Positions 1 to 64,000 of a stretch of 64,000 nucleotides of DNA are shown here, in pieces. The notes beneath the pieces are model-generated. The model searched no databases, was not told the DNA's origin, and saw nothing but the letters and a program-made list of their open reading frames with translations. The stretch's first letter is position 1. Each line of letters begins with the position of its first letter. A program made the position numbers and the translations under genes. The stretch covers positions 1 through 64,000 of the forward strand of contig JACRDD010000045.1 of assembly GCA_016218685.1 (NCBI GenBank), written 5' to 3'. This stretch comes from Desulfobacterales bacterium. GTDB lineage: Bacteria > Desulfobacterota > Desulfobacteria > Desulfobacterales > Desulfosarcinaceae.

Positions 1-462
1 CGCGACCACCACGGCCACGATGCTCACCTGCAGCGAGGTGATCGTGACCGCCTCGCCGATGTGCCAGATGTGCACCTTGACCGTGCCGGCCGGAAAGCGC
101 ACCGAGCGGGCCCCGAAAAGCCCCAGGGCCATGGCTTCGAATACGATGGCCATGGCGATGCTGGAGATCAGGCCGGAAAAATGGCTGTCGGCCCGCTGCC
201 GCAGCGGGGCAAAGGCCACGGCGTTGAGCAGCAGGCCCAGCAGTCCGGCCAGCAGGGTGGCCGCGGGAAAGGCCAGCCAGATGGAAAGGCCGGCGGTTTG
301 CGCCAGCCACAGGGCGCACAAGCCCCCCAGCGTGAAGACCGCGGCATGCGCCAGGTTGAGGATATCCAGCACGCCGAACACCAGGGTGTAGCCCACGGCA
401 AACAGGCCATAGACGCTGCCGATAAACAGCCCGTTGACCAGTTGTTGCGCCAGCAGATTCAC
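1..462 (-). CDS. livH: Branched-chain amino-acid ABC transporter permease LivH (3' end outside window)
   Basis: Inner-membrane permease of a LIV/HAAT-type ABC importer; about 154 N-terminal residues are in the window and the rest runs off the left edge. The translation starts at a GTG one base after the stop of the binding-protein gene. It shows alternating hydrophobic helices and the LivH-type opening LVNGLFIGSVYGLFAVGYTL followed by FGVLDILNLAHAAVFTLGG, which is characteristic of the family. Gene order (binding protein then permease on the same strand) supports the call. The substrate could be a branched-chain amino acid, an amide or urea; the sequence does not decide. Confidence 0.88.
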   Translation of the reverse strand, partial: MNLLAQQLVNGLFIGSVYGLFAVGYTLVFGVLDILNLAHAAVFTLGGLCALWLAQTAGLSIWLAFPAATLLAGLLGLLLNAVAFAPLRQRADSHFSGLISSIAMAIVFEAMALGLFGARSVRFPAGTVKVHIWHIGEAVTITSLQVSIVAVVVA

Positions 463-463
463 T

Positions 464-1591
464 CTAGCGCACAAACACGGCAAACTTGCCGCCCTTTACT
501 TCCTGAACCACGGGCGCATGGTTGGCGTCGCGGCCCTCGGTAAAGGAGAATTTGCCCAACACCGTGTCCAAATCTTTGATCTTGGCCAGGGCGTCGCGGA
601 TGGCCTTGCGGTCGGTGCTCTTGGCCGCGACGGCGGCCTGATGGACGATCTGCACGCCGGTAAAGGCCTGGGCCGCAAACTGGTCCGGGCTGCGGTTGTA
701 TTTTTTGGTGTAGTCGTCCACGAATTTGAGGTTCAGGGGGTTGGTGGCGGACGCGTTCCAGGAGGCCCCCACGATGACCCCTTCGGCGGCTTCACCGGCG
801 TTCTTCATCAGGGCCGGAGAGTTGAAGCCGTTGCCGCCGATGATGGGCACCTTGATGCCCAACTGGCGTGCCTGGCTGACGATGCCCGAGGCCTCTTCGA
901 CCAGGGCCGAGCAGATGATCGCGTCAGGGTTCTGGGATTTGATCTGGGTCAGTTGGGGAGAAAAATCGCGGTCGCCCTTGGCAAAGGTCTGTTCGCTGAG
1001 GATCTCGATCTTCTCGTCCGCCAGGGCCTTTTTGAAGGCATCGTAACCGCCCTTGGTGAAGGCGTCGTCGTTGCCGTAAAAGACGGCCACCTTCTTGAAG
1101 CCGAGTTTCTCCTTGGCGGTTTTGAGGGTGTTGGGAATCACCACCGCCTCGGTCAAAGAATCGCGAAAAATGAAATCGCCGATTTCGGTGATCCCGCCGG
1201 CCGTGTTGCTGACCGCCAGCACCGGCACGCCGGCCTTCTGGGCGATGGGATCGGTGATTTTGGCCGTATTGCTCAGGGTGGGGCCGATAATCACGGCCAC
1301 CTTGTCGCCGTTGATCAGCTTGTTGAAAACGTTGATGCCCTGCTGGGGCACGCTGGCATCATCTTCGAACACGGCCTCGACCTGCATGCCCGCACCGGCG
1401 GCCGCATTGATCTGCTCGATGGCCAGCAGCGCTCCCTCCTTCTGGCTGGCGCCGTAGGCCGCGGCCCCGCCGGTCATGCTGAACACGAGACCCACCTTGA
1501 ATTTTTCGGCACACAGGGCCGGACCCGCACTCCAGGCCAGGGCCAGGGCCACCGCAACGCTCCACACCACCAAACGGCTTGCTCTTTTCAT
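464..1591 (-). CDS. Branched-chain amino-acid ABC transporter substrate-binding protein (LivJ/LivK type)
   Basis: Periplasmic binding protein (375 aa, Peripla_BP_6 fold) feeding the downstream LivH permease. It has a Sec signal peptide (KRASRLVVWSVAVALALAWS, cleavage near ALCA-EKF), then FKVGLVFSMTGGAAAYGASQ, the typical first strand and ligand loop, and a VAVIIGPTLSNT segment. The ATG at 1591 is preferred over the adjacent ATG at 1594 because the GGAGGT ribosome site then lies 4 nt upstream rather than 1. An open frame continues upstream to 1804, but that part is not signal-like and overlaps the divergent promoter region. One base separates it from livH, so the two form an operon. Confidence 0.9.
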   Translation of the reverse strand: MKRASRLVVWSVAVALALAWSAGPALCAEKFKVGLVFSMTGGAAAYGASQKEGALLAIEQINAAAGAGMQVEAVFEDDASVPQQGINVFNKLINGDKVAVIIGPTLSNTAKITDPIAQKAGVPVLAVSNTAGGITEIGDFIFRDSLTEAVVIPNTLKTAKEKLGFKKVAVFYGNDDAFTKGGYDAFKKALADEKIEILSEQTFAKGDRDFSPQLTQIKSQNPDAIICSALVEEASGIVSQARQLGIKVPIIGGNGFNSPALMKNAGEAAEGVIVGASWNASATNPLNLKFVDDYTKKYNRSPDQFAAQAFTGVQIVHQAAVAAKSTDRKAIRDALAKIKDLDTVLGKFSFTEGRDANHAPVVQEVKGGKFAVFVR

Positions 1592-1898
1592 CATGACCTC
1601 CAGGGTATTGAGGGAAGATGTCTCCTCCGGCGGGGAATCCAACCGAAGGGTTGGCTCTTTCGAACGATGGACGATATCTTTGCAAAAAACACAGCTCGGT
1701 ACACCTGTCAAGGAATACCCTGACATAAGAGCACACCCCGGTCGGATGTCAAACACTTTCCTGCCGTCCGGCTTTCCGACGCCATGGGAAGGCCGTTCGA
1801 GCAAATAGTGCTTGAAGGCGAATCGAATCCTGATTTACCTTTCAGTCACTATCTTTCTCGGCGACCGCGTGATAATTCATGCGCTGCGACTAAAGAAC
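1592..1898. other. Divergent intergenic region between the liv operon and the sulfatase locus
   Basis: About 300 nt without a convincing gene. It must hold the promoter of the minus-strand liv genes and probably that of the plus-strand sulfatase operon. A minus-strand GC-N10-GC motif near 1682-1695 resembles a -24/-12 element but lacks the invariant GG. I see no clear -35/-10 pair or terminator here. Confidence 0.4.
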
Positions 1899-2030
1899 GC
1901 AATGATCGGCCTGCTGAAACACTCCGCCCCGTTGCGCTTCGAGGGCGGCTCCACCAAGACCCGCGAGGCAGGCGAAAAAGTGGTGTTTCGCGTCACGGAA
2001 ATGACCGCGAGCAAAGTCGGCAAACCTTGA
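1899..2030 (+). pseudogene. C-terminal remnant of a duplicate of the lipoprotein gene at 22159-22779
   Basis: The reading frame ending at 2030 encodes GLLKHSAPLRFEGGSTKT followed by AGEKVVFRVTEM. This matches the last 50 residues of the lipoprotein at 22159-22779 (DLMKHTATLRFEDGTTKT then AGERVVFRVTEM), with about 11 residues missing in frame between the two blocks. The first 150 or so residues, including signal peptide and lipobox, have no counterpart upstream. This looks like a decayed partial duplication. It could be translated from an upstream start near 1812, but that stretch matches nothing and has no good ribosome site. Confidence 0.7.
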
Positions 2031-2089
2031 GCCCAGCAACCGCCGGTGAGGGCCCCAACCGTTTTTCTTTTTTAAAAAGGAGACCCAGG

Positions 2090-4441
2090 ATGAAGAGCAA
2101 AGCTTTGCATGGCATGCTCGGCCTTGCCATGGGCACGGCGTGCGCGGCCAGTGTCGCCGCGCAAACGGACGTGGACCGCACCGCGCTGCCGCTCCAGGAG
2201 CCCGCGCGGCCGAAGGTCACGGAGCTGGATGTGCGCAACGCCACGCCGCCGGCGCGCTTCGATGTCAAGGCGCCGGCAGGGGCGCCCAATGTCCTGATCG
2301 TCCTCGTCGACGATCTCGGCTTTGCGGGCACCAGCGCCTACGGCGGGCCGATCGCGACCCCGACCTTCGACCGCCTGGCCGGGCAGGGATTGATCTACAA
2401 CAACTTCCACACCACCGCCGTCTCATCGCCCACGCGGGCGGCGCTCAAGAGCGGGCGCAACCACCACGTCAACAACATGGGCGCCATCATCGAGATGGGC
2501 ACTCAATTTCCCGGCAACACCGGCCAGATTCCCAACGATGTCGCGCCGCTGGCCGAAATACTGCGCCTGAACGGTTACAGCACCGGGGCGTTCGGCAAGT
2601 GGCACGAGACGGCGGCCTGGGAGGCGAGCATCGCGGGGCCGTTCGATCGCTGGCCGACCCACCAGGGCTTCGACAAGTTCTACGGCTTTCTGGGCGGCGA
2701 GACCAACCAGTGGGCGCCGTTCATCTACGATGGGGTACACCCGGTCGAGCTGCCCGACGACCCGAACTACCACTTCATGACCGACATGACCGACCAGACA
2801 GTGGCCTGGATCCGGCACCAGAAGGCGCTCACGCCGGACAAACCCTTCTTCGCCTACTTCGCGCCGGGCGCCGTGCATGCCCCCCACCATGTCCCGCAGG
2901 AGTGGATCGCCAGGCAGAAGGGCAAGTTCGATCAGGGCTGGGACGCGTTGCGCAAGCAGATCCTGGCGCGCCAGATCAAGCTGGGCATCGTGCCCAAGGG
3001 CACGAAGCTCGCGCCCAAGCCGGAAGCCATCCCGAACTGGGATAGCCTCTCGGCGGACGAAAAGCGCCTGTTTACACGCCAGGCCGAAGTCTTCGCGGCC
3101 TTTCTCGAGATGACGGATCACGAGATCGGACGGGTGATCGAAGCCATCGAAAAGACCGGACAGTTCGACAATACGCTGATCTTCCTTGTGTACGGCGACA
3201 ACGGCGCCAGCGCCGAGGGCGGCCGCAGCGGCATGTTCAGCGAAATGACCTACTTCAACGGCGTGCAGGAGAAGGTCGAGGACATGTTAAAGCTGGTGGA
3301 CCAGTGGGGCGGGCCGGAGACCTACCCCCACATGGCCGCGGGCTGGGCCGTGATGCTTGATACCCCTTACCAATGGACCAAACAGGTGGCGTCGGACCCC
3401 GGCGGAACCAAGGTCGGCACCGTCATCCACTGGCCCAAAGGCATCAAGGCCAGGGGCGAGGTTCGCAGCCAGTTCCACCACGTGATCGACGTGGCCCCCA
3501 CCATCCTCGAAGCCGCCGGCTTGCCGCAACCGAAAACGGTCAACGGCACGCTGCAACGTCCGATGGATGGCGTGAGCATGGCCTATACCTTTGACGACGC
3601 CAAGGCCAAGGAGCGGCACGCGACCCAGTACTTCGAGATGTTCGGCAACCGGGCCATCTACCATGAGGGCTGGTTCGCCAGGACGATCCACAGGGCCCCG
3701 TGGGAGGCCAAACCACGACGGCCCCTGGCCGAGGACATCTGGGAACTGTACGACACGCGCAACGACTTCAGCCTGGTGAAAAACCTGGCGGCGAAGCAGC
3801 CGCAGAAGCTCGCCGAGCTGCAGGCCCTGTTCATGCAGGAAGCCGAGCAGAATCAGGCGCTCCCCATCGACGACCGGGTATTCGAACGCGTCAACGCAGA
3901 GCTGGTCGGCCGCCCTGACCTGATGGCGGGCCGCACCTCGATCACGCTGGCCCAAGGCATGACGGGCATGACCGAAAACGTCTTCCTGAACATCAAGAAC
4001 AAGTCCAAGACCATTACGGCCGAAGTGCAGATCCCCGACAAGGGCGGTGCCAATGGCATCGTGATCGCCCAGGGCGGGCGCTTTGGCGGCTGGGCGCTGT
4101 ATGTGAAAGACGGCGTGCCGGGCTATGACTACAATTTCCTCGGCTTGAGTCGCACGACCGTTGCAGGCACGGAGAAACTCAAGAGCGGCAAAGCCACGCT
4201 CAGATTCGAGTTTGCCTATGACGGCGGCGGCATGGGCAAAGGCGGCCAGGGAACGCTCTACGTCAATGACCAGAAGGTCGGCGAAGGACGCATCGAGCGC
4301 ACCCAACCCATGATCTTCTCGGCAGACGAAACCGCTGATGTCGGGATCGACCTGGCCACGCCGGTGGTCGAAACCATCGGCGCCGAAGCCAAGTCCAGGT
4401 TCACCGGAACGATCGACAAGGTGACCGTCGAGGTCAAGTAA
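2090..4441 (+). CDS. Exported Ser-type arylsulfatase
   Basis: Hydrolyses sulfate esters, probably aryl sulfates, in the periplasm or outside the cell. The 783-aa protein has a signal peptide (LHGMLGLAMGTACAASVAAQ), a metal-binding VLVDDLGF motif (Asp74/Asp75) and the sulfatase signature SSPTRAALKSGR. Its first Ser (about residue 112) occupies the place of the Cys/Ser that is converted to formylglycine. Ser at this site requires a radical SAM maturase, and one is encoded two genes downstream. FGKWHE and FLVYGDNGAS are further sulfatase landmarks. The last 200 residues form an extra beta-rich domain found in long proteobacterial arylsulfatases. The start at 2090 is set by AAAAAGGAGACCCAGG; the frame is open upstream to 1784 but without signal-like sequence. 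Confidence 0.93.
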   Translation: MKSKALHGMLGLAMGTACAASVAAQTDVDRTALPLQEPARPKVTELDVRNATPPARFDVKAPAGAPNVLIVLVDDLGFAGTSAYGGPIATPTFDRLAGQGLIYNNFHTTAVSSPTRAALKSGRNHHVNNMGAIIEMGTQFPGNTGQIPNDVAPLAEILRLNGYSTGAFGKWHETAAWEASIAGPFDRWPTHQGFDKFYGFLGGETNQWAPFIYDGVHPVELPDDPNYHFMTDMTDQTVAWIRHQKALTPDKPFFAYFAPGAVHAPHHVPQEWIARQKGKFDQGWDALRKQILARQIKLGIVPKGTKLAPKPEAIPNWDSLSADEKRLFTRQAEVFAAFLEMTDHEIGRVIEAIEKTGQFDNTLIFLVYGDNGASAEGGRSGMFSEMTYFNGVQEKVEDMLKLVDQWGGPETYPHMAAGWAVMLDTPYQWTKQVASDPGGTKVGTVIHWPKGIKARGEVRSQFHHVIDVAPTILEAAGLPQPKTVNGTLQRPMDGVSMAYTFDDAKAKERHATQYFEMFGNRAIYHEGWFARTIHRAPWEAKPRRPLAEDIWELYDTRNDFSLVKNLAAKQPQKLAELQALFMQEAEQNQALPIDDRVFERVNAELVGRPDLMAGRTSITLAQGMTGMTENVFLNIKNKSKTITAEVQIPDKGGANGIVIAQGGRFGGWALYVKDGVPGYDYNFLGLSRTTVAGTEKLKSGKATLRFEFAYDGGGMGKGGQGTLYVNDQKVGEGRIERTQPMIFSADETADVGIDLATPVVETIGAEAKSRFTGTIDKVTVEVK

Positions 4442-4464
4442 GTACCCAAGCAAGCAAACGTAAA

Positions 4465-4496
4465 GCGCGGGCCGTCCCCAATGGGGCGGCCCGCGC
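4465..4496 (+). terminator. Strong GC-rich hairpin between arylsulfatase and DUF1254 genes
   Basis: A near-perfect inverted repeat: GCGCGGGCCG-TCCCC, loop AAT, GGGG-CGGCCCGCGC. There is no U-tract after it (CAAATCC follows), so it is not a classical intrinsic terminator. It may attenuate read-through, or protect the 3' end of the sulfatase message so that downstream genes are made in smaller amounts. Confidence 0.6.
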
Positions 4497-4521
4497 AAAT
4501 CCGGACATGAAGGGGCCGACC

Positions 4522-6033
4522 ATGATGACAACCGCTCGATATACGCTTTTCGTGGTGACGATAGCCGTCAGCCTTGCACTGCCGTGCGGGGCGGAATCGC
4601 CCAAGATGAAGATGACCACCGACATCCCGCCGGGCATCGCCATGCCGCAAACCGTTGAAACCCGTCTCGGAACCCTGAAATTTTTCGACGGTTTCCCGGA
4701 CAAGCCCACCGTCGAGAAAATTTACGACAACCTCGACTTTCAGCGTGCAGTCCAGGCCTATCTGCTGGCATTGGCGCCGGTGAACATGGTCGGTCTGCGC
4801 GAGGGGTTGCTGGAAGTCGGCCCCGCCAATGTTACCATCCCGACGTTCGAGGCCAATCTGAATGCCCGTTCGATCTTTCTCACGCCCAATGCCACCACGC
4901 CCTACACCTGGATCTGGATCGACCTGCGTGGCGGCCCCATAGTGGCCGAAGTGCCCCCCATGACGCTGGGCATGATCGACGACCTCTGGTTCCGCTATGT
5001 CACCGACATCGGTATCGTCGGTCCGGACAAAGGCAAGGGGGGCAAGTATCTGCTGCTGCCCCCGGGATACAAAGGCAAGCTGCCGGCGGGATACTTGGTC
5101 GTGCGGCTGCCCACGTTCGAGTCGATCCTCGTCTGGCGCAATATGCCGGTAAATGGGGACATCAATCCAGCCATCGCGAATCTGAAAAAGCTCACACGCA
5201 TCTATCCCCTGTCGCAAGCCGCCCATCCGCCGGCCAACCAATTTGTGAATGTGTCCAACCGGGAGTTCTGCACGGTGGCCCCGGCCGACTACAAGTTCTG
5301 GGAGTATCTCAACGAGGTCGTGCAAAACGAACCCGTCGCGTCGTGCGATCCGGTCACCTTGGGATTCTTCGCCGCCATCGGCATCGAGAAGGGTAAGCCC
5401 TTCGCCCCCGATGCCCGCATGAAGAGGATCCTGACCGAGGCGGCGGCCGTGGGCGATGCCACCGCGCGCACGTTGACTTATCAAAGCCGGATTCCGGAAG
5501 CCTTCTACTATCCCAACAGCACCTGGCGCCAGTGGCTGGGCGGCTACAAGTTCGAATCCCAACCCGGCGTGAGTTACCTGGATGCGGCCGCTTTCTTCTA
5601 TTTCTATGCGACCGGCGTAACCCCGGCCATGGAAGCGAAGATGGTCGGCAAGGGCTCACAATATGCGGTGGGGATCGTGGACGCCAACGGCAATCCTTTG
5701 GACGGCGGCCAGAACTACAGGCTGCACCTGCCCCCCAACATCCCGGCAAAGGATTTCTGGTCGGTGATCGTATATGACAACCAGACCCGTTCCATGCTCC
5801 AAACGGACCAGCCGTTTCCCCAGGTGAGCAGCCAGGACAAGAACCTGCTCGTCAACGCCGACGGCTCGGTTGACGTGTACTTCGGCCCCAAAGCCCCCTC
5901 CGGCAAGGAGCATAACTGGGTGCAAACCATCCCCGGCAAGGGGTGGAACACGCTCTTCCGGCTTTACGGCCCCTTGGCGCCCTGGTTCGACAAGACCTGG
6001 CGGCCGGGCGAAATCGAGAAAGTGAATGGATAA
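4522..6033 (+). CDS. DUF1254/DUF1214-family secreted protein
   Basis: About 503 aa with a signal peptide (TTARYTLFVVTIAVSLALPC). It contains the N-terminal DUF1254 region (FDGFPDKPTVEKIYDNLDFQ, ALAPVNMVGLREGL, LTPNATTPYTWIWIDLRGG) and the C-terminal DUF1214 region (DFWSVIVYDNQTRSMLQTDQ, VYFGPKAPSGKEHNWVQTIP). The biochemical function of this family is not established; proteins of this type are widespread and often periplasmic. An ATG at 4507 is in frame, but the AGGGG at 4511-4515 is correctly spaced for 4522. It lies between a sulfatase and its maturase and its stop codon overlaps the maturase start (TAATG), so translation is coupled. A role with sulfate-ester substrates is inferred from position only. 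Confidence 0.85.
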   Translation: MMTTARYTLFVVTIAVSLALPCGAESPKMKMTTDIPPGIAMPQTVETRLGTLKFFDGFPDKPTVEKIYDNLDFQRAVQAYLLALAPVNMVGLREGLLEVGPANVTIPTFEANLNARSIFLTPNATTPYTWIWIDLRGGPIVAEVPPMTLGMIDDLWFRYVTDIGIVGPDKGKGGKYLLLPPGYKGKLPAGYLVVRLPTFESILVWRNMPVNGDINPAIANLKKLTRIYPLSQAAHPPANQFVNVSNREFCTVAPADYKFWEYLNEVVQNEPVASCDPVTLGFFAAIGIEKGKPFAPDARMKRILTEAAAVGDATARTLTYQSRIPEAFYYPNSTWRQWLGGYKFESQPGVSYLDAAAFFYFYATGVTPAMEAKMVGKGSQYAVGIVDANGNPLDGGQNYRLHLPPNIPAKDFWSVIVYDNQTRSMLQTDQPFPQVSSQDKNLLVNADGSVDVYFGPKAPSGKEHNWVQTIPGKGWNTLFRLYGPLAPWFDKTWRPGEIEKVNG

Positions 6034-7289
6034 TGGGCCACACCGCCCAGGGCATCCATGTTGTGGCCAAGCCCACCGGGCCGGTGTGCAACCTGGCGTG
6101 CGAGTACTGCTTCTATCTTGAGAAGAAGTCGCTCTTCGGCCCCGGGGAGCCGTACCGCATGTCCGATGAGGTTCTGCGCGCCTTTATCGCCAACTACATT
6201 GCCTCCCAGCCCACGCCGGTGGTTGAATTCGTCTGGCAGGGCGGGGAGCCGACATTGCTGGGTGTCGATTTCTTCAAAAAAGTGATCGCCTACCAGCGGC
6301 CATTGGCCGGCGCCAAGACGATCCAGAATGTGCTTCAGACCAACGGGACCCTGCTGACCGACGCGTGGTGCCTGTTCCTGAAGAAGCATAACTTCATGGT
6401 CGGCATCAGCCTCGACGGCCCCCAGGCGATCCATGACCGCTACCGCCGCGACCGCAAGGGGGGCGGTTCTTTTGAAAGAGTGATGCGAGGGCTGAAGCTG
6501 CTGCAAAAGCACCAGGTGGCCTATAATGTGCTGGCCAGCGTGGCCCATGATACGGCCCAACATCCCCTGGATGTCTACCGCTTCTTCAAATCCCAAGAGG
6601 TCGAATTCATCCAGTTCGCCCCCATCGTCGAGCGCTTGCCGGACGATCCGTCCGGCACGAACCACGGTCTTCGCCTCGCCGGCCCGGCATCGCTGGACCG
6701 GAAAGAAGATCAGATCCGGGTCACCCCCTGGACGGTCGGTAGCGAAGCATACGGCGATTTTCTCATCGCCGTGTATGAGGAGTGGGTGCGCCACGATGTG
6801 GGCAAGGTCTTTGTCATGAATTTCGAGTGGGCGCTCAACGCCTGGATCGGCAACCCTTCGCCGGTGTGCACTCACGCCGAGCAGTGCGGCCGGTCGCTGG
6901 TGGTCGAGCACAACGGCGACGTCTATGCCTGCGACCACTGCGTCTATCCTGAATACCGGCTGGGAAACATTCTCACCGAAGCGCTGCCGCTTCTAGCGGA
7001 ACGCTCGCGCCAGTCGGGCTTCGGCCTTTCCAAGCAGAGCGCCCTGCCCCGCTGGTGCCGGGAGTGCGACGCGCTGGCGGCCTGCCGGGGAGGATGCCCC
7101 AAGCATCGCTTTAGAACCACCTGCTGCGACGAACCAGGGTTGCAGTATCTGTGCGAAGGCTATAAGAAGTTCTTCCTTCACATCCGCAAATACCTGCGCG
7201 CCATGACCCAATTGCTCGAAAACGGTCTTCCGGCCGCCCATATCATGGAAGCGGTCAAGGGACCTTTGATCATAAAGACGAATCGTTAG
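6033..7289 (+). CDS. Anaerobic sulfatase-maturing enzyme (radical SAM, AtsB/anSME type)
   Basis: Oxidises the active-site Ser of the upstream sulfatase to formylglycine in the cytoplasm, independently of oxygen. The 418-aa protein has the radical SAM cluster motif CNLACEYC (Cys19, Cys23, Cys26) and the family opening HVVAKPTGPVCN. Two auxiliary-cluster cysteine groups follow in the C-terminal SPASM region (CTHAEQC, YACDHCVYPEYRLGN, CRECDALAACRGGCPKHRF). Start and preceding stop overlap as TAATG. The pairing with a Ser-type sulfatase is the textbook AtsA/AtsB arrangement; here a DUF1254 gene is inserted between them. Confidence 0.94.
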   Translation: MGHTAQGIHVVAKPTGPVCNLACEYCFYLEKKSLFGPGEPYRMSDEVLRAFIANYIASQPTPVVEFVWQGGEPTLLGVDFFKKVIAYQRPLAGAKTIQNVLQTNGTLLTDAWCLFLKKHNFMVGISLDGPQAIHDRYRRDRKGGGSFERVMRGLKLLQKHQVAYNVLASVAHDTAQHPLDVYRFFKSQEVEFIQFAPIVERLPDDPSGTNHGLRLAGPASLDRKEDQIRVTPWTVGSEAYGDFLIAVYEEWVRHDVGKVFVMNFEWALNAWIGNPSPVCTHAEQCGRSLVVEHNGDVYACDHCVYPEYRLGNILTEALPLLAERSRQSGFGLSKQSALPRWCRECDALAACRGGCPKHRFRTTCCDEPGLQYLCEGYKKFFLHIRKYLRAMTQLLENGLPAAHIMEAVKGPLIIKTNR

Positions 7290-7293
7290 CCAT

Positions 7294-9420
7294 ATGACCG
7301 AAGCCAAGATCCCATGCAGTATCCCCAAGGAGCGGGGGGCCTTCGACGGCCTGCTGGTGCCGTTCACCGCCCGTTGCCTGAACGCTTCCCTGGATGAGCT
7401 GGATCAAGTGATCGAAACCGGGCTGTGCGAGGTCAATCGCTATTTCGGCAGCGACCGGGTCCTGCTCTGGGAGATTTCCGAAGACGAGCAGCGGGCGCAA
7501 CTGACCCACTATTATGCCGAAGCCGGCGCCGAGCCGCCCGCGAGCTTGCTGCTGGACGAGACCCTGCCGTACATCTTCGGCAAGCTCCGCGACCTCGAAT
7601 GCCTGCGCGTGCCTCGGCTACAGACGCTGCCCCGGGAAGCGATGATTGACCGGCCGTATTTGGAACGAACCGGAATCCGGTCGTTCATGGCGATCCCCCT
7701 CGTTGTGGGCGGCGCCCTGCGGGGGGTGCTGAGCCTGGCGAGCGTAAAGGCGGAACGACGCTGGTCGGACAAAAATTTGTTCGATATCGAACGCATCGGC
7801 GCGGTCCTGTCCGGGGTTCTCGATCGCAAGCGATGGCATCAATTGCTCGAACGGCGCGTGCAATTCGAGACGCTGATCACGGATCTGTCGGCCCGGCTGA
7901 TCGAGACGCCGGCGGGTGAGGTCGATGGTCAGATTGAACAAGCCCTGGCGCGGGTCCGGGAATTCTTCGAGGCTGATCGCTGCGCCCTGCTCGGCCTGCG
8001 AGACGACCCTGAATTTTGTTGGGTGACCCATGCCGCCTATGCCCGCGGCATCGCACCGGTGTCGGGGGATATCAATCTGGCGGAGCTGTTTCCGTGGTCC
8101 TACGAACGGTTGGTGATTCAGGGCAAGCCTACCCGAATCAGCTCGATCGAGGATCTGCCGCCGGAGGCTGTGAAGGAACGCAAGTCACGGCTCGCAATGG
8201 GCTTCCGGTCGGCCATGGGCGTACCGCTGTTCTTGGAGGGCAAGGTCGTCGCCCTCATCATGATCAACAACCTGCAGGCGGAGCGTTTCTGGCCCGAGGC
8301 CTACGTTTCGCGACTGCGATTGCTGGGCGAGATCTGCGTCAACGCGCTGCAGCGCAGGAACGCCGAGCTGGCCTTGCGCGAGAACCAGGTGCGGCTGCGG
8401 GCGCAACTCGAGGAGATCGAGCAACTCAAGCAGAAAATCGAGAGCGAAAACCTCTATCTGCGGGAGGAAGCCTCGCTGCTGTTCGAACACAGGGATATCG
8501 TCGCCGAAAGCAACGTCATGAAAGCCGTCCTGGCCCAGGTGGAGCAGGTGGCCCGCACGGAGGCCACTGTCCTGATCACCGGCGAAACCGGCACGGGCAA
8601 GGAATTGGTGGCGCGACGGATTCACAGCCTGAGTGCCCGCAAGAATCACCCGATGGTGACGGTCAATTGCGCCTCCCTGCCGCCCACGCTCATCGAGAGC
8701 GAACTCTTCGGCCGTGAAAAAGGGGCCTACACCGGCGCCATGACCCGCATGGCCGGACGCTTCGAGATTGCCGATGGATCGACGCTCTTCCTCGATGAAA
8801 TAGCCGAACTCCCCCTTGATGTGCAAAGCAAGCTGCTGAGGGTCATCGAGCAGGGTACCTTCGAACGGCTGGGGTCGGCCAGGACGATCCATGTCAACGT
8901 CCGGATTGTCGCTGCCACCAACCGCGAGCTTGCCCAGGAGGTGCGCCGCGGCGCCTTCCGGCAGGACCTGTTCTACCGGCTCAACGTCTTTCCCATCACG
9001 CTTCCGGCCCTGCGGGATCGCAACCAGGACATCGCGCCCCTGGTCTGGGCCTTCATCCGCCAGTTCGAGAAGAAGATGGGCAAGCAGATCGAAAGCATCC
9101 CCCAGCGCAGCATGGAGGCCCTGCAGCACTATGCCTGGCCGGGAAATGTGCGCGAACTCAGAAACGTCATCGAGCATGCCATGATCGTCACCCGCGACAA
9201 GAGCCTCCGGGCGTCCGCGCCAACGGCTTCGGGCGCTGAAAATTCAGAAAACGGCGGCCTCGATCTCGCGGCCGCCGAACGCAAGCATATCCTGAACGCG
9301 TTGCACAAATGCGGCTGGCGCGTCACCGGTCAGGGCGGCGCGGCCGAAGCCCTGGGGCTAAAACGCACGACGCTTCAATCGAAAATGAAGAAGCTCGGGA
9401 TCCAGCGCCCCTCCAACTGA
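7294..9420 (+). CDS. Sigma-54-dependent transcriptional activator with two GAF domains (FhlA/NorR-like)
   Basis: A bacterial enhancer-binding protein of 708 aa. Two GAF-like sensor domains (about residues 25-175 and 190-345) precede a short coiled coil rich in Glu and Leu. A sigma-54 AAA+ domain follows: Walker A GETGTGKE at about residue 430, the sigma-54 contact loop GAYTGA at about 477 (Tyr for the usual Phe), Walker B STLFLDEIAELP, and GNVRELRN. A Fis-type helix-turn-helix (AAEALGLKRTTLQSKMKKLG, from about 685) ends the protein. It begins 4 nt after the maturase stop, so it belongs to the sulfatase operon. Directly downstream lie two palindromes and a -24/-12 promoter that it probably controls. 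Its ligand is unknown. Confidence 0.93.
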   Translation: MTEAKIPCSIPKERGAFDGLLVPFTARCLNASLDELDQVIETGLCEVNRYFGSDRVLLWEISEDEQRAQLTHYYAEAGAEPPASLLLDETLPYIFGKLRDLECLRVPRLQTLPREAMIDRPYLERTGIRSFMAIPLVVGGALRGVLSLASVKAERRWSDKNLFDIERIGAVLSGVLDRKRWHQLLERRVQFETLITDLSARLIETPAGEVDGQIEQALARVREFFEADRCALLGLRDDPEFCWVTHAAYARGIAPVSGDINLAELFPWSYERLVIQGKPTRISSIEDLPPEAVKERKSRLAMGFRSAMGVPLFLEGKVVALIMINNLQAERFWPEAYVSRLRLLGEICVNALQRRNAELALRENQVRLRAQLEEIEQLKQKIESENLYLREEASLLFEHRDIVAESNVMKAVLAQVEQVARTEATVLITGETGTGKELVARRIHSLSARKNHPMVTVNCASLPPTLIESELFGREKGAYTGAMTRMAGRFEIADGSTLFLDEIAELPLDVQSKLLRVIEQGTFERLGSARTIHVNVRIVAATNRELAQEVRRGAFRQDLFYRLNVFPITLPALRDRNQDIAPLVWAFIRQFEKKMGKQIESIPQRSMEALQHYAWPGNVRELRNVIEHAMIVTRDKSLRASAPTASGAENSENGGLDLAAAERKHILNALHKCGWRVTGQGGAAEALGLKRTTLQSKMKKLGIQRPSN

Positions 9421-9436
9421 TGCCGATATTACGGCA
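9421..9436. promoter_or_regulatory. Upstream palindrome 1, TGCCG-N6-CGGCA (putative enhancer site)
   Basis: A perfect inverted repeat, TGCCG ATATTA CGGCA, immediately after the stop of the sigma-54 activator. A second copy lies 19 bp further on (centre to centre, nearly two helical turns). It sits about 120 bp upstream of the -24/-12 promoter, a usual distance for enhancer sites of this activator class. Confidence 0.65.
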
Positions 9437-9439
9437 CCA

Positions 9440-9455
9440 TGCCGGCATTTCGGCA
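9440..9455. promoter_or_regulatory. Upstream palindrome 2, TGCCG-N6-CGGCA (putative enhancer site)
   Basis: Second perfect copy of the half-sites, TGCCG GCATTT CGGCA, with a different central spacer. Conservation of the arms but not the centre is what a dimeric Fis-type DNA-binding domain would require. It begins 3 bp after the end of the first copy. Confidence 0.65.
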
Positions 9456-9553
9456 CTCCCAGGGCGGGCCATGCCCCTCGCCCGGCGTCCCCTGCCAATA
9501 AATCCATCTAAATAACGAGCCGTTATCCTTGAAACCATAACGTGGGTCCCTCC

Positions 9554-9569
9554 AGGCACGCTCCTGGCA
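9554..9569 (+). promoter_or_regulatory. Sigma-54 (-24/-12) promoter
   Basis: AGGCACGctccTGGCA compared with the consensus TGGCACG-N4-TTGCA: both invariant elements are present, GG at 9555-9556 and GC at 9567-9568, exactly 10 bp apart, and 10 of 12 consensus positions match. Transcription would start near 9580, about 50 nt before the ABM monooxygenase gene. It points away from the activator gene toward 9634-11739. Confidence 0.72.
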
Positions 9570-9633
9570 AAGTAATGGGAAGTCCGCCGCGCCCCATCAG
9601 GCGCGCTTTAAAACCATACCCGGGGAGATGACG

Positions 9634-9975
9634 ATGATCCACGCAACCATAAGGATCGTGACCCGCCCGGCCAAGCGGGACGAAGCATTGGCGATCCTGC
9701 GTTCGATGGCCGCGCGCACCAGGGTTGTGTCGGGCTGCATCGCCTGCCGGGTCTATTGGGACACACAGGAAGATCGCGCGCTGATGATCGAGCAGATCTG
9801 GAAGAACCAAGAGGATCTGAACCGGCATTTGCGCTCCGAAGAGTTCCGCAATGTGCTGCTTGTGATGGAGATGGCCGCGCGGAATCCCGAAGTCCGCTTC
9901 GAGACGGTCTCACGCGTGACCGGTCTGGAAACTGTCGAAAAAGCCAGAACGGGCAACCGCGCGCAATCGAATTGA
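9634..9975 (+). CDS. ABM-domain protein (putative quinol/antibiotic-type monooxygenase)
   Basis: A small ferredoxin-like-fold protein (113 aa) of the ABM/YgiN family: IHATIRIVTRPAKRDEALAI, then VSGCIACRVYWDTQED and ALMIEQIWKNQEDLNRHLRS. Members oxidise quinols or aromatic polyketides, or act as haem-degrading or dye-binding proteins, so the exact reaction is open. The start at 9634 is favoured because GGGGAG at 9622-9627 is then 6 nt away; an in-frame ATG at 9628 is too close. It is the first gene after the sigma-54 promoter and ends 30 nt before the flavoprotein gene. Confidence 0.8.
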   Translation: MIHATIRIVTRPAKRDEALAILRSMAARTRVVSGCIACRVYWDTQEDRALMIEQIWKNQEDLNRHLRSEEFRNVLLVMEMAARNPEVRFETVSRVTGLETVEKARTGNRAQSN

Positions 9976-10005
9976 ATGTCAAACCCAGAGTTACAGGAGT
10001 TCAGC

Positions 10006-11739
10006 ATGGTAGCAAAAGACAAAAGCGAGAAAATGAAGGTCATCATCGTCGGCGGCGTGGCCGGCGGCGCATCGTGCGCGGCGCGCCTGCGCCGGTTGGA
10101 CGAAACGGCCGAGATCCTCATGGTCGAGCGCGGGCCGTATGTATCGTACGCCAACTGCGGGCTGCCCTACCATGTCGGCGGCGTCATCGAAAAGGAGTCG
10201 AGCCTGCTGGTCGCCAGCGAGCAACTGTTCCGCGCGCATTTCGGGATCGAGGTGCGTACGAACTGCGAGGCGATACGGATCTCCGCAAAAAACAAGACCA
10301 TTGAATTGCGCAATGTCAAAACCGGCGAAGTCGCCACCGAGCGTTACGACAAGCTGGTGTTGTCGCCCGGCGCGGCTTCGGTCCATCCGCCCCTGCCCGG
10401 CATCGATCTGCCGGGGATCTTTCATGTGCGCACCGTGCCGGACGCGCGCACCATACGGGAGTGGATCGAACGCGGCACGACCTTTCTGACGGGCATGTTC
10501 AAATACGCCGGCATCCAGATGGTCAAACCGGTGCGGCGCGCCGTGGTGGTCGGCGGCGGTTTCATCGGCCTGGAAACGGCGGAAAATCTGGTCCATGTCG
10601 GATTCGACGTGACCCTCATCCAGAAGCCCGATCACGTGCTGACCCCGCTGGACCCGGAGATCGCGGTCCTCGTCCAGGAGCATATCATCCGGCACGGCGT
10701 GAAGGTCGTGGCCAACGACGGCGTGGTCGGCTTCAAGCCGTTGGACGGCGGCGCCATCGAGGTTCAGACCGGTTCCGGCAAAACCTATCCGGCGGAGATC
10801 GTGATCCTGGCCATCGGCGTGCGGCCCGACACGACCCTGGCGAAAACCGCCGGACTCGACATCGGCGAGCGGGGCGGCATTCGCGTGGACGAGCAGATGC
10901 GCACCAGCGACCCCGATATCTTCGCCGTGGGCGATGCCGTCGAAATCAAGGACTTCGGCACCGGCCAGTGGAGTTTGATTGCGCTGGCCGGTCCGGCCAA
11001 CCGCCAGGGCCGCATCGCCGCCGATGTGATCAGCGGACGGGACGCCCGCTATCGCGGCACCCAGGGCACCTCGATCATCGGACTGTTCGGCGGCGCGGCC
11101 GCCTGGACCGGGATCGGCGAGAAGACGCTCAAGCAAATCGGGGACCCGGACTACGAGAAGATCTACCTCTTTCCCAATTCCCACGCCGGGTACTATCCGG
11201 GCGCCAAAATGCTCGGCTTCAAGATCATCTTCCGCAAATCGGACGGCCGCCTGCTCGGTGCCCAGGCCCTGGGCCTGGATGGTCCGGCGGTGGACAAACG
11301 CATCAGCGCCCTGGCGGCGTATATCCAGATGGGGGCGACCGTCTACGACCTGGAAGAAGCCGAGTTGTGCTACGCGCCCCAATTCGGCAGCGCCAAGGAC
11401 CCGGTCAACTTCGCCGGCATGGTGGCCGGCAATGTGCTGCGCGGCGACATGCCGGTCCGTCACTGGGACAGCCGGGATGGCGCCTTCCTGCTTGATGTGC
11501 GCGAGCCGGTGGAACTGAGCGTGGAGAGCGTGCCGGACGCCATCAACATCCCCCTGGGCCAGCTCCGCGCACGCCTGGTAGAGCTGCCCCGGGACCGCGA
11601 GATCCATGTCATCTGCCGCTCGGCCCAGCGGGCCTACTATGCGACACGCATCCTTTTGCAGAACGGGTTCAAGGCCTGCAATCTGTCCGGCGGCATGCTC
11701 TCGCGCGCCATGTATGCTCTGGGTAAATTGAACTATTGA
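10006..11739 (+). CDS. CoA-disulfide reductase-like FAD/NAD(P) oxidoreductase with C-terminal rhodanese domain
   Basis: A 577-aa flavoprotein. FAD-binding VIIVGGVAGGASCAARLRR is followed by YVSYANCGLPYHVGG, whose Cys (about residue 51) corresponds to the redox Cys of CoA-disulfide reductase and NADH oxidase. AVVVGGGFIGLETAENLVHV is the NAD(P)-binding motif. A rhodanese domain near residues 480-575 carries its own Cys in VICRSAQR (about 537). Fusions of this kind reduce CoA persulfides or polysulfide in several bacteria, which suits a sulfur-handling locus. The start at 10006 has AGGAG at 9995-9999; an ATG at 9976 lacks a ribosome site. Likely co-transcribed from the sigma-54 promoter. Confidence 0.9.
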   Translation: MVAKDKSEKMKVIIVGGVAGGASCAARLRRLDETAEILMVERGPYVSYANCGLPYHVGGVIEKESSLLVASEQLFRAHFGIEVRTNCEAIRISAKNKTIELRNVKTGEVATERYDKLVLSPGAASVHPPLPGIDLPGIFHVRTVPDARTIREWIERGTTFLTGMFKYAGIQMVKPVRRAVVVGGGFIGLETAENLVHVGFDVTLIQKPDHVLTPLDPEIAVLVQEHIIRHGVKVVANDGVVGFKPLDGGAIEVQTGSGKTYPAEIVILAIGVRPDTTLAKTAGLDIGERGGIRVDEQMRTSDPDIFAVGDAVEIKDFGTGQWSLIALAGPANRQGRIAADVISGRDARYRGTQGTSIIGLFGGAAAWTGIGEKTLKQIGDPDYEKIYLFPNSHAGYYPGAKMLGFKIIFRKSDGRLLGAQALGLDGPAVDKRISALAAYIQMGATVYDLEEAELCYAPQFGSAKDPVNFAGMVAGNVLRGDMPVRHWDSRDGAFLLDVREPVELSVESVPDAINIPLGQLRARLVELPRDREIHVICRSAQRAYYATRILLQNGFKACNLSGGMLSRAMYALGKLNY

Positions 11740-11828
11740 AATGAGGCGACTTCCATTGTTCGGATGGCTGCGGCAAAGGCCCCGAGAGCTGACCGAGCAG
11801 GATAAGCGCCTTGTGTGGGAGAAGCAAA

Positions 11829-12353
11829 ATGAACCGCCCCGACAACCAAAAAGGGAACGTGAAGGCCAAGATAGTCCATGAGTTCGTCGAATATTGGATC
11901 AATGTCGCTTATCTCACCCTCATGTTCGCCACTTTTACGCAATACCGCAGACTCATTCTGGCGGCCCACGATATCGCCTACACCAATTACTGGTTTGCCG
12001 TGATCGAAGCGTTAATTCTGGCAAAGGTCATCATGATTGGCGATGTGCTGCGCCTGGGCCGCGGCCTTGAACAGAAACCCTTAATCTATCCCACCCTTTA
12101 CAAGACCGCCATCTTCACACTCTTCGTCGGTATCTTTACCGTCCTGGAGCATGTGATCAAAAGCCTTTGGAAAGGGGTGGCCCTCACGGGCGATATCGCC
12201 GCGTTTCTGGGCAAAGGGCCCGATGAATTTCTCGCCAATGCAATGGTCGTTTTTGTCGCTTTTATCCCTTTTTTCGGGGTCAAGGAGCTGGGGCGGGTGT
12301 TGGGCGAGGACAAAATAAGAACGCTCTTTTTCCGGAGAAGAACAGAGCCGTGA
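11829..12353 (+). CDS. Conserved membrane protein with about four transmembrane helices
   Basis: A 174-aa inner-membrane protein. Helices are visible around YWINVAYLTLMFATFTQY, NYWFAVIEALILAKVIMIGD, LYKTAIFTLFVGIFTVLEHV and AMVVFVAFIPFFGVKELGRV. It resembles uncharacterised membrane proteins; I do not recognise a function. The ATG at 11829 is preceded by GGGAGAAG. It lies about 90 nt after the flavoprotein and 31 nt before the SulP gene, with which it may be co-expressed. Confidence 0.7.
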   Translation: MNRPDNQKGNVKAKIVHEFVEYWINVAYLTLMFATFTQYRRLILAAHDIAYTNYWFAVIEALILAKVIMIGDVLRLGRGLEQKPLIYPTLYKTAIFTLFVGIFTVLEHVIKSLWKGVALTGDIAAFLGKGPDEFLANAMVVFVAFIPFFGVKELGRVLGEDKIRTLFFRRRTEP

Positions 12354-12384
12354 GATAATACCCAAACCGAGAGAGGATAAATGC

Positions 12385-14148
12385 ATGAGTGCGGCCCATA
12401 AGATACAATGGCCCACGATTTTCGAGGGGTTGCGGGCAATGACCTGGACCGATGTGCCCAGCGAGATCTCGGCCGGCATCACCCTGGCGGCCCTGATCAT
12501 CCCCCTCAATATCGGATATGCCCAGGTGGCCGGGTTGCCGCCAGTGTTCGGCCTCTATGCGGGCATCGTTCCACTGGCGGTATTTGCCCTCTTCACCAGC
12601 TCGCGCCATGTGGTGGCAAGCCCGGATGCCCCTATTTCAGCGATCCTGGGAGCGGTACTGATCGGCTTTGCGCCCATCGGAGATCCACTGCGGGTAGAAT
12701 ACGCCCTGGCCCTGGCGTTGCTGTGCGGCCTCCTGTTCTTTGTCTTCTGGCTGTTTCGGCTGGCGTTTCTCTCCAATTTTCTATCCCGGGCCGTTTTGGC
12801 CGGCTTCATCACCGGTCTGGGCATCGAGGTGTTGACCAACCAGGCCCGAAGGATCCTGGGGGCTGCGCATTCAATTGACGGATCGGGATTGGCGGCGATC
12901 GCCGGACACCTGCATGGCGCCATGGCCACGTCCGTCAACACCACGGGCTATTTTGTGGAACTCATCGCCCTGTTTGAATCCATACCCCATGCCAATCTTT
13001 ACTCTGTCGCCATCGGGGTGGGCGCTTTTATTATCGTGCGCTTGATGAAAGGCTATGCACCCAAAGCGCCGGCGGCGTTGATCGCCCTGATCCTGATGAC
13101 GGTCATCGCAGCACTGTTCGGCCTGGATCAAAAAGGGGTTAAGGTATTGGGGGCCATGCCCTCGGGGCTGCCCACCCTGACGCTGCCCAATGTGCCCCTG
13201 ATCGACTATTTGCGCCTGCTGCCCGGCGCCCTGGCGGTGGTTGGGATCACCTTGTGCGAGGCCTTGCTGCTGGTGCGCAGTTGCAGCCGCAAGCACAACA
13301 CCAGGGCGGACGGCAACCAGGTGTTGTTTGCCTATGGCATGTGCAGTATCGCCAGCGGGTTTACCGGTTCCCTGGTCTCGGGCCCCAGCGCCTCGCGCAC
13401 CGCAGCCATGGACGCCGCCGGCTCCCGCACCCAGCTCTCCAGCCTGGTGGCGGCCGGGACGGTCGCCTTGGTCATGGTTTTCTTTACCGATCAACTGGCC
13501 TATCTGCCCACCGCGGCCTTGGCCGGCGTCGTGGCCAGCGCCGTGTTGAATCTGATCGAAGTCAAGGAGCTGCGCGAATTCTGGCACCTGCGCCGCTCCG
13601 AGTTCTGGATTGCGATCGTCTGCCTGCTCAGTGTCCTGGTGTTCGGACCTTTGCAGGCGGTCATCATCGCCTTTCTGCTGGCCACGATCGATCTGCTGCG
13701 GCGGGCTTCCCGTCCAGGCACCTGGATACTGTGGGAAGCGCCGGACGGCAGCCATTTTATCCCTGAGCAAACCGACGCCGCCCCGGAGATGCCAGGGATC
13801 GTCATTTATCGTTTCGGCGCGTCCCTCTACTTCGCAAATGCCACGCTTTTTGAGGAAGAGGTGCAAAACCTGGTCGCGCAAGCCGCCATACCCGTCAAAT
13901 GGTTTGTGCTGGATGCGGAAGCGATAAATGATGTGGATACCACCGGCGAGGAAACCCTGCATCAGGTGCTGACGTGGCTGGCCAAACGGGGCGTGACCAT
14001 TGCCGTAAGCCGCGCCAACCCATCGACCACGGCATTGCTGCGCCATTATCATCTATCGGAAGTGATCGGGGAAAACAGGCTGTACCCCACCAATCGCCAT
14101 GCCATTGCGGCCTTTCGCCGGGAGACCGGCAAACGTGCGGGGGAGTGA
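12385..14148 (+). CDS. SulP-family anion (sulfate) permease with STAS domain
   Basis: A 587-aa transporter of the SulP/SLC26 family. The membrane part has the family landmarks ITLAALIIPLNIGYAQVAGL, PPVFGLYAGIVPL and SGPSASRTAAMDAAGSRTQL, with roughly 10-12 hydrophobic segments. The C-terminal STAS domain (from about residue 470) includes YRFGASLYFANATLFEEEVQ and VLDAEAINDVDTTGEETL. Ribosome site GAGAGG at 12371. Close to an arylsulfatase locus, transport of sulfate (liberated, or as electron acceptor) is a reasonable guess; bicarbonate is the main alternative for bacterial SulP proteins. Confidence 0.9.
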   Translation: MSAAHKIQWPTIFEGLRAMTWTDVPSEISAGITLAALIIPLNIGYAQVAGLPPVFGLYAGIVPLAVFALFTSSRHVVASPDAPISAILGAVLIGFAPIGDPLRVEYALALALLCGLLFFVFWLFRLAFLSNFLSRAVLAGFITGLGIEVLTNQARRILGAAHSIDGSGLAAIAGHLHGAMATSVNTTGYFVELIALFESIPHANLYSVAIGVGAFIIVRLMKGYAPKAPAALIALILMTVIAALFGLDQKGVKVLGAMPSGLPTLTLPNVPLIDYLRLLPGALAVVGITLCEALLLVRSCSRKHNTRADGNQVLFAYGMCSIASGFTGSLVSGPSASRTAAMDAAGSRTQLSSLVAAGTVALVMVFFTDQLAYLPTAALAGVVASAVLNLIEVKELREFWHLRRSEFWIAIVCLLSVLVFGPLQAVIIAFLLATIDLLRRASRPGTWILWEAPDGSHFIPEQTDAAPEMPGIVIYRFGASLYFANATLFEEEVQNLVAQAAIPVKWFVLDAEAINDVDTTGEETLHQVLTWLAKRGVTIAVSRANPSTTALLRHYHLSEVIGENRLYPTNRHAIAAFRRETGKRAGE

Positions 14149-14226
14149 TATCGGCGCCCTGGACCATAAGGTGCGCGATACAACATATTCATCCAGGTGG
14201 CCGGATCTGAAGTAAAAAAAATAGCG

Positions 14227-14250
14227 CCATCACCGCCGGTTCGGCGATGG
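14227..14250 (+). promoter_or_regulatory. Imperfect hairpin in the leader of the desulfinase-like gene
   Basis: CCATCACCG pairs with CGGCGATGG (one mismatch) around a six-base loop, 10 nt before the AGGAG ribosome site of the next gene. It could be a weak terminator of the SulP transcript or a leader structure; there is no U-tract. Confidence 0.35.
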
Positions 14251-14275
14251 GCAACGGAAAAGGAGAAACACCAGC

Positions 14276-15517
14276 ATGGCAAAAAAAGCGAAAAAGAGTG
14301 GCGATCCAACCGCATGTTCTCCGGGAGATCTCTCCAAAGCGATCAAGAGCACGACCTTCAAGAACACGAAATTAAACACGATCAAGTTGGATTGGAAAGA
14401 GGTGTACTACACCAATTGCCCGCTCGTGTCCGCCAGCAATGTGGATCAGGAGCTGGGTTGGACCCGCGAAGAGTATAAGAAGATCGGTGTCAAGTATGGT
14501 TTCTTGCGCTCGGTCCGCGAGAACGACTGGTATCCGCACTACATCCACAACCTCGATAACCTCATCCGCTTCGGTGGTCTATTTCCGCCCGTCCACGTGC
14601 AGGCGGACATTCGCAGGACCCGGCTGCTGGGAGTGACCCATGCGCCCCACGAAGGCGGCTGCATGATGGTGCGCTCAAGGGACGACATCTACCGGATGGT
14701 GGATCTGAAAGGCAAAAAAATCGGGCTGTCCAAAAGCTTGAACCAGATCAAAAACGACTGGTGGCGCATCCAGGAGGAACAGGGCATCGAGTTGATGCTG
14801 CGGATGAACGGCATGACCCGCAAAGAAGTCGAGATCGTGGAGTTCCCCTACGCCGATGACTGGTACAACGATCCCAAGATGCTCGATCCCATGGAAAACG
14901 CCTCAGAGTTGTGGTTGAAACGGAACCATAAGTACGACCTGGCCTTCCGTCCCCTGGAAACCGCCCTGCTCAATGGCGTGGTCGATGCGATCTATACCCA
15001 GAGCAAACCCTTTCAGCATCTGCAGGAGGCAACCGGCAAGATGAAGGCCATCGAGGATCTCTCCCGCTATCCGGACTGGACCCTGCAGGTGGCCAACATC
15101 CCCGCCGTCATCACCTGCACCGACGTGATGGCCGAGCAGCACCCCGAGCTGGTCGTCACCTTTATGAAGGGCATGATCAAGGTGGGGCGCTGGTCCAACG
15201 CGCACAAGCATGCGGCGGCGGCCATCCTCGATAAACAGACCTTCTACCTGGATGTCGAGGATACCTATGAGGGCATCAAGCACATCGACATGGTGCCCAA
15301 CCTGTCGCCACAAAACCTGGTCTCCGTGGAGATCGGCAAGGACTTCATGCTCAGTCACGGCTACATCAAGAACGACTTCGACGTAAGTAAGTGGGCCGCG
15401 CCGGAGTTTCTCGAAAAGGCCGCCAGGGAGCTTCTGGAAGATGAGTGGAAGAAAAGAACCACTTCAAAGCTTCCCAAGGGTGCTGCGGCCTTACAATCCG
15501 CAGAGCGACTCGGATAG
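14276..15517 (+). CDS. DszB-like sulfinate desulfinase (NMT1/THI5-like fold)
   Basis: A 413-aa protein that aligns, as far as I can judge by eye, with 2'-hydroxybiphenyl-2-sulfinate desulfinase DszB, which cleaves the C-S bond of an aryl sulfinate to give sulfite. Shared blocks are VYYTNCPL (DszB TYSNCPV), LIRFGGLFPP (DszB TRFGGEIPP), RRTRLLGVT (DszB GRTRLLGIT) and KWAAPEFLEKA (DszB QWAAPEFLNNS). The three catalytic residues of DszB (Cys27, His60, Arg70) fall on Cys48, His88 and Arg98, and the His-Arg spacing of 10 residues is exact. The protein has no signal peptide (it begins MAKKAKKSGDPT), which argues against a periplasmic ABC binding protein of the same fold. It starts an operon with a barrel gene 17 nt downstream. 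Substrate unknown. Confidence 0.78.
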   Translation: MAKKAKKSGDPTACSPGDLSKAIKSTTFKNTKLNTIKLDWKEVYYTNCPLVSASNVDQELGWTREEYKKIGVKYGFLRSVRENDWYPHYIHNLDNLIRFGGLFPPVHVQADIRRTRLLGVTHAPHEGGCMMVRSRDDIYRMVDLKGKKIGLSKSLNQIKNDWWRIQEEQGIELMLRMNGMTRKEVEIVEFPYADDWYNDPKMLDPMENASELWLKRNHKYDLAFRPLETALLNGVVDAIYTQSKPFQHLQEATGKMKAIEDLSRYPDWTLQVANIPAVITCTDVMAEQHPELVVTFMKGMIKVGRWSNAHKHAAAAILDKQTFYLDVEDTYEGIKHIDMVPNLSPQNLVSVEIGKDFMLSHGYIKNDFDVSKWAAPEFLEKAARELLEDEWKKRTTSKLPKGAAALQSAERLG

Positions 15518-15534
15518 TCGAAAGGAACGATCGC

Positions 15535-16365
15535 ATGCGAAGCAAATCATGGTTGGCCATGTTCGTTGGGTCTGTCCTTGCAGTTGTGCTGCTTTCCGCG
15601 TCGGCGCCTGCCGCGGCGACACCGGACAAGGAAGACCCAACGGCCTGGCAATTCGCGATCACGCCCTACATCTGGCTGCCCAGTCTCAGCGGATCGATGA
15701 AACTGGAGCCTTCCGCCGGCGATGCCAGCGGAAACTTGGACAACAGTTCGGACAATTCCCTTGAAAATCTCGATTTTGTCGGCATGCTCGATCTTCAGGT
15801 GCGCAAGGGCCAATGGTCCTTGCTGGCCGATGTCATCTACCTGGACTTTTCGGACAACGGAACGGCTCAGTTTCCAGGGGCGCTTCCCGGAGGCGGCGAA
15901 TGGACGACCGCGGCCGATTGGCAGCTGCAAGCCCTTGTTTTTGAGTTCGCCGGAGCCTACTCCGTTTGGCGCGAGGGCGGTGGGAACCTCGATCTGCTGG
16001 CCGGCATCCGCTACACAACCCTTGAGGGCGAAGCATCGCTGGACATCGCCGGGCCCCTTCCCGACTGGGTACGTTCGCCAACCTATTCCAAAACTGAGAG
16101 TTACGTCGACCCGATCATTGGCCTCAGGGGGAATCTGGGGTTGGGCCAGAAGTGGTTTCTCCCCTACTACTTTGACGTGGGGGGCTTCGGTGTCGACGCC
16201 GACCTGACCCTGCAGGCCTTCGCAGGGATCGGCTACCATTTCGCCGATTGGTTTTCCACGGTGCTTGGCTATCGCTACTTGTACTATGATTTCGGCGGCG
16301 AGAGTGAACTGATGGAAGATTTGAGCCTCTACGGCGGGACCCTTGGGTTTAACTTCACCTTCTGA
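15535..16365 (+). CDS. Outer-membrane beta-barrel protein
   Basis: 276 aa with a signal peptide (SWLAMFVGSVLAVVLLSASA, cleavage near AAA-TPD). Alternating aromatic strands follow (WQFAITPYIWLPSLSGSMKL, FSTVLGYRYLYYDFGGESEL), and the protein ends in LGFNFTF with a terminal Phe, the usual barrel-assembly signal. AAAGGA lies 9 nt before the ATG. It follows the desulfinase-like gene directly, so a role in uptake of a hydrophobic aromatic substrate is possible, but nothing in the sequence identifies the cargo. Confidence 0.8.
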   Translation: MRSKSWLAMFVGSVLAVVLLSASAPAAATPDKEDPTAWQFAITPYIWLPSLSGSMKLEPSAGDASGNLDNSSDNSLENLDFVGMLDLQVRKGQWSLLADVIYLDFSDNGTAQFPGALPGGGEWTTAADWQLQALVFEFAGAYSVWREGGGNLDLLAGIRYTTLEGEASLDIAGPLPDWVRSPTYSKTESYVDPIIGLRGNLGLGQKWFLPYYFDVGGFGVDADLTLQAFAGIGYHFADWFSTVLGYRYLYYDFGGESELMEDLSLYGGTLGFNFTF

Positions 16366-16448
16366 GCAAGGGCCTGTCGTTTGCTGCGTTGCCGCGACGG
16401 CACGTTCCAATGGTGCGCCTGATAATAATATACTTTTGGGAGGACGTT

Positions 16449-17288
16449 ATGAAGGAGCTGAAAGAGAAGTCCAGTAAAGAAGCTAACCCGGCGGGCGCCG
16501 TCTGCTCCCGCCGGAGCGTGCTGCGGGGATCGGCCGCGCTCCTCGCTGGCGGCATCGCCGGTTTGGCGGGATGCGGCAAAAAAGAGCCGCAAGCGGCGCC
16601 GCCGCTGCCATGGAAGTGGACCAAGCTCGACCCCAACGAGGCCGGACGGCGCGCTTATCGAAACTATCTCACGAACAAAGGCTGAGGCAACGGCACGTGG
16701 CTGGGGGTCTCCAGCCTTCTGAAAGAACAAGTCGGTTATCCCTGGACGACCTTGCCGGACTTCATGTTCGAACATGCCGGGCAAGGCTACGCCGCGCACG
16801 GCACCCTGTGCGGCGCCCTGGGTGTCTCCTCGTACCTTATCAATATGGTCGTTTATGACGAAAAGCACAGCTATTCAGCGTTGATCGACCGCTTGTTCTG
16901 GTGGTACGCCCAAATGGAGTTCCCCACCGAACGCTTCGACGATATCTCTGCATGTCCCAAGCAGGTCAAGGCCCAGGCAATGACCCCCCTGTGCCACACC
17001 TCGGTTTCCAAATGGACCCTGGCCGCCGGCACCGAGGTCACTTCCAAGGAGAAATACGAACGCTGCGCCAAGGTGGCCGGGGAGGTCACCTACACCGTGG
17101 TGCATGCCCTCAATGAATACTTCGAGGGAAAGTGGAAGCCCGCCATATGGACGCCCTCCAAGGAGACCACCCACTGCATCGAGTGCCACGGTCCCGAAAG
17201 CTACGGACGCTATGCGGACGGCATGAACCAGCAGCAGGGCCATATGGAGTGCCTGCTCTGCCATGACGACCACATGAAGGATGAGTAG
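16449..17288 (+). CDS. Split-Soret-type dihaem cytochrome with predicted selenocysteine (C_GCAxxG_C_C family)
   Basis: A single gene read through an in-frame TGA at 16683-16685 (residue 79 of 279). The first part has a twin-arginine lipoprotein signal (SRRSVLRGSAALLAGGIAGL then AGC). The second contains QGYAAHGTLCGALGVSSYLI, typical of the C_GCAxxG_C_C/split-Soret family, and two haem-binding motifs, CIECH (Cys243-His247) and CLLCH (Cys268-His272). The TGA stands in KG-U-GNGTWLGVSSLLKEQVG, where relatives have a conserved Cys. A perfect 6-bp hairpin follows the TGA. Frame, codon use and family similarity continue across the TGA, so two separate genes are unlikely. A periplasmic electron carrier beside formate dehydrogenase is the natural role. 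Confidence 0.83.
16683..16716 (+). promoter_or_regulatory. UGA codon with bacterial SECIS-like hairpin (split-Soret cytochrome)
   Basis: The TGA at 16683 is followed by GGCTGG (16699-16704), loop GGGTCT, CCAGCC (16711-16716): a perfect stem whose apical loop carries GGTCT, as in the E. coli fdhF element. The loop begins 19 nt after the UGA, inside the window accepted for SelB-dependent recoding. Confidence 0.75.
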
Positions 17289-17334
17289 CCCGGTTCGGTC
17301 ATGAGCTGAAAACCAATGTTGGAGGATAACTGTA

Positions 17335-20300
17335 ATGAAGATCACCCGTAGAGAATTTCTCCAGATATCAGGCACCGCGGCGGCCGGCACGCTCTTCATG
17401 GGCGGGCTGGGCTTCGACCTGTCCGCGGCCCAAACCTACGCCGAGACGCTGCGGATCAAGGGCGCCCGAGAGACCACCACCATCTGCTGCTACTGTTCGG
17501 TGGGCTGCGGCATCATCGTGCATACCCAGGAGGGCCGGGTGATCAACACCGAGGGCGACCCCGAGCATCCCATCAACGAAGGCGCGCTGTGTTCCAAGGG
17601 GGCCTCGCTCTCCCAGGTGGTCAACAACCCCAGCCGCTTGCAAAAGCCGCTCTACCGCGCACCGAAATCCGCCGAGTGGCAGGAAGTCGATTGGGAGTGG
17701 GCCCTGGACCGCATCGCCCGGCATGTCAAGGATGCCCGGGACCGGACCTTCAAGACCCATACGACGGTCAACGAGCGGCAGTTCGTGGTGAACCGGGCCG
17801 AAGGCATCGCCCATGTGGGCAGCGCGGCCCTGGACAACGAAGAGTGCTACCTTGTTCAGAAGCTGGTGCGCTCCTGGGGGCTGGTGCATGTGGAACATCA
17901 GGCCCGGCTCTGACACTCCGCCACAGTTGCGGCTCTGGCAGAGTCGTTCGGTCGCGGGGCAATGACGAACCACTGGATCGATCTGAAGAACGCGGATGTG
18001 ATCCTCGTGATGGGCGCCAACCCGGCCTGCAACCACCCCATCTCCATGAAGTGGATCATGAAGGCCAAACAAAAGGGGGCTACGCTGATCTGCGTGGACC
18101 CGCGCTTTACCCAGACCGCGGCGGTAGCGGACCTGTATGCGCCGTTGCGTTCGGGCACCGACATCGCTTTTCTGGGCGGCATGATCCGCTACCTGCTGGA
18201 GAACGATCTGTACTTCAAGGAGTATGTCGTCGACTACACCGACGCGCCATTTCTGGTCCACGCGGACTTTAAAATGCCGGGCGAGCTCGACGGTATTTTT
18301 TCCGGGTACGATGCCGAGACATCCAAATACGACCGCAAGACCTGGGCCTTTCAGCTCGACGCGAGCGGCGTGCCCCGAAAGGACCCGACCCTGGCCAATC
18401 CCCAGTGCGTCTTTCAGTTGCTCAAGAAGCACTACGCCCGCTACACCCTGGACCAGGTCAGCCAGATCACCGGCACGCCCAAGGACAAACTCGAAGCGGT
18501 TTACAAAGCCATGGGCGCCACCGGACGGCCCGACCGGGTCGCCACCGGCTGCTACGCCATGGGCTGGACCCAGCACACGGTGGGCGTGCAGAATATCCGC
18601 GCCTTTACCATCATCCAATTGCTGCTGGGCAACATGGGCATGGCGGGCGGCGGCGTCAACGCCATGCGCGGGGAGGGCAATGTGCAGGGCTCCACGGATT
18701 ACGGCCTGCTCTTCCACATCCTGCCCGGTTACCTGCCCACGCCCTCGGCCGCCCTGGTGGCCCTGAAAGACTATGTCGCCAAGCACACGCCCGTGACCAA
18801 GGAGCCCCGGAGTGTCAACTGGTGGGGCAACCGCGGCAAATACATCACCAGCTATCTAAAAGCGCTCTATGGCGCGCAGGCCACCCCGGCCAACGACTTC
18901 GGCTACGCCTGGCTGCCCAAGCTGGACGAAGGCATGCAGGCTTCGTGGCTGGCGCTTTTCGCCCGCATGTACCGCGGGCAGTTCGAAGGCTTCTTCGCCT
19001 GGGGCATGAACCCGGCCTGCTCCAGCCCCGGCGCCGGCAAGGTGCGCGAGGCCCTGGGCAAGCTCAAGTGGATGGTCAACGTCAATCTCTACGACAACGA
19101 GACCGCTTCGTTCTGGCGCGGGCCGGGCATGGCGCCCGAAACCATCGAGACCGAAGTCTTCGTGCTGCCCTGCTGTTCTTCCATCGAAAAGGAGGGCAGC
19201 ATTTCCAACTCCAGCCGCCTGGCCCAGTGGCGCTACAAGGCCATCGAGCCCCTCGGCCAGGCCATGCCCGATGCGGAGATCCTCAACGAACTCTACTTCC
19301 GGGTGAAAGCCCTCTATCGAAAAGAAAAGGGGGCCTTTCCCGATCCCATCGTGAAGCTCACCTGGGACTATGGCGAGCCGGACCGCCAGGGCAAGATCAA
19401 ACACCTGGACATCGGCAAGGTGGCCCGGGAGATCAACGGCTATTTTCAGGAAGATGTCTACGACACCAAAACCAGCCCGCCCCAATTGATCGGCAAAAAA
19501 GGCGATCTGGTGCCCAACTTCGTGAGCCTGCGCGACGATGGCACGACCTCCAGCGGCAACTGGCTCTACTGCGGCAGTTACACCCTCAAAGAGGGCAAGC
19601 CGGTCAACATGATGGCCCGCCGGGGAAAAGCGGACCCGACCGGTCTGGGGCTCTATCCCGACTGGGCCTGGGCCTGGCCGGTCAACCGGCGCATCATTTA
19701 TAACCGCGCCTCGGTCGACCCCCAGGGCAAGCCCTGGGACCCCCAGCGGCCCCTGCTGCAATGGCGCCCGGCAGACCCGGCCGCCAAAAAGCCCGGCGCC
19801 TGGCAAGGCGATATTCCCGACGGTCCGGCGCCGCCCCTGGCCGCAAAGGAGGGCAAACTGCCCTTTATCATGAAGCCGCTGGGCGTGGGAGCGATCTTCG
19901 GTGCAGGGCTGGGCGATGGTCCCTTGCCGGAGCACTACGAACCGCTCGAGAGCCCGGTTCCGGCCAACCCCCTGTCCAAACAGCACCGGGTCAATCCCAC
20001 CCTCCCCATCGCCAAGCTGCAGGCCATGGCCAAGGACCCGGATTTTCTCTTTGCCTTCGATAAGGAGCGCTACCCCTACGTGGCGACCACCTACCGCGTC
20101 AGCGAACACTGGCAGACCGGCGTCATGACCCGCCACCTGCCCTGGCTGCTCGAGATGCAGCCCCAGATGTTCGTGGAAATGAACCCCCAACTGGCCGCGG
20201 AAAAGGGCATCGCCAAAGGGGACATGGTGACGGTGAGCTCGGCCCGGGGGCAGCTGACGTGCGTGGCCATCGTGACCGAGCGCTTCCAGCCGTTTACGAT

Positions 20301-20523
20301 CATGGAGACCAAGGTCCACCTGGTGGGTCTGCCCTGGTGTTTCGGCTGGCAGTTTCCCGGCGACGGCAGCGGCGGGGACAGCGCCAATCTGCTCACGCCC
20401 TTTCTGGGCGACCCCAACACCTTGATTCCCGAATCCAAGGCGTTCATGGTCGACATCGCCAAGGCGCCCCAGGCGCCGGCGCCCAAACCGGCCGCGCCAA
20501 CCACCACCCCAGGGAGGAGCTAA
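17335..20523 (+). CDS. Periplasmic selenocysteine formate dehydrogenase, alpha (Mo/W-bisMGD) subunit
   Basis: Oxidises formate to CO2 in the periplasm. It is one gene of 1062 codons with an in-frame TGA at 17911-17913 (residue 193). A Tat signal (TRREFLQISGTAAAG) is followed by a [4Fe-4S] site (CCYCSVGCGIIV ... GALCSKG). The active-site stretch is EHQARL-U-HSATVAALAESF then GRGAMTNHW, the invariant sequence of Sec-containing FdnG/FdoG-type enzymes. The C-terminal molybdopterin-binding domain includes FVEMNPQLAAEKGIAKGDMV and PWCFGWQFPGDGSGGDSANL. It is followed at once by the Fe-S subunit and FdhE. No membrane cytochrome subunit is encoded here, so electrons probably pass to periplasmic cytochromes c. 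Confidence 0.96.
17911..17939 (+). promoter_or_regulatory. UGA codon with SECIS-like hairpin (formate dehydrogenase)
   Basis: After the TGA, GCCACAG (17920-17926) pairs with CTCTGGC (17933-17939), with one C-C mismatch, around the loop TTGCGG. Position and size fit a bacterial SECIS element, though the loop differs from that of the cytochrome gene upstream. Confidence 0.65.
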
Positions 20524-20528
20524 CCGAT

Positions 20529-21218
20529 ATGGCAGGCAAGACTTTTTTCATCGACACCACCGTGTGCACGGCATGCCGGGGCTGCCAGAGCGCCTGTAAA
20601 CAGTGGAACCAGAACCCGGTCGCGCCGACGCGCCAGCAGGGCACCTATCAGAATCCGCCCGATCTGGCGGCCGGGACCTTCAAACTGGTGCGCTTCAGCG
20701 AAGCCGGCATGGCCGCGGGCGGGCCACCGCGCTGGTACTTCTTCCCCGACCAGTGCCGGCACTGCCTCTATCCGCCCTGCAAAATGACGGCAGATAAAAA
20801 AGCCAAGGGCGCGGCGCGCATCGATTCGCGCACCCGGGCCATCGTCTTCGACCCCACGGTGAAGTTGACCCCGACCGATTTCGAAGCGATCCGCCAATCG
20901 TGTCCCTATGACATTCCCCGCTACGATACCCGGAGCGGCGGCATGACCAAGTGCACCATGTGCATCGACCGGCTCGGCGAGGGCCTGCAGCCGGCCTGCG
21001 TCAAGACCTGCCCCACGGGCGCCATGAACTTCGGCGAACGCGACGAGCTCCTGAAACTGGCCGAAACCCGGCTGCAGGCGGTGAAAATAAACCATCCGGG
21101 GGCCGCGCTGATCAACGCCGACGAAGTGCGGGTGATCTTCCTGGTCACGGATGATCCGGCCAAGTATCACCGCTTTGCCGCTGGTGGAAACAACCCGAAA
21201 AGCGCGGTGGGCCGATGA
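20529..21218 (+). CDS. Formate dehydrogenase beta subunit, four-cluster ferredoxin
   Basis: 229-aa electron-transfer subunit with sixteen-cysteine ferredoxin motifs: CTACRGCQSAC (Cys13, 16, 19, 23), CRHCLYPPC, CTMC and CVKTCPTGA. It lacks its own signal peptide, as usual for subunits exported with the Tat-signal-bearing alpha subunit. It also lacks the C-terminal membrane anchor of FdnH, which suits a soluble periplasmic enzyme. The ribosome site GGGAGGAG overlaps the end of the alpha gene, and its stop overlaps the fdhE start (ATGA). Confidence 0.93.
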   Translation: MAGKTFFIDTTVCTACRGCQSACKQWNQNPVAPTRQQGTYQNPPDLAAGTFKLVRFSEAGMAAGGPPRWYFFPDQCRHCLYPPCKMTADKKAKGAARIDSRTRAIVFDPTVKLTPTDFEAIRQSCPYDIPRYDTRSGGMTKCTMCIDRLGEGLQPACVKTCPTGAMNFGERDELLKLAETRLQAVKINHPGAALINADEVRVIFLVTDDPAKYHRFAAGGNNPKSAVGR

Positions 21219-22090
21219 CCATGGAGAAGCCACTGGAAGCATTACGGCGGCGGGCGCGACAGCTTGCGGAAAAAAGGCCCGGCTACGGCGAGCTCCTGGC
21301 CTTCTACGTCAACGTCCGGCAAGCCCAGATGGCCTCGCGGGCCTCGGTGCGGATCGATCCCGCGGCGCTGGAAAAACGGCTGCGCGACCGCCCGGCCCAG
21401 GCGGATGTCGCGCTGCTGGGCAAAGCCGATTTTCCCGTGGATGTCGCTGCGTCCAGGGAGTTGTTTCATGCGCTGTGCCGCATCGGCCGAACCGCCAATC
21501 CCCATTTGGCCCTGCAGGCGGAAAAGGCCGATGCATATTTCAAGGCCCACCCCGACGAGCTGAAGCCATGCTTGACCGGGGCGACCGATGCCCAGGCTTC
21601 GGCACAGGCGGCCGCCGACCCGGGGTTGGCCCCGCAGGTGCTCGCCTTCCTGATCCGCAACAGCACCCGGCCGTCGCTGGAGGCCAGCTCGGCAAAGCTC
21701 AGCACGGCCATCGACCTCGAAACCTGGCGCCAATGCCACTGCCCTGTCTGCGGCGGCCCACCCGGCTTGAATCTGCTGCGCGGCGAAGGGGGTAAGCGCT
21801 ACAGCCTCTGCTCCAATTGCGGTTGCCAATGGCGCATCGATCGGTTATCCTGCGCGATCTGCGGCAACCGGGAGCAAGGGCAGTTGAACTACTTCCATGC
21901 CGAGGGGGAAGCGGCCTGCCGCATCGACCTGTGCGACCGCTGTCATCACTATGTCAAGACCATCGATGAGCGCATCCTGGAAACCTGCGATCCGGAACTG
22001 GAAGATCTGGCCACGCCGCACCTCGATCTGCTGGCGGCGGAAAGAGGGTTTACGCGCGCGGCGCCGAACCCCTGGACCGGCGGAAGATGA
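21215..22090 (+). CDS. fdhE: Formate dehydrogenase accessory protein FdhE
   Basis: A 291-aa cytoplasmic chaperone needed for activity of Tat-exported formate dehydrogenases. The C-terminal half holds four CxxC pairs in order: CPVCGG, CSNCGC, CAICGN and CDRCHHYVKTID, the family's rubredoxin-like iron site. Its start overlaps the beta-subunit stop, so the subunits and their maturation factor are translated together. Confidence 0.93.
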   Translation: MTMEKPLEALRRRARQLAEKRPGYGELLAFYVNVRQAQMASRASVRIDPAALEKRLRDRPAQADVALLGKADFPVDVAASRELFHALCRIGRTANPHLALQAEKADAYFKAHPDELKPCLTGATDAQASAQAAADPGLAPQVLAFLIRNSTRPSLEASSAKLSTAIDLETWRQCHCPVCGGPPGLNLLRGEGGKRYSLCSNCGCQWRIDRLSCAICGNREQGQLNYFHAEGEAACRIDLCDRCHHYVKTIDERILETCDPELEDLATPHLDLLAAERGFTRAAPNPWTGGR

Positions 22091-22158
22091 TTTTTACCGG
22101 CGGAAGGTCGCAGCACATCCCGCGACCCCGTCACCACCCAATAAAAGGAGAAGATATA

Positions 22159-22779
22159 ATGAAAAAAGTATGGAGCAAAAAGGCATTGGTCGGGCTGCTG
22201 GCATTGACGGCAATTTTTACGGTCACTGCCTGCCAGTCGGCCCCCCAGGCGCCGCCGGCCCCCGAGACCTCCAGCGCGAGCGCTTTTAAGCAAGGTGTGC
22301 CGGGCGGCATCGTGGTCAACACCACCAAGGTGAGCGCCAGGGTCACGGCCATCGACTACGCCAAGCGCGAAGTCACGCTGCAGGTAGCCGAGGGCGAACC
22401 CTTCACGGTGAAGGTCGGTCCGGCGGCGGTCAACTTCGACCAGGTCAAGAAGGGCGACCTGGTCAACCTCACCTTGACCGAAGAGATGGTGGTTACGCTC
22501 GACGATGCACAAGCGCCCCAGGGGCAAGGCTCGGCGAGCATGGTGGCCCTGGCGCCCAAGGGGGCCCAGCCGGGGGGCTTGATGGCGCAAACCCATCAGA
22601 TCGTCGGCACGGTCACCTCCATCGACCTGATGAAACACACCGCCACCCTGCGTTTCGAGGATGGAACCACCAAGACTTTCCAGGTACGTGAGGATGTGGA
22701 CTTGGGCAAGCACAAGGCGGGCGAGCGGGTGGTCTTCCGGGTCACGGAAATGATCGCGCTCAGCATCGAGAAGCCATGA
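22159..22779 (+). CDS. Lipoprotein of unknown function with repeated OB-like segments
   Basis: 206 aa with a lipoprotein signal (ALVGLLALTAIFTVTAC, Cys25). It contains two similar blocks: VSARVTAIDYAKREVTLQV near residue 60 and QIVGTVTSIDLMKHTATLRF near 150. This looks like an internally duplicated beta-barrel fold of the kind seen in small periplasmic proteins. I do not recognise a named family. AAGGAG sits 8 nt before the ATG. A decayed copy of its last 50 codons lies at 1899-2030. It is followed by a barrel gene 68 nt downstream. Confidence 0.75.
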   Translation: MKKVWSKKALVGLLALTAIFTVTACQSAPQAPPAPETSSASAFKQGVPGGIVVNTTKVSARVTAIDYAKREVTLQVAEGEPFTVKVGPAAVNFDQVKKGDLVNLTLTEEMVVTLDDAQAPQGQGSASMVALAPKGAQPGGLMAQTHQIVGTVTSIDLMKHTATLRFEDGTTKTFQVREDVDLGKHKAGERVVFRVTEMIALSIEKP

Positions 22780-22847
22780 GCAAAGCCAATAAAGGCCAGT
22801 ACCGCCTCAACCGAAAGGGGGTCAACCCATAGCCGAAAGGGAAGAAA

Positions 22848-23702
22848 ATGAAATCAAGGATCATCGCCTGCTTGGTATTGCTGGCGGCGGCGCTTTTCCA
22901 ACTGTTGCCGCCGCGGGCTATGGCGGAGGAAAAAGCCGCGGCCGAAGCCCCTTGGGAAAAGTTCGGCGTCAACCTTGGCCTGTTCGCCTCGGCCACCTCC
23001 AGCGGGTTTCGCATCGGCAGCGGTGTGGGCGTGAGCGTGGATGTGGAGGAGGCCCTGGGCTTGGATTCTTCCACCCTTGCGTTTCGGGCCGATGCCCTGT
23101 GGCGCTTTACCCAAAACCGGCGCCATCGACTGGATTTCACCTGGTTCTCCATCCACCGGGATGGACACAAACAGATCGGACAAGACATCACCATCGAAGA
23201 CTCGAATGGCGAGGAGGTCACCATCCCGGCCGGCACCACCGTCGAGGGCCACTTCGATCTGGACATTTACGAACTGGCCTACAGTTATTCCTTCTTCCAG
23301 GATGAGCGCGTGGATCTGGCGGCCAGCCTGGGCCTTTACGTCATGCCCATGGATTTCGGCTTGAGCGCCACCGGCCTGGTGAACGAATCGGGCTCCCAGG
23401 ATTTCACCGCTCCTCTGCCGGTGGTGGGGTTGCGCATGGATTTTGCCCTGACGCCCCAATGGTTCATTCGGTCGGGGACCCAGGTCTTCTATGCGGAGTA
23501 TGAAAGCTTCAAGGGAGGCGTGTTGAATTTCCACGCCGCCGTGGAGTACAACCCCTGGTCCCATGTGGGGTTGGGCTTGGGCTTCGACACCTTGAACATC
23601 CACCTGGAAGCCGATGGCGAGGATTATCCCGCCGTCGATCTCAGGGGCGAGGTGGACTTCAACTACACCGGGGTGCAGCTCTACGCGCGGGTATTTTTCT
23701 AA
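22848..23702 (+). CDS. Outer-membrane beta-barrel protein
   Basis: 284 aa with a signal peptide (IIACLVLLAAALFQLLPPRA, cleavage after AMA). Amphipathic strands follow (RHRLDFTWFSIHRDGHKQIG, ELAYSYSFFQDERVDLAASL), and the end is VQLYARVFF with C-terminal Phe. It is not closely similar by eye to the barrel at 15535. The neighbours (lipoprotein upstream, DUF4105 and esterase-like lipoprotein downstream, all within a few nucleotides) suggest an envelope operon. No ligand is evident. Confidence 0.8.
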   Translation: MKSRIIACLVLLAAALFQLLPPRAMAEEKAAAEAPWEKFGVNLGLFASATSSGFRIGSGVGVSVDVEEALGLDSSTLAFRADALWRFTQNRRHRLDFTWFSIHRDGHKQIGQDITIEDSNGEEVTIPAGTTVEGHFDLDIYELAYSYSFFQDERVDLAASLGLYVMPMDFGLSATGLVNESGSQDFTAPLPVVGLRMDFALTPQWFIRSGTQVFYAEYESFKGGVLNFHAAVEYNPWSHVGLGLGFDTLNIHLEADGEDYPAVDLRGEVDFNYTGVQLYARVFF

Positions 23703-23716
23703 TACGCGAGGATCTT

Positions 23717-24700
23717 ATGCGGTTGATAGGGAATGTTCTTCTTTGGGTGCTTTTGATCCTCATGGCGGCCTGGGCCGTCCTGGCCATTTACTTCGCCGAT
23801 CTGCCGGCCGCCTTGCGCTATGTCGGCGCCGTCCTCTTCGTGGCGGCCTCGGCCGCCGCGCTGCTCCTGGTGCGGCCCAAGCGCAAGGCCGTGGCGGCTT
23901 TTCTGGGCCTGTTCGCCGTGGTGCTCGTCGGGTGGCTGGCCCTGCCGCCCTCCAACAACCGCACCTGGCAGCCAGATGTGGCCGTGCTGCCGTACAGCAC
24001 CGTGCAGGGCGATGCGATCACGGTGCACAACATCCGCAACTGCGACTACCGCACGGAGACCGACTACACCGTGCGCTATTACGACAAGACCTATCGTCTT
24101 TCCCAACTGCGCAGTTTCGATCTCTTCCTGAGCGACTGGGGTTTAAAGAGCATCGTCCACACCCTGGTCAGCTTCGGCTTCGAGGATGGCAGCTACCTGT
24201 GCATCTCCATTGAAACCCGCAAGGAGGTGGGCGAGGCGTACTCCAACCTGAAAGGTTTTTTCCGGCAGTACGAACTCACCTACGTGGTGGGTGACGAACG
24301 CGATCTGATCCGTTTGCGGACCAACTACCGCAAGGGTGAAACAGTCTACCTCTACCGGTTGATCGGTTCGTCCAGGGAGGTGGCGCGGCAGATCTTCCTG
24401 GATTACCTGCGCTGCATCAACGGCCTCAAGACACAACCCGAGTGGTACAACGCCTTGACCGGCAACTGCACCACCGAAATCCGCGGCCACACGCGGCCCT
24501 ATGCCGGCAAGGTGCTTTGGGACTGGCGCATATTGGCCAATGGCTATATAGACGAAATGGCCTATGAAGTCGGGGTGCTGGATCGCTCCCTGCCCTTCGA
24601 GGTGTTGAAACCCAAAAGCATCATCAATGCAAAGGCCCTGGCGGCGGACCAGGACCCGGAATTTTCCAAACGCATCCGGGAAGGGCTGCCGGGCATGTAG
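23717..24700 (+). CDS. DUF4105-domain membrane protein
   Basis: 327 aa. Two or three N-terminal transmembrane helices (NVLLWVLLILMAAWAVLAIY, YVGAVLFVAASAAALLLV, AAFLGLFAVVLVGWLALP) precede a periplasmic DUF4105 domain (Lnb N-terminal type) with VHNIRNCDYRTETDYTVRYY and ALTGNCTTEIRGHTRPY. The conserved Cys in GNCTTE and the His residues fit the NlpC/P60-like architecture proposed for this domain. An enzymatic role on lipids or peptidoglycan is possible but unproven. Confidence 0.85.
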   Translation: MRLIGNVLLWVLLILMAAWAVLAIYFADLPAALRYVGAVLFVAASAAALLLVRPKRKAVAAFLGLFAVVLVGWLALPPSNNRTWQPDVAVLPYSTVQGDAITVHNIRNCDYRTETDYTVRYYDKTYRLSQLRSFDLFLSDWGLKSIVHTLVSFGFEDGSYLCISIETRKEVGEAYSNLKGFFRQYELTYVVGDERDLIRLRTNYRKGETVYLYRLIGSSREVARQIFLDYLRCINGLKTQPEWYNALTGNCTTEIRGHTRPYAGKVLWDWRILANGYIDEMAYEVGVLDRSLPFEVLKPKSIINAKALAADQDPEFSKRIREGLPGM

Positions 24701-24712
24701 GGGAGTTTGGTT

Positions 24713-26560
24713 TTGAACTGCGGCGGGCTGGCGAGAAAGTCCATCATTGTCCTCATGCTTTTCTGCATCGGTTGTGCCACGCCCATCGGCACCCGCGACG
24801 TGGGCGTGCGTCAATCCTATGAGCGCATCCATATTTCGGCCGTCAACGAGGACGGCTATAGCGCTGCCTCGGCCCTGGTGCTGCACCGTTTCTTTCTGGA
24901 AGAGGCCTTCAAACAGGACCCGGACAAGGTCATCGCGACGCTCCACGACAAGGCCTGCGAGGACGAGCGCCGCGATCTGCTCTACACCCTTGCCGAGTTG
25001 AGCTATTTGAGCGGCGACAAGGCCCTCCGACTGATCGATCCCGCCTCCCAGGAACGGGCCGGGCAATACTACCTGGCCTCCGCGGTCTATGCCTACCTCT
25101 ATCTTTTAGGAACCCGCGGCGGAGACCCGCCCAACCCGTATGACCGCCGCTTTCGGGTGGCCTGCGACCTGTACAATGCCGGCCTGGCCCAGGTGCTGGC
25201 CTTGCGCGAACGAGAGAGCAAATTCAAGGATGGCCCGCGCCAACTGCCCGTGGGATCGATCTTCCTCGAACGCCGCATCGCCCAATTTCCCAATGCCCAG
25301 GAGGGCTTCGACGCCTTCATCCCGGCCGACGAGCTCTCGGTCTACGGGCTGACGGTGCGCGACCGGCATCCCGGCCTGGGCACGCCCTTCATCGCGGTGG
25401 CCAAGAAGAGCCCCGACAACCCGGTCACGCGCTCGGTGCCCGGAGCGCTGTTTCTGCGGGTGGAGGGCGATGTCCGCAGTCTGCGCCAGGGCGGACGGGG
25501 CTTGATGGAATTGTACTCGGCCTACGAAGCCCGGGATGTGGCGGTGGAGGGCAAAGCCGTGCCGCTGGAGTTCGATTTCTCCGCGCAACTGGCCTATGCG
25601 CTCAACCAGCCGCTGCTGTGGCGGGCCGGGAGTCTGCAATTTTTCAGAGGCGAGGTCGTGCCCAGCGGCATCTATCCCATGCAGCCCTACAGCCCGGGCC
25701 GCATCCCAGTCGTCTTCGTGCACGGCACCTTCAGCAGCCCGGTGTGGTGGGCCGAAATGTTCAACACGCTGCGCGCGGACCCGCACCTGTGGGAGAAGTA
25801 TCAGTTCTGGTTCTACATCTACGACAGCAGCAAGCCCATCGTGCTCTCGGCCCGCCACCTGCGCGAATCCTTGACCCAGACCATTGTAAGCCTCGACCCC
25901 AAAGGCGAAGACCCGGCGCTGGCGCAAATGGTGGTGGTCGGCCACAGCCAGGGAGGGTTGCTGACCAAGCTCACCGCCACCGAAACCGGCGATGCCCTGC
26001 TGCGGGCCACCACCCAAAAAAGATTCAAGGACCTCAAAAAACTAAAGCCCGAGGAACGGGAGATCGTGGAGCGCTACCTGATTTACAAACCGCTGCCGTT
26101 CGTAAGCCGCGTGGTCTTTATCTCGACCCCCCACCACGGCAGCTACCTGGCCGGCCAATGGGCGCGCCGCCTGGCCCGGAGCATCATCATGCTGCCCGTG
26201 GATCTGGTCCAAACCACCTCGGAGCTCTTCTCCACGGCCGAGAAGATCGGCATGCAAGGCGTGACCGGGGAACTAGGGACCAGCCTGGACAGCATGTCGC
26301 CCAAAAACCCCGGTCTGCTGGCCCTGGCGGCCATCCCCCTGGCCCCCGGGATCAAGGGGCACTCCATCATCGCCATCGACGGCGATGAGGTGCCGCCGGA
26401 GGGCGCGGACGGCGTGGTCGAATATCGCAGCGCGCATGTGGATTATGTCGAATCGGAATTTGTGGTGCGCAGCGGCCACTCGTGCCAGAGTCACCCCCTG
26501 GTCATCGAAGAGGTGCGCCGCATCCTGCTGACCCATCTGGAAGGTCTGAACGCCGAATGA
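24713..26560 (+). CDS. Alpha/beta-hydrolase (esterase/lipase-like) lipoprotein
   Basis: About 615 aa. A TTG start at 24713 is chosen because GGGGAG (24700-24705) is well spaced and the product then begins with a lipoprotein signal ending in LFCIGC. The C-terminal half is an alpha/beta hydrolase: VVFVHGTFSSPVWW (oxyanion region), VVVGHSQGGLL (nucleophile Ser), and a likely acid/His at the end (VVRSGHSCQSHPLVIEE). The N-terminal 250 residues are helical with no recognised domain. An outer-membrane or periplasmic lipase/esterase is likely. It follows the DUF4105 gene by 12 nt. Confidence 0.8.
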   Translation: MNCGGLARKSIIVLMLFCIGCATPIGTRDVGVRQSYERIHISAVNEDGYSAASALVLHRFFLEEAFKQDPDKVIATLHDKACEDERRDLLYTLAELSYLSGDKALRLIDPASQERAGQYYLASAVYAYLYLLGTRGGDPPNPYDRRFRVACDLYNAGLAQVLALRERESKFKDGPRQLPVGSIFLERRIAQFPNAQEGFDAFIPADELSVYGLTVRDRHPGLGTPFIAVAKKSPDNPVTRSVPGALFLRVEGDVRSLRQGGRGLMELYSAYEARDVAVEGKAVPLEFDFSAQLAYALNQPLLWRAGSLQFFRGEVVPSGIYPMQPYSPGRIPVVFVHGTFSSPVWWAEMFNTLRADPHLWEKYQFWFYIYDSSKPIVLSARHLRESLTQTIVSLDPKGEDPALAQMVVVGHSQGGLLTKLTATETGDALLRATTQKRFKDLKKLKPEEREIVERYLIYKPLPFVSRVVFISTPHHGSYLAGQWARRLARSIIMLPVDLVQTTSELFSTAEKIGMQGVTGELGTSLDSMSPKNPGLLALAAIPLAPGIKGHSIIAIDGDEVPPEGADGVVEYRSAHVDYVESEFVVRSGHSCQSHPLVIEEVRRILLTHLEGLNAE

Positions 26561-26575
26561 AAGGCGATCCGCATC

Positions 26576-27031
26576 CTATGCATCGGATTCGGATTCGGAT
26601 GAGGAGGGTTCGGAATCCGAAGGGGAGGAGACGGGGACCTTGAAGAAAGTGACCCCCTCCTGGCGCAGGGTCTCTTCCTCCTGGGGCGAGCTGACGCCCC
26701 GGATGTTGCGCGGCTCGGTCACGCCGTAGTGGATCTTCAAGGCTTCCTTGGCAAAGTCGGTGCCCACGTTGTCGAAATTGTTCCGCACATAATGCATGAT
26801 GGCGCGGGCCATGATCTCTTGTTCGGAGGGTGCGCGCAACTGGGGCGGCGAGACCTCCGCGTGCTTGACGCCTTTGATCGCAAAGACGGAAGGCAGGCGC
26901 GCAACATCGGTATGCCCGCACACCGGACAGGCGATCAGGCCTTGCCGCTGTTGCTGCTCGAACGCTTTGGAATCCTCGAACCAGCCTTCGAAACGGTGGC
27001 CGGTCGGGCATTGCAAATCATAGGCAATCAT
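26576..27031 (-). CDS. DUF1178-family protein
   Basis: 151 aa, convergent with the hydrolase gene. It begins IAYDLQCPTGHRFEGWFEDS and has a CPVCG site, a zinc-ribbon-like N-terminus typical of DUF1178 (COG5319), then HYVRNNFDNVGTDFAKEALK. The tail is an acidic Ser/Glu/Asp stretch encoded by GGATTC-like hexamer repeats near 26578-26610, so its length probably varies between strains. Function unknown. Confidence 0.85.
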   Translation of the reverse strand: MIAYDLQCPTGHRFEGWFEDSKAFEQQQRQGLIACPVCGHTDVARLPSVFAIKGVKHAEVSPPQLRAPSEQEIMARAIMHYVRNNFDNVGTDFAKEALKIHYGVTEPRNIRGVSSPQEEETLRQEGVTFFKVPVSSPSDSEPSSSESESDA

Positions 27032-27102
27032 CTCACGGAAACCTCTTTATTGCTGAAATCAGTCATAAAATAGCACATCGCCCCCCCGCTTTAAAGTAAT
27101 TA

Positions 27103-27132
27103 TTGACAGACGGGCCTTTTTCATCAAAGAAT
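27103..27132 (+). promoter_or_regulatory. Possible sigma-70 promoter in the 27032-27352 gap
   Basis: The 320-nt gap between the divergent DUF1178 and SH3-protein genes holds TTGACA (27103-27108) and, 18 bp later, AAGAAT, a weak -10. A small hairpin, CGTAG-N10-CTACG (27312-27331), precedes the ribosome site of the SH3 gene. I see nothing else in the gap. Confidence 0.35.
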
Positions 27133-27352
27133 ACGCCCCGTTCCGCTTTCACTTGCCCTTTTACGGAACAGCGCCCGCACAACCGCGCCCATGGATGGGA
27201 ACGCAGGCTTTCGAACTTCTGGTTTGTTAGATATGGCGCATCGCGGTCCGACCGCCGCCTCGGTTTTCGGGACCGGATGCGCGCCGCCCTGCCTCAAAAA
27301 GGGCATCCATCCGTAGGTCCAAGAATCTACGCAGCCCAAGGGAGTATGATCG

Positions 27353-28018
27353 ATGAAATTGACAGCCAAAACAGGACTCTGCTTTTTGCTGACCCTATGG
27401 ATGGGGATGGCCGTCGCTTCGGCCGAGACCCGCTATGTGTCCGAATCTTGTGAGATCGCCGTGCGCACCGGCCCGGCCCTGGATCGCAAGATCATTGCCC
27501 TGGTGCCGTCCGGTACGGCGGTGGAGATCATCAACGCCGGCGAGGAGTGGTGCGAAGTGCGCCTTCCCAGCAGCGGCAAGGAGGGCTGGGCCCAGACCAA
27601 GGATCTGAGCACCGAGCTGCCTTCGGAAATCAAACTGGCGCGCATGGAGAAAAAGCTGGCCGACACCCTGGCCCAGAGCAAAGAGACGCAGGAGAAAATG
27701 GGGGCGGTCGCCACCGAAAGCAAAACCGTCAACACGGAACTGGCCCAGACCCGGGAAGCCCTGCAAAAAACCGAAGCGGCCTTCGAAACGCTTAAAAAAG
27801 AGTCGGCCGAATTTCTCAAATTCAAGGCCAACTACGACAAGAACCTCAAGGAGCTCAACGAGGCCAAGGAGCGGGCGAATAAGTTCGAGAGCGAGCTCAA
27901 CCGTCTGGACAGCAGCCAGTTGACCGAGGGATTCCTTTATGGCGGCGGGCTGGTGATCTTCGGATTCATCGCAGGCTTCATCCTCAAGCGTCCCAGGCGC
28001 CGGTCGCCGTTGATGTAA
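27353..28018 (+). CDS. SH3-domain protein with coiled coil and C-terminal anchor (TIGR04211 type)
   Basis: 221 aa. A signal peptide (TGLCFLLTLWMGMAVASAE) and a bacterial SH3 domain (residues 25-90: YVSESCEIAVRTGPALDRKI ... EGWAQTKDL) are followed by a long coiled coil (about 95-190). A transmembrane helix (YGGGLVIFGFIAGFIL) with a basic tail KRPRRRSP ends the protein. This layout is the TIGR04211 SH3-and-anchor family. It probably sits in the inner membrane facing the periplasm; function unknown. Confidence 0.88.
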   Translation: MKLTAKTGLCFLLTLWMGMAVASAETRYVSESCEIAVRTGPALDRKIIALVPSGTAVEIINAGEEWCEVRLPSSGKEGWAQTKDLSTELPSEIKLARMEKKLADTLAQSKETQEKMGAVATESKTVNTELAQTREALQKTEAAFETLKKESAEFLKFKANYDKNLKELNEAKERANKFESELNRLDSSQLTEGFLYGGGLVIFGFIAGFILKRPRRRSPLM

Positions 28019-28060
28019 TCCAAAAACCCCGCGGTCCATGGAAATGAATCGGAAACTCAT

Positions 28061-29701
<1,641 letters not shown>

Positions 29702-29808
29702 ACGCGCATCTGGAAAATCTTCCTTCCGCTCTTGAATTGTCGCCTGGCCCATATTATCGTGGCAGCCAATCGTCTTTCTCACCAACCATTAACCTTGGAG
29801 GCCATTCG

Positions 29809-30630
29809 ATGAAAAGATCCCCTTTGCTCGTGCTCTTCTTATGCTTCTTGCTCCTGGCGGTCGGCTGCGCCAATCTGACGGCCGGCGGCAACAACCCCTC
29901 ACCCACGATCGATAAAATCCAAAAACGCGGATCGATTATCGTCGGCACCGCGGCCAACATGCCTCCCTTGAACATGACGACCAAAAAGGGCGTGCCGGCC
30001 GGACTCGACATCGACATGGCCCAATACATCGCCAGCGCCATGGGCGTTCAACTGCAACTGGTCACCAAGAATTTTGACGAGCTGCTGCCCGCCCTGCAAG
30101 CCGGTCAGGTGGATATGGTCATCTCCGGCATGACCATCACCCCCGAGCGTAACCTCAAGGTGGCCTTCGCCGGGCCTTACCACGTTACCGGCAAAGCCTT
30201 TCTGACCAAGAACGGTGCCCTGGCCAAAGCCAAGGACTTGGCGGCGCTCAATTCCAATGCCTTCATCTTCACGGCCCTGGCCGGCTCGACCAGCGAAGCG
30301 CTCATCAAGGCCGCCATGCCCCAGGCCGGCTATGTCGCCGTCAAAAATTACGACGAGGCCGTGGCCATGGTGGTGAACAACAAGGCCGACGCCATGATCA
30401 GCGATTATCACGCCTGCCTGCTGGCCCTGGTACGCAATCCCAAAAAGGGCCTGATCACCCTGATCACGCCCTTTACCTATGAACCGCTGGGCATTGCGAT
30501 GCCGGCCGGCGACGATCATCTGCTCAACTGGACGACCAACTTCATCAACACCATGGGCGCCTCGGGCGAACTGACCAATTTGAAGCTCAAGTGGATCGAG
30601 AAGACCAACTGGATCGATGAGCTGCCCTAA
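29809..30630 (+). CDS. Polar amino-acid ABC transporter substrate-binding lipoprotein (SBP_bac_3)
   Basis: 273 aa with a lipoprotein signal (LLVLFLCFLLLAVGC). The solute-binding family 3 pattern follows: RGSIIVGTAANMPPLNMTTK, GLDIDMAQYIASAMGVQLQL, DMVISGMTITPERNLKVAFA. TTGGAGG precedes the ATG. There is no permease or ATPase nearby, so it is an orphan binding protein or a sensor partner. A strong terminator follows. Confidence 0.9.
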   Translation: MKRSPLLVLFLCFLLLAVGCANLTAGGNNPSPTIDKIQKRGSIIVGTAANMPPLNMTTKKGVPAGLDIDMAQYIASAMGVQLQLVTKNFDELLPALQAGQVDMVISGMTITPERNLKVAFAGPYHVTGKAFLTKNGALAKAKDLAALNSNAFIFTALAGSTSEALIKAAMPQAGYVAVKNYDEAVAMVVNNKADAMISDYHACLLALVRNPKKGLITLITPFTYEPLGIAMPAGDDHLLNWTTNFINTMGASGELTNLKLKWIEKTNWIDELP

Positions 30631-30673
30631 GCCAGGTATTGCCTGGACGGGCACCGGATAGAAAACGCGATGA

Positions 30674-30713
30674 CCGCCGCTGGCCGGCCCATGGCCCCAG
30701 CGGCGGCTTTTCT
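30674..30713 (+). terminator. Intrinsic terminator after the binding-protein gene
   Basis: CCGCCGCTGG (30674-30683) pairs perfectly with CCAGCGGCGG (30697-30706), followed by CTTTTCTT. It ends the binding-protein transcript just before the OmpA-type gene. Confidence 0.8.
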
Positions 30714-30725
30714 TGGAACACGCCA

Positions 30726-32174
30726 ATGAGAACAATATCAATCCTGTTGCTGATCGTCGGTCTGGCCTGGCTATTGGGCTGCGGCGGCCCCGCGCTGCAA
30801 GTGGACCCGGTGGACCCGATGGAAAATCCCTCCAACCTGATCCGCCGCATGGGGCAGGAGATCGCCGCTGCCAAGGAAGATGGGGTGGATGTGTTATCGC
30901 CCACCTGGTTCCGCAAAGCCCAGGCTTCCCATGCCCGCGCCCAAAAGGGGCTCGAACAGGGCGCCGCCGCGGACGCCATCTTGGAACACATTGCCCGGGC
31001 CCGGGCCGAGCTGCAGCAGGCCGATGTGGTGGCCATCCGTTGCCGCGACCAACTGGAAGAAACCATCCAGAGCCGGGAAGCGGCCCGGGCAGTCGATGCC
31101 CAGCAGTTCGGCACCGCCTATGCCTCGGCCGAAGAAGCGTTCCTCAAGCTGACCCAGGCCCTGGAAGATGGAGAATTCGAGTATGCCCGCCAGAACCGCA
31201 AAGCGGCGACCGAAACCTTTCGGGCCTTGGAATTGCGCGCCATCGACCATGCGGCCTTGAGCGACGTGCGTGCCCTGCTGGCCCAGGCCGAGCAGAGCGG
31301 CGTGCCCCAAGACGCCCCCAACTCCTTTGCCCAGGCCCGGGAGGCCATGGCCCAGGCCGAGGCCCATATCGCGGCCAACCGCTACGACCAGGGAACCATC
31401 CGCCTGAAGGCCGATACCGCGCGCTTCATGACCCAGCGCGCCATGACGCTGGCCCAGACCAGCCGCAAGCTGGAAGAAATGGCGCCCGAAGAGATTGCCT
31501 TGTGGATCGAAAGCATGCTCTCGGAAACCAGCACCCGGCTCAAAACCGAAGACCGGCGCAACCAGCCCTTCGAGCAGCAGCAAGAGGCGATTCTGGCCGG
31601 CGTCGCGGCCCTGCAGAGCGCGTCTAATGGTGCCGTACAAAAGGAAGAGACCATCCAGAAACTGATGGGCCGCATGGCGGATTTGGAGGGCAGCTCCCAG
31701 CAGGCCCGCCTCGACGCGGCCCGACTGGCCGCCGAGAAGCGCTTCAACGAAACCTTCAGCCAGGTGCAGGAGTACTTCAGGGCCGACGAGGCCGAGGTCT
31801 ACAAGCAGAAAGACCAACTCGTCATCCGCCTCAAAGGCATGCGCTTTGGCGTGGGCAAATCGGAGATCACACCCGAAAACTACGACTTGCTGGCCAAGGT
31901 CCAGAAAGCCATAGCGGCCTTCGGCAAGCCCCAGGTGGTGGTCGAAGGCCACACCGACGCCACCGGCTCGGTGCCCAAGAACGAAGCCCTTTCCCAGAGC
32001 CGGGCCGAGGCCGTGCGCCAGTACCTGCTGGCCAACTCCACCGTGCAGGCCGACCGCATCACGGCCATGGGCTTCGGCGCCACCCGACCGATCGCTTCCA
32101 ACGACACCGCCGAGGGCCGGGCCCAGAACCGGCGCATCGACGTGATCATTCAGCCGCAGAAGCCGGGACGGTGA
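30726..32174 (+). CDS. OmpA-family peptidoglycan-binding lipoprotein
   Basis: 482 aa. A lipoprotein signal (ISILLLIVGLAWLLGC) precedes a long Ala/Glu/Gln-rich helical region (about 30-370) with DUF4398-like helical repeats, then a C-terminal OmpA domain (VVVEGHTDATGSVPKNEALS, SRAEAVRQYLL, GFGATRPIASNDTAEGRAQN). It anchors the outer membrane to peptidoglycan. Only CTTGGA serves as a weak ribosome site for the ATG at 30726; the frame is open to 30639 but that stretch overlaps the terminator. Confidence 0.88.
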   Translation: MRTISILLLIVGLAWLLGCGGPALQVDPVDPMENPSNLIRRMGQEIAAAKEDGVDVLSPTWFRKAQASHARAQKGLEQGAAADAILEHIARARAELQQADVVAIRCRDQLEETIQSREAARAVDAQQFGTAYASAEEAFLKLTQALEDGEFEYARQNRKAATETFRALELRAIDHAALSDVRALLAQAEQSGVPQDAPNSFAQAREAMAQAEAHIAANRYDQGTIRLKADTARFMTQRAMTLAQTSRKLEEMAPEEIALWIESMLSETSTRLKTEDRRNQPFEQQQEAILAGVAALQSASNGAVQKEETIQKLMGRMADLEGSSQQARLDAARLAAEKRFNETFSQVQEYFRADEAEVYKQKDQLVIRLKGMRFGVGKSEITPENYDLLAKVQKAIAAFGKPQVVVEGHTDATGSVPKNEALSQSRAEAVRQYLLANSTVQADRITAMGFGATRPIASNDTAEGRAQNRRIDVIIQPQKPGR

Positions 32175-32234
32175 TTCAGGTCTGTCCCGGACAACCGCCA
32201 GGGTTGCGCCGGTTTATCTGGTGCGTGTTCGGGA

Positions 32235-32702
32235 TTATGGAGAAGTCAAGTTCGCCATGGCCGCCAGCAGCGCCGGCCGGCGTATGGCCAGGGTCGTGAC
32301 CTCGCCGGCGGCTTCGGCAATCTGAATGCTCTCTTTTTCGACGAAGATGGCGATCAGGTAACCGTAATCCAGGGGGCCGTAAGGCGCGCTCAGCTCCAGC
32401 AAATATCCCTGCCTGGACCCGGCCGCGAGCGGCCCTTCGGCGCCGAGACGGTATCCCGCCTCCAGCATGCGCTTTTTCAGGGCCTCTTTCCAGAACGCCA
32501 TGTCGGCATACGGCTTGTTGGGTTCGCGGCGCACCCGGTAGACCACCCCGTCGGGAGTGACCGCCTTGAAGGCGCCGTCCGGAGGATAGGCGGCAAATCC
32601 CTCGGGCAGCGCGGCCGGAGTGGTGTGAACGCAGGCGCACAGCCACAGGGCGGCCGCCAGCGCCAACCCCGACACCAACCATGAAGAAGATAATGGGCGC
32701 AT
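32235..32702 (-). CDS. Small lipoprotein of unknown function
   Basis: 155 aa with a lipoprotein signal (VSGLALAAALWLCAC). The remainder has FAAYPPDGAFKAVTPDGVVY, KRMLEAGYRLGAEGPLAAGS and GYLIAIFVEKESIQIAEAAG. No family recognised. Its start lies 1 nt after the stop of the DUF4349 gene at 32704, so three minus-strand genes (34475 to 32235) form an operon. Confidence 0.7.
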   Translation of the reverse strand: MRPLSSSWLVSGLALAAALWLCACVHTTPAALPEGFAAYPPDGAFKAVTPDGVVYRVRREPNKPYADMAFWKEALKKRMLEAGYRLGAEGPLAAGSRQGYLLELSAPYGPLDYGYLIAIFVEKESIQIAEAAGEVTTLAIRRPALLAAMANLTSP

Positions 32703-32703
32703 A

Positions 32704-33318
32704 TTAAAAATCCTCGAGCAGATCGGTCAGGTTCAGGGAGTTGAGCCAGGCAAACGACGAAACGCCCGTGGGTGCCGGCGCGTCGCGATCCTCGAATTCG
32801 AAAAGCACCTGCACTTCGGCAAAGCGCAGCCGATGCTGCAGAAAGCGCAGGCGGCCCTGCAGCGTTTCGATTTCAGCGGTCAGTTGGACCAGCTCCTTTT
32901 CGAGCGTCAGGGCCGCCTCGACGTCCGCCTGGGCGAGCAGCTTCAGGTACTGCGCCTGGATGCCCTGCTTGGCCTTCAAGGCAGCGGTCTTTTGCAGCAT
33001 TTCGTCGCTCAGATCGTCGCGGCGCAGGCTGCGCTCCACCCGCTGGCCCTGGCGCTCGGCCAGGGCGATAAGCGCGTCGGCCTTTTCCACCGGCACCTTG
33101 AGCGTCAACCCCCGCTCGTTCTTCTCGCTGAAATAGCCGGCCGCCGCCTCGGCCGCGGATTGCACGGCCGCCGCGGCCCGATCCCGGTCGGCCACCTTGA
33201 CCACCACCCGGGCCCACAGCGCCGACGTTTCGGTCCCGGTTTCAGCCAGGGCCGGCGCCGGCCCCCAAACCAAAATCGCCATCAGGAGCAGGGCATACCC
33301 GCCAATGCTTGGTTTCAT
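32704..33318 (-). CDS. DUF4349-like periplasmic protein
   Basis: 204 aa with a signal peptide (GYALLLMAILVWGPAPALA). It shows the ferredoxin-like/coiled-coil pattern of DUF4349: WARVVVKVADRDRAAAAVQS, GLTLKVPVEKADALIALAER, then a coiled coil (ALTLEKELVQLTAEIETLQG, RLRFLQHRLRFAEVQVLFEF). It resembles the C-terminal part of the adjacent 33315-34475 product, so the two are probably paralogues. It overlaps that gene by 4 nt (ATGA). Confidence 0.8.
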   Translation of the reverse strand: MKPSIGGYALLLMAILVWGPAPALAETGTETSALWARVVVKVADRDRAAAAVQSAAEAAAGYFSEKNERGLTLKVPVEKADALIALAERQGQRVERSLRRDDLSDEMLQKTAALKAKQGIQAQYLKLLAQADVEAALTLEKELVQLTAEIETLQGRLRFLQHRLRFAEVQVLFEFEDRDAPAPTGVSSFAWLNSLNLTDLLEDF

Positions 33319-34475
33319 TTGTCCCCCTTGGCCAGCGCATCCAGGACAGCGGCCCCGTGACGCGTTTCATGCGCCTGGGAGGGGAAGTACATCTCCGCCA
33401 GGTCGAACTTCTCCCCGTCGCGTTGCGCCCGCAATGCGATCCCATACACGTAGGCTTGATCCCCGCGGGCGACCAGGCGCAGGACCTTGAAACCGCCCGC
33501 GGTCAAGATTTCGGAAGATGCGAACCGCGGTGCCAGGCGCAGGCGTACCGCTTCCAGCCAAAAATCGGTGTCGCCGGCCGGGACGTTGGCTTGCCGGCTG
33601 GCCCACACGGCCGCGCCATCCGCGCTTTCGGCCGACCAGGGCGTCGTCTTGTCCAGCACCACGAAACCGGTGGGCGCCGACGGCTTCCATTCACTGCCCC
33701 CGGAGGCCACCTGCTTTTCAAAAGGCGATAAATCGGCAATCCAGGCAAAGGCGCCGATCGGCTCATCGGCCCGGCCCTGTTCGAAGCTGCGCGCTTCGAC
33801 TTCCAGCGTGATGCGCGCAAATTGCGCCATTTTGAGCAGGGTCTCGCGCTGGGCGCTCAGGTATTCGATCTGGGTGCCGAGGCGTTCGATCTCCTTGAGA
33901 ATGGCCAGCTTCTCCTCCGCCTCCTTGGCTTTGGCCAGCAGCTCTACCATGCGGCGGCGGGCGGCTTCGGCAATCCGCAGGCGCAGATCCACATCCGTAA
34001 ACCGATCGGTGATGTCCTGGACCGTGACCGATTTTTCGAGCACATCGCCCAGGGTCAGCAGACGCGCGTAGATCTCCTCGAAGCGGCCGGCCGGCACGCG
34101 CAACACCGCGCGCTCGCCGTCCAGGCTTTCCACGTAGCCGCCGGCCCCCTGGGCCAGGGCGGCGGCCTGGTCCAGCACCTCGGACGGCTGGGCGGCCTGC
34201 AGCTTGATGAACCCGCTGTGGTGGCGCAGCCGCTGGACCGGCTCGGCGGCCGGCTCCTCGGCCGACTCGGCCGACTCGGCCTGCTCGGCCTGCTCGGCCG
34301 GCGCCTGCGCCGCGGCCTTATAGAGCGGTGCCGGTGCGCCGGCACGGTCCATCTCCATCATCGACGCGGCGGCCGCCGGTTCCGCCTCCACCGCTTTTTT
34401 GGCGCAACCCGGCAACAGCAACAGCATCAGTAGAAAAGCGACCCGCGCCATCGCCACAATGCCCTTGGGGTCCAT
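33315..34475 (-). CDS. DUF4349-domain lipoprotein
   Basis: 386 aa. A lipoprotein signal (VAFLLMLLLLPGC) is followed by a low-complexity Ala/Glu linker. A DUF4349 domain comes next (GGYVESLDGERAVLRVPAGR, TVQDITDRFTDVDLRLRIAE, and the coiled coil EEKLAILKEIERLGTQIEYL). A distinct C-terminal region of about 150 residues (LAWIADLSPFEK-like onward) is unassigned. The start at 34475 is set by AAAGGAACCCC; an upstream in-frame start at 34559 lacks one. DUF4349 lipoproteins are envelope proteins of unknown role. Confidence 0.82.
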   Translation of the reverse strand: MDPKGIVAMARVAFLLMLLLLPGCAKKAVEAEPAAAASMMEMDRAGAPAPLYKAAAQAPAEQAEQAESAESAEEPAAEPVQRLRHHSGFIKLQAAQPSEVLDQAAALAQGAGGYVESLDGERAVLRVPAGRFEEIYARLLTLGDVLEKSVTVQDITDRFTDVDLRLRIAEAARRRMVELLAKAKEAEEKLAILKEIERLGTQIEYLSAQRETLLKMAQFARITLEVEARSFEQGRADEPIGAFAWIADLSPFEKQVASGGSEWKPSAPTGFVVLDKTTPWSAESADGAAVWASRQANVPAGDTDFWLEAVRLRLAPRFASSEILTAGGFKVLRLVARGDQAYVYGIALRAQRDGEKFDLAEMYFPSQAHETRHGAAVLDALAKGDK

Positions 34476-34560
34476 GGGGTTCCTTTGGGGGTTGAGGGGT
34501 TTCGAACGTGACAAGAGGAGCCGATACTTTCCGGGAGTATGGCGAAAAAAGGAGTTCAAG

Positions 34561-34761
34561 TCAATGCTGGTCGGATTTGTACTTCTTCAGGTCGTACTTC
34601 TCCGCCAGGCGCCCGCGCTCCTCGGGCGGCAGGGAACGCATGTAGCCGTTCCAGCCCGGGCACCAGCCGACATGCCAGCGCCACAAGCGTCCCAGCAGCG
34701 ATTGGGGATTGCGGTCATAGCGGGCACGGAAAGCACACTGCTCACATTTTTTCACGGCCAT
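34561..34761 (-). CDS. Small Cys-containing protein of unknown function
   Basis: 66 aa beginning AVKKCEQCAFRARYDRNPQS, with a later Cys in GWCPGW and a charged tail (EERGRLAEKYDLKKYKSDQH). The ATG at 34761 has a strong GGAGGAGG site. The CxxC plus single Cys may bind a metal. I do not recognise the family. Confidence 0.65.
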   Translation of the reverse strand: MAVKKCEQCAFRARYDRNPQSLLGRLWRWHVGWCPGWNGYMRSLPPEERGRLAEKYDLKKYKSDQH

Positions 34762-34796
34762 GAAAGAACCTCCTCCGGTTTGTAGGGTTGAATTGC

Positions 34797-35168
34797 CTAG
34801 TGCCTCTCCCCGTCGGCCCACGCTTCCAGGCGGTGGCCTTCCGGGTCGTGGAAGTAAAAGCAGCGCGCGCCCCAGCGGTTGGTGATGGGGCCGGCGGTCA
34901 CGCCGCTATCCTCCAGGTATCGGTGAAAACCATCCACATCGGCCACCTGCCAGGAGAGCGTGATGCCCGCCCCCGCGGCCGGCGCGATGGTGGCCCGGGC
35001 CGCGTCGGCGATGCTGACGAAGGTCCCGGGCGCCAGGCGGAACTCCACGAACCACTCGCCGAGCCAGTGACCGGCCAGGCCCAGGACGTCGCGGTAGAAT
35101 TGCACCGTCTCGGTCCAGCGGCGGCAGTAGAGAATGGTGTTGGTGCGTCGCACCTCCAAAGCGCCCAT
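34797..35168 (-). CDS. VOC-superfamily (glyoxalase/dioxygenase-like) protein
   Basis: 123 aa with one vicinal-oxygen-chelate module: NTILYCRRWTETVQFYRDVL (first beta-alpha-beta) and ARCFYFHDPEGHRLEAWADG (the typical FxDPEGxxxE ending, the Glu being a likely metal ligand). The family covers isomerases, lyases, dioxygenases and resistance proteins; the reaction cannot be fixed. It lies 10 nt after the cupin gene, so the two are co-transcribed. Confidence 0.85.
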   Translation of the reverse strand: MGALEVRRTNTILYCRRWTETVQFYRDVLGLAGHWLGEWFVEFRLAPGTFVSIADAARATIAPAAGAGITLSWQVADVDGFHRYLEDSGVTAGPITNRWGARCFYFHDPEGHRLEAWADGERH

Positions 35169-35178
35169 GGTCGCACCG

Positions 35179-35496
35179 TCAAATGGGCGGTGCGATGGTG
35201 GCCATAATGCGCAGGTCGCTCTTGGCCATCACCCCATGGGGCTCGCTGATGGCGCACACCAGCACATCGCCCACCTCGGCCGGCAGGGTCAACCCGTCCT
35301 TGCCCAGAAACTCGCCACTGCCCGAGAGCACCGCAATGCTCACCTCGCCCTCGATGTCATGGCTGTGCAGCGGCAGCATCTGGCCGGCCTTGATGTTGAA
35401 ATTGATCACTTTCATGTAAGGCGATTCGTGCACCAGCAATCGGGTCATAGACCCGTCCTTGAATTTGCCCTCTTTGAAGATTTCGACTTTTTTCAT
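35179..35496 (-). CDS. Single-domain cupin protein
   Basis: 105 aa with a cupin fold: GQMLPLHSHDIEGEVSIAVL gives the H-x-H-x(n)-E metal-binding motif 1, and DGLTLPAEVGDVLVCAISEP with HGVMA gives motif 2. Function not determinable from sequence; detoxification or sensing is common for such proteins. Just upstream, TATGG-N9-CCATA (35531-35549) is a candidate operator. Confidence 0.85.
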   Translation of the reverse strand: MKKVEIFKEGKFKDGSMTRLLVHESPYMKVINFNIKAGQMLPLHSHDIEGEVSIAVLSGSGEFLGKDGLTLPAEVGDVLVCAISEPHGVMAKSDLRIMATIAPPI

Positions 35497-35530
35497 TGCG
35501 TCTTCCTTCCGGTAATCATCTGGTTTGCAC

Positions 35531-35549
35531 TATGGCACGACATACCATA
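35531..35549. promoter_or_regulatory. Inverted repeat TATGG-N9-CCATA upstream of the cupin gene
   Basis: A perfect 5-bp inverted repeat (6 of 7 bp if extended) in the 128-nt gap between the signal peptidase and cupin genes, about 35 nt before the cupin start. Possible operator; short enough to be chance. Confidence 0.3.
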
Positions 35550-35624
35550 ATGCCTTGTGAATAAATGCCAAACACCAGCGGAAAGCGCCTTGACTTGGGT
35601 CAACTAGCGAAAGAAACAACCATT

Positions 35625-36488
35625 TCAGGGAATCATAGTCCCCACGCGGCTCCAGCGTACGTTGAATGCTTCCTTGTCCCAAGACCAGTAAATGCTATGG
35701 GCCTTGGCGCTCACCGATTCCGCGGGAACGAATCCCCAAAAGCGGCTGTCGTTGCTTTCGTCCCGGTTGTCGCCCATGACAAAGATAGCGTCCGGCGGGA
35801 TCTCGATTGGCCCGAAGTTGTCCCGGGGTTGTTGATTTGCTGCAAAGGTGCGACCGTCCACATGAATTTTATATGGCTCTTCTATGGCCTGATCATTGAT
35901 ATAGACCTGCTTGTCTCTAATTTCCAGGCGTTCGCCGCCAAGACCTACTACTCTTTTAATAAAATCTTTTTCGGGATCTACTGGATAGGGAAAAATTACG
36001 ATATCCCCTCGCTTCACCGGGGGACCAAACAGCAGCGCCTTTTTAGTAAGAATATGATCGCCCACTTGGAGGGTCTGTTGCATCGCGCCTGAAGGAATCC
36101 TGTAGGCCTGAACGATGTATTTCTTAATGATTGCGCCGGATAAGGGTTGTACAACAAACCCTGCAAATACCAAAATCAGCAGATAGACATACCAGCGGTT
36201 GTAGCGCTTAGGAGAATAGAACTCCTTGTTTTGACGCGCGATCCTCATGGCATCCGCGATGCAATAGATCGATAAGGCACAGACCAATACAACACAAACT
36301 ATAAGACCACCGGGGGTGGGTAAGAAGATCAAAATGCTGAGACAAACGGCACCAATCAAGCTTTTTGGAATAAAATAGAGAAACAGTCCTTTGCCAGCCC
36401 GGCCCGCATAAACATGCCCAAAGCCAATGGTTAAGAGCGATAGCAATCCGGCGATCCATGGTTTTCTGGGTTTGTTCGCAGCATCCAT
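35625..36488 (-). CDS. lepB: Signal peptidase I with extra N-terminal membrane domain
   Basis: 287 aa. Removes signal peptides on the periplasmic side of the inner membrane. The catalytic Ser is in YRIPSGAMQQTL (Ser133, with Ala where Ser is usual in PSGSM), and the general-base Lys is in DFIKRVVG (Lys178). VMGDNRDESNDSRFWGFV is the conserved box E. The first 110 residues hold about four hydrophobic helices, more than the one or two of standard LepB. Codon use looks less GC-rich than the flanking genes, a sign of possible transfer. Its ATG lies 3 nt after the stop of a truncated dehydratase/epimerase fragment. Confidence 0.92.
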   Translation of the reverse strand: MDAANKPRKPWIAGLLSLLTIGFGHVYAGRAGKGLFLYFIPKSLIGAVCLSILIFLPTPGGLIVCVVLVCALSIYCIADAMRIARQNKEFYSPKRYNRWYVYLLILVFAGFVVQPLSGAIIKKYIVQAYRIPSGAMQQTLQVGDHILTKKALLFGPPVKRGDIVIFPYPVDPEKDFIKRVVGLGGERLEIRDKQVYINDQAIEEPYKIHVDGRTFAANQQPRDNFGPIEIPPDAIFVMGDNRDESNDSRFWGFVPAESVSAKAHSIYWSWDKEAFNVRWSRVGTMIP

Positions 36489-36491
36489 ATG

Positions 36492-36608
36492 CTAATTGCT
36501 CCCATTGTAGGTGATGACCGTGCGACCGATATCCAACAATCGCCGGGCGATATATTTTCCGGAGTAGCCGTAAGCACCGGTTACGGCATGAATTTGTTTG
36601 TCAGGCAT
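36492..36608 (-). pseudogene. N-terminal fragment of an NmrA/NDUFA9-like NAD(P)-binding protein
   Basis: A 38-codon open frame, PDKQIHAVTGAYGYSGKYIA then RRLLDIGRTVITYNGSN and a stop. The first part is the Rossmann dinucleotide loop (VTGxxGYSGKYIARRLL) of atypical SDR proteins, which are normally about 300 aa. Only the first strand, loop and helix remain, directly against lepB. It is either a truncated remnant or a short leader peptide coupled to lepB. Confidence 0.65.
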
Positions 36609-36837
36609 GCGGACCTCGGGATAAAAAATGTGTTTGAGGGGTCGCCTTCCAGTTAGCGCGAACAGGGACCCGGCGTCAATCGATTACCTTGAACTCCTGT
36701 TGCCTTCCGTACGGCCGCCTTCGATTTCCGTGGGCAAAGGAGGGTTTGATGTTTCTGTCAAGGTATGCTGTAACGTACCCAAGCGGATGTGCCGGACCAT
36801 GACCATCCGGTCGATCCATCGAGAGGAGGCCGCATCC

Positions 36838-37281
36838 ATGGTCCATATGCGAAACATGCGCCCGGCGGTGGGCCAATCCGCCCTGTTGTTCCTGGCGGCC
36901 GGCATGTGGATCGGGGTGGGAAGCCTGTTGCTCACCTGGGCCTATCTCTGGCTCCACGCCGCTCCGGCGCAGGGCACCTTCGCGCTGGTGGCCTTGGGGG
37001 TGGCCGCGGCCCTGGTCATTCACCACTTCGGATTTCTGAAAATCGTGGATAAAAACCTTGCCCGCATTTTGCCCATGAAGGACAAGCGCTGCCTGTTTGC
37101 CTTCATGGGGTGGAAAAGCTATCTGAATGTTGCGGTCATGATCCTTCTGGGAATCTTTTTGCGCCACTCTCCCATTCCCAAACCCTATCTGGCAGTCGTC
37201 TACATCGGCATCGGCCTGGCACTTCTGCTTTCCAGCGTGCGCTATTTGAGGATTCTGATCGGCCAACGCCATTGTTCATGA
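36838..37281 (+). CDS. Small membrane protein, four predicted helices
   Basis: 147 aa with hydrophobic helices at SALLFLAAGMWIGVGSLLLT, TFALVALGVAAALVIHHFGF, YLNVAVMILLGIFLRHSPI and YLAVVYIGIGLALLLSSVRY. The start at 36838 is chosen because AGGAGG lies 8 nt upstream; the frame is open to 36628 without coding character. Function unknown. The end overlaps the convergent kinase-fusion gene by 6 nt. Confidence 0.65.
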   Translation: MVHMRNMRPAVGQSALLFLAAGMWIGVGSLLLTWAYLWLHAAPAQGTFALVALGVAAALVIHHFGFLKIVDKNLARILPMKDKRCLFAFMGWKSYLNVAVMILLGIFLRHSPIPKPYLAVVYIGIGLALLLSSVRYLRILIGQRHCS

Positions 37282-38904
37282 CCCCGGAGATGGATCTTTA
37301 CGGTCAGAACAACAAGTAGCCGGGGTTCGATCGTGCCCGAGGCGTTCGGCGGCCGCCATGATTTTCAGAATGTTGCCTTCCACCGTCTGCGCGGTGTCGA
37401 TGCGCAGACAACGCTCCGGGGGCAGTTCGTCCAGGGGTTCGAAACTGGCCTTGAACGGCTCGAAATGCTGCCTTCGGGCATCCGAAATTCCCTGATGCGA
37501 TTCTCTGGCGTCCAGGCGCGCGATCATCGTGGCGTCCGCGCAGGCGCATTCGATGAAGAGCCATCCTGCATCCATGTCCGTGGCCAGGCGCACCGCCTCT
37601 TCGCGCCGGCGCCGGCCGCCGAAGGTGGCGTCCAGGATCACCGAACGGCCCTGGGCCAACTGCTCCTGGGCCAGCAGCAGCAACCGGCCATAGGTCAGGC
37701 CCGAGGCCTGTTGGGAATAGATGCCTTCCTGGTAGGGTTGGACCTGGGACACCTGGGCCTTGTGACTGAAGAGTTCCTTGCGGACCACGTCGGACTGAAG
37801 CACGATTACATCCAGGTGCTTTCCCAGGGCCGCGGCAATGGTGCTTTTGCCCGAAGCCGGCAAGCCGCACACCACCCACAGCACCGGCCGGGAGTAGCGC
37901 AGGGCATAGCCGAAGGCCATCTCCTGGTAGCAATGGATCTCCCGCATCAGCGGCCCCCGTTGCCCCGCATCGATCTGCTCCAGCCGGAAGCAATTGATTT
38001 TCAGACGCACCATGGCCCGGTAGCATTTGTAGAAATCGATCAGCGTGTAAAGATCGTTGTCGCCGCCGGCCGTCACATAGGCCGTCAGGAAGGCGTCGGC
38101 CACGGCCGCAAAGCCCAGGTGATCCAGATCCATGGCCAGAAAGGCCAGGTCGGCGGCCACGTCGGCAAACCGGAAGCGATCGTTGAACTCGATACAATCG
38201 ATGATTTGAATGTCACCTTGATCGAAATAGATATGGTCGGTGCGCAGATCGCCATGGCCGTCGCGGATATGGCCGCCGGCCATGCGGCGCTCGAAGAGCC
38301 TTTTGCGCCGGTATAAGAAAGCCCGCGTGGCGGCCCGGATGATCTCCAGGCAGCGGCGGTCGAGCACGTCGCCGGCATAGGGTTCGAGCTGGGTGAAATT
38401 CTCCTCGCAGTTATGCCGCACCGTCTCCCAGGCGCCCACCGCGGCGGTTTCGCCATCCTGGCGCGCCTCGGCGTAAAAACGCGCCAGGCGCCGGGCAAGG
38501 TCGGTCACGGCGTCCGCCCGCAAACCACCGGCAAGCAGTAAGCGGTCCATGGCGGCCGCCTCGGGCAGCCGGCGCATCTTCACCGCATACTCCACCACCG
38601 GCCCGGTCCCTGCGAGGCGATAGCCATTGTCGTCATGGGTGATGGCCACCACATCCAGGTAGACATCGCGGCTCAGGCGGCGGTTGAGGACCACCTCCTG
38701 GCGGCAGTAATAAAGCCTCTTTTCAAGGGAAGTAAAATCGAGAAAGCCCAAATCCAGCGGCTTTTTGATCTTGTAGACAAAATCGCCCGCCAGGGCCACG
38801 ATGGAGATGTGGGTTTCCCGGACTTCGACGCGGTCCACCGGGTGGGGATAAACATCGGGATTGCGCAAGGCAGCGATGATGGCCTGCTGGGGGTGCGGCG
38901 TCAT
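37276..38904 (-). CDS. Aminoglycoside-phosphotransferase-like/P-loop ATPase fusion protein
   Basis: 542 aa with two kinase-type domains. Residues 1-335 resemble the APH/COG2187 family (DGHGDLRTDHIYF as the catalytic loop and IIDCIEFNDRFRFADVAADL as the metal loop). Residues 340-520 are a P-loop kinase (VVCGLPASGKSTIAAALGKH, LQSDVVRKELF). This COG2187-COG0645 combination is widespread; substrates are unknown and are probably small molecules rather than antibiotics. It is transcribed toward a convergent membrane-protein gene. Confidence 0.87.
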   Translation of the reverse strand: MTPHPQQAIIAALRNPDVYPHPVDRVEVRETHISIVALAGDFVYKIKKPLDLGFLDFTSLEKRLYYCRQEVVLNRRLSRDVYLDVVAITHDDNGYRLAGTGPVVEYAVKMRRLPEAAAMDRLLLAGGLRADAVTDLARRLARFYAEARQDGETAAVGAWETVRHNCEENFTQLEPYAGDVLDRRCLEIIRAATRAFLYRRKRLFERRMAGGHIRDGHGDLRTDHIYFDQGDIQIIDCIEFNDRFRFADVAADLAFLAMDLDHLGFAAVADAFLTAYVTAGGDNDLYTLIDFYKCYRAMVRLKINCFRLEQIDAGQRGPLMREIHCYQEMAFGYALRYSRPVLWVVCGLPASGKSTIAAALGKHLDVIVLQSDVVRKELFSHKAQVSQVQPYQEGIYSQQASGLTYGRLLLLAQEQLAQGRSVILDATFGGRRRREEAVRLATDMDAGWLFIECACADATMIARLDARESHQGISDARRQHFEPFKASFEPLDELPPERCLRIDTAQTVEGNILKIMAAAERLGHDRTPATCCSDRKDPSPGS

Positions 38905-41142
38905 GGTATGGCCCTCTTTGCGAATAGCGCGTTGCTATGTCACATCCCGGCGCTCTGGCGCTCTGTACATGCAGCGAACACACCCGCATTGATGCGGCGC
39001 CACAAATTGTCGCCACCCGGCCGCCGGACGGCATCCACGCCGATCACCGGCACCGCGCCCATCAACGCATTGGCAACCAGCACCTGGTCGGCGGAGAGGA
39101 GTTCTGCGGGTTGCACCGGGCGCTGAACGGTGGTGTAGCCCCAGGTTTCCAGCAGCCGGCAAGCGGCAGCGGCCATCACCCCGGGCAGCACGGCGGTTGA
39201 TGTTGGCCGGACGACTTCCCGGCCCTGGACGACCAGCAGGTTGGCCGTGTTGGTTTCCGAGACCGTGCCGTCGGGATTGAGAATCAGGGCCTCGTCGAAA
39301 CCGTTGGCCTGGGCCCACTGGCCGGCCCGCAGATAATAAAGATAGTTGAGCGTCTTGTGTTCCGCAAGCGGCGTTTGACGGGCATGGGGATAGGTGCCCA
39401 GCCGCAGCCCCTGGTGCGCCTTGTCCGCCAGGCGGTGGGTGTAGGGCCGGACCGTGACCAGCAGGGTGTGATCCCAGGGGGCGGCCGCGCGACTGCCCCG
39501 GGTGGCCAGGATCTTGACCGCCGCGCAGCGGTCGGCAAGGCCATTGGCGTCAAGCACCTGGCCGATGACCGTCTCCCAGGTGACATCGGGCGGGTCGCTG
39601 GGCATCAAGGCCCGCCAGGTGGCGTCGAAGCGCGCTGCGTGATCGGCCAGAAGCGGTGCCCGGCCGCGGTCCGCCCGGATGGTTTCGAAAAAACCGTGGC
39701 CGTAGAGCAAGCCCTGGTCGCTGACCGGCACGGCGGCCTGGGCCGCGGGCAGCAGGCGGCCGTTGCACCAGACCATGACCGGGTCGGCGTCCTCTCCCGC
39801 CTGGCAGGCGGCTATCAGCGTGCGGCCTTTGTGCAGCGTCTCTTCGTATTCGGCCGCTGGATCGGAATCGAAGACCACGCCGCCGCCCACCGAGAAGCAT
39901 AAGGTATCGCCGGTCACCGTGGCCGTGCGGATGGCGATGGAGAGATCCATGCGGTCATCGAAACCGATGTAGCCGATGCTGCCGCAGTAAAGGTGACGCC
40001 GGCACGGCTCCAGCTCGTCGATGATCTCCATGGCGCGCACCTTGGGGCAGCCGGTGATCGAGCCACCCGGGAAGACGGCCCGCAGCAGATCCACGCTATT
40101 GGTCTTCTCTTCCAACTCCCCCTCGACGATGGAGACCAGATGGTAGACATTGCGGTAGGTCTCCAGGCGCTTGTGCTCGGTGACAGCCACCGAACCGGCC
40201 CGGCACACCTTGCCCAGGTCGTTGCGCAGCAGATCCACGATCATGGAAAGCTCGGCGTCATCCTTGGCGCTGGCGGCCAGCTCGGCGCGCAGGGCCGCAT
40301 CCTCTTGGGCATCGCGGCCCCGGGGCCGGGTGCCTTTGATCGGGCGGGTTTCGACGCGGCGGCCGCTCTGGAGAATGAAGCGTTCGGGCGAAGTCGAAAG
40401 AATCTGGTGATCGCCGGCCTGGATGAAAGCAAAGAAGGGCGCCGGATTGTGCTGCCACAGGTGACGGAAGAGCGCGAAGCTGTCTCCGGTAAAGGGGGCG
40501 CTGAAGCGTTGGGAGAGATTGACCTGGTAGACATCGCCGGCCCGGATGTAGTCGATGATGCGCCCCACGGCCGCTTCGTAGGCCGGCCGGGTGAAATTGG
40601 CCGACAAGGCGGCGGCCGGCAGGCAGAACGGGGCGGCGGCCGGCGCCGGTACCCGAAGCAATTGGTGGAATTTCTCCAGCAGAAGATCGATCTGCCGTTC
40701 TTCGCCTTGGCGTACGGGAATGCGGACTTCGGTGGTACCGCGCTGCCGGTCGTGCACCACCAGCAAGGATGGCGCGTGCAGCAGCAGATGGGGCAGGCCC
40801 AGGTCATCGACGCTGGTGCGGGGCAAGGTTTCCAGTTCATCCTTGAGATCGTAGGCCAGATAGCCCATCAGGCCGGCCGCCAGGGGTGCCGGCCAGGCCC
40901 CGGCGGGCAGCCGCAGGGCGTCGAGCACGGCGGCCAGGGCATCCAGCGGCGTTGTCGCCCAAGGCTGCGTCACGCCATCCACCTGCAAGCGCATGGCATG
41001 CCCCCGGCCGGAGAGACTCAGCCAGGGCCAGAGGCCCAGCAGGTGATAGCGGGCGCTGTCCAGATCGCCGCCGCTGAGCAGGGCCACCGTGCCGGGCAAC
41101 GGGGCGCAGCGCGCCACCAGGTCGATGAAGGGTTCGTTCAGC

Positions 41143-41808
<666 letters not shown>

Positions 41809-42018
41809 GCCATCCTCCCCAAATACAAAAGCCACCGAGACATGAGTCTGGGTGGCTGGGCCTGTTTCATAACTCATTGCGATCAGGCCGTTGAAAATGA
41901 TGGCCTGGATGGCATTGCTGTTTTGGGCAGTGATAAGCCGAAAGCGGCGACCGGGTCAACAAAATTTAACGGCAACCGTTTTTCTTAACCCGACAGCAAA
42001 AACGAACCCCACCGTGTT

Positions 42019-43383
42019 TCATGTGCCTGATGGTGCTCCCTCGATGAGCCGTAGGGCATACTTCGTTAAGAGGCCGGTCAAAAAATAGGGCATGTTGAGC
42101 AGGGTAAAATTCTTTCCGGCCGGGGTGTGTGCTTTTTCCGCGCGCAACGGCCCTGCGTGGAGCCGGATGGCGAAGCCGTGATCTGTATGGTCGATGAACT
42201 GGTGCAGGGATCTCAGGGTTCCGGTTGGTCCCGCTTTTACTTCCACGGGGAGCAGCAGGTTCCCATGGGGAAGCAAAAAATCGACTTCGGCGTTGGATTG
42301 CTTCTTCTCCTTAACCCAGAATGCCAACGGGGCGGTGTCCCGCGTCGCGGCGGCCAGAAGTTCCTGCCCCACGATATGTTCGGCAATACGGCCTTGATGG
42401 AACGCATGCAGCTCTTCATACTTGAAGAATTCGCCTTGAAGTCCCGCCCGGTAGTTGACGAGGCCGGTATCCAGAAATTGAAGGCGCGGCGCTTTTTTCA
42501 GGTCCGCCATGGGGGGCGGCTTGACCGCGGTAGTGGGATACACGAGCTTTAGTAGCATGGCCCGTTCGAGCGTGCGCAAGGCTTCGCCCATCTCCCTGGA
42601 CTTGTAATGGGAGCGGCCAAATCCCTGGAACTTGATTCGGCCGCCGGCCTCGAAGGGGGCCGATTCAATGGCATGGCGAATGACCTGGGCGGCCGTTTCG
42701 GAACGGGCATACTTGACGACATCTTCCTGATACGCGGTCATCAACGACCGATAAATGGGGGCAAGCTGTACGACATCCCGGGATTGGGCGTAAACGGCAA
42801 CGACTTCGGGCATGCCGCCCACCAAGGCGTACCGGTGGTAGTGCTTCAGCAATACCGGGTGGGCGAAATCCGGAAACGGCACCGTATGGTAGGCTTCCAG
42901 CGCGGCGCGTTCCCCCAGGGCTTGAAGATATTCCTCGAAGGTGAGCGGGTGGAGGAACATGTATTGGACGCGGCCCACCGGAAAGCTGATTTGCTTGGCG
43001 CCCAGCATGGTTTCCAATAGGGAGCCGGCGGCGATGACGCGCAGTCGGTCGGCCGTCTCTTCGTACAAATACCGCAGCATCGTGACCGCTTCTGGCACCT
43101 GCTGGATTTCATCCAGGAAGAGCAGAGTCCGGCCCGGGACGATCTGGGTGTTTTTGGCGAGGCAGATGCTTTGCAGCAGTTCCTGGACGCTCAGTTTCCT
43201 TTTGAAGTGCGCCCCGTCCGCCTCCCTTTCCAGGTTCAGGTGGATAAAACGCTCGAAATCGTCGGCGAAAAGTTGCACCGCCGTGGTTTTGCCCACCTGG
43301 CGTGCGCCGCGTAAAATCAATGGCTTGGGGCGTTCCTGGCCAGCCCAATGCCTTAAATCGGTCAAGATGTTTCTATTGAACAC
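42019..43383 (-). CDS. AAA-type ATPase with DUF4143 C-terminal domain
   Basis: 454 aa. Walker A in PLILRGARQVGKTTAVQLFA, Walker B in RTLLFLDEIQQVPEAVTML, sensor-like LRVIAAGSLLETMLG, then the DUF4143 domain (LQFLDTGLVNYRAGLQGEFF, HIVGQELLAA, KQSNAEVDFLLPHGNLLLPV with an ExK-like EVK). This large family often behaves as a horizontally moving singleton, possibly a toxin or defence-type component; function is not established. It stands alone between pabA and the biosynthetic cluster, with direct repeats just upstream of its start. Confidence 0.9.
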   Translation of the reverse strand: MFNRNILTDLRHWAGQERPKPLILRGARQVGKTTAVQLFADDFERFIHLNLEREADGAHFKRKLSVQELLQSICLAKNTQIVPGRTLLFLDEIQQVPEAVTMLRYLYEETADRLRVIAAGSLLETMLGAKQISFPVGRVQYMFLHPLTFEEYLQALGERAALEAYHTVPFPDFAHPVLLKHYHRYALVGGMPEVVAVYAQSRDVVQLAPIYRSLMTAYQEDVVKYARSETAAQVIRHAIESAPFEAGGRIKFQGFGRSHYKSREMGEALRTLERAMLLKLVYPTTAVKPPPMADLKKAPRLQFLDTGLVNYRAGLQGEFFKYEELHAFHQGRIAEHIVGQELLAAATRDTAPLAFWVKEKKQSNAEVDFLLPHGNLLLPVEVKAGPTGTLRSLHQFIDHTDHGFAIRLHAGPLRAEKAHTPAGKNFTLLNMPYFLTGLLTKYALRLIEGAPSGT

Positions 43384-43398
43384 GCCCCACCTCCGCGC

Positions 43399-43446
43399 AC
43401 AAAGTCAACCCAACTTTGAGTGATTGTTGTAACAAAGTCAACCCAA
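43399..43446 (-). repeat. Direct repeat ACAAAGTCAACCCAA x2 upstream of the DUF4143 ATPase
   Basis: Two perfect 15-bp copies at 43399-43413 and 43432-43446, 33 bp apart (about three helical turns), within 65 bp of the ATPase start. On the coding strand each contains TTGACT, a -35-like hexamer. Candidate operator or promoter region. Confidence 0.6.
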
Positions 43447-43740
43447 TTTCTGGATGACCGCGTATCGAAGTCAGGGCAAGTTTGGGGCAATTCAATCCGG
43501 GGATGGAAACGAAAACTGAAAATTACCCTCCCCGGGGAGTGCCGCCATCGACGCGGCCATTACAGCACGCCGGGAATCGAGGTTCGTTCGTTGGCGAAAA
43601 ATAAGGATTTCTTTCACAGAATGGACACAGTTGTTGGGAAGAACCATCCATAGCCATTTTCGAAAGAGAAGTTCATCCTCCGGCCCTCATGGCATACCGG
43701 GCTGGTGTGGCCGTGCAGGGGTTATGGATCAGGCCGCATT
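43447..43740. other. Intergenic region with pabA fragment
   Basis: About 290 nt between the ATPase promoter region and the end of the MMPL gene. Apart from the 46-bp pabA-like copy at its right end I see no gene, hairpin or promoter. Confidence 0.5.
43678..43723 (+). repeat. 46-bp repeat, copy B (intergenic pabA fragment)
   Basis: Near-identical to 41465-41510 (two mismatches). It has no open pabA frame around it and ends 18 nt before the stop of the MMPL gene. The two copies bracket the DUF4143 ATPase as direct repeats 2.2 kb apart. Confidence 0.85.
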
Positions 43741-46700
43741 TCAGTCGGACCGGCGCGCGCATAGCCATAGCAGCTCTCCGTTGGTGCCCGAGGGGGCCGT
43801 CTTTTCGACGGTGAAGCCCTTGGCCGTCAAGAGGGCCTGAAGCGCTTCCAGCGATCGAAACCAGGTCGGCAGGCCGTGGCGCCTGTTCTTCAACTGGTCC
43901 AGCCAGAAGGACCAGGGCCGGGGCCGGGTCGGCCACATGACGGCGCGGATGACCAGGGGCGCGCCGGCTTTCAAATGCCCGTGCAGGCGCACCAGCGTCA
44001 ACGCAAGATGATCGTCGTTCAGGTAGTGCAGCATGTCCAGCATGAAGGCGCCGTCGGCCTCTTGGGAGATCGGCGGCAGATCGGGGGCCGCGCCTCGCAC
44101 CACGGTGCCGTCGGCACCCAGGGCCTGGGAGGAAACCCGCACTCGATCGGCGGAGGGTTCGATGCCGTAGAGCTTGACGCCGGGAAAGGTTTCGGCCAGC
44201 CAGCAGGCGGGCACACCGTAGCCGGTGCCAATGTCCACCAGGGTCCGGGGCGGTGCGGCAAAACAGGCGAGCTGCTCCGGCAGCTCACGGAACATGGGGT
44301 CCAATTGCAGCTTGAAGCGGGCGAACATGCGGGCATTGGGCTCCATGCGAGCATAGCGCGCACGGATGCGCTGTGCCAGGTCGGCCGAAGGGGGGAGCGG
44401 CCGCGGGGTTTCGAAACGCCACTTGAGCAGCGGCGGCAGAATCAGAAAAGCGCCCAGCAGCGAGTAACCGATGCCCAGAGCCCCGGCGATGCCGGCACTT
44501 TGCAACAAGGCGTGTTGGGCCATGGCCATGACGCCGAAACCGATCAGGGTGGAGCAGGCCGACATCACCACGGCCGAGCGGATCAGGGTGAAGGCCGGAT
44601 GCCGCGCGCGGCCGTAACGCTGGTAGGAGCGTACCACGAACAGGGAGTAGTCGATGCCCGTGCCCAGGACGATGACCGCCAGGATCAGGGCCGGGATATC
44701 CAGGGGCCGGCCCAGCAGGGAGAGGGTGCCCAGCGAGCAGACCATGGCAAACAGGACCGGCGCCAAGGCCATGAGGGTCAAGCCCACATCCAGGAAGAAG
44801 ACCAACAGCAGGATCGCCACGGCCGCGCCGATGATAGCCAACAGCTTGACGAAGGTGTCGAACAGCAAATGCCCCAACCGTTTGGAAAACAGGTTGGGAT
44901 CGAAGATCCGCGCCGTGTCGCGGTAGCGATCGTAAAAGCCGCTGTCCGTGTACGCCCGCGGCAGGATCAGGCCGGCGAACTGGCGCCAGGGTGCGTCGCC
45001 ACGGCCTTCGGCGACGCCCACCAGAGGCCTGAAGGCTGCGGGGATGCCGGGCGCGGGCAGCCGCGCTTCGGACGGGTCCAGAAGCGCAAAGAAAGGGTCG
45101 AAGGCCTGGGGCGTAAAGCCGGCTTGAATGCCGGCCGAAGACAAAGTCTGTTTCAGTTCGGCCACCCGGGGCGCCGTCCAGAACTCTTTCCAGGCGGCCA
45201 AGTTGGCGGCGCTGCGTTCGCTGCCCGGGAAGATCATGGAGGGCAGAAAGGCCTGGGCCAGCAGGGCCGGCTCCGGATCGGCCTCCAACTGGACCAGGAG
45301 GCGATCGTTGGCGTCCTGCAGGGCCGCCAGGGAGTCGGCTTCGGTCATCAGGAAGATCTTGCTGAAGATCTCTCCCCAGGTGGCCGTCAGCTTGGCTTCC
45401 GCCGCCCTCGTGGCCTGGCTGACGGTGTTCATGGCGCTGAGGTTGACGTCGAAATTGGGTTTGGCGAAGAGGAGCAGTCCGCCGAAGAGCAGCAGGGCGA
45501 TGACGGCGCCGGTTTTGCCGAAAGAGAAGAGGCGGTCGGCCACCCGCGGCAGCGGCAGGCCGCGTTCCCGCGAGGCCGGCAGCGACGGGAAGATCAGCGG
45601 AAAGATCGTATGGACGAATAGAAAAGCGAAGCAACTGCCCAGGGCGGAAAACAATCCCAACTGCCGGAAGATGGGAAAGTCGCTCAGCATCAAGGCCGTC
45701 AGTGCGCCCACGGTGGTCAGCTCGGCCAGCAACCCCACGGACCAGATCTCGTGGGCCGCCTCCTTGCCGAAGGTCTCCTGGGGCCGGTCGAGAAACAGCA
45801 GGTAGGCGATGCCCTGGTCCACGGCAATGGAGATGATAGCGCCGCCGAAGCCCAGCACCAGGATCGAGATGGAGGGCCGCAACAGGGCGAAGACAAAGAA
45901 GGCGACCATGGTGCCCACCAGGGCCGGCACCAGGGAGAGCAATCCGATCCAGGGCCGGGGAAAGGCCAGCAGTAGCAGTAAAGCGATGCCCAGGGTCGAG
46001 AAGAAAACCGCTTTTTGCACGTCGGCCCGCACGATGACTTCGTTGTCCAGGGCCGCGCGGTAAGCGCCCACGGGGGTCAAGCGCACCGCCAGGCCCTGGC
46101 CGGCAAAGCGCGCGCGAAAGTCTTCGCCCAGTTGCTCCAGATAAGCGGCCAGTTGACGGGCGGAGGCGCCGTCGGTGCCGGACACCTTGGGAACGGCGGT
46201 CAACAGGACGTGGCGACCGTCGCTGGAAAGCAGATGGCCCTTATAAATCCGAGCCGATTGGGTGGGGGCCAGGTTGATCATGCGGGCCAGAACCAGATCC
46301 TTGAGCCCCAGCGGGTCCAGGGCCAGCAGGCCGGCCTGGCCGATGCCGTCCATTTGCAGCAATCCCTGCTGCAGCGCGTCCACGCGCCGGGCCACCTTCC
46401 GCGGTTCGAGCAGCGGCCGGACCCGTTCTTCCAGCTCCCTGCGGGTGAAGAGCATTGGCAGGCGCTCGGCCACGCTCTGGGCCAACTGGGGCAAGACCTT
46501 GGCCACATCTTCCATGCCCACGCTCTTGAACAGGCCGCTGGCGCGCAATTCTGCTTCCACGGCCAGGGCGCAGGCCACCAGGTCGTCCGCATGGCCCTTC
46601 GCCAGCTCCAGGTCGATGGTCAACTGATCCTGGTAGGGGTGATGCTTGAAGATGTACATGGCATCCTGGATCACCGGATCGTCCTGGGGCAAGGAGGAGA

Positions 46701-46824
46701 CGATGTCGGTATCGATGCGGATCAGGTGCCAGCCCGCGGCAAAGAGGCCGGCGGCGATGGCCAGGACGAAGAAGAGCAGCGGCAGGTTGGTGGTGCGGTC
46801 CGATTGCATGGGCATCCGTTTCAT
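43741..46824 (-). CDS. MMPL/RND-type exporter fused to a C-terminal SAM-dependent methyltransferase
   Basis: 1027 aa. Residues 1-790 are an MMPL-family transporter with two groups of transmembrane helices separated by large periplasmic loops (VFFSTLGIALLLLLAFPRPW, IISIAVDQGIAYLLFLDRPQ, ALILAVIVLGTGIDYSLFVV, STLIGFGVMAMAQHALLQSA). Residues 820-1027 are a class I methyltransferase with motif I TLVDIGTGYGVPACWLAETF at about 860 and ADGAFMLDMLHYLNDDHLAL. In aryl-polyene clusters an MMPL exporter and a methyltransferase occur as separate genes; here they share one frame with no stop. Likely exports a lipid product across the inner membrane. Last gene of the minus-strand arm. Confidence 0.9.
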   Translation of the reverse strand: MKRMPMQSDRTTNLPLLFFVLAIAAGLFAAGWHLIRIDTDIVSSLPQDDPVIQDAMYIFKHHPYQDQLTIDLELAKGHADDLVACALAVEAELRASGLFKSVGMEDVAKVLPQLAQSVAERLPMLFTRRELEERVRPLLEPRKVARRVDALQQGLLQMDGIGQAGLLALDPLGLKDLVLARMINLAPTQSARIYKGHLLSSDGRHVLLTAVPKVSGTDGASARQLAAYLEQLGEDFRARFAGQGLAVRLTPVGAYRAALDNEVIVRADVQKAVFFSTLGIALLLLLAFPRPWIGLLSLVPALVGTMVAFFVFALLRPSISILVLGFGGAIISIAVDQGIAYLLFLDRPQETFGKEAAHEIWSVGLLAELTTVGALTALMLSDFPIFRQLGLFSALGSCFAFLFVHTIFPLIFPSLPASRERGLPLPRVADRLFSFGKTGAVIALLLFGGLLLFAKPNFDVNLSAMNTVSQATRAAEAKLTATWGEIFSKIFLMTEADSLAALQDANDRLLVQLEADPEPALLAQAFLPSMIFPGSERSAANLAAWKEFWTAPRVAELKQTLSSAGIQAGFTPQAFDPFFALLDPSEARLPAPGIPAAFRPLVGVAEGRGDAPWRQFAGLILPRAYTDSGFYDRYRDTARIFDPNLFSKRLGHLLFDTFVKLLAIIGAAVAILLLVFFLDVGLTLMALAPVLFAMVCSLGTLSLLGRPLDIPALILAVIVLGTGIDYSLFVVRSYQRYGRARHPAFTLIRSAVVMSACSTLIGFGVMAMAQHALLQSAGIAGALGIGYSLLGAFLILPPLLKWRFETPRPLPPSADLAQRIRARYARMEPNARMFARFKLQLDPMFRELPEQLACFAAPPRTLVDIGTGYGVPACWLAETFPGVKLYGIEPSADRVRVSSQALGADGTVVRGAAPDLPPISQEADGAFMLDMLHYLNDDHLALTLVRLHGHLKAGAPLVIRAVMWPTRPRPWSFWLDQLKNRRHGLPTWFRSLEALQALLTAKGFTVEKTAPSGTNGELLWLCARRSD

Positions 46825-47562
46825 TTAGGGAAAGACCAGCCACAGCAGTACCGCCAGGCCCACGATGTGCAGGATCACCAGCGGGGTCCGGCGGCGGTGC
46901 CAGAACTCGTTGAACTTCTGGATGCGCCGCAGCCCGCCGCACCAGCGCCGGAAGCGGTCCAGGCGGCGCAGGCGGTAGTTGTCCGAGGCGGCGTTGCTCT
47001 GGAAAGCGAACATGGGGTAGCAGCCATAGAAACCCTGGTTCAGGCGGGCCATCACCGCATCGATGGGCAGGCCGCGCCAAGGGTGTTGGGTCAGGGTTTC
47101 GGCGCACGGCCGGTTCACGGCATAGGCGTGGGTCAGGCAGCCGTAAGAGATCGCCCGCACCGCCGGCGAAGCCGTGGCCCGACTGCCCTTGACAAGGCAG
47201 CCCAGGAAAAGGATTTGCCAATCGGGCTGCCCGTCCAGAAACGCCAGGGCCGCGGCGAAGCGTTGGGGATCGAAGCCTTCGAAGAGCACATCGTCTTCGA
47301 AGATCAGCAGCCGGCGGGCGCCCTCGGCAAGCCCCCGGCGCAAGCAGGCCAGGTGGGATTCGTAGATGCCCTGCTCGCAATCCGTGGGGTGGCGGTCGGC
47401 AACGTAAAATATCACGCGGCCGGTCAATCCCACCCGGGCGAACTGGGCCTCGGCCTGGACGCGGCGGTCGGGCCGCTCCTTGAGGGTGATGCAGAAGATC
47501 CGGTCGAAGAACGACCAGGGGTCGGCGCCGGGCGCCGGTTGCATTTGAACACGATCCGTCAT
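46825..47562 (-). CDS. Glycosyltransferase family 25 (LPS-type) with C-terminal membrane anchor
   Basis: About 245 aa. DRIFCITLKERPDRRVQAEA is the GT25 opening; RLLIFEDDVLFEGFDPQRFA contains the EDD metal/nucleotide motif, and GCLTHAYAVNRPCAETL follows. A final hydrophobic helix (LVILHIVGLAVLLWLVFP) anchors it. The start at 47562 gives a normal N-terminus; the frame is open to 47613 but overlaps the divergent gene's leader. It probably adds a sugar to the cluster's product or to its lipid carrier. It abuts the MMPL gene with no gap. Confidence 0.85.
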   Translation of the reverse strand: MTDRVQMQPAPGADPWSFFDRIFCITLKERPDRRVQAEAQFARVGLTGRVIFYVADRHPTDCEQGIYESHLACLRRGLAEGARRLLIFEDDVLFEGFDPQRFAAALAFLDGQPDWQILFLGCLVKGSRATASPAVRAISYGCLTHAYAVNRPCAETLTQHPWRGLPIDAVMARLNQGFYGCYPMFAFQSNAASDNYRLRRLDRFRRWCGGLRRIQKFNEFWHRRRTPLVILHIVGLAVLLWLVFP

Positions 47563-47611
47563 CTTGGATAGACCTTGATTGTCCCCTGCCGGTCGGCTAT
47601 GGTTTCGGCCC

Positions 47612-48019
47612 ATGACCGCCGATCATTCAACGTTTTCCTTCACACCCATCCAGTGGCTGGTCGCCAGAATCGCCGCCACGCGCTTCGTGCGCCAGGCCCT
47701 GGCGGATAATGCCGACCTGAGCGCCTTCAAAGGCAAACCGTCCCTTAAAGTGATTCTGGGGGTTACGGCCATCATCATCAGCTACATCATCGGCTGGCCG
47801 GCCGTGGCGTTGCTGGGATTCCTGGCGGCCTACTATGGACGGCCGGCCATCGTCGTGGTGGGCGGCCCGCTGATCTACGGTCTGTCCCACCTGGTGTTCC
47901 TGCTGGGCATGTACCTGGCCGGCGCCCAATATAGTTGGATCTTCCTGCGCTGGCTGACCCGGGTGACCATGCTCAAACTGCTCAAACGCTATCCTGCCGC
48001 CGCGCCGCCCGTGGAGTAA
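47612..48019 (+). CDS. Small membrane protein inside the biosynthetic cluster
   Basis: 135 aa, the only plus-strand gene in the minus-strand arm. Helices are visible at LKVILGVTAIIISYIIGWPA, VALLGFLAAYYGRPAIVVVG and GPLIYGLSHLVFLLGMYLAG. No ribosome site is obvious and I do not recognise a family. Codon pattern and hydrophobicity make it a believable gene. Confidence 0.65.
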   Translation: MTADHSTFSFTPIQWLVARIAATRFVRQALADNADLSAFKGKPSLKVILGVTAIIISYIIGWPAVALLGFLAAYYGRPAIVVVGGPLIYGLSHLVFLLGMYLAGAQYSWIFLRWLTRVTMLKLLKRYPAAAPPVE

Positions 48020-48032
48020 TCTTTCCGCGGCA

Positions 48033-48653
48033 TCATTCACCAGGCCTATCCTGCTTTTCATCGACCCTTGGCGCCCGCTGCATGCGCCACCAGGCTTGGA
48101 TATTGCCCCGATGGAACCAGACGATGGCCGCCACCGTGACGAGCAGGGCAAACTGGGCCGCAGGCGCGCCGCGCCAGTGGACCAGGCCGAAGCCGGCCAG
48201 GGTGGCCAGGATGCCGAAAGAGCCCCAAAACGGGGCGCGGGTCAGTCCGAACAACAGCCCATAGGCCGCCACGGCCAGCGCCGCACCCAGGGGCAGCAGC
48301 AAAAGATAGAACCCCAGAAAGTTGGCCACCCCCTTGCCACCCCGCCAGCCGTGAAAGCAGGGAAAGCGATTGCCCAGGATCAGGGCCAGCCCGGCCCACG
48401 GCACCAGCGCAACATCCCACAACTGCACGGCCAGCAAGGCCACGCCCATGGCCCGGCCGGCATCCAGCAGCAGCACCAGCAAAGCCAGGGGCCAGCCGGC
48501 CTGGCGATAGACATTGGTGACGCCGGGATTGCCGCTGAAATGCGCGCGCGGATCTTCTCTGCCCAGCAGGCCGAAGAGTACGATGGAGAAATTGATCGAC
48601 CCGGCCAGGTAAGCGGCCAGCAGGCCGAAGAAAAAACGCGCCACCATCGTCAT
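48033..48653 (-). CDS. plsY: Glycerol-3-phosphate acyltransferase PlsY
   Basis: 206-aa inner-membrane enzyme that transfers acyl groups from acyl-phosphate to glycerol-3-phosphate. Family motifs: AAYLAGSINFSIVL (motif 1), SGNPGVTNVYRQAGWPLAL (motif 2; the usual SGNPGATN with Val), NRFPCFHGWRGGKGVANFLG (motif 3). Five or so helices. Its place inside a ketosynthase cluster suggests the acyl product may be placed on glycerol phosphate; it could instead be the housekeeping PlsY. Confidence 0.9.
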   Translation of the reverse strand: MTMVARFFFGLLAAYLAGSINFSIVLFGLLGREDPRAHFSGNPGVTNVYRQAGWPLALLVLLLDAGRAMGVALLAVQLWDVALVPWAGLALILGNRFPCFHGWRGGKGVANFLGFYLLLLPLGAALAVAAYGLLFGLTRAPFWGSFGILATLAGFGLVHWRGAPAAQFALLVTVAAIVWFHRGNIQAWWRMQRAPRVDEKQDRPGE

Positions 48654-48691
48654 CTCCCGTTTCCATCAAGGGCCTTTGGTTCCGCCGGATC

Positions 48692-50197
48692 CTATACCGG
48701 ATAGAGCACTGTGATCAAATGATCTTCCAGCTCGGCGTGGCGCGCCGCCACCGCCGGGCCGGCCTCGATTTCCACACGACTCTGCTCCAGGCCAATCTCC
48801 AGTACGCGCACCCGGGCCCAGGCATCGGCCAGGTGGATATTGAGCATCTTGGCCGCCGCCTCCTTGACCGTCCACACCCGCGTGGCGGCTGCCGCCGGGC
48901 CCAGGGGCGAAGGCTTCACCAGCATCTGCTCGGCGGCATGGGCGAAGATATGCAGGCTTTTCAAAATGCGATCCGCCATGCGCTCCACATCCACGCCGAT
49001 GGGCCCGTTGGCGGCCACTGCCAGGGTGAAGCGCCGGTCGTGGGCCACGCTGCAATGAAAGCGCGAAGCGCCGGCGATGGGCCGGATGCCATCGTCGGCC
49101 AGGGTGTGGATCTGCGCCGCCGGCGTTCGGCCCTGGTCGCCCGTCAGCTCGCGGAAAAGCCGCTTGCAGGCCAGGCGGGACGAGTAAAAATCGGTGCGGC
49201 GCTTGGGGCTCATCTTGACCGTACGCCGCCGTTCCGTATCGGAAAGGCATCGCTCGGCAAAGGGCATCAGGGTGGCGCGCTCGATGAGGACCGTGGCCGT
49301 GCATGCGGCCGCGAGGGTTTCGAGGCCGCCTTGCCCGTGGCCGGCACGGACCCAGTCCGGTGGCACCAGCGTTCCGCCGCTGACATCGCGCATGCGCACG
49401 CCATGGAGGATTTCGAAAAGCTCTCCCTGGAGATCCACGATCCAGATCTCGAAGATCAACACCCCCTCATCCTGCCCCAAAGGGAAAATCCGGCCCACGT
49501 AAGTCTCTCCGGGCCGCGTGGGCCGCACGATCACGCGCTGATCGAAACCCACGGGAAAGGCCACGATCCCGGCCTGGCGCTGGCTCCAGACACAGGCGGC
49601 ATGCAGGGCGGCATCCAGGACCCGGGGCGCGCCCAGGGGCGCGTCGGGCGGGTCGTCGCCGGGGGCATCGATGACCGCCAGGGCCCCTTCGGCCGTGACC
49701 AACAATGGCCGGGAAATGGTCTGAAAAGCGGTACCGAAAGGAACCAGGTCGCGATAAAGGGCTTCGGGATCGACGGTGAAGCAGCGGCCGGCCAGGGCCG
49801 CGGCCAGATCCAGGGCCGCCGGGGGCGACAGCGCTTCCATGGGCTGGAACTCCACCTGTGCATGGATCTTGGCGCGGGTCATCTGGGACGATTTGGCCTG
49901 GGTTTTGGTGAGCAGGGCCGTGCGCAGGGCGCCGTCGGGCTGCATGCGCAGCTCGCACCAGGCCGCGATGGATTCGCCGGCCGGCGGCAACTCCAGGAAT
50001 TTGTCAAAGACGGCGTTGCGCAGTCGATGGACGCACAGGCCCGGTTTCAGCGCTTGGGCCCAGCCGGCCAGCAGTTGCAAGGCCTCCACGGCAGGCAACA
50101 CGGCCCGCCCCTGGAAGTGGTGATCGACCCAGTGGGGCGCAACCGAAATGGTGACGGCCAGCCGGCCGTCGGGGCCTATTTGGGAAAGATCGCCCAT
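48692..50197 (-). CDS. Polyketide-type dehydratase fused to 4'-phosphopantetheinyl transferase
   Basis: 501 aa in one frame. The N-terminal ~280 residues form a double-hotdog PS-DH domain with the canonical HxxxGxxxxP motif HHFQGRAVLP (His26) and QRQAGIVAFPVGFDQRVIV further on. The C-terminal ~220 residues are an Sfp-type transferase (IGVDVERMADRI and RVWTVKEAAAKMLNIHLADA, the WxxKEA magnesium motif). It would both dehydrate 3-hydroxyacyl-ACP and activate the cluster's carrier proteins. The start at 50197 overlaps the thioesterase gene by 22 nt; the open frame further upstream is a shadow of that gene. Confidence 0.88.
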   Translation of the reverse strand: MGDLSQIGPDGRLAVTISVAPHWVDHHFQGRAVLPAVEALQLLAGWAQALKPGLCVHRLRNAVFDKFLELPPAGESIAAWCELRMQPDGALRTALLTKTQAKSSQMTRAKIHAQVEFQPMEALSPPAALDLAAALAGRCFTVDPEALYRDLVPFGTAFQTISRPLLVTAEGALAVIDAPGDDPPDAPLGAPRVLDAALHAACVWSQRQAGIVAFPVGFDQRVIVRPTRPGETYVGRIFPLGQDEGVLIFEIWIVDLQGELFEILHGVRMRDVSGGTLVPPDWVRAGHGQGGLETLAAACTATVLIERATLMPFAERCLSDTERRRTVKMSPKRRTDFYSSRLACKRLFRELTGDQGRTPAAQIHTLADDGIRPIAGASRFHCSVAHDRRFTLAVAANGPIGVDVERMADRILKSLHIFAHAAEQMLVKPSPLGPAAAATRVWTVKEAAAKMLNIHLADAWARVRVLEIGLEQSRVEIEAGPAVAARHAELEDHLITVLYPV

Positions 50198-50661
50198 AGG
50201 TGCAACGTCTTCTCGTCGATGCCCACGGGCGTGCCCTTGGCGTTCACCGCGCAGTGCCGGGTAAAACCGGTGCAGACCAGGTCGCCGCTGGGCACGTGGG
50301 TGATCACATAGTCGAACTGCAATTTGACCCGCTCCAACGTGCCGGGCCGGGTGTGGATATGCATGGCGTCGTCGTAGTGCAGCGGACGGAAGTACGAAAG
50401 GGCCGTGGCGATGATGGGGTAGACAAAGCCGCTCGCTTCGATCTCCTTGTAGGCATAGGCCGCGTCGCGCATGAGCGAGGCCCGGCCGAACTCGAAGTAG
50501 CGCAGGTAGTTGGAGTGGTAGACCACCTGGGAACGGTCGGTATCGACGTACAGCGTGCGCAGATCGCAACGGTGCCACACTAGACCGCTGGTCCGGTCGC
50601 GCACATAGGCGCCCTCGCCATTGCCATCGAGGGGTTGGGGCCGGAAAGGTTTGGGTCGCAC
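50176..50661 (-). CDS. Acyl-CoA/ACP thioesterase (4HBT/YbgC type)
   Basis: 161 aa. LRTLYVDTDRSQVVYHSNYL is the 4-hydroxybenzoyl-CoA thioesterase signature, with the catalytic Asp at about residue 42. A GTG start at 50661 is used, one base after the ketosynthase stop, with GAGGAG six nt upstream. It probably releases or edits acyl chains. Such thioesterases are common in aryl-polyene-type clusters. Confidence 0.88.
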   Translation of the reverse strand: MRPKPFRPQPLDGNGEGAYVRDRTSGLVWHRCDLRTLYVDTDRSQVVYHSNYLRYFEFGRASLMRDAAYAYKEIEASGFVYPIIATALSYFRPLHYDDAMHIHTRPGTLERVKLQFDYVITHVPSGDLVCTGFTRHCAVNAKGTPVGIDEKTLHLWAIFPK

Positions 50662-50662
50662 G

Positions 50663-51928
50663 CTACACTCCTCTGAAGACAATACAGCAGTTGGTGCCGC
50701 CGAAGCCGAAGGCGTTGGAGAGCAGGAATTCGTGGGCGTGGCGCCGGGCCTGGTGGGGCACCACATCGATATCGTCGAAGGCCGGGTCGGGCCGGTGGTT
50801 GACCGTGGGCAGCACCAGCCCCTGGTGCATGGCCTCGATGCCCAGCACGGCCTCGATGCCCGCTGCGGCCCCCAGGGTGTGGCCGATCTGGGATTTGTTG
50901 GCGGAAATCGGAATCTTGCCCAGGGCGGAACCGAAGACGGCCCGCAGGCAGGCCACCTCCACGGCATCGCCCTTGAGGGTGGAGGTGCCGTGGGCGTTGA
51001 TGGCTTCGATATCTTCGGGGGCCAGGCCGGCATCGGCGATGGCCTCGCGGATGGCCCGCACGATGGTCTCCTCGTGGGGCAAGGTAAAGTGATGGGCGTC
51101 CGAGCTCCAGCCGATGCCCAGCACTTCGGCCCGGGGCTTGAGCCCCAGGTCGGCCACCATCTCGTCGGCGGCCAGCACCAGCACCCCGCCGCCCTCGGCC
51201 AGCACGAAACCTTTGCGGTCGATGCTGAAGGGCCGCGAAGCCTGGGTGGGGTCGTCGTAGGCCCGGTCGCCGGGCTCCACCTTGATGGTGGCCCACATGT
51301 TGGCGAACCCCTGGATGATCTCCGGCAGGATGCAGGTCTCCACCCCGCCGGCGATGACGAAATCGCAGTCCCCGTCCCGGATCATGCGGCTGCCGATGGC
51401 GATGGCGTGATTGCCCGAAGCGCAGGCCCCCTGGGGCGAGAAGATCGGCCCGGTAAAGCCGATCAGCATGCCGGCCTTGCCCGCCGGCAGGTTGGCGCAC
51501 AGGTTGGGCAGCAGATAGGGGCTGACCTTGGTGGGTCCCTTCTGGGTGTAATTCTCCACGGCGATGCGCATGGCATCGCTGCCGTTGAGGGCCGAGCCCA
51601 CCAGGCAGGCGGTGCGCGGCGCGGTGCGGGTGTCCATGACCAGACCGGCATGGGCCAGGGCGCGCCGGCACAGGGCCATGGTCAGGAAGACAAAATCGGC
51701 ATTCCAGTTATAAGCATCCTTGCGGTCCACGAATTCCAGGGCTTGGGGCTGCCAGTCGGGAATCTCACCCACCACATTGCTGCGCGAAGCAGTGGCACAG
51801 CGCGTCACCCGGCGAAAGCCGGCTTCGCCGGCCACGGCGCGCTGCCAGGTACTCGCAAGGGTCGAGCCCAGCGGAGTGGCTACATCGTAGCCGACGACAT
51901 ATACTTTTCTATTCAGAGGCGCTCTCAT
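50663..51928 (-). CDS. Beta-ketoacyl-ACP synthase (FabF-like), first of a tandem pair
   Basis: 421 aa with an intact Cys-His-His triad: FSPQGACASGNHAIAIG (Cys169), INAHGTSTLKGDAVEVACLR and NKSQIGHTLGAAAGIEAVLG. It ends LLSNAFGFGGTNCCIVFRGV. A decarboxylating condensing enzyme in chain extension. It lies 23 nt after a second KS gene; the two are about equally diverged from FabF, suggesting different chain or starter specificity. Confidence 0.93.
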   Translation of the reverse strand: MRAPLNRKVYVVGYDVATPLGSTLASTWQRAVAGEAGFRRVTRCATASRSNVVGEIPDWQPQALEFVDRKDAYNWNADFVFLTMALCRRALAHAGLVMDTRTAPRTACLVGSALNGSDAMRIAVENYTQKGPTKVSPYLLPNLCANLPAGKAGMLIGFTGPIFSPQGACASGNHAIAIGSRMIRDGDCDFVIAGGVETCILPEIIQGFANMWATIKVEPGDRAYDDPTQASRPFSIDRKGFVLAEGGGVLVLAADEMVADLGLKPRAEVLGIGWSSDAHHFTLPHEETIVRAIREAIADAGLAPEDIEAINAHGTSTLKGDAVEVACLRAVFGSALGKIPISANKSQIGHTLGAAAGIEAVLGIEAMHQGLVLPTVNHRPDPAFDDIDVVPHQARRHAHEFLLSNAFGFGGTNCCIVFRGV

Positions 51929-51951
51929 GGCAAATCCGTTTTATCCTTCGA

Positions 51952-53202
51952 TCACTTCAACCGCTCAAAGACGATGCAGGTATTGCAGCCCCCGAACCCG
52001 AACGCATTCTTGAGCACAAAGCGCTGATTCAGCTTGCGGCTGCCTTCGGCCACGCAGTCCAGGGGGATCTCCGGGTCGGGACGGTAGTTAATGGTAGGCG
52101 GCAGCATTCCGGCCAGCATCCCCTCGAAGGCAAAGATCGATTCGATGGCGCTGGAGGCGCCCATGGCATGCCCCATGAGCGACTTGTTGGCCGTCACCGG
52201 TGCAAGTCTGGGGCCGAATACTTCCCGCAGGGCGTCGACCTCCACCTTGTCGCCCACGCGTGTGCCCGCGGCATGGGCATTGACCGCATCCACGTCTCCG
52301 GGGGAGATGCCCGCCTGATGGATGCTCTCCTGGATGCAGCGCCGCACCGTCTCAAGATGGGGCGCCACGAAGTGATGGGCGTCCGAGGTCATGCTCCAAC
52401 CGGCCACGGCAATGGCATAAGCCAAGCCATGGGCCCGGGCGAATTCCTCGCTGGCCAGCACGATGCAGCCGGCTCCTTCGGAGATCACGAATCCGCGGCG
52501 GTGCGCGGCAAACGGCCGGCTGACAGTCTCGGGCGCCTCTTCGGGTTGGCCCTCCTTGGGCACGAAAGCGCCGCCCATGGTGGCGAAACCGGCCACGATG
52601 GGCGCCACCAGGGCGAAATCCACGGCGCCGCACAGCACCACGTCGGCCCGGTTTTGCGCCAGCAGCAGGGCCCCCATGGTCAGGGAGGAGGCCCCCGTGG
52701 CGCAGGCCGTGATGGTGCTCACGATGGGTCCGGTGGCACCGGTGTGCATGGAGACCTTGCCGCTGACCATGTTGATGCAGGCGTTGGGATTGGCGCAGGG
52801 CAGCGGCAGCATCCCCCCGGCGGTCAGCTTGCGGTCGGCGGTCAGCACCGCATCCAGACCACCCACGGCCGAGCTGTAGGTGACGGCCACGCGTGGCGCC
52901 AGCTCCGGCGTGATCGCAAGCCCGGCACGGGCCAGGGCCCGCTCCACCGTGAGCAGGGCGTACTTGAAGATCGGCGAGGGCCAGCGCGCCTGCTCCCGGG
53001 GCTTGAGAAAATCGTAGGGCAGGTGATCGATATCCGGCACCTGGCCGGCGATCTTCACCGGGAAGTCCGCATCGGTCGCAAAGCGGGTCAGGCGCCCCAC
53101 CCCGCTCTCGCCCCCCAGGGCGCGACGCCACTGCTCCGCAAGGTCGAGACCCAGGGGGGAGACGGCGTCGTAGCCGAGGATGACGGGGCGGTTGATCTTC
53201 AT
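51952..53202 (-). CDS. Beta-ketoacyl-ACP synthase (FabF-like), second of a tandem pair, altered HGT motif
   Basis: 416 aa. The active-site Cys is in STITACATGASSL (Cys167), and NKSLMGHAMGASSAIESIFA carries the second His. The first His motif reads NAHAAGTRVGDKVEV instead of NAHGTxT, an insertion-like change next to a catalytic residue that may alter or slow condensation. It follows the radical SAM gene by 13 nt. Confidence 0.92.
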   Translation of the reverse strand: MKINRPVILGYDAVSPLGLDLAEQWRRALGGESGVGRLTRFATDADFPVKIAGQVPDIDHLPYDFLKPREQARWPSPIFKYALLTVERALARAGLAITPELAPRVAVTYSSAVGGLDAVLTADRKLTAGGMLPLPCANPNACINMVSGKVSMHTGATGPIVSTITACATGASSLTMGALLLAQNRADVVLCGAVDFALVAPIVAGFATMGGAFVPKEGQPEEAPETVSRPFAAHRRGFVISEGAGCIVLASEEFARAHGLAYAIAVAGWSMTSDAHHFVAPHLETVRRCIQESIHQAGISPGDVDAVNAHAAGTRVGDKVEVDALREVFGPRLAPVTANKSLMGHAMGASSAIESIFAFEGMLAGMLPPTINYRPDPEIPLDCVAEGSRKLNQRFVLKNAFGFGGCNTCIVFERLK

Positions 53203-53215
53203 TTACGGTTATGTC

Positions 53216-54214
53216 CTACCACGGAAGAAATTGATACAGCTTGGCGAACATCTCGTAGACTTCGATCCAGCCCTGCAAATCCTTGGCCGAAGTCATATGG
53301 GCGCGCTTGTTGACCATCACCCAGCTCATGTGGGCCGCGCCGTCCTTGCAGGTCGAGCAATCCCGCGTCTCGGAAGTGCAGCAGCGATGCATGGTCTTCA
53401 GATCCGAGGCCCAGCGGATGAAGTTGGTCAGGCGCTTGGGCGCCGGGTCGCGCCGGTCCAGGGGCTGGGTCACCGACGGACACTCCATCCAGCCGAAAGG
53501 CCGGCCCATCATCTTCCCGGTGGTGATGATCTCGTGGTAGTACTTGGAGCTGATCACCGTCCGGGGGTAGGCGTCCAGCATGGCGTCCATTTCCGCGCGG
53601 ATGGCAGCCAGCTCTTCGGGTTTCCAACTGAAGCCCGAGACCCCCTCGTCGTTGGAGAGCAGTTGCATGTGCACCTTCAGGCCGGCCTCATGGATCTTGC
53701 GGATGATGCGCTCGGTCTTGCCGATCTGCTTGGGGGTGATGGTGTAAAGGTAGTAGGTGTTGGGGTCGCCGGCGTAATGCTTGCTGGAGATGGAAAAGGT
53801 GTCCTTGCCGCGCAGCACGCGCTCATCCTCTTCGTCGCCCCACAGGGAGATGCCGAGCATCAGGTTCGGGAAGCGATCCCGGGGCACCTTGATCAGACCG
53901 TTGGTGGCGCAGAAGGTGGGCAGCCGCTTGTAGAAAGCCTCCACGCGGTCGAAGCACAGGGTGGGCTCGCCGCCGATGAGGATGGCCAGGTTGACGCCCC
54001 GTTCCATCTCCCGATCGATGAAGGCTTCCCACCGGCCCAGATCGCTTTCTTCGGGGGCGGCCTTGTGTTCGTCCGAAGAGAAGAAGAAGCATCCCTTGCA
54101 GCGCAGGTTACAGCGATTGGTCACATCGTAAATCGAACTGCGGATGTTCAGTTTGGAGATCTTCTTGTAGCGTTCGTACCAATGGTCATCCAGCAGCGAA
54201 CTGACGGTCTTCAT
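53216..54214 (-). CDS. Radical SAM protein with C-terminal Cys-rich region (paralogue 1)
   Basis: 332 aa. The cluster motif VTNRCNLRCKGCFFF (Cys35, Cys39, Cys42) begins a partial TIM barrel (LAILIGGEPTLCFDRVEAFY, MLGISLWGDEEDERVLRGKD). The C-terminal part has HRCCTSETRDCSTCKDG plus an earlier Cys in WMECPSVTQ, enough to bind an auxiliary Fe-S cluster of SPASM/twitch type. It is a tandem paralogue of the 54231 gene. The reaction is unknown; the setting between ketosynthase and carrier-protein genes suggests a lipid or carrier-bound substrate. Confidence 0.88.
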   Translation of the reverse strand: MKTVSSLLDDHWYERYKKISKLNIRSSIYDVTNRCNLRCKGCFFFSSDEHKAAPEESDLGRWEAFIDREMERGVNLAILIGGEPTLCFDRVEAFYKRLPTFCATNGLIKVPRDRFPNLMLGISLWGDEEDERVLRGKDTFSISSKHYAGDPNTYYLYTITPKQIGKTERIIRKIHEAGLKVHMQLLSNDEGVSGFSWKPEELAAIRAEMDAMLDAYPRTVISSKYYHEIITTGKMMGRPFGWMECPSVTQPLDRRDPAPKRLTNFIRWASDLKTMHRCCTSETRDCSTCKDGAAHMSWVMVNKRAHMTSAKDLQGWIEVYEMFAKLYQFLPW

Positions 54215-54230
54215 CAGGAACTCCTCGGCG

Positions 54231-55280
54231 TTAGCAAAGATCGAATCCCGGCGGCGGCACCGGCTTGGCGCACAGATTGGCCCCCTTGGCGTAATCCACG
54301 ACCCACACGGCCAGATAGGTATCGACGTAGTCCAGCCAGGAGGTGAAGGTGTCGGGGTCCACGGCGTGGCGGAAGAGACGCGCCGTGACCACCGCGCTGC
54401 CGGATGCGTAGTGGCGGCAGTCGGCGCAGTCGGTGTCGGGCACGCAGCAGGCCGCCTCCCGGTCCCAGTTCAAATCGGTGCGGTACTGGCGGAACGAGCG
54501 CCCCAATCCCAGGTCCGTGGAAGGGTTGCGCCGGGGATAGGCGCAGCCGAACAGGTCGTGCAGCCCCAGGCGATGGGTGTGGGCCACGGCATTGTAGGTG
54601 GAGAAAAGCACATTGTGGGGATAGCGTGCCAGCAGATCGAGCATGGCCCGGCGAGTAGCGGCCAGGGAGTCGGGCGTGTGGCGCAGGTCGCCGCTGTAGC
54701 CCACGGGCGCGGAGAACATGTTGAAGGTCAGCTTGCATCCCTGGCGCGCCAGGGTTTCGGCCACCTCCGCCGCTTCGGCGATGTTGTGGGGCGTGAAGGT
54801 GTAGACAAAGACCGCCCGGGAATCGCCCTGGTAGTTATCGATCTGCCGGGCCAGCATGTGCTTGGCCTTGCGGATGCGCAAGCTGGTCTCGTCGTTGCCC
54901 CAAACGGAGATGTGAATCCTATAGCCCACGCTCTCGGGAATGCGTTGAATCCCATTGGTGGCAATGGCGCCGAGGTTCATCTCCTGGTAGCAAACCTGCA
55001 GCAGATCGGGCACCAGCGAGGGCTCGGCGCCGGCCAGCACCACGTAGGTGATGCCGCGCTCGCGCTCTGCGCGCATCAAGGCGCGCCAGGCCTCGGGATC
55101 GCCGGTTTCCGCGGCGTGCTGCTTATCACCTTCGAAGAAATAACACCCTTCGCAGCGGATGTTGCAGCGGCGGGTCATGTCGTAGGTGGATTCACGCAGG
55201 AAGAAATAGCGCCGCACGCGCTCCCAACGCTCCTTGACCGCCGGGTCGGCGATCAGTTCGGCGAACTTCCACTCTTTCAT
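54231..55280 (-). CDS. Radical SAM protein with C-terminal Cys-rich region (paralogue 2)
   Basis: 349 aa. MTRRCNIRCEGCYFF (Cys39, Cys43, Cys46) is the SAM cluster site; VVLAGAEPSLVPDLLQVCYQ and HISVWGNDETSLRIRKAKHM match the companion protein. The C-terminus has FGCAYPRRN and AACCVPDTDCADCRHYASGS, the same CC-x(5-6)-C-x2-C group as paralogue 1. The ATG at 55280 is used; an in-frame GTG at 55292 overlaps the ACP stop and is possible. Function unknown. Confidence 0.87.
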   Translation of the reverse strand: MKEWKFAELIADPAVKERWERVRRYFFLRESTYDMTRRCNIRCEGCYFFEGDKQHAAETGDPEAWRALMRAERERGITYVVLAGAEPSLVPDLLQVCYQEMNLGAIATNGIQRIPESVGYRIHISVWGNDETSLRIRKAKHMLARQIDNYQGDSRAVFVYTFTPHNIAEAAEVAETLARQGCKLTFNMFSAPVGYSGDLRHTPDSLAATRRAMLDLLARYPHNVLFSTYNAVAHTHRLGLHDLFGCAYPRRNPSTDLGLGRSFRQYRTDLNWDREAACCVPDTDCADCRHYASGSAVVTARLFRHAVDPDTFTSWLDYVDTYLAVWVVDYAKGANLCAKPVPPPGFDLC

Positions 55281-55288
55281 CGTCGCTT

Positions 55289-55561
55289 TCACCCTCTGGC
55301 CGCCAGCTTGCGGTGAATGTACTCCGAGATCAGCCGCAGGGTGGTCAGTTTGGGGTAGTCGTCTTCGTCGATGCGCACGGCGTATTTGTCCCGCAACACC
55401 AGGGCCACGGTGGCCAGGTCCATGCTGTCGATGCCCACCTCATCCACCAGATCGATATCGGGCTCGAAGGTCTCGGGCGTCACATCTTCCAGCTTGAGCT
55501 CTTCGATCATGATCGCCGCGATGTTGAGAATCATCTGGTCCAGTTCGATTGCCACCGTCAT
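55289..55561 (-). CDS. Acyl carrier protein 1
   Basis: 90 aa, acidic. The 4'-phosphopantetheine site is Ser46 in VDEVGIDSMDLATVALVL. It differs from the second ACP of the cluster (59501-59773) by eye at more than half of positions, so the two may serve different enzymes, for example radical SAM modification and chain extension. Confidence 0.9.
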   Translation of the reverse strand: MTVAIELDQMILNIAAIMIEELKLEDVTPETFEPDIDLVDEVGIDSMDLATVALVLRDKYAVRIDEDDYPKLTTLRLISEYIHRKLAARG

Positions 55562-55604
55562 TCTATGTCTCTCCTTATCCGATTGCGCAGAGTTTTTTCC
55601 GCTT

Positions 55605-55952
55605 TTAACCTTCTTTTTTCACGATCATCGTCCCGCTGCAAACCACTTCTTCCTGCTTGGTAATGCGAAAGGTGTAGGCCCCGTCGCGGTTGGGCCGCGG
55701 TTCGGCCCACACGCGCAGATGATCCTCGGGCAGGATCATCTGCTTGAAACGCACCCGGCTGACCTCCAGAACGCGCGCCGGAACGCCCTGGGTCCCCTGG
55801 ATCAGATCGAAGACCATGGCCAACTGGGCAATGCCCGGCAGCACCGGATGGCCGGGGAAATGGCCGTCGAACCAGCGCGATTCGGCCGGTACCCGCACCT
55901 CGGCCCCCAGGAGGCCATCGCTTTGTCGTCTGTTTTGCAGGTCGTACCACAT
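55605..55952 (-). CDS. FabZ-like 3-hydroxyacyl-ACP dehydratase (hotdog)
   Basis: 115 aa. SRWFDGHFPGHPVLPGIAQL carries the FabZ/FabA catalytic His31 in HFPGxPVLPG, followed by LEVSRVRFKQMILPEDHLRV. It is shorter than FabZ (about 150 aa) and lacks an obvious catalytic Glu in the usual helix (QLAMVFDLIQG), so activity is likely but not certain. No strong ribosome site at 55952. Confidence 0.85.
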   Translation of the reverse strand: MWYDLQNRRQSDGLLGAEVRVPAESRWFDGHFPGHPVLPGIAQLAMVFDLIQGTQGVPARVLEVSRVRFKQMILPEDHLRVWAEPRPNRDGAYTFRITKQEEVVCSGTMIVKKEG

Positions 55953-55983
55953 GGGGCTTTTGCTTGTAAATCCTTCCTTGGCC

Positions 55984-57348
55984 TCAACGCACCAGATATT
56001 CCCACAAGGGCCCGCTGCGGCCGCGCCGGTACATGCGCCGCATGATCCGCACCGCCGCTTCGCCCCCCGACCCATGGACCCAATTGTCCCGGCCCCGGGC
56101 GTATTCGTCCAGGCGCTGGGAGATGGTGGACAGGCTGATGCCGGGGGGCTGGTAGAAGACCGGGGCCACGATGCTTTGGGAGGCCGTGATCTGACCTTGC
56201 CGCAAGGCGATGTCATAAAGGCCGGTATGCGGATAAATGCGCATACCGCCAAAGAGAAATAGAACGGTTCTTTCGAGCTTGTCAATATGTGCACAAGAGT
56301 CTGCCAGGGTCTCCTCGGTCTCCCCCGGTCCGCCGAACAGAAAGTAGTGGGCCACGTGCAGCCCGGCCGCCACGACCGACGCATGGGCCGCCAGCACCTG
56401 TTGCCGCCGGAAGGGTTTGCCGTAAGCCTCCAGCACCGCATCGTTCAGGGACTCGGTACCGAACTCCACATGCTTGAGCCCGCAGGCCGCCATGGTCTGG
56501 AAATAGTCGTCCGGCAGGGCAATGGGCGCGAAAAAGGCGCCCCAGGGGATGGCCAGGCCCTGCTGTTGGAAGGCGCGGGCCACGGCCAGGCTGTGCTCGA
56601 TGTCGGCGTTGAAGGCCGAATCGGTAATAAACAGGTAGCGCGCCCCGGCCGCCTGGAGCCGCAGGGCCATGGCCGCCACCTGCTCGGCCGGCACGCGGCG
56701 CATGCTCCGGCCTTCGATGTGCGGATAGCTGCAATAGACGCAGCGGAAGGGGCAGCCGCGCTTGGTCTGGAGGTTGAGCATGCCGCCGTTTTGCAGATAA
56801 AAATCCAGGTGCGCAGCCTGGGGGTCGAAGCGGCGCGCGACTTCCCGGGACCAGGGTTCCGGCGCGGATTCGACCGAAGTACCGCCCTTGCCCCTCCCCA
56901 CCTTCACCCCCGGCAGCCCGCCGGGGTCCTGACCGGCGGCCAAGGCCTGAAGCAGCGGTGCCAGGCGCTCGCCTTCGCCCACGATGCCGTAATCGGCCGC
57001 CAGCAAGGCCATGGTCTCATCCGGAAAAATGGTGAAACCGCTGCCCCCCAGCACGATGGGCGCGTCGCTGCAACGGCGCATGCGCAGGACCAATTGGCGG
57101 TGCCCGTCCATGAACCCCTTGGGGTCGCGGCTGTCGGTGTTGTCCACGTTGCGCAGGGAGAGGCCGATCACTTCCGGCCCGAAGGCCTGAATGGCCTGCT
57201 CCAAGGCGTTCGCCTCGGTCAGGCAGTTCAGGTCCAGGCAGCGCACCGCGTGGCGGTCGGCAATGGCGCCGGCCACGTAATCCAGTCCCAGGGGATAGAC
57301 CGGAAACGGTTCCTGCACCGTATTGGCGGAGACCAGCAGCACTTTCAT
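55984..57348 (-). CDS. B12-binding-type radical SAM protein 1
   Basis: 454 aa. An N-terminal Rossmann-like B12-binding region (KVLLVSANTVQEPFPVYPLG, PIVLGGSGFTIFPDETMALL, YGIVGEGERLAPLLQAL) is followed by a radical SAM core with KRGCPFRCVYCSYPHIEGR (Cys199, Cys203, Cys206) and YLFITDSAFNADIEHSLAVA, EFGTESLNDAVLEAYGK. The cobalamin-ligand motif DxHxxG is absent. Relatives methylate or cyclise unactivated carbons. Overlaps the KS-CLF stop by 4 nt. Confidence 0.9.
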   Translation of the reverse strand: MKVLLVSANTVQEPFPVYPLGLDYVAGAIADRHAVRCLDLNCLTEANALEQAIQAFGPEVIGLSLRNVDNTDSRDPKGFMDGHRQLVLRMRRCSDAPIVLGGSGFTIFPDETMALLAADYGIVGEGERLAPLLQALAAGQDPGGLPGVKVGRGKGGTSVESAPEPWSREVARRFDPQAAHLDFYLQNGGMLNLQTKRGCPFRCVYCSYPHIEGRSMRRVPAEQVAAMALRLQAAGARYLFITDSAFNADIEHSLAVARAFQQQGLAIPWGAFFAPIALPDDYFQTMAACGLKHVEFGTESLNDAVLEAYGKPFRRQQVLAAHASVVAAGLHVAHYFLFGGPGETEETLADSCAHIDKLERTVLFLFGGMRIYPHTGLYDIALRQGQITASQSIVAPVFYQPPGISLSTISQRLDEYARGRDNWVHGSGGEAAVRIMRRMYRRGRSGPLWEYLVR

Positions 57349-59504
57349 GGCAACGCGATCCTCACGGCCGACAGATAGGGGCCCAGGCCCAGGAGCAGCA
57401 CCCCTTTGCCCTCCAGCGGGCATTCGACACCCCCGGCCAGGGCGGCCGGCACAGCTTGGCCTTGAACCATGCGCAGGGCCAGCACGGCGGCCACGGCCGA
57501 GGCGGCGCCGAATTGGCCGACGGCCCGCCGGTAGTCGATCACCGGGCCGTCAAAGCCACTGGCGGCCGCGAAGGCGGCCAGATCCCGGGCCGCTTGCGCC
57601 GCATGGGCCGCGGGGATGCCGGCTAAAACAGCCCCGCAGGTCTCCCGAATTGCCCGCGCCCCGCCCAGGCTCTCTATTAAATGATGCACGGCCTCCGGGC
57701 CGGTATCGTGCCCATAGGCCAGCAGGCTGAGGGTGGGTCCCGGCGCCCCGCCGCGCCGCAGCAGCAAGGCGCCGCCGCCATCGGCCAGGGGGGCGTTGCG
57801 CACGGAAGGGTCCAGCAAGGGCGCCAAGACCGGCTGGGCCTCGTCCACGCCCACCACCAGAATGGATTGGCCCGGATCGTCGGTCAGCAGATCGGCGGCC
57901 AGCAAGGCCTGCTCGAACGAGGCGTCGCCCCCCGAGGTAGTGACGTTGGCCCCCCGGGCCCCCAGGTGCATGGCGATCTGGCCGGCGGGCGCGTTGTGCA
58001 CCGAGCCGATGAAATCGGTGGGCGAGGGAAACTGTTGACCGGTTTCAAAGAGGCGCTGGAGAAAATCGTGGGTCTCGGAGAGCGCGCCCCAGGCCGTGCC
58101 CAGGCTGATGGCGGCCGGCAACCCCTCGGGGGCCACCCCCTGGCAGGCCTGGGCCGCCAGGGCCAGGGCCAGCTTGGGCAGCCGCTTGAGCCGCCGGAGG
58201 GTGCGCGGCGGCAACCCCTGGCACAGGGTCGTTTCGTCCAGGCAGCCGGCACAATCCCCGCCAGCGGCAAAACGCTCCCAGGTGGCCTGGTCGTGACCAA
58301 CGCCGGTGAGCCCGGCCGCGGCCGCGATGGTCAGCGGGGGTCGTGCGGCGGTGGAGCTTTTCGCCCGAGTCCGGTCTTTACCGATCACCAGGGCCGCATT
58401 GTTGCCGCCAAACCCGAAGGAGTTGGAGAGCACGGTGGCGATGGGCGTCCGCAGGGGCACCGTCAGCGGATTCAGCTTCAGTTGCGCATCGACGTTCGTC
58501 AGCCCCGTATTGGCCGGGGCCAGCCCATGGGACACGGCCAGGGCGGCCACCACGGCTTCGAGGGCGCCGGCCGCGGCCAGGCTGTGGCCAGTGGCCCCTT
58601 TGATGGACGAGAGCGGCGGCGGGCGCTCCCCAAAAAGGGCGCTGACGGCCCGGGCCTCGGCCAGGTCGTTGTCCAGGGTGCCGGTGCCGTGCAAATTGAT
58701 GTAGTCGATCTCGCCGGCCGCCAACCCGGCATCGGCCAGGGCGGCCTGCATGGCGGCCAATGCCCCCCGGCCTTCGGGATGGGGTGTGGTGGCGTGATGG
58801 GCGTCGCACGACAACCCTGCGCCCAGCAGTTGCGGCGCACCGGCGGCCTGGGCTTCGCTGGTCAACAGCAGCATCCCCGCCCCCTCGGCCACCGACATGC
58901 CGCGCCGTTCCCGGTCCAGGGGGCGCGCCCCGAGAGGATCGATGAGTTGCAGGGCTTTGAAGCCGAAGTAGGTCAGGCGGCAGAGGCTGTCGGCGCCGCC
59001 GGCCAATACCCGCCGGGCCAAGCCGCGGCGCAGCAGCGCCATGGCCAGGGCGATGGCCACCGCGCCCGACGAGCAGGCCGTGGAAACCGTGATCAGCGGG
59101 CCGCGGCATGCGCAGCGCCGGGCCAACACCTCGGCGATGGTGCCCAAACCATGATAGCGAAAAGCAGCCGGGTCGGTGGCGCCACTTTGCAGAAGGGCTT
59201 CGGTCGTCAGAATGCCGCCGGTGGTGGTGCCCAGCACGATGGCATCCAGGGGCCGGGGATCTTCGGCCATAGTTTGGTCGGCGGCCAGGCCGGCCAGGCG
59301 ATGGGTGCGCGGCAAGGGATCGCCCGCGTCGTCCTCCAGATCCACCTGACCCACGGGCAGGGCCGCTTCGGACGCTACCGGAAACAGGTCCAAAGGCCCC
59401 AGGCCGCACCGGTCGTGCAACAGGGCTTGCAGCATCCCGTCCGTGCCGCGCGCAAGGGCGCTGACCGCGCCCAGGCCCGCGATGTAAATCGGAACTTCGC
59501 TCAA
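57345..59504 (-). CDS. Ketosynthase fused to a chain-length-factor-like domain (KS-CLF)
   Basis: 719 aa. Residues 1-385 are a complete KS: VSTACSSGAVAIALAMALLR (Cys144), YINLHGTGTLDNDLAEARAV, IKGATGHSLAAAGALEAVVA. Residues 400-719 are a second, shorter ketoacyl-synthase-type domain (RRLKRLPKLALALAAQACQ, DFIGSVHNAPAGQIAMHLGA, TTSGGDASFEQALLAADLLT) in which the Cys position is occupied by GGDAS. Catalytic Cys is therefore missing, as in chain-length factors of aryl-polyene systems (Ketoacyl-synt_2). There the KS and CLF are usually separate proteins forming a heterodimer; here they are one polypeptide. Overlaps ACP2 by 4 nt. Confidence 0.9.
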   Translation of the reverse strand: MSEVPIYIAGLGAVSALARGTDGMLQALLHDRCGLGPLDLFPVASEAALPVGQVDLEDDAGDPLPRTHRLAGLAADQTMAEDPRPLDAIVLGTTTGGILTTEALLQSGATDPAAFRYHGLGTIAEVLARRCACRGPLITVSTACSSGAVAIALAMALLRRGLARRVLAGGADSLCRLTYFGFKALQLIDPLGARPLDRERRGMSVAEGAGMLLLTSEAQAAGAPQLLGAGLSCDAHHATTPHPEGRGALAAMQAALADAGLAAGEIDYINLHGTGTLDNDLAEARAVSALFGERPPPLSSIKGATGHSLAAAGALEAVVAALAVSHGLAPANTGLTNVDAQLKLNPLTVPLRTPIATVLSNSFGFGGNNAALVIGKDRTRAKSSTAARPPLTIAAAAGLTGVGHDQATWERFAAGGDCAGCLDETTLCQGLPPRTLRRLKRLPKLALALAAQACQGVAPEGLPAAISLGTAWGALSETHDFLQRLFETGQQFPSPTDFIGSVHNAPAGQIAMHLGARGANVTTSGGDASFEQALLAADLLTDDPGQSILVVGVDEAQPVLAPLLDPSVRNAPLADGGGALLLRRGGAPGPTLSLLAYGHDTGPEAVHHLIESLGGARAIRETCGAVLAGIPAAHAAQAARDLAAFAAASGFDGPVIDYRRAVGQFGAASAVAAVLALRMVQGQAVPAALAGGVECPLEGKGVLLLGLGPYLSAVRIALP

Positions 59505-59773
59505 TTGGCGAGCCCCGGAGATTTTTCCTGGATATAGGCGGCCAGGGTCCGCAGGGAGGCGAAGACTTTGGCCCCCAGCTCTTTGTTGTCGATCACCACC
59601 CCGTAATCCTTTTCGATCATGATGACCATTTCCAATACATCGATGGAATCGATGCCCAATTCGCCGCCCACCAACTGCCCGTCCAATGGGATATCGGCGG
59701 GCGTAACATCCGGCAGGTTGAGGATCTCCACGATCTTGACGCGCAATGCTTCGATGAGTTTGTCCATATCCAT
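59501..59773 (-). CDS. Acyl carrier protein 2
   Basis: 90 aa with the attachment Ser43 in GGELGIDSIDVLEMVIMIEK. First gene of the minus-strand arm, translationally overlapped by the KS-CLF, which is its likely partner. Confidence 0.92.
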   Translation of the reverse strand: MDMDKLIEALRVKIVEILNLPDVTPADIPLDGQLVGGELGIDSIDVLEMVIMIEKDYGVVIDNKELGAKVFASLRTLAAYIQEKSPGLAN

Positions 59774-59811
59774 GAGATGACCGGTCGCGCCTTTCTTTTG
59801 AATCCGCGTTT

Positions 59812-59825
59812 ACAGCTATGGCTGT
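59812..59825. promoter_or_regulatory. Inverted repeat ACAGC-TATG-GCTGT in the divergent promoter region
   Basis: Perfect 5-bp arms between the two divergent arms of the cluster (ACP2 at 59773 and the dehydratase at 59935). ATAGTA lies close by at 59829-59834. A shared operator is plausible. Confidence 0.4.
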
Positions 59826-59934
59826 TTATAGTACCATCCGCCCCGATGCAAGCGAACCGGAAGGTTGGCAATTTCTACCCGGAACAGGCCGGTTTTTCAA
59901 TGATTTTATGCCGGCCCAGGCAAGGAAGCAGCGC

Positions 59935-60354
59935 GTGGATCTGGAAACCCTCGTGCCCCATCGCGACGGCATGCTGCTCGTTTCCGAAATCGTCTCCTTC
60001 GACGATGGCGGGGCGGTCACCCGCGCCGTAGTGAATGCACGCTGGCCCCTGACCGGCCCCGGAGGCGCCGACCCGCTGGTGCTCATCGAGCTGGTGGCCC
60101 AGACCGCGGCGGTCAACAACGGCTGGGAGATCATCCAGCGCCAGGGACCGGAGCGCGACCACCGCGGCTGGATCGTGGGCATCAAGAGCGCCCGGCTGCT
60201 GGTGGACCGCATCGCCCTGGGCACGACCTTGACCATCGCTTCGCGCAACCAGTTCGCCTATGAAAATTTCCGGGAGATCGCGGGCACGGTGAAAATCGAA
60301 AACGAGGTAGTTGCCGAAGTAACTCTTCAGCTCATGCAGGCGGAACCATCATGA
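59935..60354 (+). CDS. ApeP-like 3-hydroxyacyl-ACP dehydratase (hotdog)
   Basis: About 139 aa. VDLETLVPHRDGMLLVSEIV and DDGGAVTRAVVNARWPLTGP are typical of the small hotdog dehydratase of aryl-polyene clusters, with the His of PHR as probable catalytic residue. A GTG start at 59935 is chosen because AAGGA lies eight nt upstream and the length then fits the family; an ATG at 59818 in the same frame would add 39 residues without homology and no ribosome site. Its end overlaps fabG (ATGA). Confidence 0.85.
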   Translation: MDLETLVPHRDGMLLVSEIVSFDDGGAVTRAVVNARWPLTGPGGADPLVLIELVAQTAAVNNGWEIIQRQGPERDHRGWIVGIKSARLLVDRIALGTTLTIASRNQFAYENFREIAGTVKIENEVVAEVTLQLMQAEPS

Positions 60355-61088
60355 ACAATACTTCCCAAATGCCGGCGGCCCTGGTCACCGGCGGCAGCAA
60401 AGGCATCGGCCGGGCCATCTGCGTGGAACTGGCCCGCAGCGGATACGCGGTGATCGTCAATTATCTTTCGGATGAAGCCGGCGCCCGGGAGACCCTGGCC
60501 CTGGTGGAACAGCAGGGCGGCCAGGGCATCTGCCTGGGCTTCGATGTCTCCGATTACGCGGCCACCCAGCAGGCCATGGAGAAGATCTTCGGCGCCTACC
60601 CGGCGCTGGAGGTGCTGGTCAACAATGCCGGGCGCATCGCCGACGAACTGTTCGTCATGATGACCCCGGACAAGTGGCGCTCGGTGGTGGATGTCACCCT
60701 GCAGGGCTTTTACAACGTAACCCGGCCGGTGCTGGAAAAGATGGTCGTGCGGAAAAAGGGCTCGGTGGTCTCCATCGCCTCGGTGGCCGGCATCATGGGC
60801 AATCGCGGCCAGGCCAACTACGCCGCCGCCAAGGCCGGCCTGATCGGCGCCAGCCGCTCGGTGGCCTCGGAAGTGGCCCGCCTGGGCATCCGGGTGAACG
60901 TGGTGGCGCCGGGCCTGATCCAGACCGGCATGATCCACGACGCGCCGGTGCAGAAGATCAAGGGCCTGATCCCCATGGCCCGCCTGGGTGCCCCCGAGGA
61001 AGTGGCCCGGGTGGTGCGTTTTCTCTGCTCCGAGGATGCCAGCTATGTCACGGGCCAGGTGATATCCGTCAACGGAGGCATGTTCTGA
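60351..61088 (+). CDS. fabG: 3-oxoacyl-ACP reductase FabG-like
   Basis: 245-aa short-chain dehydrogenase: LVTGGSKGIGRAICVELARS (NADPH loop), LVNNAGRIADELFVMM, and the Ser144-Tyr157-Lys161 triad in SIASVAGIMGNRGQANYAAA then KAGL. It reduces the 3-ketoacyl group made by the KS proteins. It ends in CTGA, shared with the CTG start of the next gene. Confidence 0.94.
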   Translation: MNNTSQMPAALVTGGSKGIGRAICVELARSGYAVIVNYLSDEAGARETLALVEQQGGQGICLGFDVSDYAATQQAMEKIFGAYPALEVLVNNAGRIADELFVMMTPDKWRSVVDVTLQGFYNVTRPVLEKMVVRKKGSVVSIASVAGIMGNRGQANYAAAKAGLIGASRSVASEVARLGIRVNVVAPGLIQTGMIHDAPVQKIKGLIPMARLGAPEEVARVVRFLCSEDASYVTGQVISVNGGMF

Positions 61089-61699
61089 GACCATTCAAAC
61101 CCATCAAAGGATGGTGGCTCATACCCTTGCTGGCCCTTTTCTGCGTGGGCTGGGGAGATAGCTGGGAGACCCTGCGGACCACCGCCGCCAGCGTGACTTC
61201 GGTCCAGGCCGATTTCGTCCAGGAGAAGCATTTGCCCATCCTGGCCAAGCCGCTGGTCTCCCAAGGTGCCTTTTACTACCAGAAACCCGGCGCGTTGCGC
61301 TGGGAGTACCGTTCGCCGGTGCAGAGTATCATGCTCATGCACGACGGCCACACCCGCCGCTTCGTGGCCGGCCCCTCGGGTTGGACCGAAGAGCGCGGCG
61401 CCGGCCTGGAGGCCATGCAGGTGGTCATGGAAGAGATCAGCCAGTGGCTGGCCGGTAATTTCAGCGATAACCCCATGTTCGAAGCCAAGTTGGAGCCGGG
61501 ACGGCGTATCCTCATGATTCCCAAGGAAGAGGCCATGCGTCAGGTGATCCAGCGCATCGAACTGAATCTGGCCGACCGGCCGGGGGTCATGCAGAGCGTG
61601 GTGATCTACGAGAGCGAGCAGGCCTTCACCCGCATGACCTTCGGCCACACGGTGCTCAACGCCAAGATCGACGAAGCCCTCTTCCGGAGCGCACCTTGA
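61085..61699 (+). CDS. LolA-like outer-membrane lipoprotein carrier protein
   Basis: About 204 aa. A short signal peptide (WWLIPLLALFCVGWG) is followed by the LolA pattern (TSVQADFVQEKHLPILAKPL, GAFYYQKPGALRWEYRSP). Start codon: no ATG/GTG/TTG lies in place, whereas a CTG at 61085 has GGAGG exactly six nt upstream and overlaps the fabG stop. LolA-type carriers accompany aryl-polyene clusters and probably ferry the product through the periplasm. Confidence 0.85.
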   Translation: MRPFKPIKGWWLIPLLALFCVGWGDSWETLRTTAASVTSVQADFVQEKHLPILAKPLVSQGAFYYQKPGALRWEYRSPVQSIMLMHDGHTRRFVAGPSGWTEERGAGLEAMQVVMEEISQWLAGNFSDNPMFEAKLEPGRRILMIPKEEAMRQVIQRIELNLADRPGVMQSVVIYESEQAFTRMTFGHTVLNAKIDEALFRSAP

Positions 61700-62373
61700 A
61701 ACGGTTGTGCGTCATTCTCCTGCTGACCATTTTGTCGCCGGCCTGCGCCCGGCTGCCGGAAATCCGCGACGTTCAACCCGCAGCCGCCCAGCGCACGGCG
61801 GCCGAGTGCGCGGCCATCTTCCCGAAGGGGGTGTGGCAGTTCGCCCACGCCATCCAGTTCTTCCCGCCGGACGGATCGTCCAAGACCCTGGTGGGTATCG
61901 TTCGCCTTTCGTCCGAAGCAAAGCGCTTCGACTGCGTGATGATGACCATCGAAGGGCTGGTGCTCTTCGAAGCCGAATACGATGGCAGGATTAAGATCAA
62001 AAGGGCCATCGCCCCCCTGGACAAACCGGGGGTGGCCGAAGGCATGGTCGAAGATATCCGCCTGATCTTCTTCGCTCCGGAGCCATGGGGCGTGGAGACC
62101 GGATTCACGCCAGAGGGCGAAAGCATCTGCCGCTATCCCCTGCCCGACGGCGGCCGCGAAGAGATTTTACCGGGCGGGGACGGCGCCTGGGAGATTCGCC
62201 GCTACGCTCCGAACCACCGGCTGCTGCGCAGCGTCGCGCCCCTTGCGGGCGACAAGGTTCCCCTCGCCGGCATTCCCGCCCGGGTAGAACTCAAGGCCCC
62301 CGGCCTGGCCGGATACCGCCTGGTCATGCGCCTGGTAGAAGCCATTCCCATCGAACAGGAAAGCAAACCATGA
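61696..62373 (+). CDS. DUF3261-like lipoprotein
   Basis: 225 aa with a lipoprotein-type signal (KRLCVILLLTILSPAC). The body (GVWQFAHAIQFFPPDGSSKT, FDCVMMTIEGLVLFEAEYDG) has the pattern of DUF3261 proteins found next to LolA in aryl-polyene clusters. TTG start at 61696 overlapping the LolA stop (TTGA), with GGAG nine nt upstream. A role in outer-membrane insertion is inferred from context. Confidence 0.75.
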   Translation: MKRLCVILLLTILSPACARLPEIRDVQPAAAQRTAAECAAIFPKGVWQFAHAIQFFPPDGSSKTLVGIVRLSSEAKRFDCVMMTIEGLVLFEAEYDGRIKIKRAIAPLDKPGVAEGMVEDIRLIFFAPEPWGVETGFTPEGESICRYPLPDGGREEILPGGDGAWEIRRYAPNHRLLRSVAPLAGDKVPLAGIPARVELKAPGLAGYRLVMRLVEAIPIEQESKP

Positions 62374-63671
62374 AGCTGACGCTCATCTACCCCCGCTGGC
62401 CAAAACTGATGCGCCAGACCGAATTTCACCTGCCGCCCCACGGCCCGGTGGTCTTTGCCGCGGCCCTGCCGCCCGAGATCGCCGTCACCTTCGTGGACGA
62501 GAACCTGGAAGAGATCGATTTCGACGACCGGCCCGACGTGGTGGCCATCTCCATGATGCTCACTATCCAGGTTCGGCGCGGCTGGGAGATCGCCGACATT
62601 TTTCGCCGCAGGGGCGTGCCCGTGATCTTCGGCGGCATCGCCACCATGCTGCATGCCGAAGAGACCCAGGCCCACGCCGACGCCGTCTTTCTGGGCGAAG
62701 CCGAAGGCCGCATGGAAATGCTCTTCGACGACCTGCGCCGGGGGCAATTGAAGCCGGTGTACGACTTTATCCAAGATCCACCGCCCATCGAAACGGTCGG
62801 AACCGCCCGGCGCGACATCCTGCGCCGGGAGTTCTACAACTACAAGGGCGTGCAGATGGTGGACCTGGTGCACGCCTCCCGGGGCTGCCGCTACAACTGC
62901 TACCCCTGCTGCGTGGCCTACCTGGGCGGGCGCAAGTTCCGGCCCCGGCCCATCGAGCGCACCATTGCCGAGTTGGCCGCCATCGACAACAACCGGCTCT
63001 TCATCGTGGACAACTCCCTGGCCCAGGATACCCAGTGGGAGCTGGATCTCTTCCGGGAGATGATCCCCCTGAAGAAGAAGTGGTGCTGCCACCCCATCGA
63101 AGACAACCCCAAGGTGCTCGACCTGGCAGCCCAGGCCGGCGCCTGGTACGTCTACCAGGCCATCTTCGACACCTCGGACTACATCCGCGAACGCGTCAAG
63201 CGCTACCACGATCACGGCATCGGCGTGGAGGGCACCATCCTGCTCGGCCTGGACGAGCACAGCGAAGACGACATCAAGCGCCTGATCGATTTTCTGCTGA
63301 AGATCGAGCTGGACCTGGCCGAATTCACGGTGCTGACCCCCTTTCCCCACACCCAGGCCTGGGAGGCGCTGCACCGCGAAGGACGCATCTTCTCCTACGA
63401 CTGGAACGACTACACCGCCGACCAAGTCGTCTTCCACCCCAAGCAGATGAGCGCCCAGCGCCTCCAGGAGCTGCTGGCTTACGCCTGGGACACCTTCTAC
63501 CAGGATGAACCCCAGCCCATGAAAATGTCCAAACTCTTCGCCCAGGTGATCCGCAAGGAGATGGCCGACAACACCTATCGCCCGCGGCGGCGGGAGCTGC
63601 GCGATCAAGCTTTCGGAAAGCAAATTGCCCGAGAACACAAGCACAATCATCTGGAAAACCCTTTAACCTGA
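62370..63671 (+). CDS. B12-binding-type radical SAM protein 2
   Basis: 433 aa. N-terminal B12-binding-like domain (KLTLIYPRWPKLMRQTEFHL, PPEIAVTFVDENLEEIDFDD, VIFGGIATMLHAEETQAHAD) and radical SAM core with VHASRGCRYNCYPCCVAYLG (Cys173, Cys177, Cys180, with an extra Cys181), then RLFIVDNSLAQDTQWELDLF and GVEGTILLGLDEHSEDDIKR. It overlaps the lipoprotein gene (ATGA), so it belongs to the cluster. It is not a close paralogue of the 55984 gene. Reaction unknown; hydrophobic chain or ring modification is plausible. Confidence 0.9.
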   Translation: MKLTLIYPRWPKLMRQTEFHLPPHGPVVFAAALPPEIAVTFVDENLEEIDFDDRPDVVAISMMLTIQVRRGWEIADIFRRRGVPVIFGGIATMLHAEETQAHADAVFLGEAEGRMEMLFDDLRRGQLKPVYDFIQDPPPIETVGTARRDILRREFYNYKGVQMVDLVHASRGCRYNCYPCCVAYLGGRKFRPRPIERTIAELAAIDNNRLFIVDNSLAQDTQWELDLFREMIPLKKKWCCHPIEDNPKVLDLAAQAGAWYVYQAIFDTSDYIRERVKRYHDHGIGVEGTILLGLDEHSEDDIKRLIDFLLKIELDLAEFTVLTPFPHTQAWEALHREGRIFSYDWNDYTADQVVFHPKQMSAQRLQELLAYAWDTFYQDEPQPMKMSKLFAQVIRKEMADNTYRPRRRELRDQAFGKQIAREHKHNHLENPLT

Positions 63672-64000
63672 CTGTGAATTTCAGTCGCAAAATATGACAC
63701 TTGACGGTTTCGGCATGCTCATGAGTTGGTGTTTTCCAATTATTTTGGACAGCCGTGGTTTTTCGGGCCGGAATCTTGTTCAGTTGCCTGCAAAATTTTC
63801 ACCGAGAATCCCCAAGGTGCCGTTGCCACTGGCCCTGCCTCCAAATCCGCTGGAAGAAGCCAGAGCATGGGCAAGGGGCGCCGTCAAAGCATGCGTCGAT
63901 GCCTATACTACCACAACGACTCCAGCGCCTCATATCATGGAGGCGTCAACCCTTCACGGATAGCGAATTTAGTAAGTTCGGCAATGCTATTGATTTTAAG
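63672..64000. other. Cluster end, no convincing gene
   Basis: About 330 nt to the window edge. A weak stem GACTG-N7-CAGTC (63670-63686) follows the last radical SAM gene without a U-tract. An 89-codon open frame (63694-63963) has no ribosome site, low complexity (TTTTT, PLPLALPPN) and no family match, so I do not call it. Confidence 0.4.

Follow-up and report, generated by a model that had tools for sequence, protein, structure and literature searches.

A KS-CLF gene cluster with four radical SAM proteins in a Desulfobacterales bacterium points to a possible aryl-polyene-type envelope-lipid pathway

Gene calls together with Pfam and NCBIfam searches place a single divergent lipid-type cluster at positions 43741-63671 of the window, by which we mean the whole 64,000-nucleotide stretch of DNA that was analysed. 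The cluster contains a KS-CLF fusion and two further ketosynthases (KSs), two ACPs, FabG, three dehydratases and a thioesterase, as well as PlsY, LolA, MMPL and four radical SAM proteins, all four of which carry CxxxCxxC. The genes that a preliminary description had listed for this region are all present, and are given below with their scores and, as fractions, the number of the 28 relatives' regions with a match.

43741-46824, minus strand: MMPL/RND exporter with a C-terminal class I SAM methyltransferase domain, 1027 aa, joining ApeM- and ApeB-like functions in one protein (Pfam MMPL 58.1 and Methyltransf_25 34.5 bits, both over cut-off; 10/28)
46825-47613, minus strand: GT25-like glycosyltransferase (Pfam 26.8 bits in total, cut-off 24, no single stretch passing; 6/28)
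47612-48019, plus strand, opposite to its neighbours: small protein of unknown family (no Pfam match; 15/28)
48033-48653, minus strand: PlsY, acyl-phosphate:glycerol-3-phosphate acyltransferase (Pfam G3P_acyltransf 112.2 bits; 10/28)
48692-50197, minus strand: polyketide-type dehydratase fused to a 4'-phosphopantetheinyl transferase (PPTase), start chosen by codon model (Pfam PS-DH 37.1 and ACPS 39.3 bits, scored on a longer frame beginning at 50578; 26/28)
50176-50661, minus strand: 4HBT/YbgC-FadM-type thioesterase (Pfam 4HBT_2 48 bits; TIGR00051 78.3 bits, cut-off 68.7; 26/28)
50663-51928, minus strand: KS2, FabF-like ketosynthase with Cys/His/His (27/28, median identity 70%)
51952-53202, minus strand: KS3, FabF-like ketosynthase with Cys/His/His (27/28, median identity 65%)
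53216-54214, minus strand: rSAM1, radical SAM protein with a C-terminal Cys motif (Pfam 27.5 bits, just below 29.5)
54231-55292, minus strand: rSAM2, paralog of rSAM1 at 31% identity (Pfam 31.2 bits)
55289-55561, minus strand: ACP2, GIDSM motif (Pfam PP-binding 35.1 bits; 27/28)
55605-55952, minus strand: FabA/FabZ/ApeI-type dehydratase (Pfam FabA 36.7 and ApeI-like 30.1 bits, over cut-off; 25/28)
55984-57348, minus strand: B12rSAM1, B12-binding radical SAM protein of TIGR04072 rSAM_ladder_B12 (388.6 bits, cut-off 360; 20/28)
57345-59504, minus strand: KS-CLF fusion, ApeO- plus ApeC-like (Pfam; 14/28)
59501-59773, minus strand: ACP1, GIDSI motif (Pfam PP-binding 32.4 bits; 22/28)
59935-60354, plus strand: ApeP-like dehydratase, earlier start at 59818 possible (Pfam ApeP-like 20.5 bits, below cut-off 27; FabZ model 28.3 bits, below 113; 16/28)
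60351-61088, plus strand: FabG/ApeQ-type ketoreductase (NCBIfam FabG 295.5 bits, over 273; 17/28)
61127-61699, plus strand: LolA-like periplasmic carrier, ApeL-like (Pfam LolA 47.5 bits, cut-off 23.6; 13/28)
61696-62373, plus strand: DUF3261-like lipoprotein, ApeN-like (Pfam 16.4 bits, below cut-off 22.3; 13/28)
62370-63671, plus strand: B12rSAM2, second B12-type radical SAM protein (72-78% identity in 13/28)

The GT25-like assignment made earlier holds on its total score, but the ApeP-like and DUF3261-like matches lie below their Pfam cut-offs; the place of the DUF3261-like gene, between LolA and B12rSAM2, is conserved in relatives. Judged from their predicted products, the KS-CLF, ACPs, ketoreductase and hot-dog dehydratases constitute a polyene engine, accompanied by a putative export set (MMPL, LolA and the DUF3261-like protein) and a putative lipid-assembly set. 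The KS half of the fusion has Cys/His/His, the CLF half lacks catalytic residues, and both ACPs have the DS motif. No enoyl reductase was recognised among the annotated cluster genes, which together with several dehydratases would leave double bonds in the product. This would suit long-chain polyunsaturated fatty acids or hydrocarbons, the kind of product that Rattray et al. suggested the Desulfotalea psychrophila cluster makes; C31:8 and C31:9 hydrocarbons were detected in that organism (PMC2649909). However, we consider such a product very improbable here: LolA, the DUF3261-like protein, MMPL, acyltransferases and glycosyltransferases better suit an outer-membrane lipid, and among the cluster proteins scanned with Pfam there is neither an AT domain nor a multidomain Pfa-type synthase.

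The distribution of the tandem pair indicates that it is specific to this kind of cluster. At E<=1e-60 rSAM1 occurs in 28 of 395 genomes of the phylum, our own included, and rSAM2 occurs in the identical 28 genomes at over 540 bits; rSAM1 identity is 77-86% in 12 further genomes sampled from the order and 71-86% over all other carriers found. The preliminary description had stated that it would fail if the pair were not conserved with the KS genes. In the 28 regions examined, contig breaks aside, the pair adjoins the KS/ACP/thioesterase block, and the order ACP2-rSAM2-rSAM1-KS3-KS2-thioesterase-dehydratase/PPTase is near-invariant. Such a recurrence of gene order in relatives from other families is far beyond chance. 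Neither Pfam nor NCBIfam assigned rSAM1 to a named family, and its predicted structure (pLDDT 39) gave no usable model. The label SPASM-like, given earlier to the pair, rests on a Cys motif towards the C terminus, C-C-x5/6-C-x2-C, that does not vary among 17 aligned rows. No SPASM model was matched: Pfam gives the radical SAM core plus a weak Fer4_12 match, and NCBIfam SPASM-type models match over the core region only.

The window is a truncated view of the locus. In four relatives (G432, G406, G401 and G281) the locus extends past the gene that ends at 63671, and an accessory module adjoins B12rSAM2; in our own genome this module lies 16 kb downstream. It encodes an ApeR-like KS, PlsC, an LpxL-type acyltransferase, a GT2 glycosyltransferase, a second thioesterase and a fatty-acid-kinase-like DegV-Dak2 protein that unites DegV, Dak2 and FakA-like domains, and it brings the radical SAM proteins to five in total. 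Going by predicted functions, window and downstream module together cover most of those needed for an aryl polyene (APE).

Kinship with aryl-polyene and flexirubin clusters, as proposed earlier, is borne out by several matches. The best PDB match of KS-CLF is 6QSP chain A (E 9.7e-56, 192.7 bits), by a narrow margin over 7F28 (190.6), and that of the accessory KS at C34:81817-83055 is 4EWG (334.5 bits; FabB about 228); in the structural account cited here 6QSP is the ApeO-ApeC complex and 4EWG an ApeR homolog (PMC8358021). An ApeR-type second KS was found in the downstream module only. FabG resembles the flexirubin FlxB model (292.1 bits, below 340) and LolA the LolA2 model (97.3 bits, below 125). 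We counted the APE dehydratase/reductase set as present, with ApeI-like and FabG over cut-off and ApeP-like below, and likewise the transport set, with LolA and MMPL over cut-off and DUF3261-like below but conserved in position.

The exception is starter loading. As the preliminary description had it, neither an aryl-CoA ligase nor an ammonia lyase is seen at the locus. In the gene table given for the E. coli APE cluster (PMC8253772) the fit is gene by gene, with ApeH missing here; Pfam finds no AMP-binding domain, as expected of the ApeH starter ligase, in the scanned cluster proteins of window and downstream module. An anammox AMP-ligase, a single query of limited sensitivity, has no match at E<=1e-4 in our own contig, the part of our genome covered by this search, or in the 28 relatives' regions; the same query does find loci L046, L051, L161 and, weakly, L047. 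No aromatic ammonia lyase was found in our own genome, which is 64.6% complete and in which no 16S gene turned up. Two of the 28 relatives have an ammonia lyase beside the cluster (FlxA model 303 and 316 bits, below cut-off), a hint that these two use an ordinary aromatic starter.

Our preferred reading, to which we give a probability of roughly 0.45, is that the locus specifies an envelope-lipid pathway of the aryl-polyene (type II polyketide) kind, where a radical SAM acyl module stands in for, or adds to, the usual starter loading by ApeH with 4-hydroxybenzoate. Specifically, rSAM2 and then rSAM1 would work on a presumed acyl substrate carried by ACP2, and KS3/KS2 with the dehydratase would extend it; the resulting unusual acyl unit would serve as the primer of KS-CLF or be joined on directly. 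The chain may be C-methylated or changed in some other way by the B12 enzymes. The thioesterase would free the acid, DegV-Dak2, being FakB-FakA-like, would convert it to an acyl phosphate, and PlsY would move the acyl group of that phosphate onto glycerol 3-phosphate, after which PlsC and glycosyltransferases would finish the lipid and MMPL/LolA/DUF3261 take it to the outer membrane. PlsY uses acyl phosphate, and the preceding step would follow Fak chemistry. The product could be methylated, glycosylated and placed on glycerol phosphate, as had been supposed earlier.

The main difficulty comes from the spread of KS-CLF among carriers. An ortholog occurs in five of 15 carrier genomes searched whole (647-770 bits) and in none of the other ten, where the best match is 190-228 bits with 38-42% identity to the KS half. 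These ten are six genomes of family f41 that are 95-100% complete (G347, G311, G250, G030, G067 and G229) together with G083, G047, G408 and G415; in the last two it is absent even though ApeP- and FabG-like genes are retained next to the core. The radical core is therefore not invariably accompanied by KS-CLF, and since ten of 15 carriers lack it, the core may act alone. Two pathways could accordingly share one locus, with the core (ACP2, rSAM1/2, KS2/KS3, thioesterase, dehydratase/PPTase and often PlsY) making an unusual glycerolipid fatty acid by itself and the APE-type engine being separate and often co-travelling. The six f41 genomes keep core, B12rSAM1, ACP1 and PlsY with no ApeP, FabG, LolA or MMPL in the regions examined, and KS2 and KS3, catalytically intact by their residues, could elongate a chain themselves. 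We regard two pathways as a serious possibility, though less likely than not. Against them, the genes of both halves are intermixed within a single divergently transcribed unit in several genomes of the window's order (L074, L075) and also outside it (L116), and ACP1 and B12rSAM1, which in the window stand on the engine side, are retained in f41. For the aryl-polyene-type reading, the absence of KS-CLF from ten carriers, rather than from the f41 six only, is why our confidence was lowered from 0.5.

The radical SAM proteins had been described as outside all described systems, a claim partly contradicted by the TIGR04072 membership of B12rSAM1 and by candidate ladderane clusters, which in the accounts cited join KS/ACP/FabG/FabZ with radical SAM proteins (Rattray 2009, PMC2649909; Javidpour 2016, PMC4790861). 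The B12-type label stands for the first protein, but the B12-binding match of B12rSAM2 (28.6 bits) is below the cut-off of 32.1. Counterparts of B12rSAM2 with 57-65% identity occur in a second cluster type, adjoining its own TIGR04072 enzyme. The TIGR04072 cut-off is exceeded also in two of eight anammox genomes, at ladderane-type loci, and relatives (42-46%) of the anammox SPASM radical SAM protein in the place of kuste3343 lie near the cluster in G432, G406, G281 and G301. This protein type is found in seven of 22 window-type carriers and in three of three ladderane-like genomes searched; in our own genome a 41% relative lies outside the window, on contig C21, where its neighbour is a polysaccharide deacetylase. 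With MMPL and methyltransferase domains common to both kinds of locus, these likenesses would fit a ladderane-type pathway, in which radical polycyclisation turns a polyunsaturated acyl-ACP into a strained ring system.

We nevertheless hold ladderane formation here to be improbable. The window's TIGR04072 protein falls in a clade of 22 rows (support 100/100), separate from the two over-cut-off anammox proteins (L145/L146), which group with five loci of the window's phylum (L026-L030; 98/99); seven lower-scoring anammox rows are elsewhere in the tree, weakly placed. No ortholog of rSAM1 or rSAM2 was found in the eight anammox genomes searched, where the matches in seven score 71-78 bits and are confined to the radical SAM core, and the eighth gives 32 bits. 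The anammox MMPL matches that of the window weakly (42.7 bits), and the anammox methyltransferase does not match at E<=1e-4. Furthermore, D. psychrophila, whose cluster is syntenic to that of Kuenenia, reportedly made no ladderanes (PMC2649909).

A broader reading is that rSAM2-rSAM1, KS3-KS2 and ACP2 build a new starter or ring-bearing acyl unit on the ACP without oxygen or an acyl ligase, that this primes an APE-type KS-CLF in some lineages, and that ladderanes arise along the same lines, with radical SAM enzymes tailoring an acyl-ACP from an enoyl-reductase-free type II system. APE-like and ladderane loci would then be branches of one anaerobic radical polyene lipid family. We think this rather unlikely, slightly more so after the recount of genomes without KS-CLF. 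Ladderane biosynthesis is a long-standing question, still open because no anammox bacterium is available in pure culture and because candidate genes expressed in E. coli gave, in the experiments cited, no new fatty acid product (PMC4790861). In this locus a B12 radical SAM enzyme of the ladderane-associated family also sits in an aryl-polyene-type cluster, next to a highly conserved tandem radical SAM pair for which no named function was found, and with a predicted anchoring route of thioesterase, fatty-acid-kinase-like protein, PlsY and PlsC.

Compared with the anammox candidate ladderane cluster (kuste3335-3352; Jettenia ecosi L162 and Brocadia carolinensis L161), the locus shares type II KSs, ACP, a FabZ-like dehydratase, MMPL, methyltransferase genes and a TIGR04072 B12 radical SAM protein; the anammox polysaccharide deacetylase resembles one near window-type clusters in a partial 34% match. 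In contrast, L162 has an AMP-ligase (PCL) without a match in window-type regions and a phytoene-desaturase-like gene without a close one there, 24-26% matches occurring in G039, G047 and G132 only, and L161/L162 have no strong match to B12rSAM2, LolA or DUF3261. Likeness to the flexirubin cluster (FabG to FlxB, LolA to LolA2, the lyases of two relatives to FlxA) stays below cut-offs throughout, so these models do not place the locus among flexirubin/DAR clusters. With the APE clusters of E. coli CFT073 and Xenorhabdus doucetiae it shares KS-CLF, ACPs, ApeI- and ApeP-type dehydratases, a FabG-type reductase, a methyltransferase and LolA-like, RND/MMPL and DUF3261-like transport proteins, and in the downstream module an ApeR-like KS, acyltransferases, a glycosyltransferase and a thioesterase. 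It differs from them in having no visible ApeH (acyl-ACP synthetase), while ApeA and ApeG were not recognised among the annotated genes; in fusing KS to CLF and exporter to methyltransferase; and in adding radical SAM proteins, five in all across window and downstream module, a pair of FabF-like KSs together with an ACP, the dehydratase-PPTase fusion, PlsY and DegV-Dak2. The layout thus has radical enzymes in the place of the usual starter-loading gene, and recalls the unsolved ladderane pathway.

The gene list of the preliminary description was borne out by a codon-model gene caller and by Pfam and NCBIfam scans. The window takes up the first 64,000 of the 130,409 bases of contig C34, which belongs to a 3.80-Mb genome in 45 contigs that is 64.6% complete. 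No 16S gene turned up in this genome, a weak negative, as the control detected the gene in just 9 of 14 genomes. The cluster genes of the window are arranged as follows.

Minus strand, from 59773 down: ACP1, a KS-CLF fusion (ketosynthase and chain-length factor), the B12-type radical SAM protein B12rSAM1, a FabA/ApeI-type dehydratase, ACP2, and the tandem paralogous radical SAM pair rSAM2 and rSAM1
Minus strand, continued: KS3, KS2, a 4HBT thioesterase, and a polyketide-type dehydratase fused to a phosphopantetheinyl transferase (DH-PPTase)
Minus strand, continued: PlsY, a GT25-like protein, and an MMPL exporter that ends in a methyltransferase domain
Plus strand, between the GT25 and PlsY genes: a small protein with no family assigned
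Plus strand, divergent: an ApeP-like dehydratase, FabG, LolA, a DUF3261-like lipoprotein, and the second B12-type radical SAM protein, B12rSAM2

The catalytic Cys, His and His residues are present in KS2, KS3 and the first half of the KS-CLF and are lost from its second half, which is chain-length-factor-like, while CxxxCxxC is kept in all four radical SAM proteins and both ACPs carry the DS motif. The broad Pfam model PF13561 hits the FabG protein as well, but in NCBIfam the match over cut-off is FabG. To the left of the cluster (37276-43383) lie an AAA33/APH-type kinase, a PabBC-like fusion of chorismate-binding and aminotransferase IV domains, and an AAA_14-DUF4143 protein. The pabBC gene (38940-41216) was rejected as a chorismate-derived starter route, being absent at 300 bits from the regions of all 28 relatives compared, as was the kinase (37276-38904) as a cluster member, which is absent from the same 28 regions at 200 bits.

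The window stops short of the full locus, as a second module is present on the same contig.

C34:79478-87264, in gene order: a fifth radical SAM protein, PlsC, a KS, an ACP, an LpxL-type acyltransferase, GT2, a DegV-Dak2 protein and a 4HBT thioesterase

The DegV-Dak2 protein has a FakA-like middle domain, and the best NCBIfam match of the fifth radical SAM protein is BchE at 178.9 bits, under the cut-off of 481. The module KS has 4EWG as its best PDB match (334.5 bits), followed by 7F27; 4EWG is called an ApeR homolog in the accessible text of PMC8358021. Among the 20 merged regions searched for accessory genes, the module stands directly after B12rSAM2 or within less than 5 kb of it in four genomes (G432, G406, G401 and G281), with its radical SAM gene missing there in G432 and no 4HBT gene seen in G281. 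Parts of it occur near or inside the cluster in G134, G039, G077, G047, G301 and G014. On the window's own contig about 16 kb separate cluster and module. In this stretch the tail of B12rSAM2 (C34:63289-63619) is partially copied at 71998-72327 (94.6% over 331 bases) and that of the accessory radical SAM gene (C34:79478-79682) at 77917-78120 (91.7% over 205 bases), a pattern suggestive of one or two insertions at the ends of genes. Beside the module, at C34:88617-90374 (L002:8617-10374), an alpha/beta hydrolase is fused to a radical SAM/SPASM protein and adjoins a GT28-like gene.

Comparison of window and module with the Escherichia coli aryl polyene (APE) genes, as listed in Table 1 of PMC8253772 in the text available, gave candidates for most functions. 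These are the KS-CLF (ApeC/O), ACPs (E/F), dehydratases (I, P), reductase (Q), second KS (R), methyltransferase (B), acyltransferases and glycosyltransferase (D, J) and thioesterase (K), together with candidates for the transport proteins L, M and N. The best PDB match of the KS-CLF is 6QSP (192.7 bits), with 7F28 next at 190.6. Above all, no candidate was recognised for ApeH, the acyl-ACP synthetase that loads the aryl starter, and none was noted for ApeA or ApeG among the annotated genes. An anammox AMP-ligase used as a single query had no match (E<=1e-4) on the own contig or across the regions of the 28 relatives; the same query does find the ligase in the ladderane-type loci L046, L051 and L161, and weakly L047. 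The own genome, 64.6% complete, yielded no aromatic ammonia lyase; the control was positive in 5 of 14 genomes. An ammonia lyase does lie beside the cluster in two of the 28 relatives (G134 and G077; tabulated, like the deacetylase discussed below, for searched loci only). These two lyases (L103:692-2227 and L115:6626-8188) are 51% identical to each other and score best in NCBIfam against a tyrosine ammonia lyase model, though far under its cut-off.

Overall the cluster joins a type II polyketide engine, equipped with reductase and dehydratases, to a near-invariant block in which two radical SAM proteins accompany an ACP, two KSs and a dehydratase. Since a reductase and dehydratases are present and no enoyl reductase was recognised among the annotated cluster proteins, we infer from APE chemistry that the chain would be polyunsaturated. 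The block would make or alter an acyl unit on ACP2, and the lack of an ApeH candidate suggests a starter role for this unit. Going by what is known of the protein families, the thioesterase would release an acid, the FakAB-like DegV-Dak2 protein would convert it to an acyl phosphate for transfer by PlsY, and PlsC, glycosylation and export through MMPL, LolA and the DUF3261-like protein would follow. We tentatively favor, at a probability of roughly 0.45, an APE-type lipid with a radical SAM acyl module in place of, or beside, the usual starter loading.

The distribution of the genes bears on this reading. Within the order sample a full-length rSAM1 ortholog is present in 13 of 58 genomes, own included, the 12 others showing 77-86% identity (634-690 bits); the next matches are the rSAM2 paralogs of the same genomes (110-147 bits), followed by noise below 35 bits. 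The phylum sample has rSAM1 in 28 of 395 genomes, own included (E<=1e-60; 71-84% identity in the 27 others), and rSAM2 exceeds 540 bits in the same 28. G018, as a 29th genome, carries one 35% relative in a different gene setting. Besides the own genome there are 39 carriers, 12 of them in the order sample and 27 in the phylum sample. Gene presence was tabulated for 28 of these at score thresholds of our own choosing and over regions of 16-60 kb, so an absence may simply reflect where a contig or region stops. The table does not include G400, G413, G428 and G414, with short contigs, or G088, G117, G130, G171, G231, G357 and G368, for which no 20-kb stretch was retrieved. Across the 28 regions rSAM2 occurs in 28, rSAM1, KS3, KS2 and ACP2 in 27 each, the thioesterase and DH-PPTase in 26 each, the ApeI-type dehydratase in 25, ACP1 in 22, B12rSAM1 in 20, FabG in 17, ApeP in 16, LolA, the DUF3261-like protein and B12rSAM2 in 13 each, the MMPL-methyltransferase and PlsY in 10 each, and GT25 in 6. 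The KS-CLF is found in 14, or in at least 17 of the 28 when G085, G039 and G077 are counted, where it lies on the same contig at or just outside the region edge. Locus L075 (G406) holds all 20 window cluster genes in the same arrangement and L074, L078, L116, L117 and L118 hold most of them so arranged, while the G434 locus is split over two contigs, with rSAM1, KS3, KS2, 4HBT and DH-PPTase on the second (L085).

Thus the refuting outcome named in the preliminary description, radical SAM genes not conserved with the KS genes in relatives, is not seen for the core KS2 and KS3, and the conservation is less good for the KS-CLF. Among 15 carrier genomes searched whole, a KS-CLF ortholog is present in five (647-770 bits) and absent from ten (best matches 190-228 bits), the latter including six that belong to a single family and two from the window's order in which ApeP- and FabG-like genes are retained. 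So the block is probably able to make something by itself, which weakens the starter reading and strengthens the alternative that radical SAM block and polyene engine act separately, an alternative that we consider possible and somewhat less probable than an APE-type lipid with a radical SAM acyl module.

As to ladderane loci, B12rSAM1 is over the cut-off of TIGR04072 (rSAM_ladder_B12). According to the accessible text of Rattray 2009 (PMC2649909), Kuenenia has KS/radical SAM clusters, and Desulfotalea psychrophila, with a syntenic cluster, made C31:8 and C31:9 hydrocarbons but no ladderanes; that of Javidpour 2016 (PMC4790861) gives a gene list and reports that expression in E. coli yielded no new fatty acid. 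Eight anammox genomes were reached by way of a primer pattern for hydrazine synthase, and in two of them a TIGR04072 protein exceeds the cut-off, in the ladderane-type loci of Brocadia carolinensis (L161) and Jettenia ecosi (L162).

L162: polysaccharide deacetylase, KS-like protein, methyltransferases, AMP-ligase, SPASM radical SAM protein, TIGR04072 protein, MMPL, phytoene-desaturase-like protein, GT2

In a TIGR04072 tree of 64 rows these two proteins group with five loci that come from the same phylum as the window (98/99). A window-type clade of 22 rows (100/100) and a clade of 23 from a third kind of cluster (100/98) are sisters (97/92), and seven lower-scoring anammox rows fall, weakly placed, outside the named clades. 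The third kind has a 57-65% B12rSAM2 relative beside the TIGR04072 protein in 21 of 23 loci. A second cluster type of the phylum (L033-L043) has, in all 11 loci, a TIGR04072 protein of 574-698 bits beside a B12rSAM2 relative (57-65%), along with KS or KS-CLF-like matches and mostly also ACP, 4HBT, MMPL or LolA matches; L036 additionally has an LpxL-type acyltransferase and GT2.

With the rSAM1/rSAM2 profile none of the eight anammox genomes gave an ortholog: seven scored 71-78 bits, covering the radical SAM core, and one scored 32 bits. Orthology with kuste3342/kuste3343 was rejected, as in Jettenia a SPASM radical SAM protein and a TIGR04072 protein are neighbors at that place (kuste numbers assigned by gene order from the accessible text of PMC4790861). 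The profile used for this comparison, A1, matched the SPASM protein with 96.6% probability (E 6.5e-10) but at 20% identity, a likeness at superfamily level. Nor did a solved relative explain the pair, the best profile match, SkfB, reaching 52.5 bits and the next 26.9; an AlphaFold model of rSAM1 alone had a mean pLDDT of 39.1 and was excluded from fold searches. Viral contigs gave one weak A1 relative (28% over 79 residues).

Of the 22 window-type carriers searched for the anammox SPASM protein, 7, with the own genome among them, have a 41-46% relative; all three ladderane-like genomes searched have one at 56-59%. On another contig of the own genome this relative and a polysaccharide deacetylase are divergent neighbors (G000:C21:103473-105363; L218:8474-10364), and the pair stands at the MMPL end of the cluster in G432 and G406. 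Several radical SAM genes, some in large frames, stand in a row at G000:C21:67000-86999 (L219). The anammox MMPL is only distantly like the window's (42.7 bits), and the anammox methyltransferase has no match to the window's at E<=1e-4. No chain recognizable as anammox came out of the PDB for the dehydratase, either ACP or the methyltransferase domain as query.

'Ladderane' calls by antiSMASH in Desulfobacterota have already been reported, with function unassigned, in the accessible text of PMC9902471. Within the partial literature on ladderanes or aryl polyenes with radical SAM proteins that was covered, largely outside subscription papers, the present combination was not found described. APE-type and ladderane-type clusters are both known kinds.
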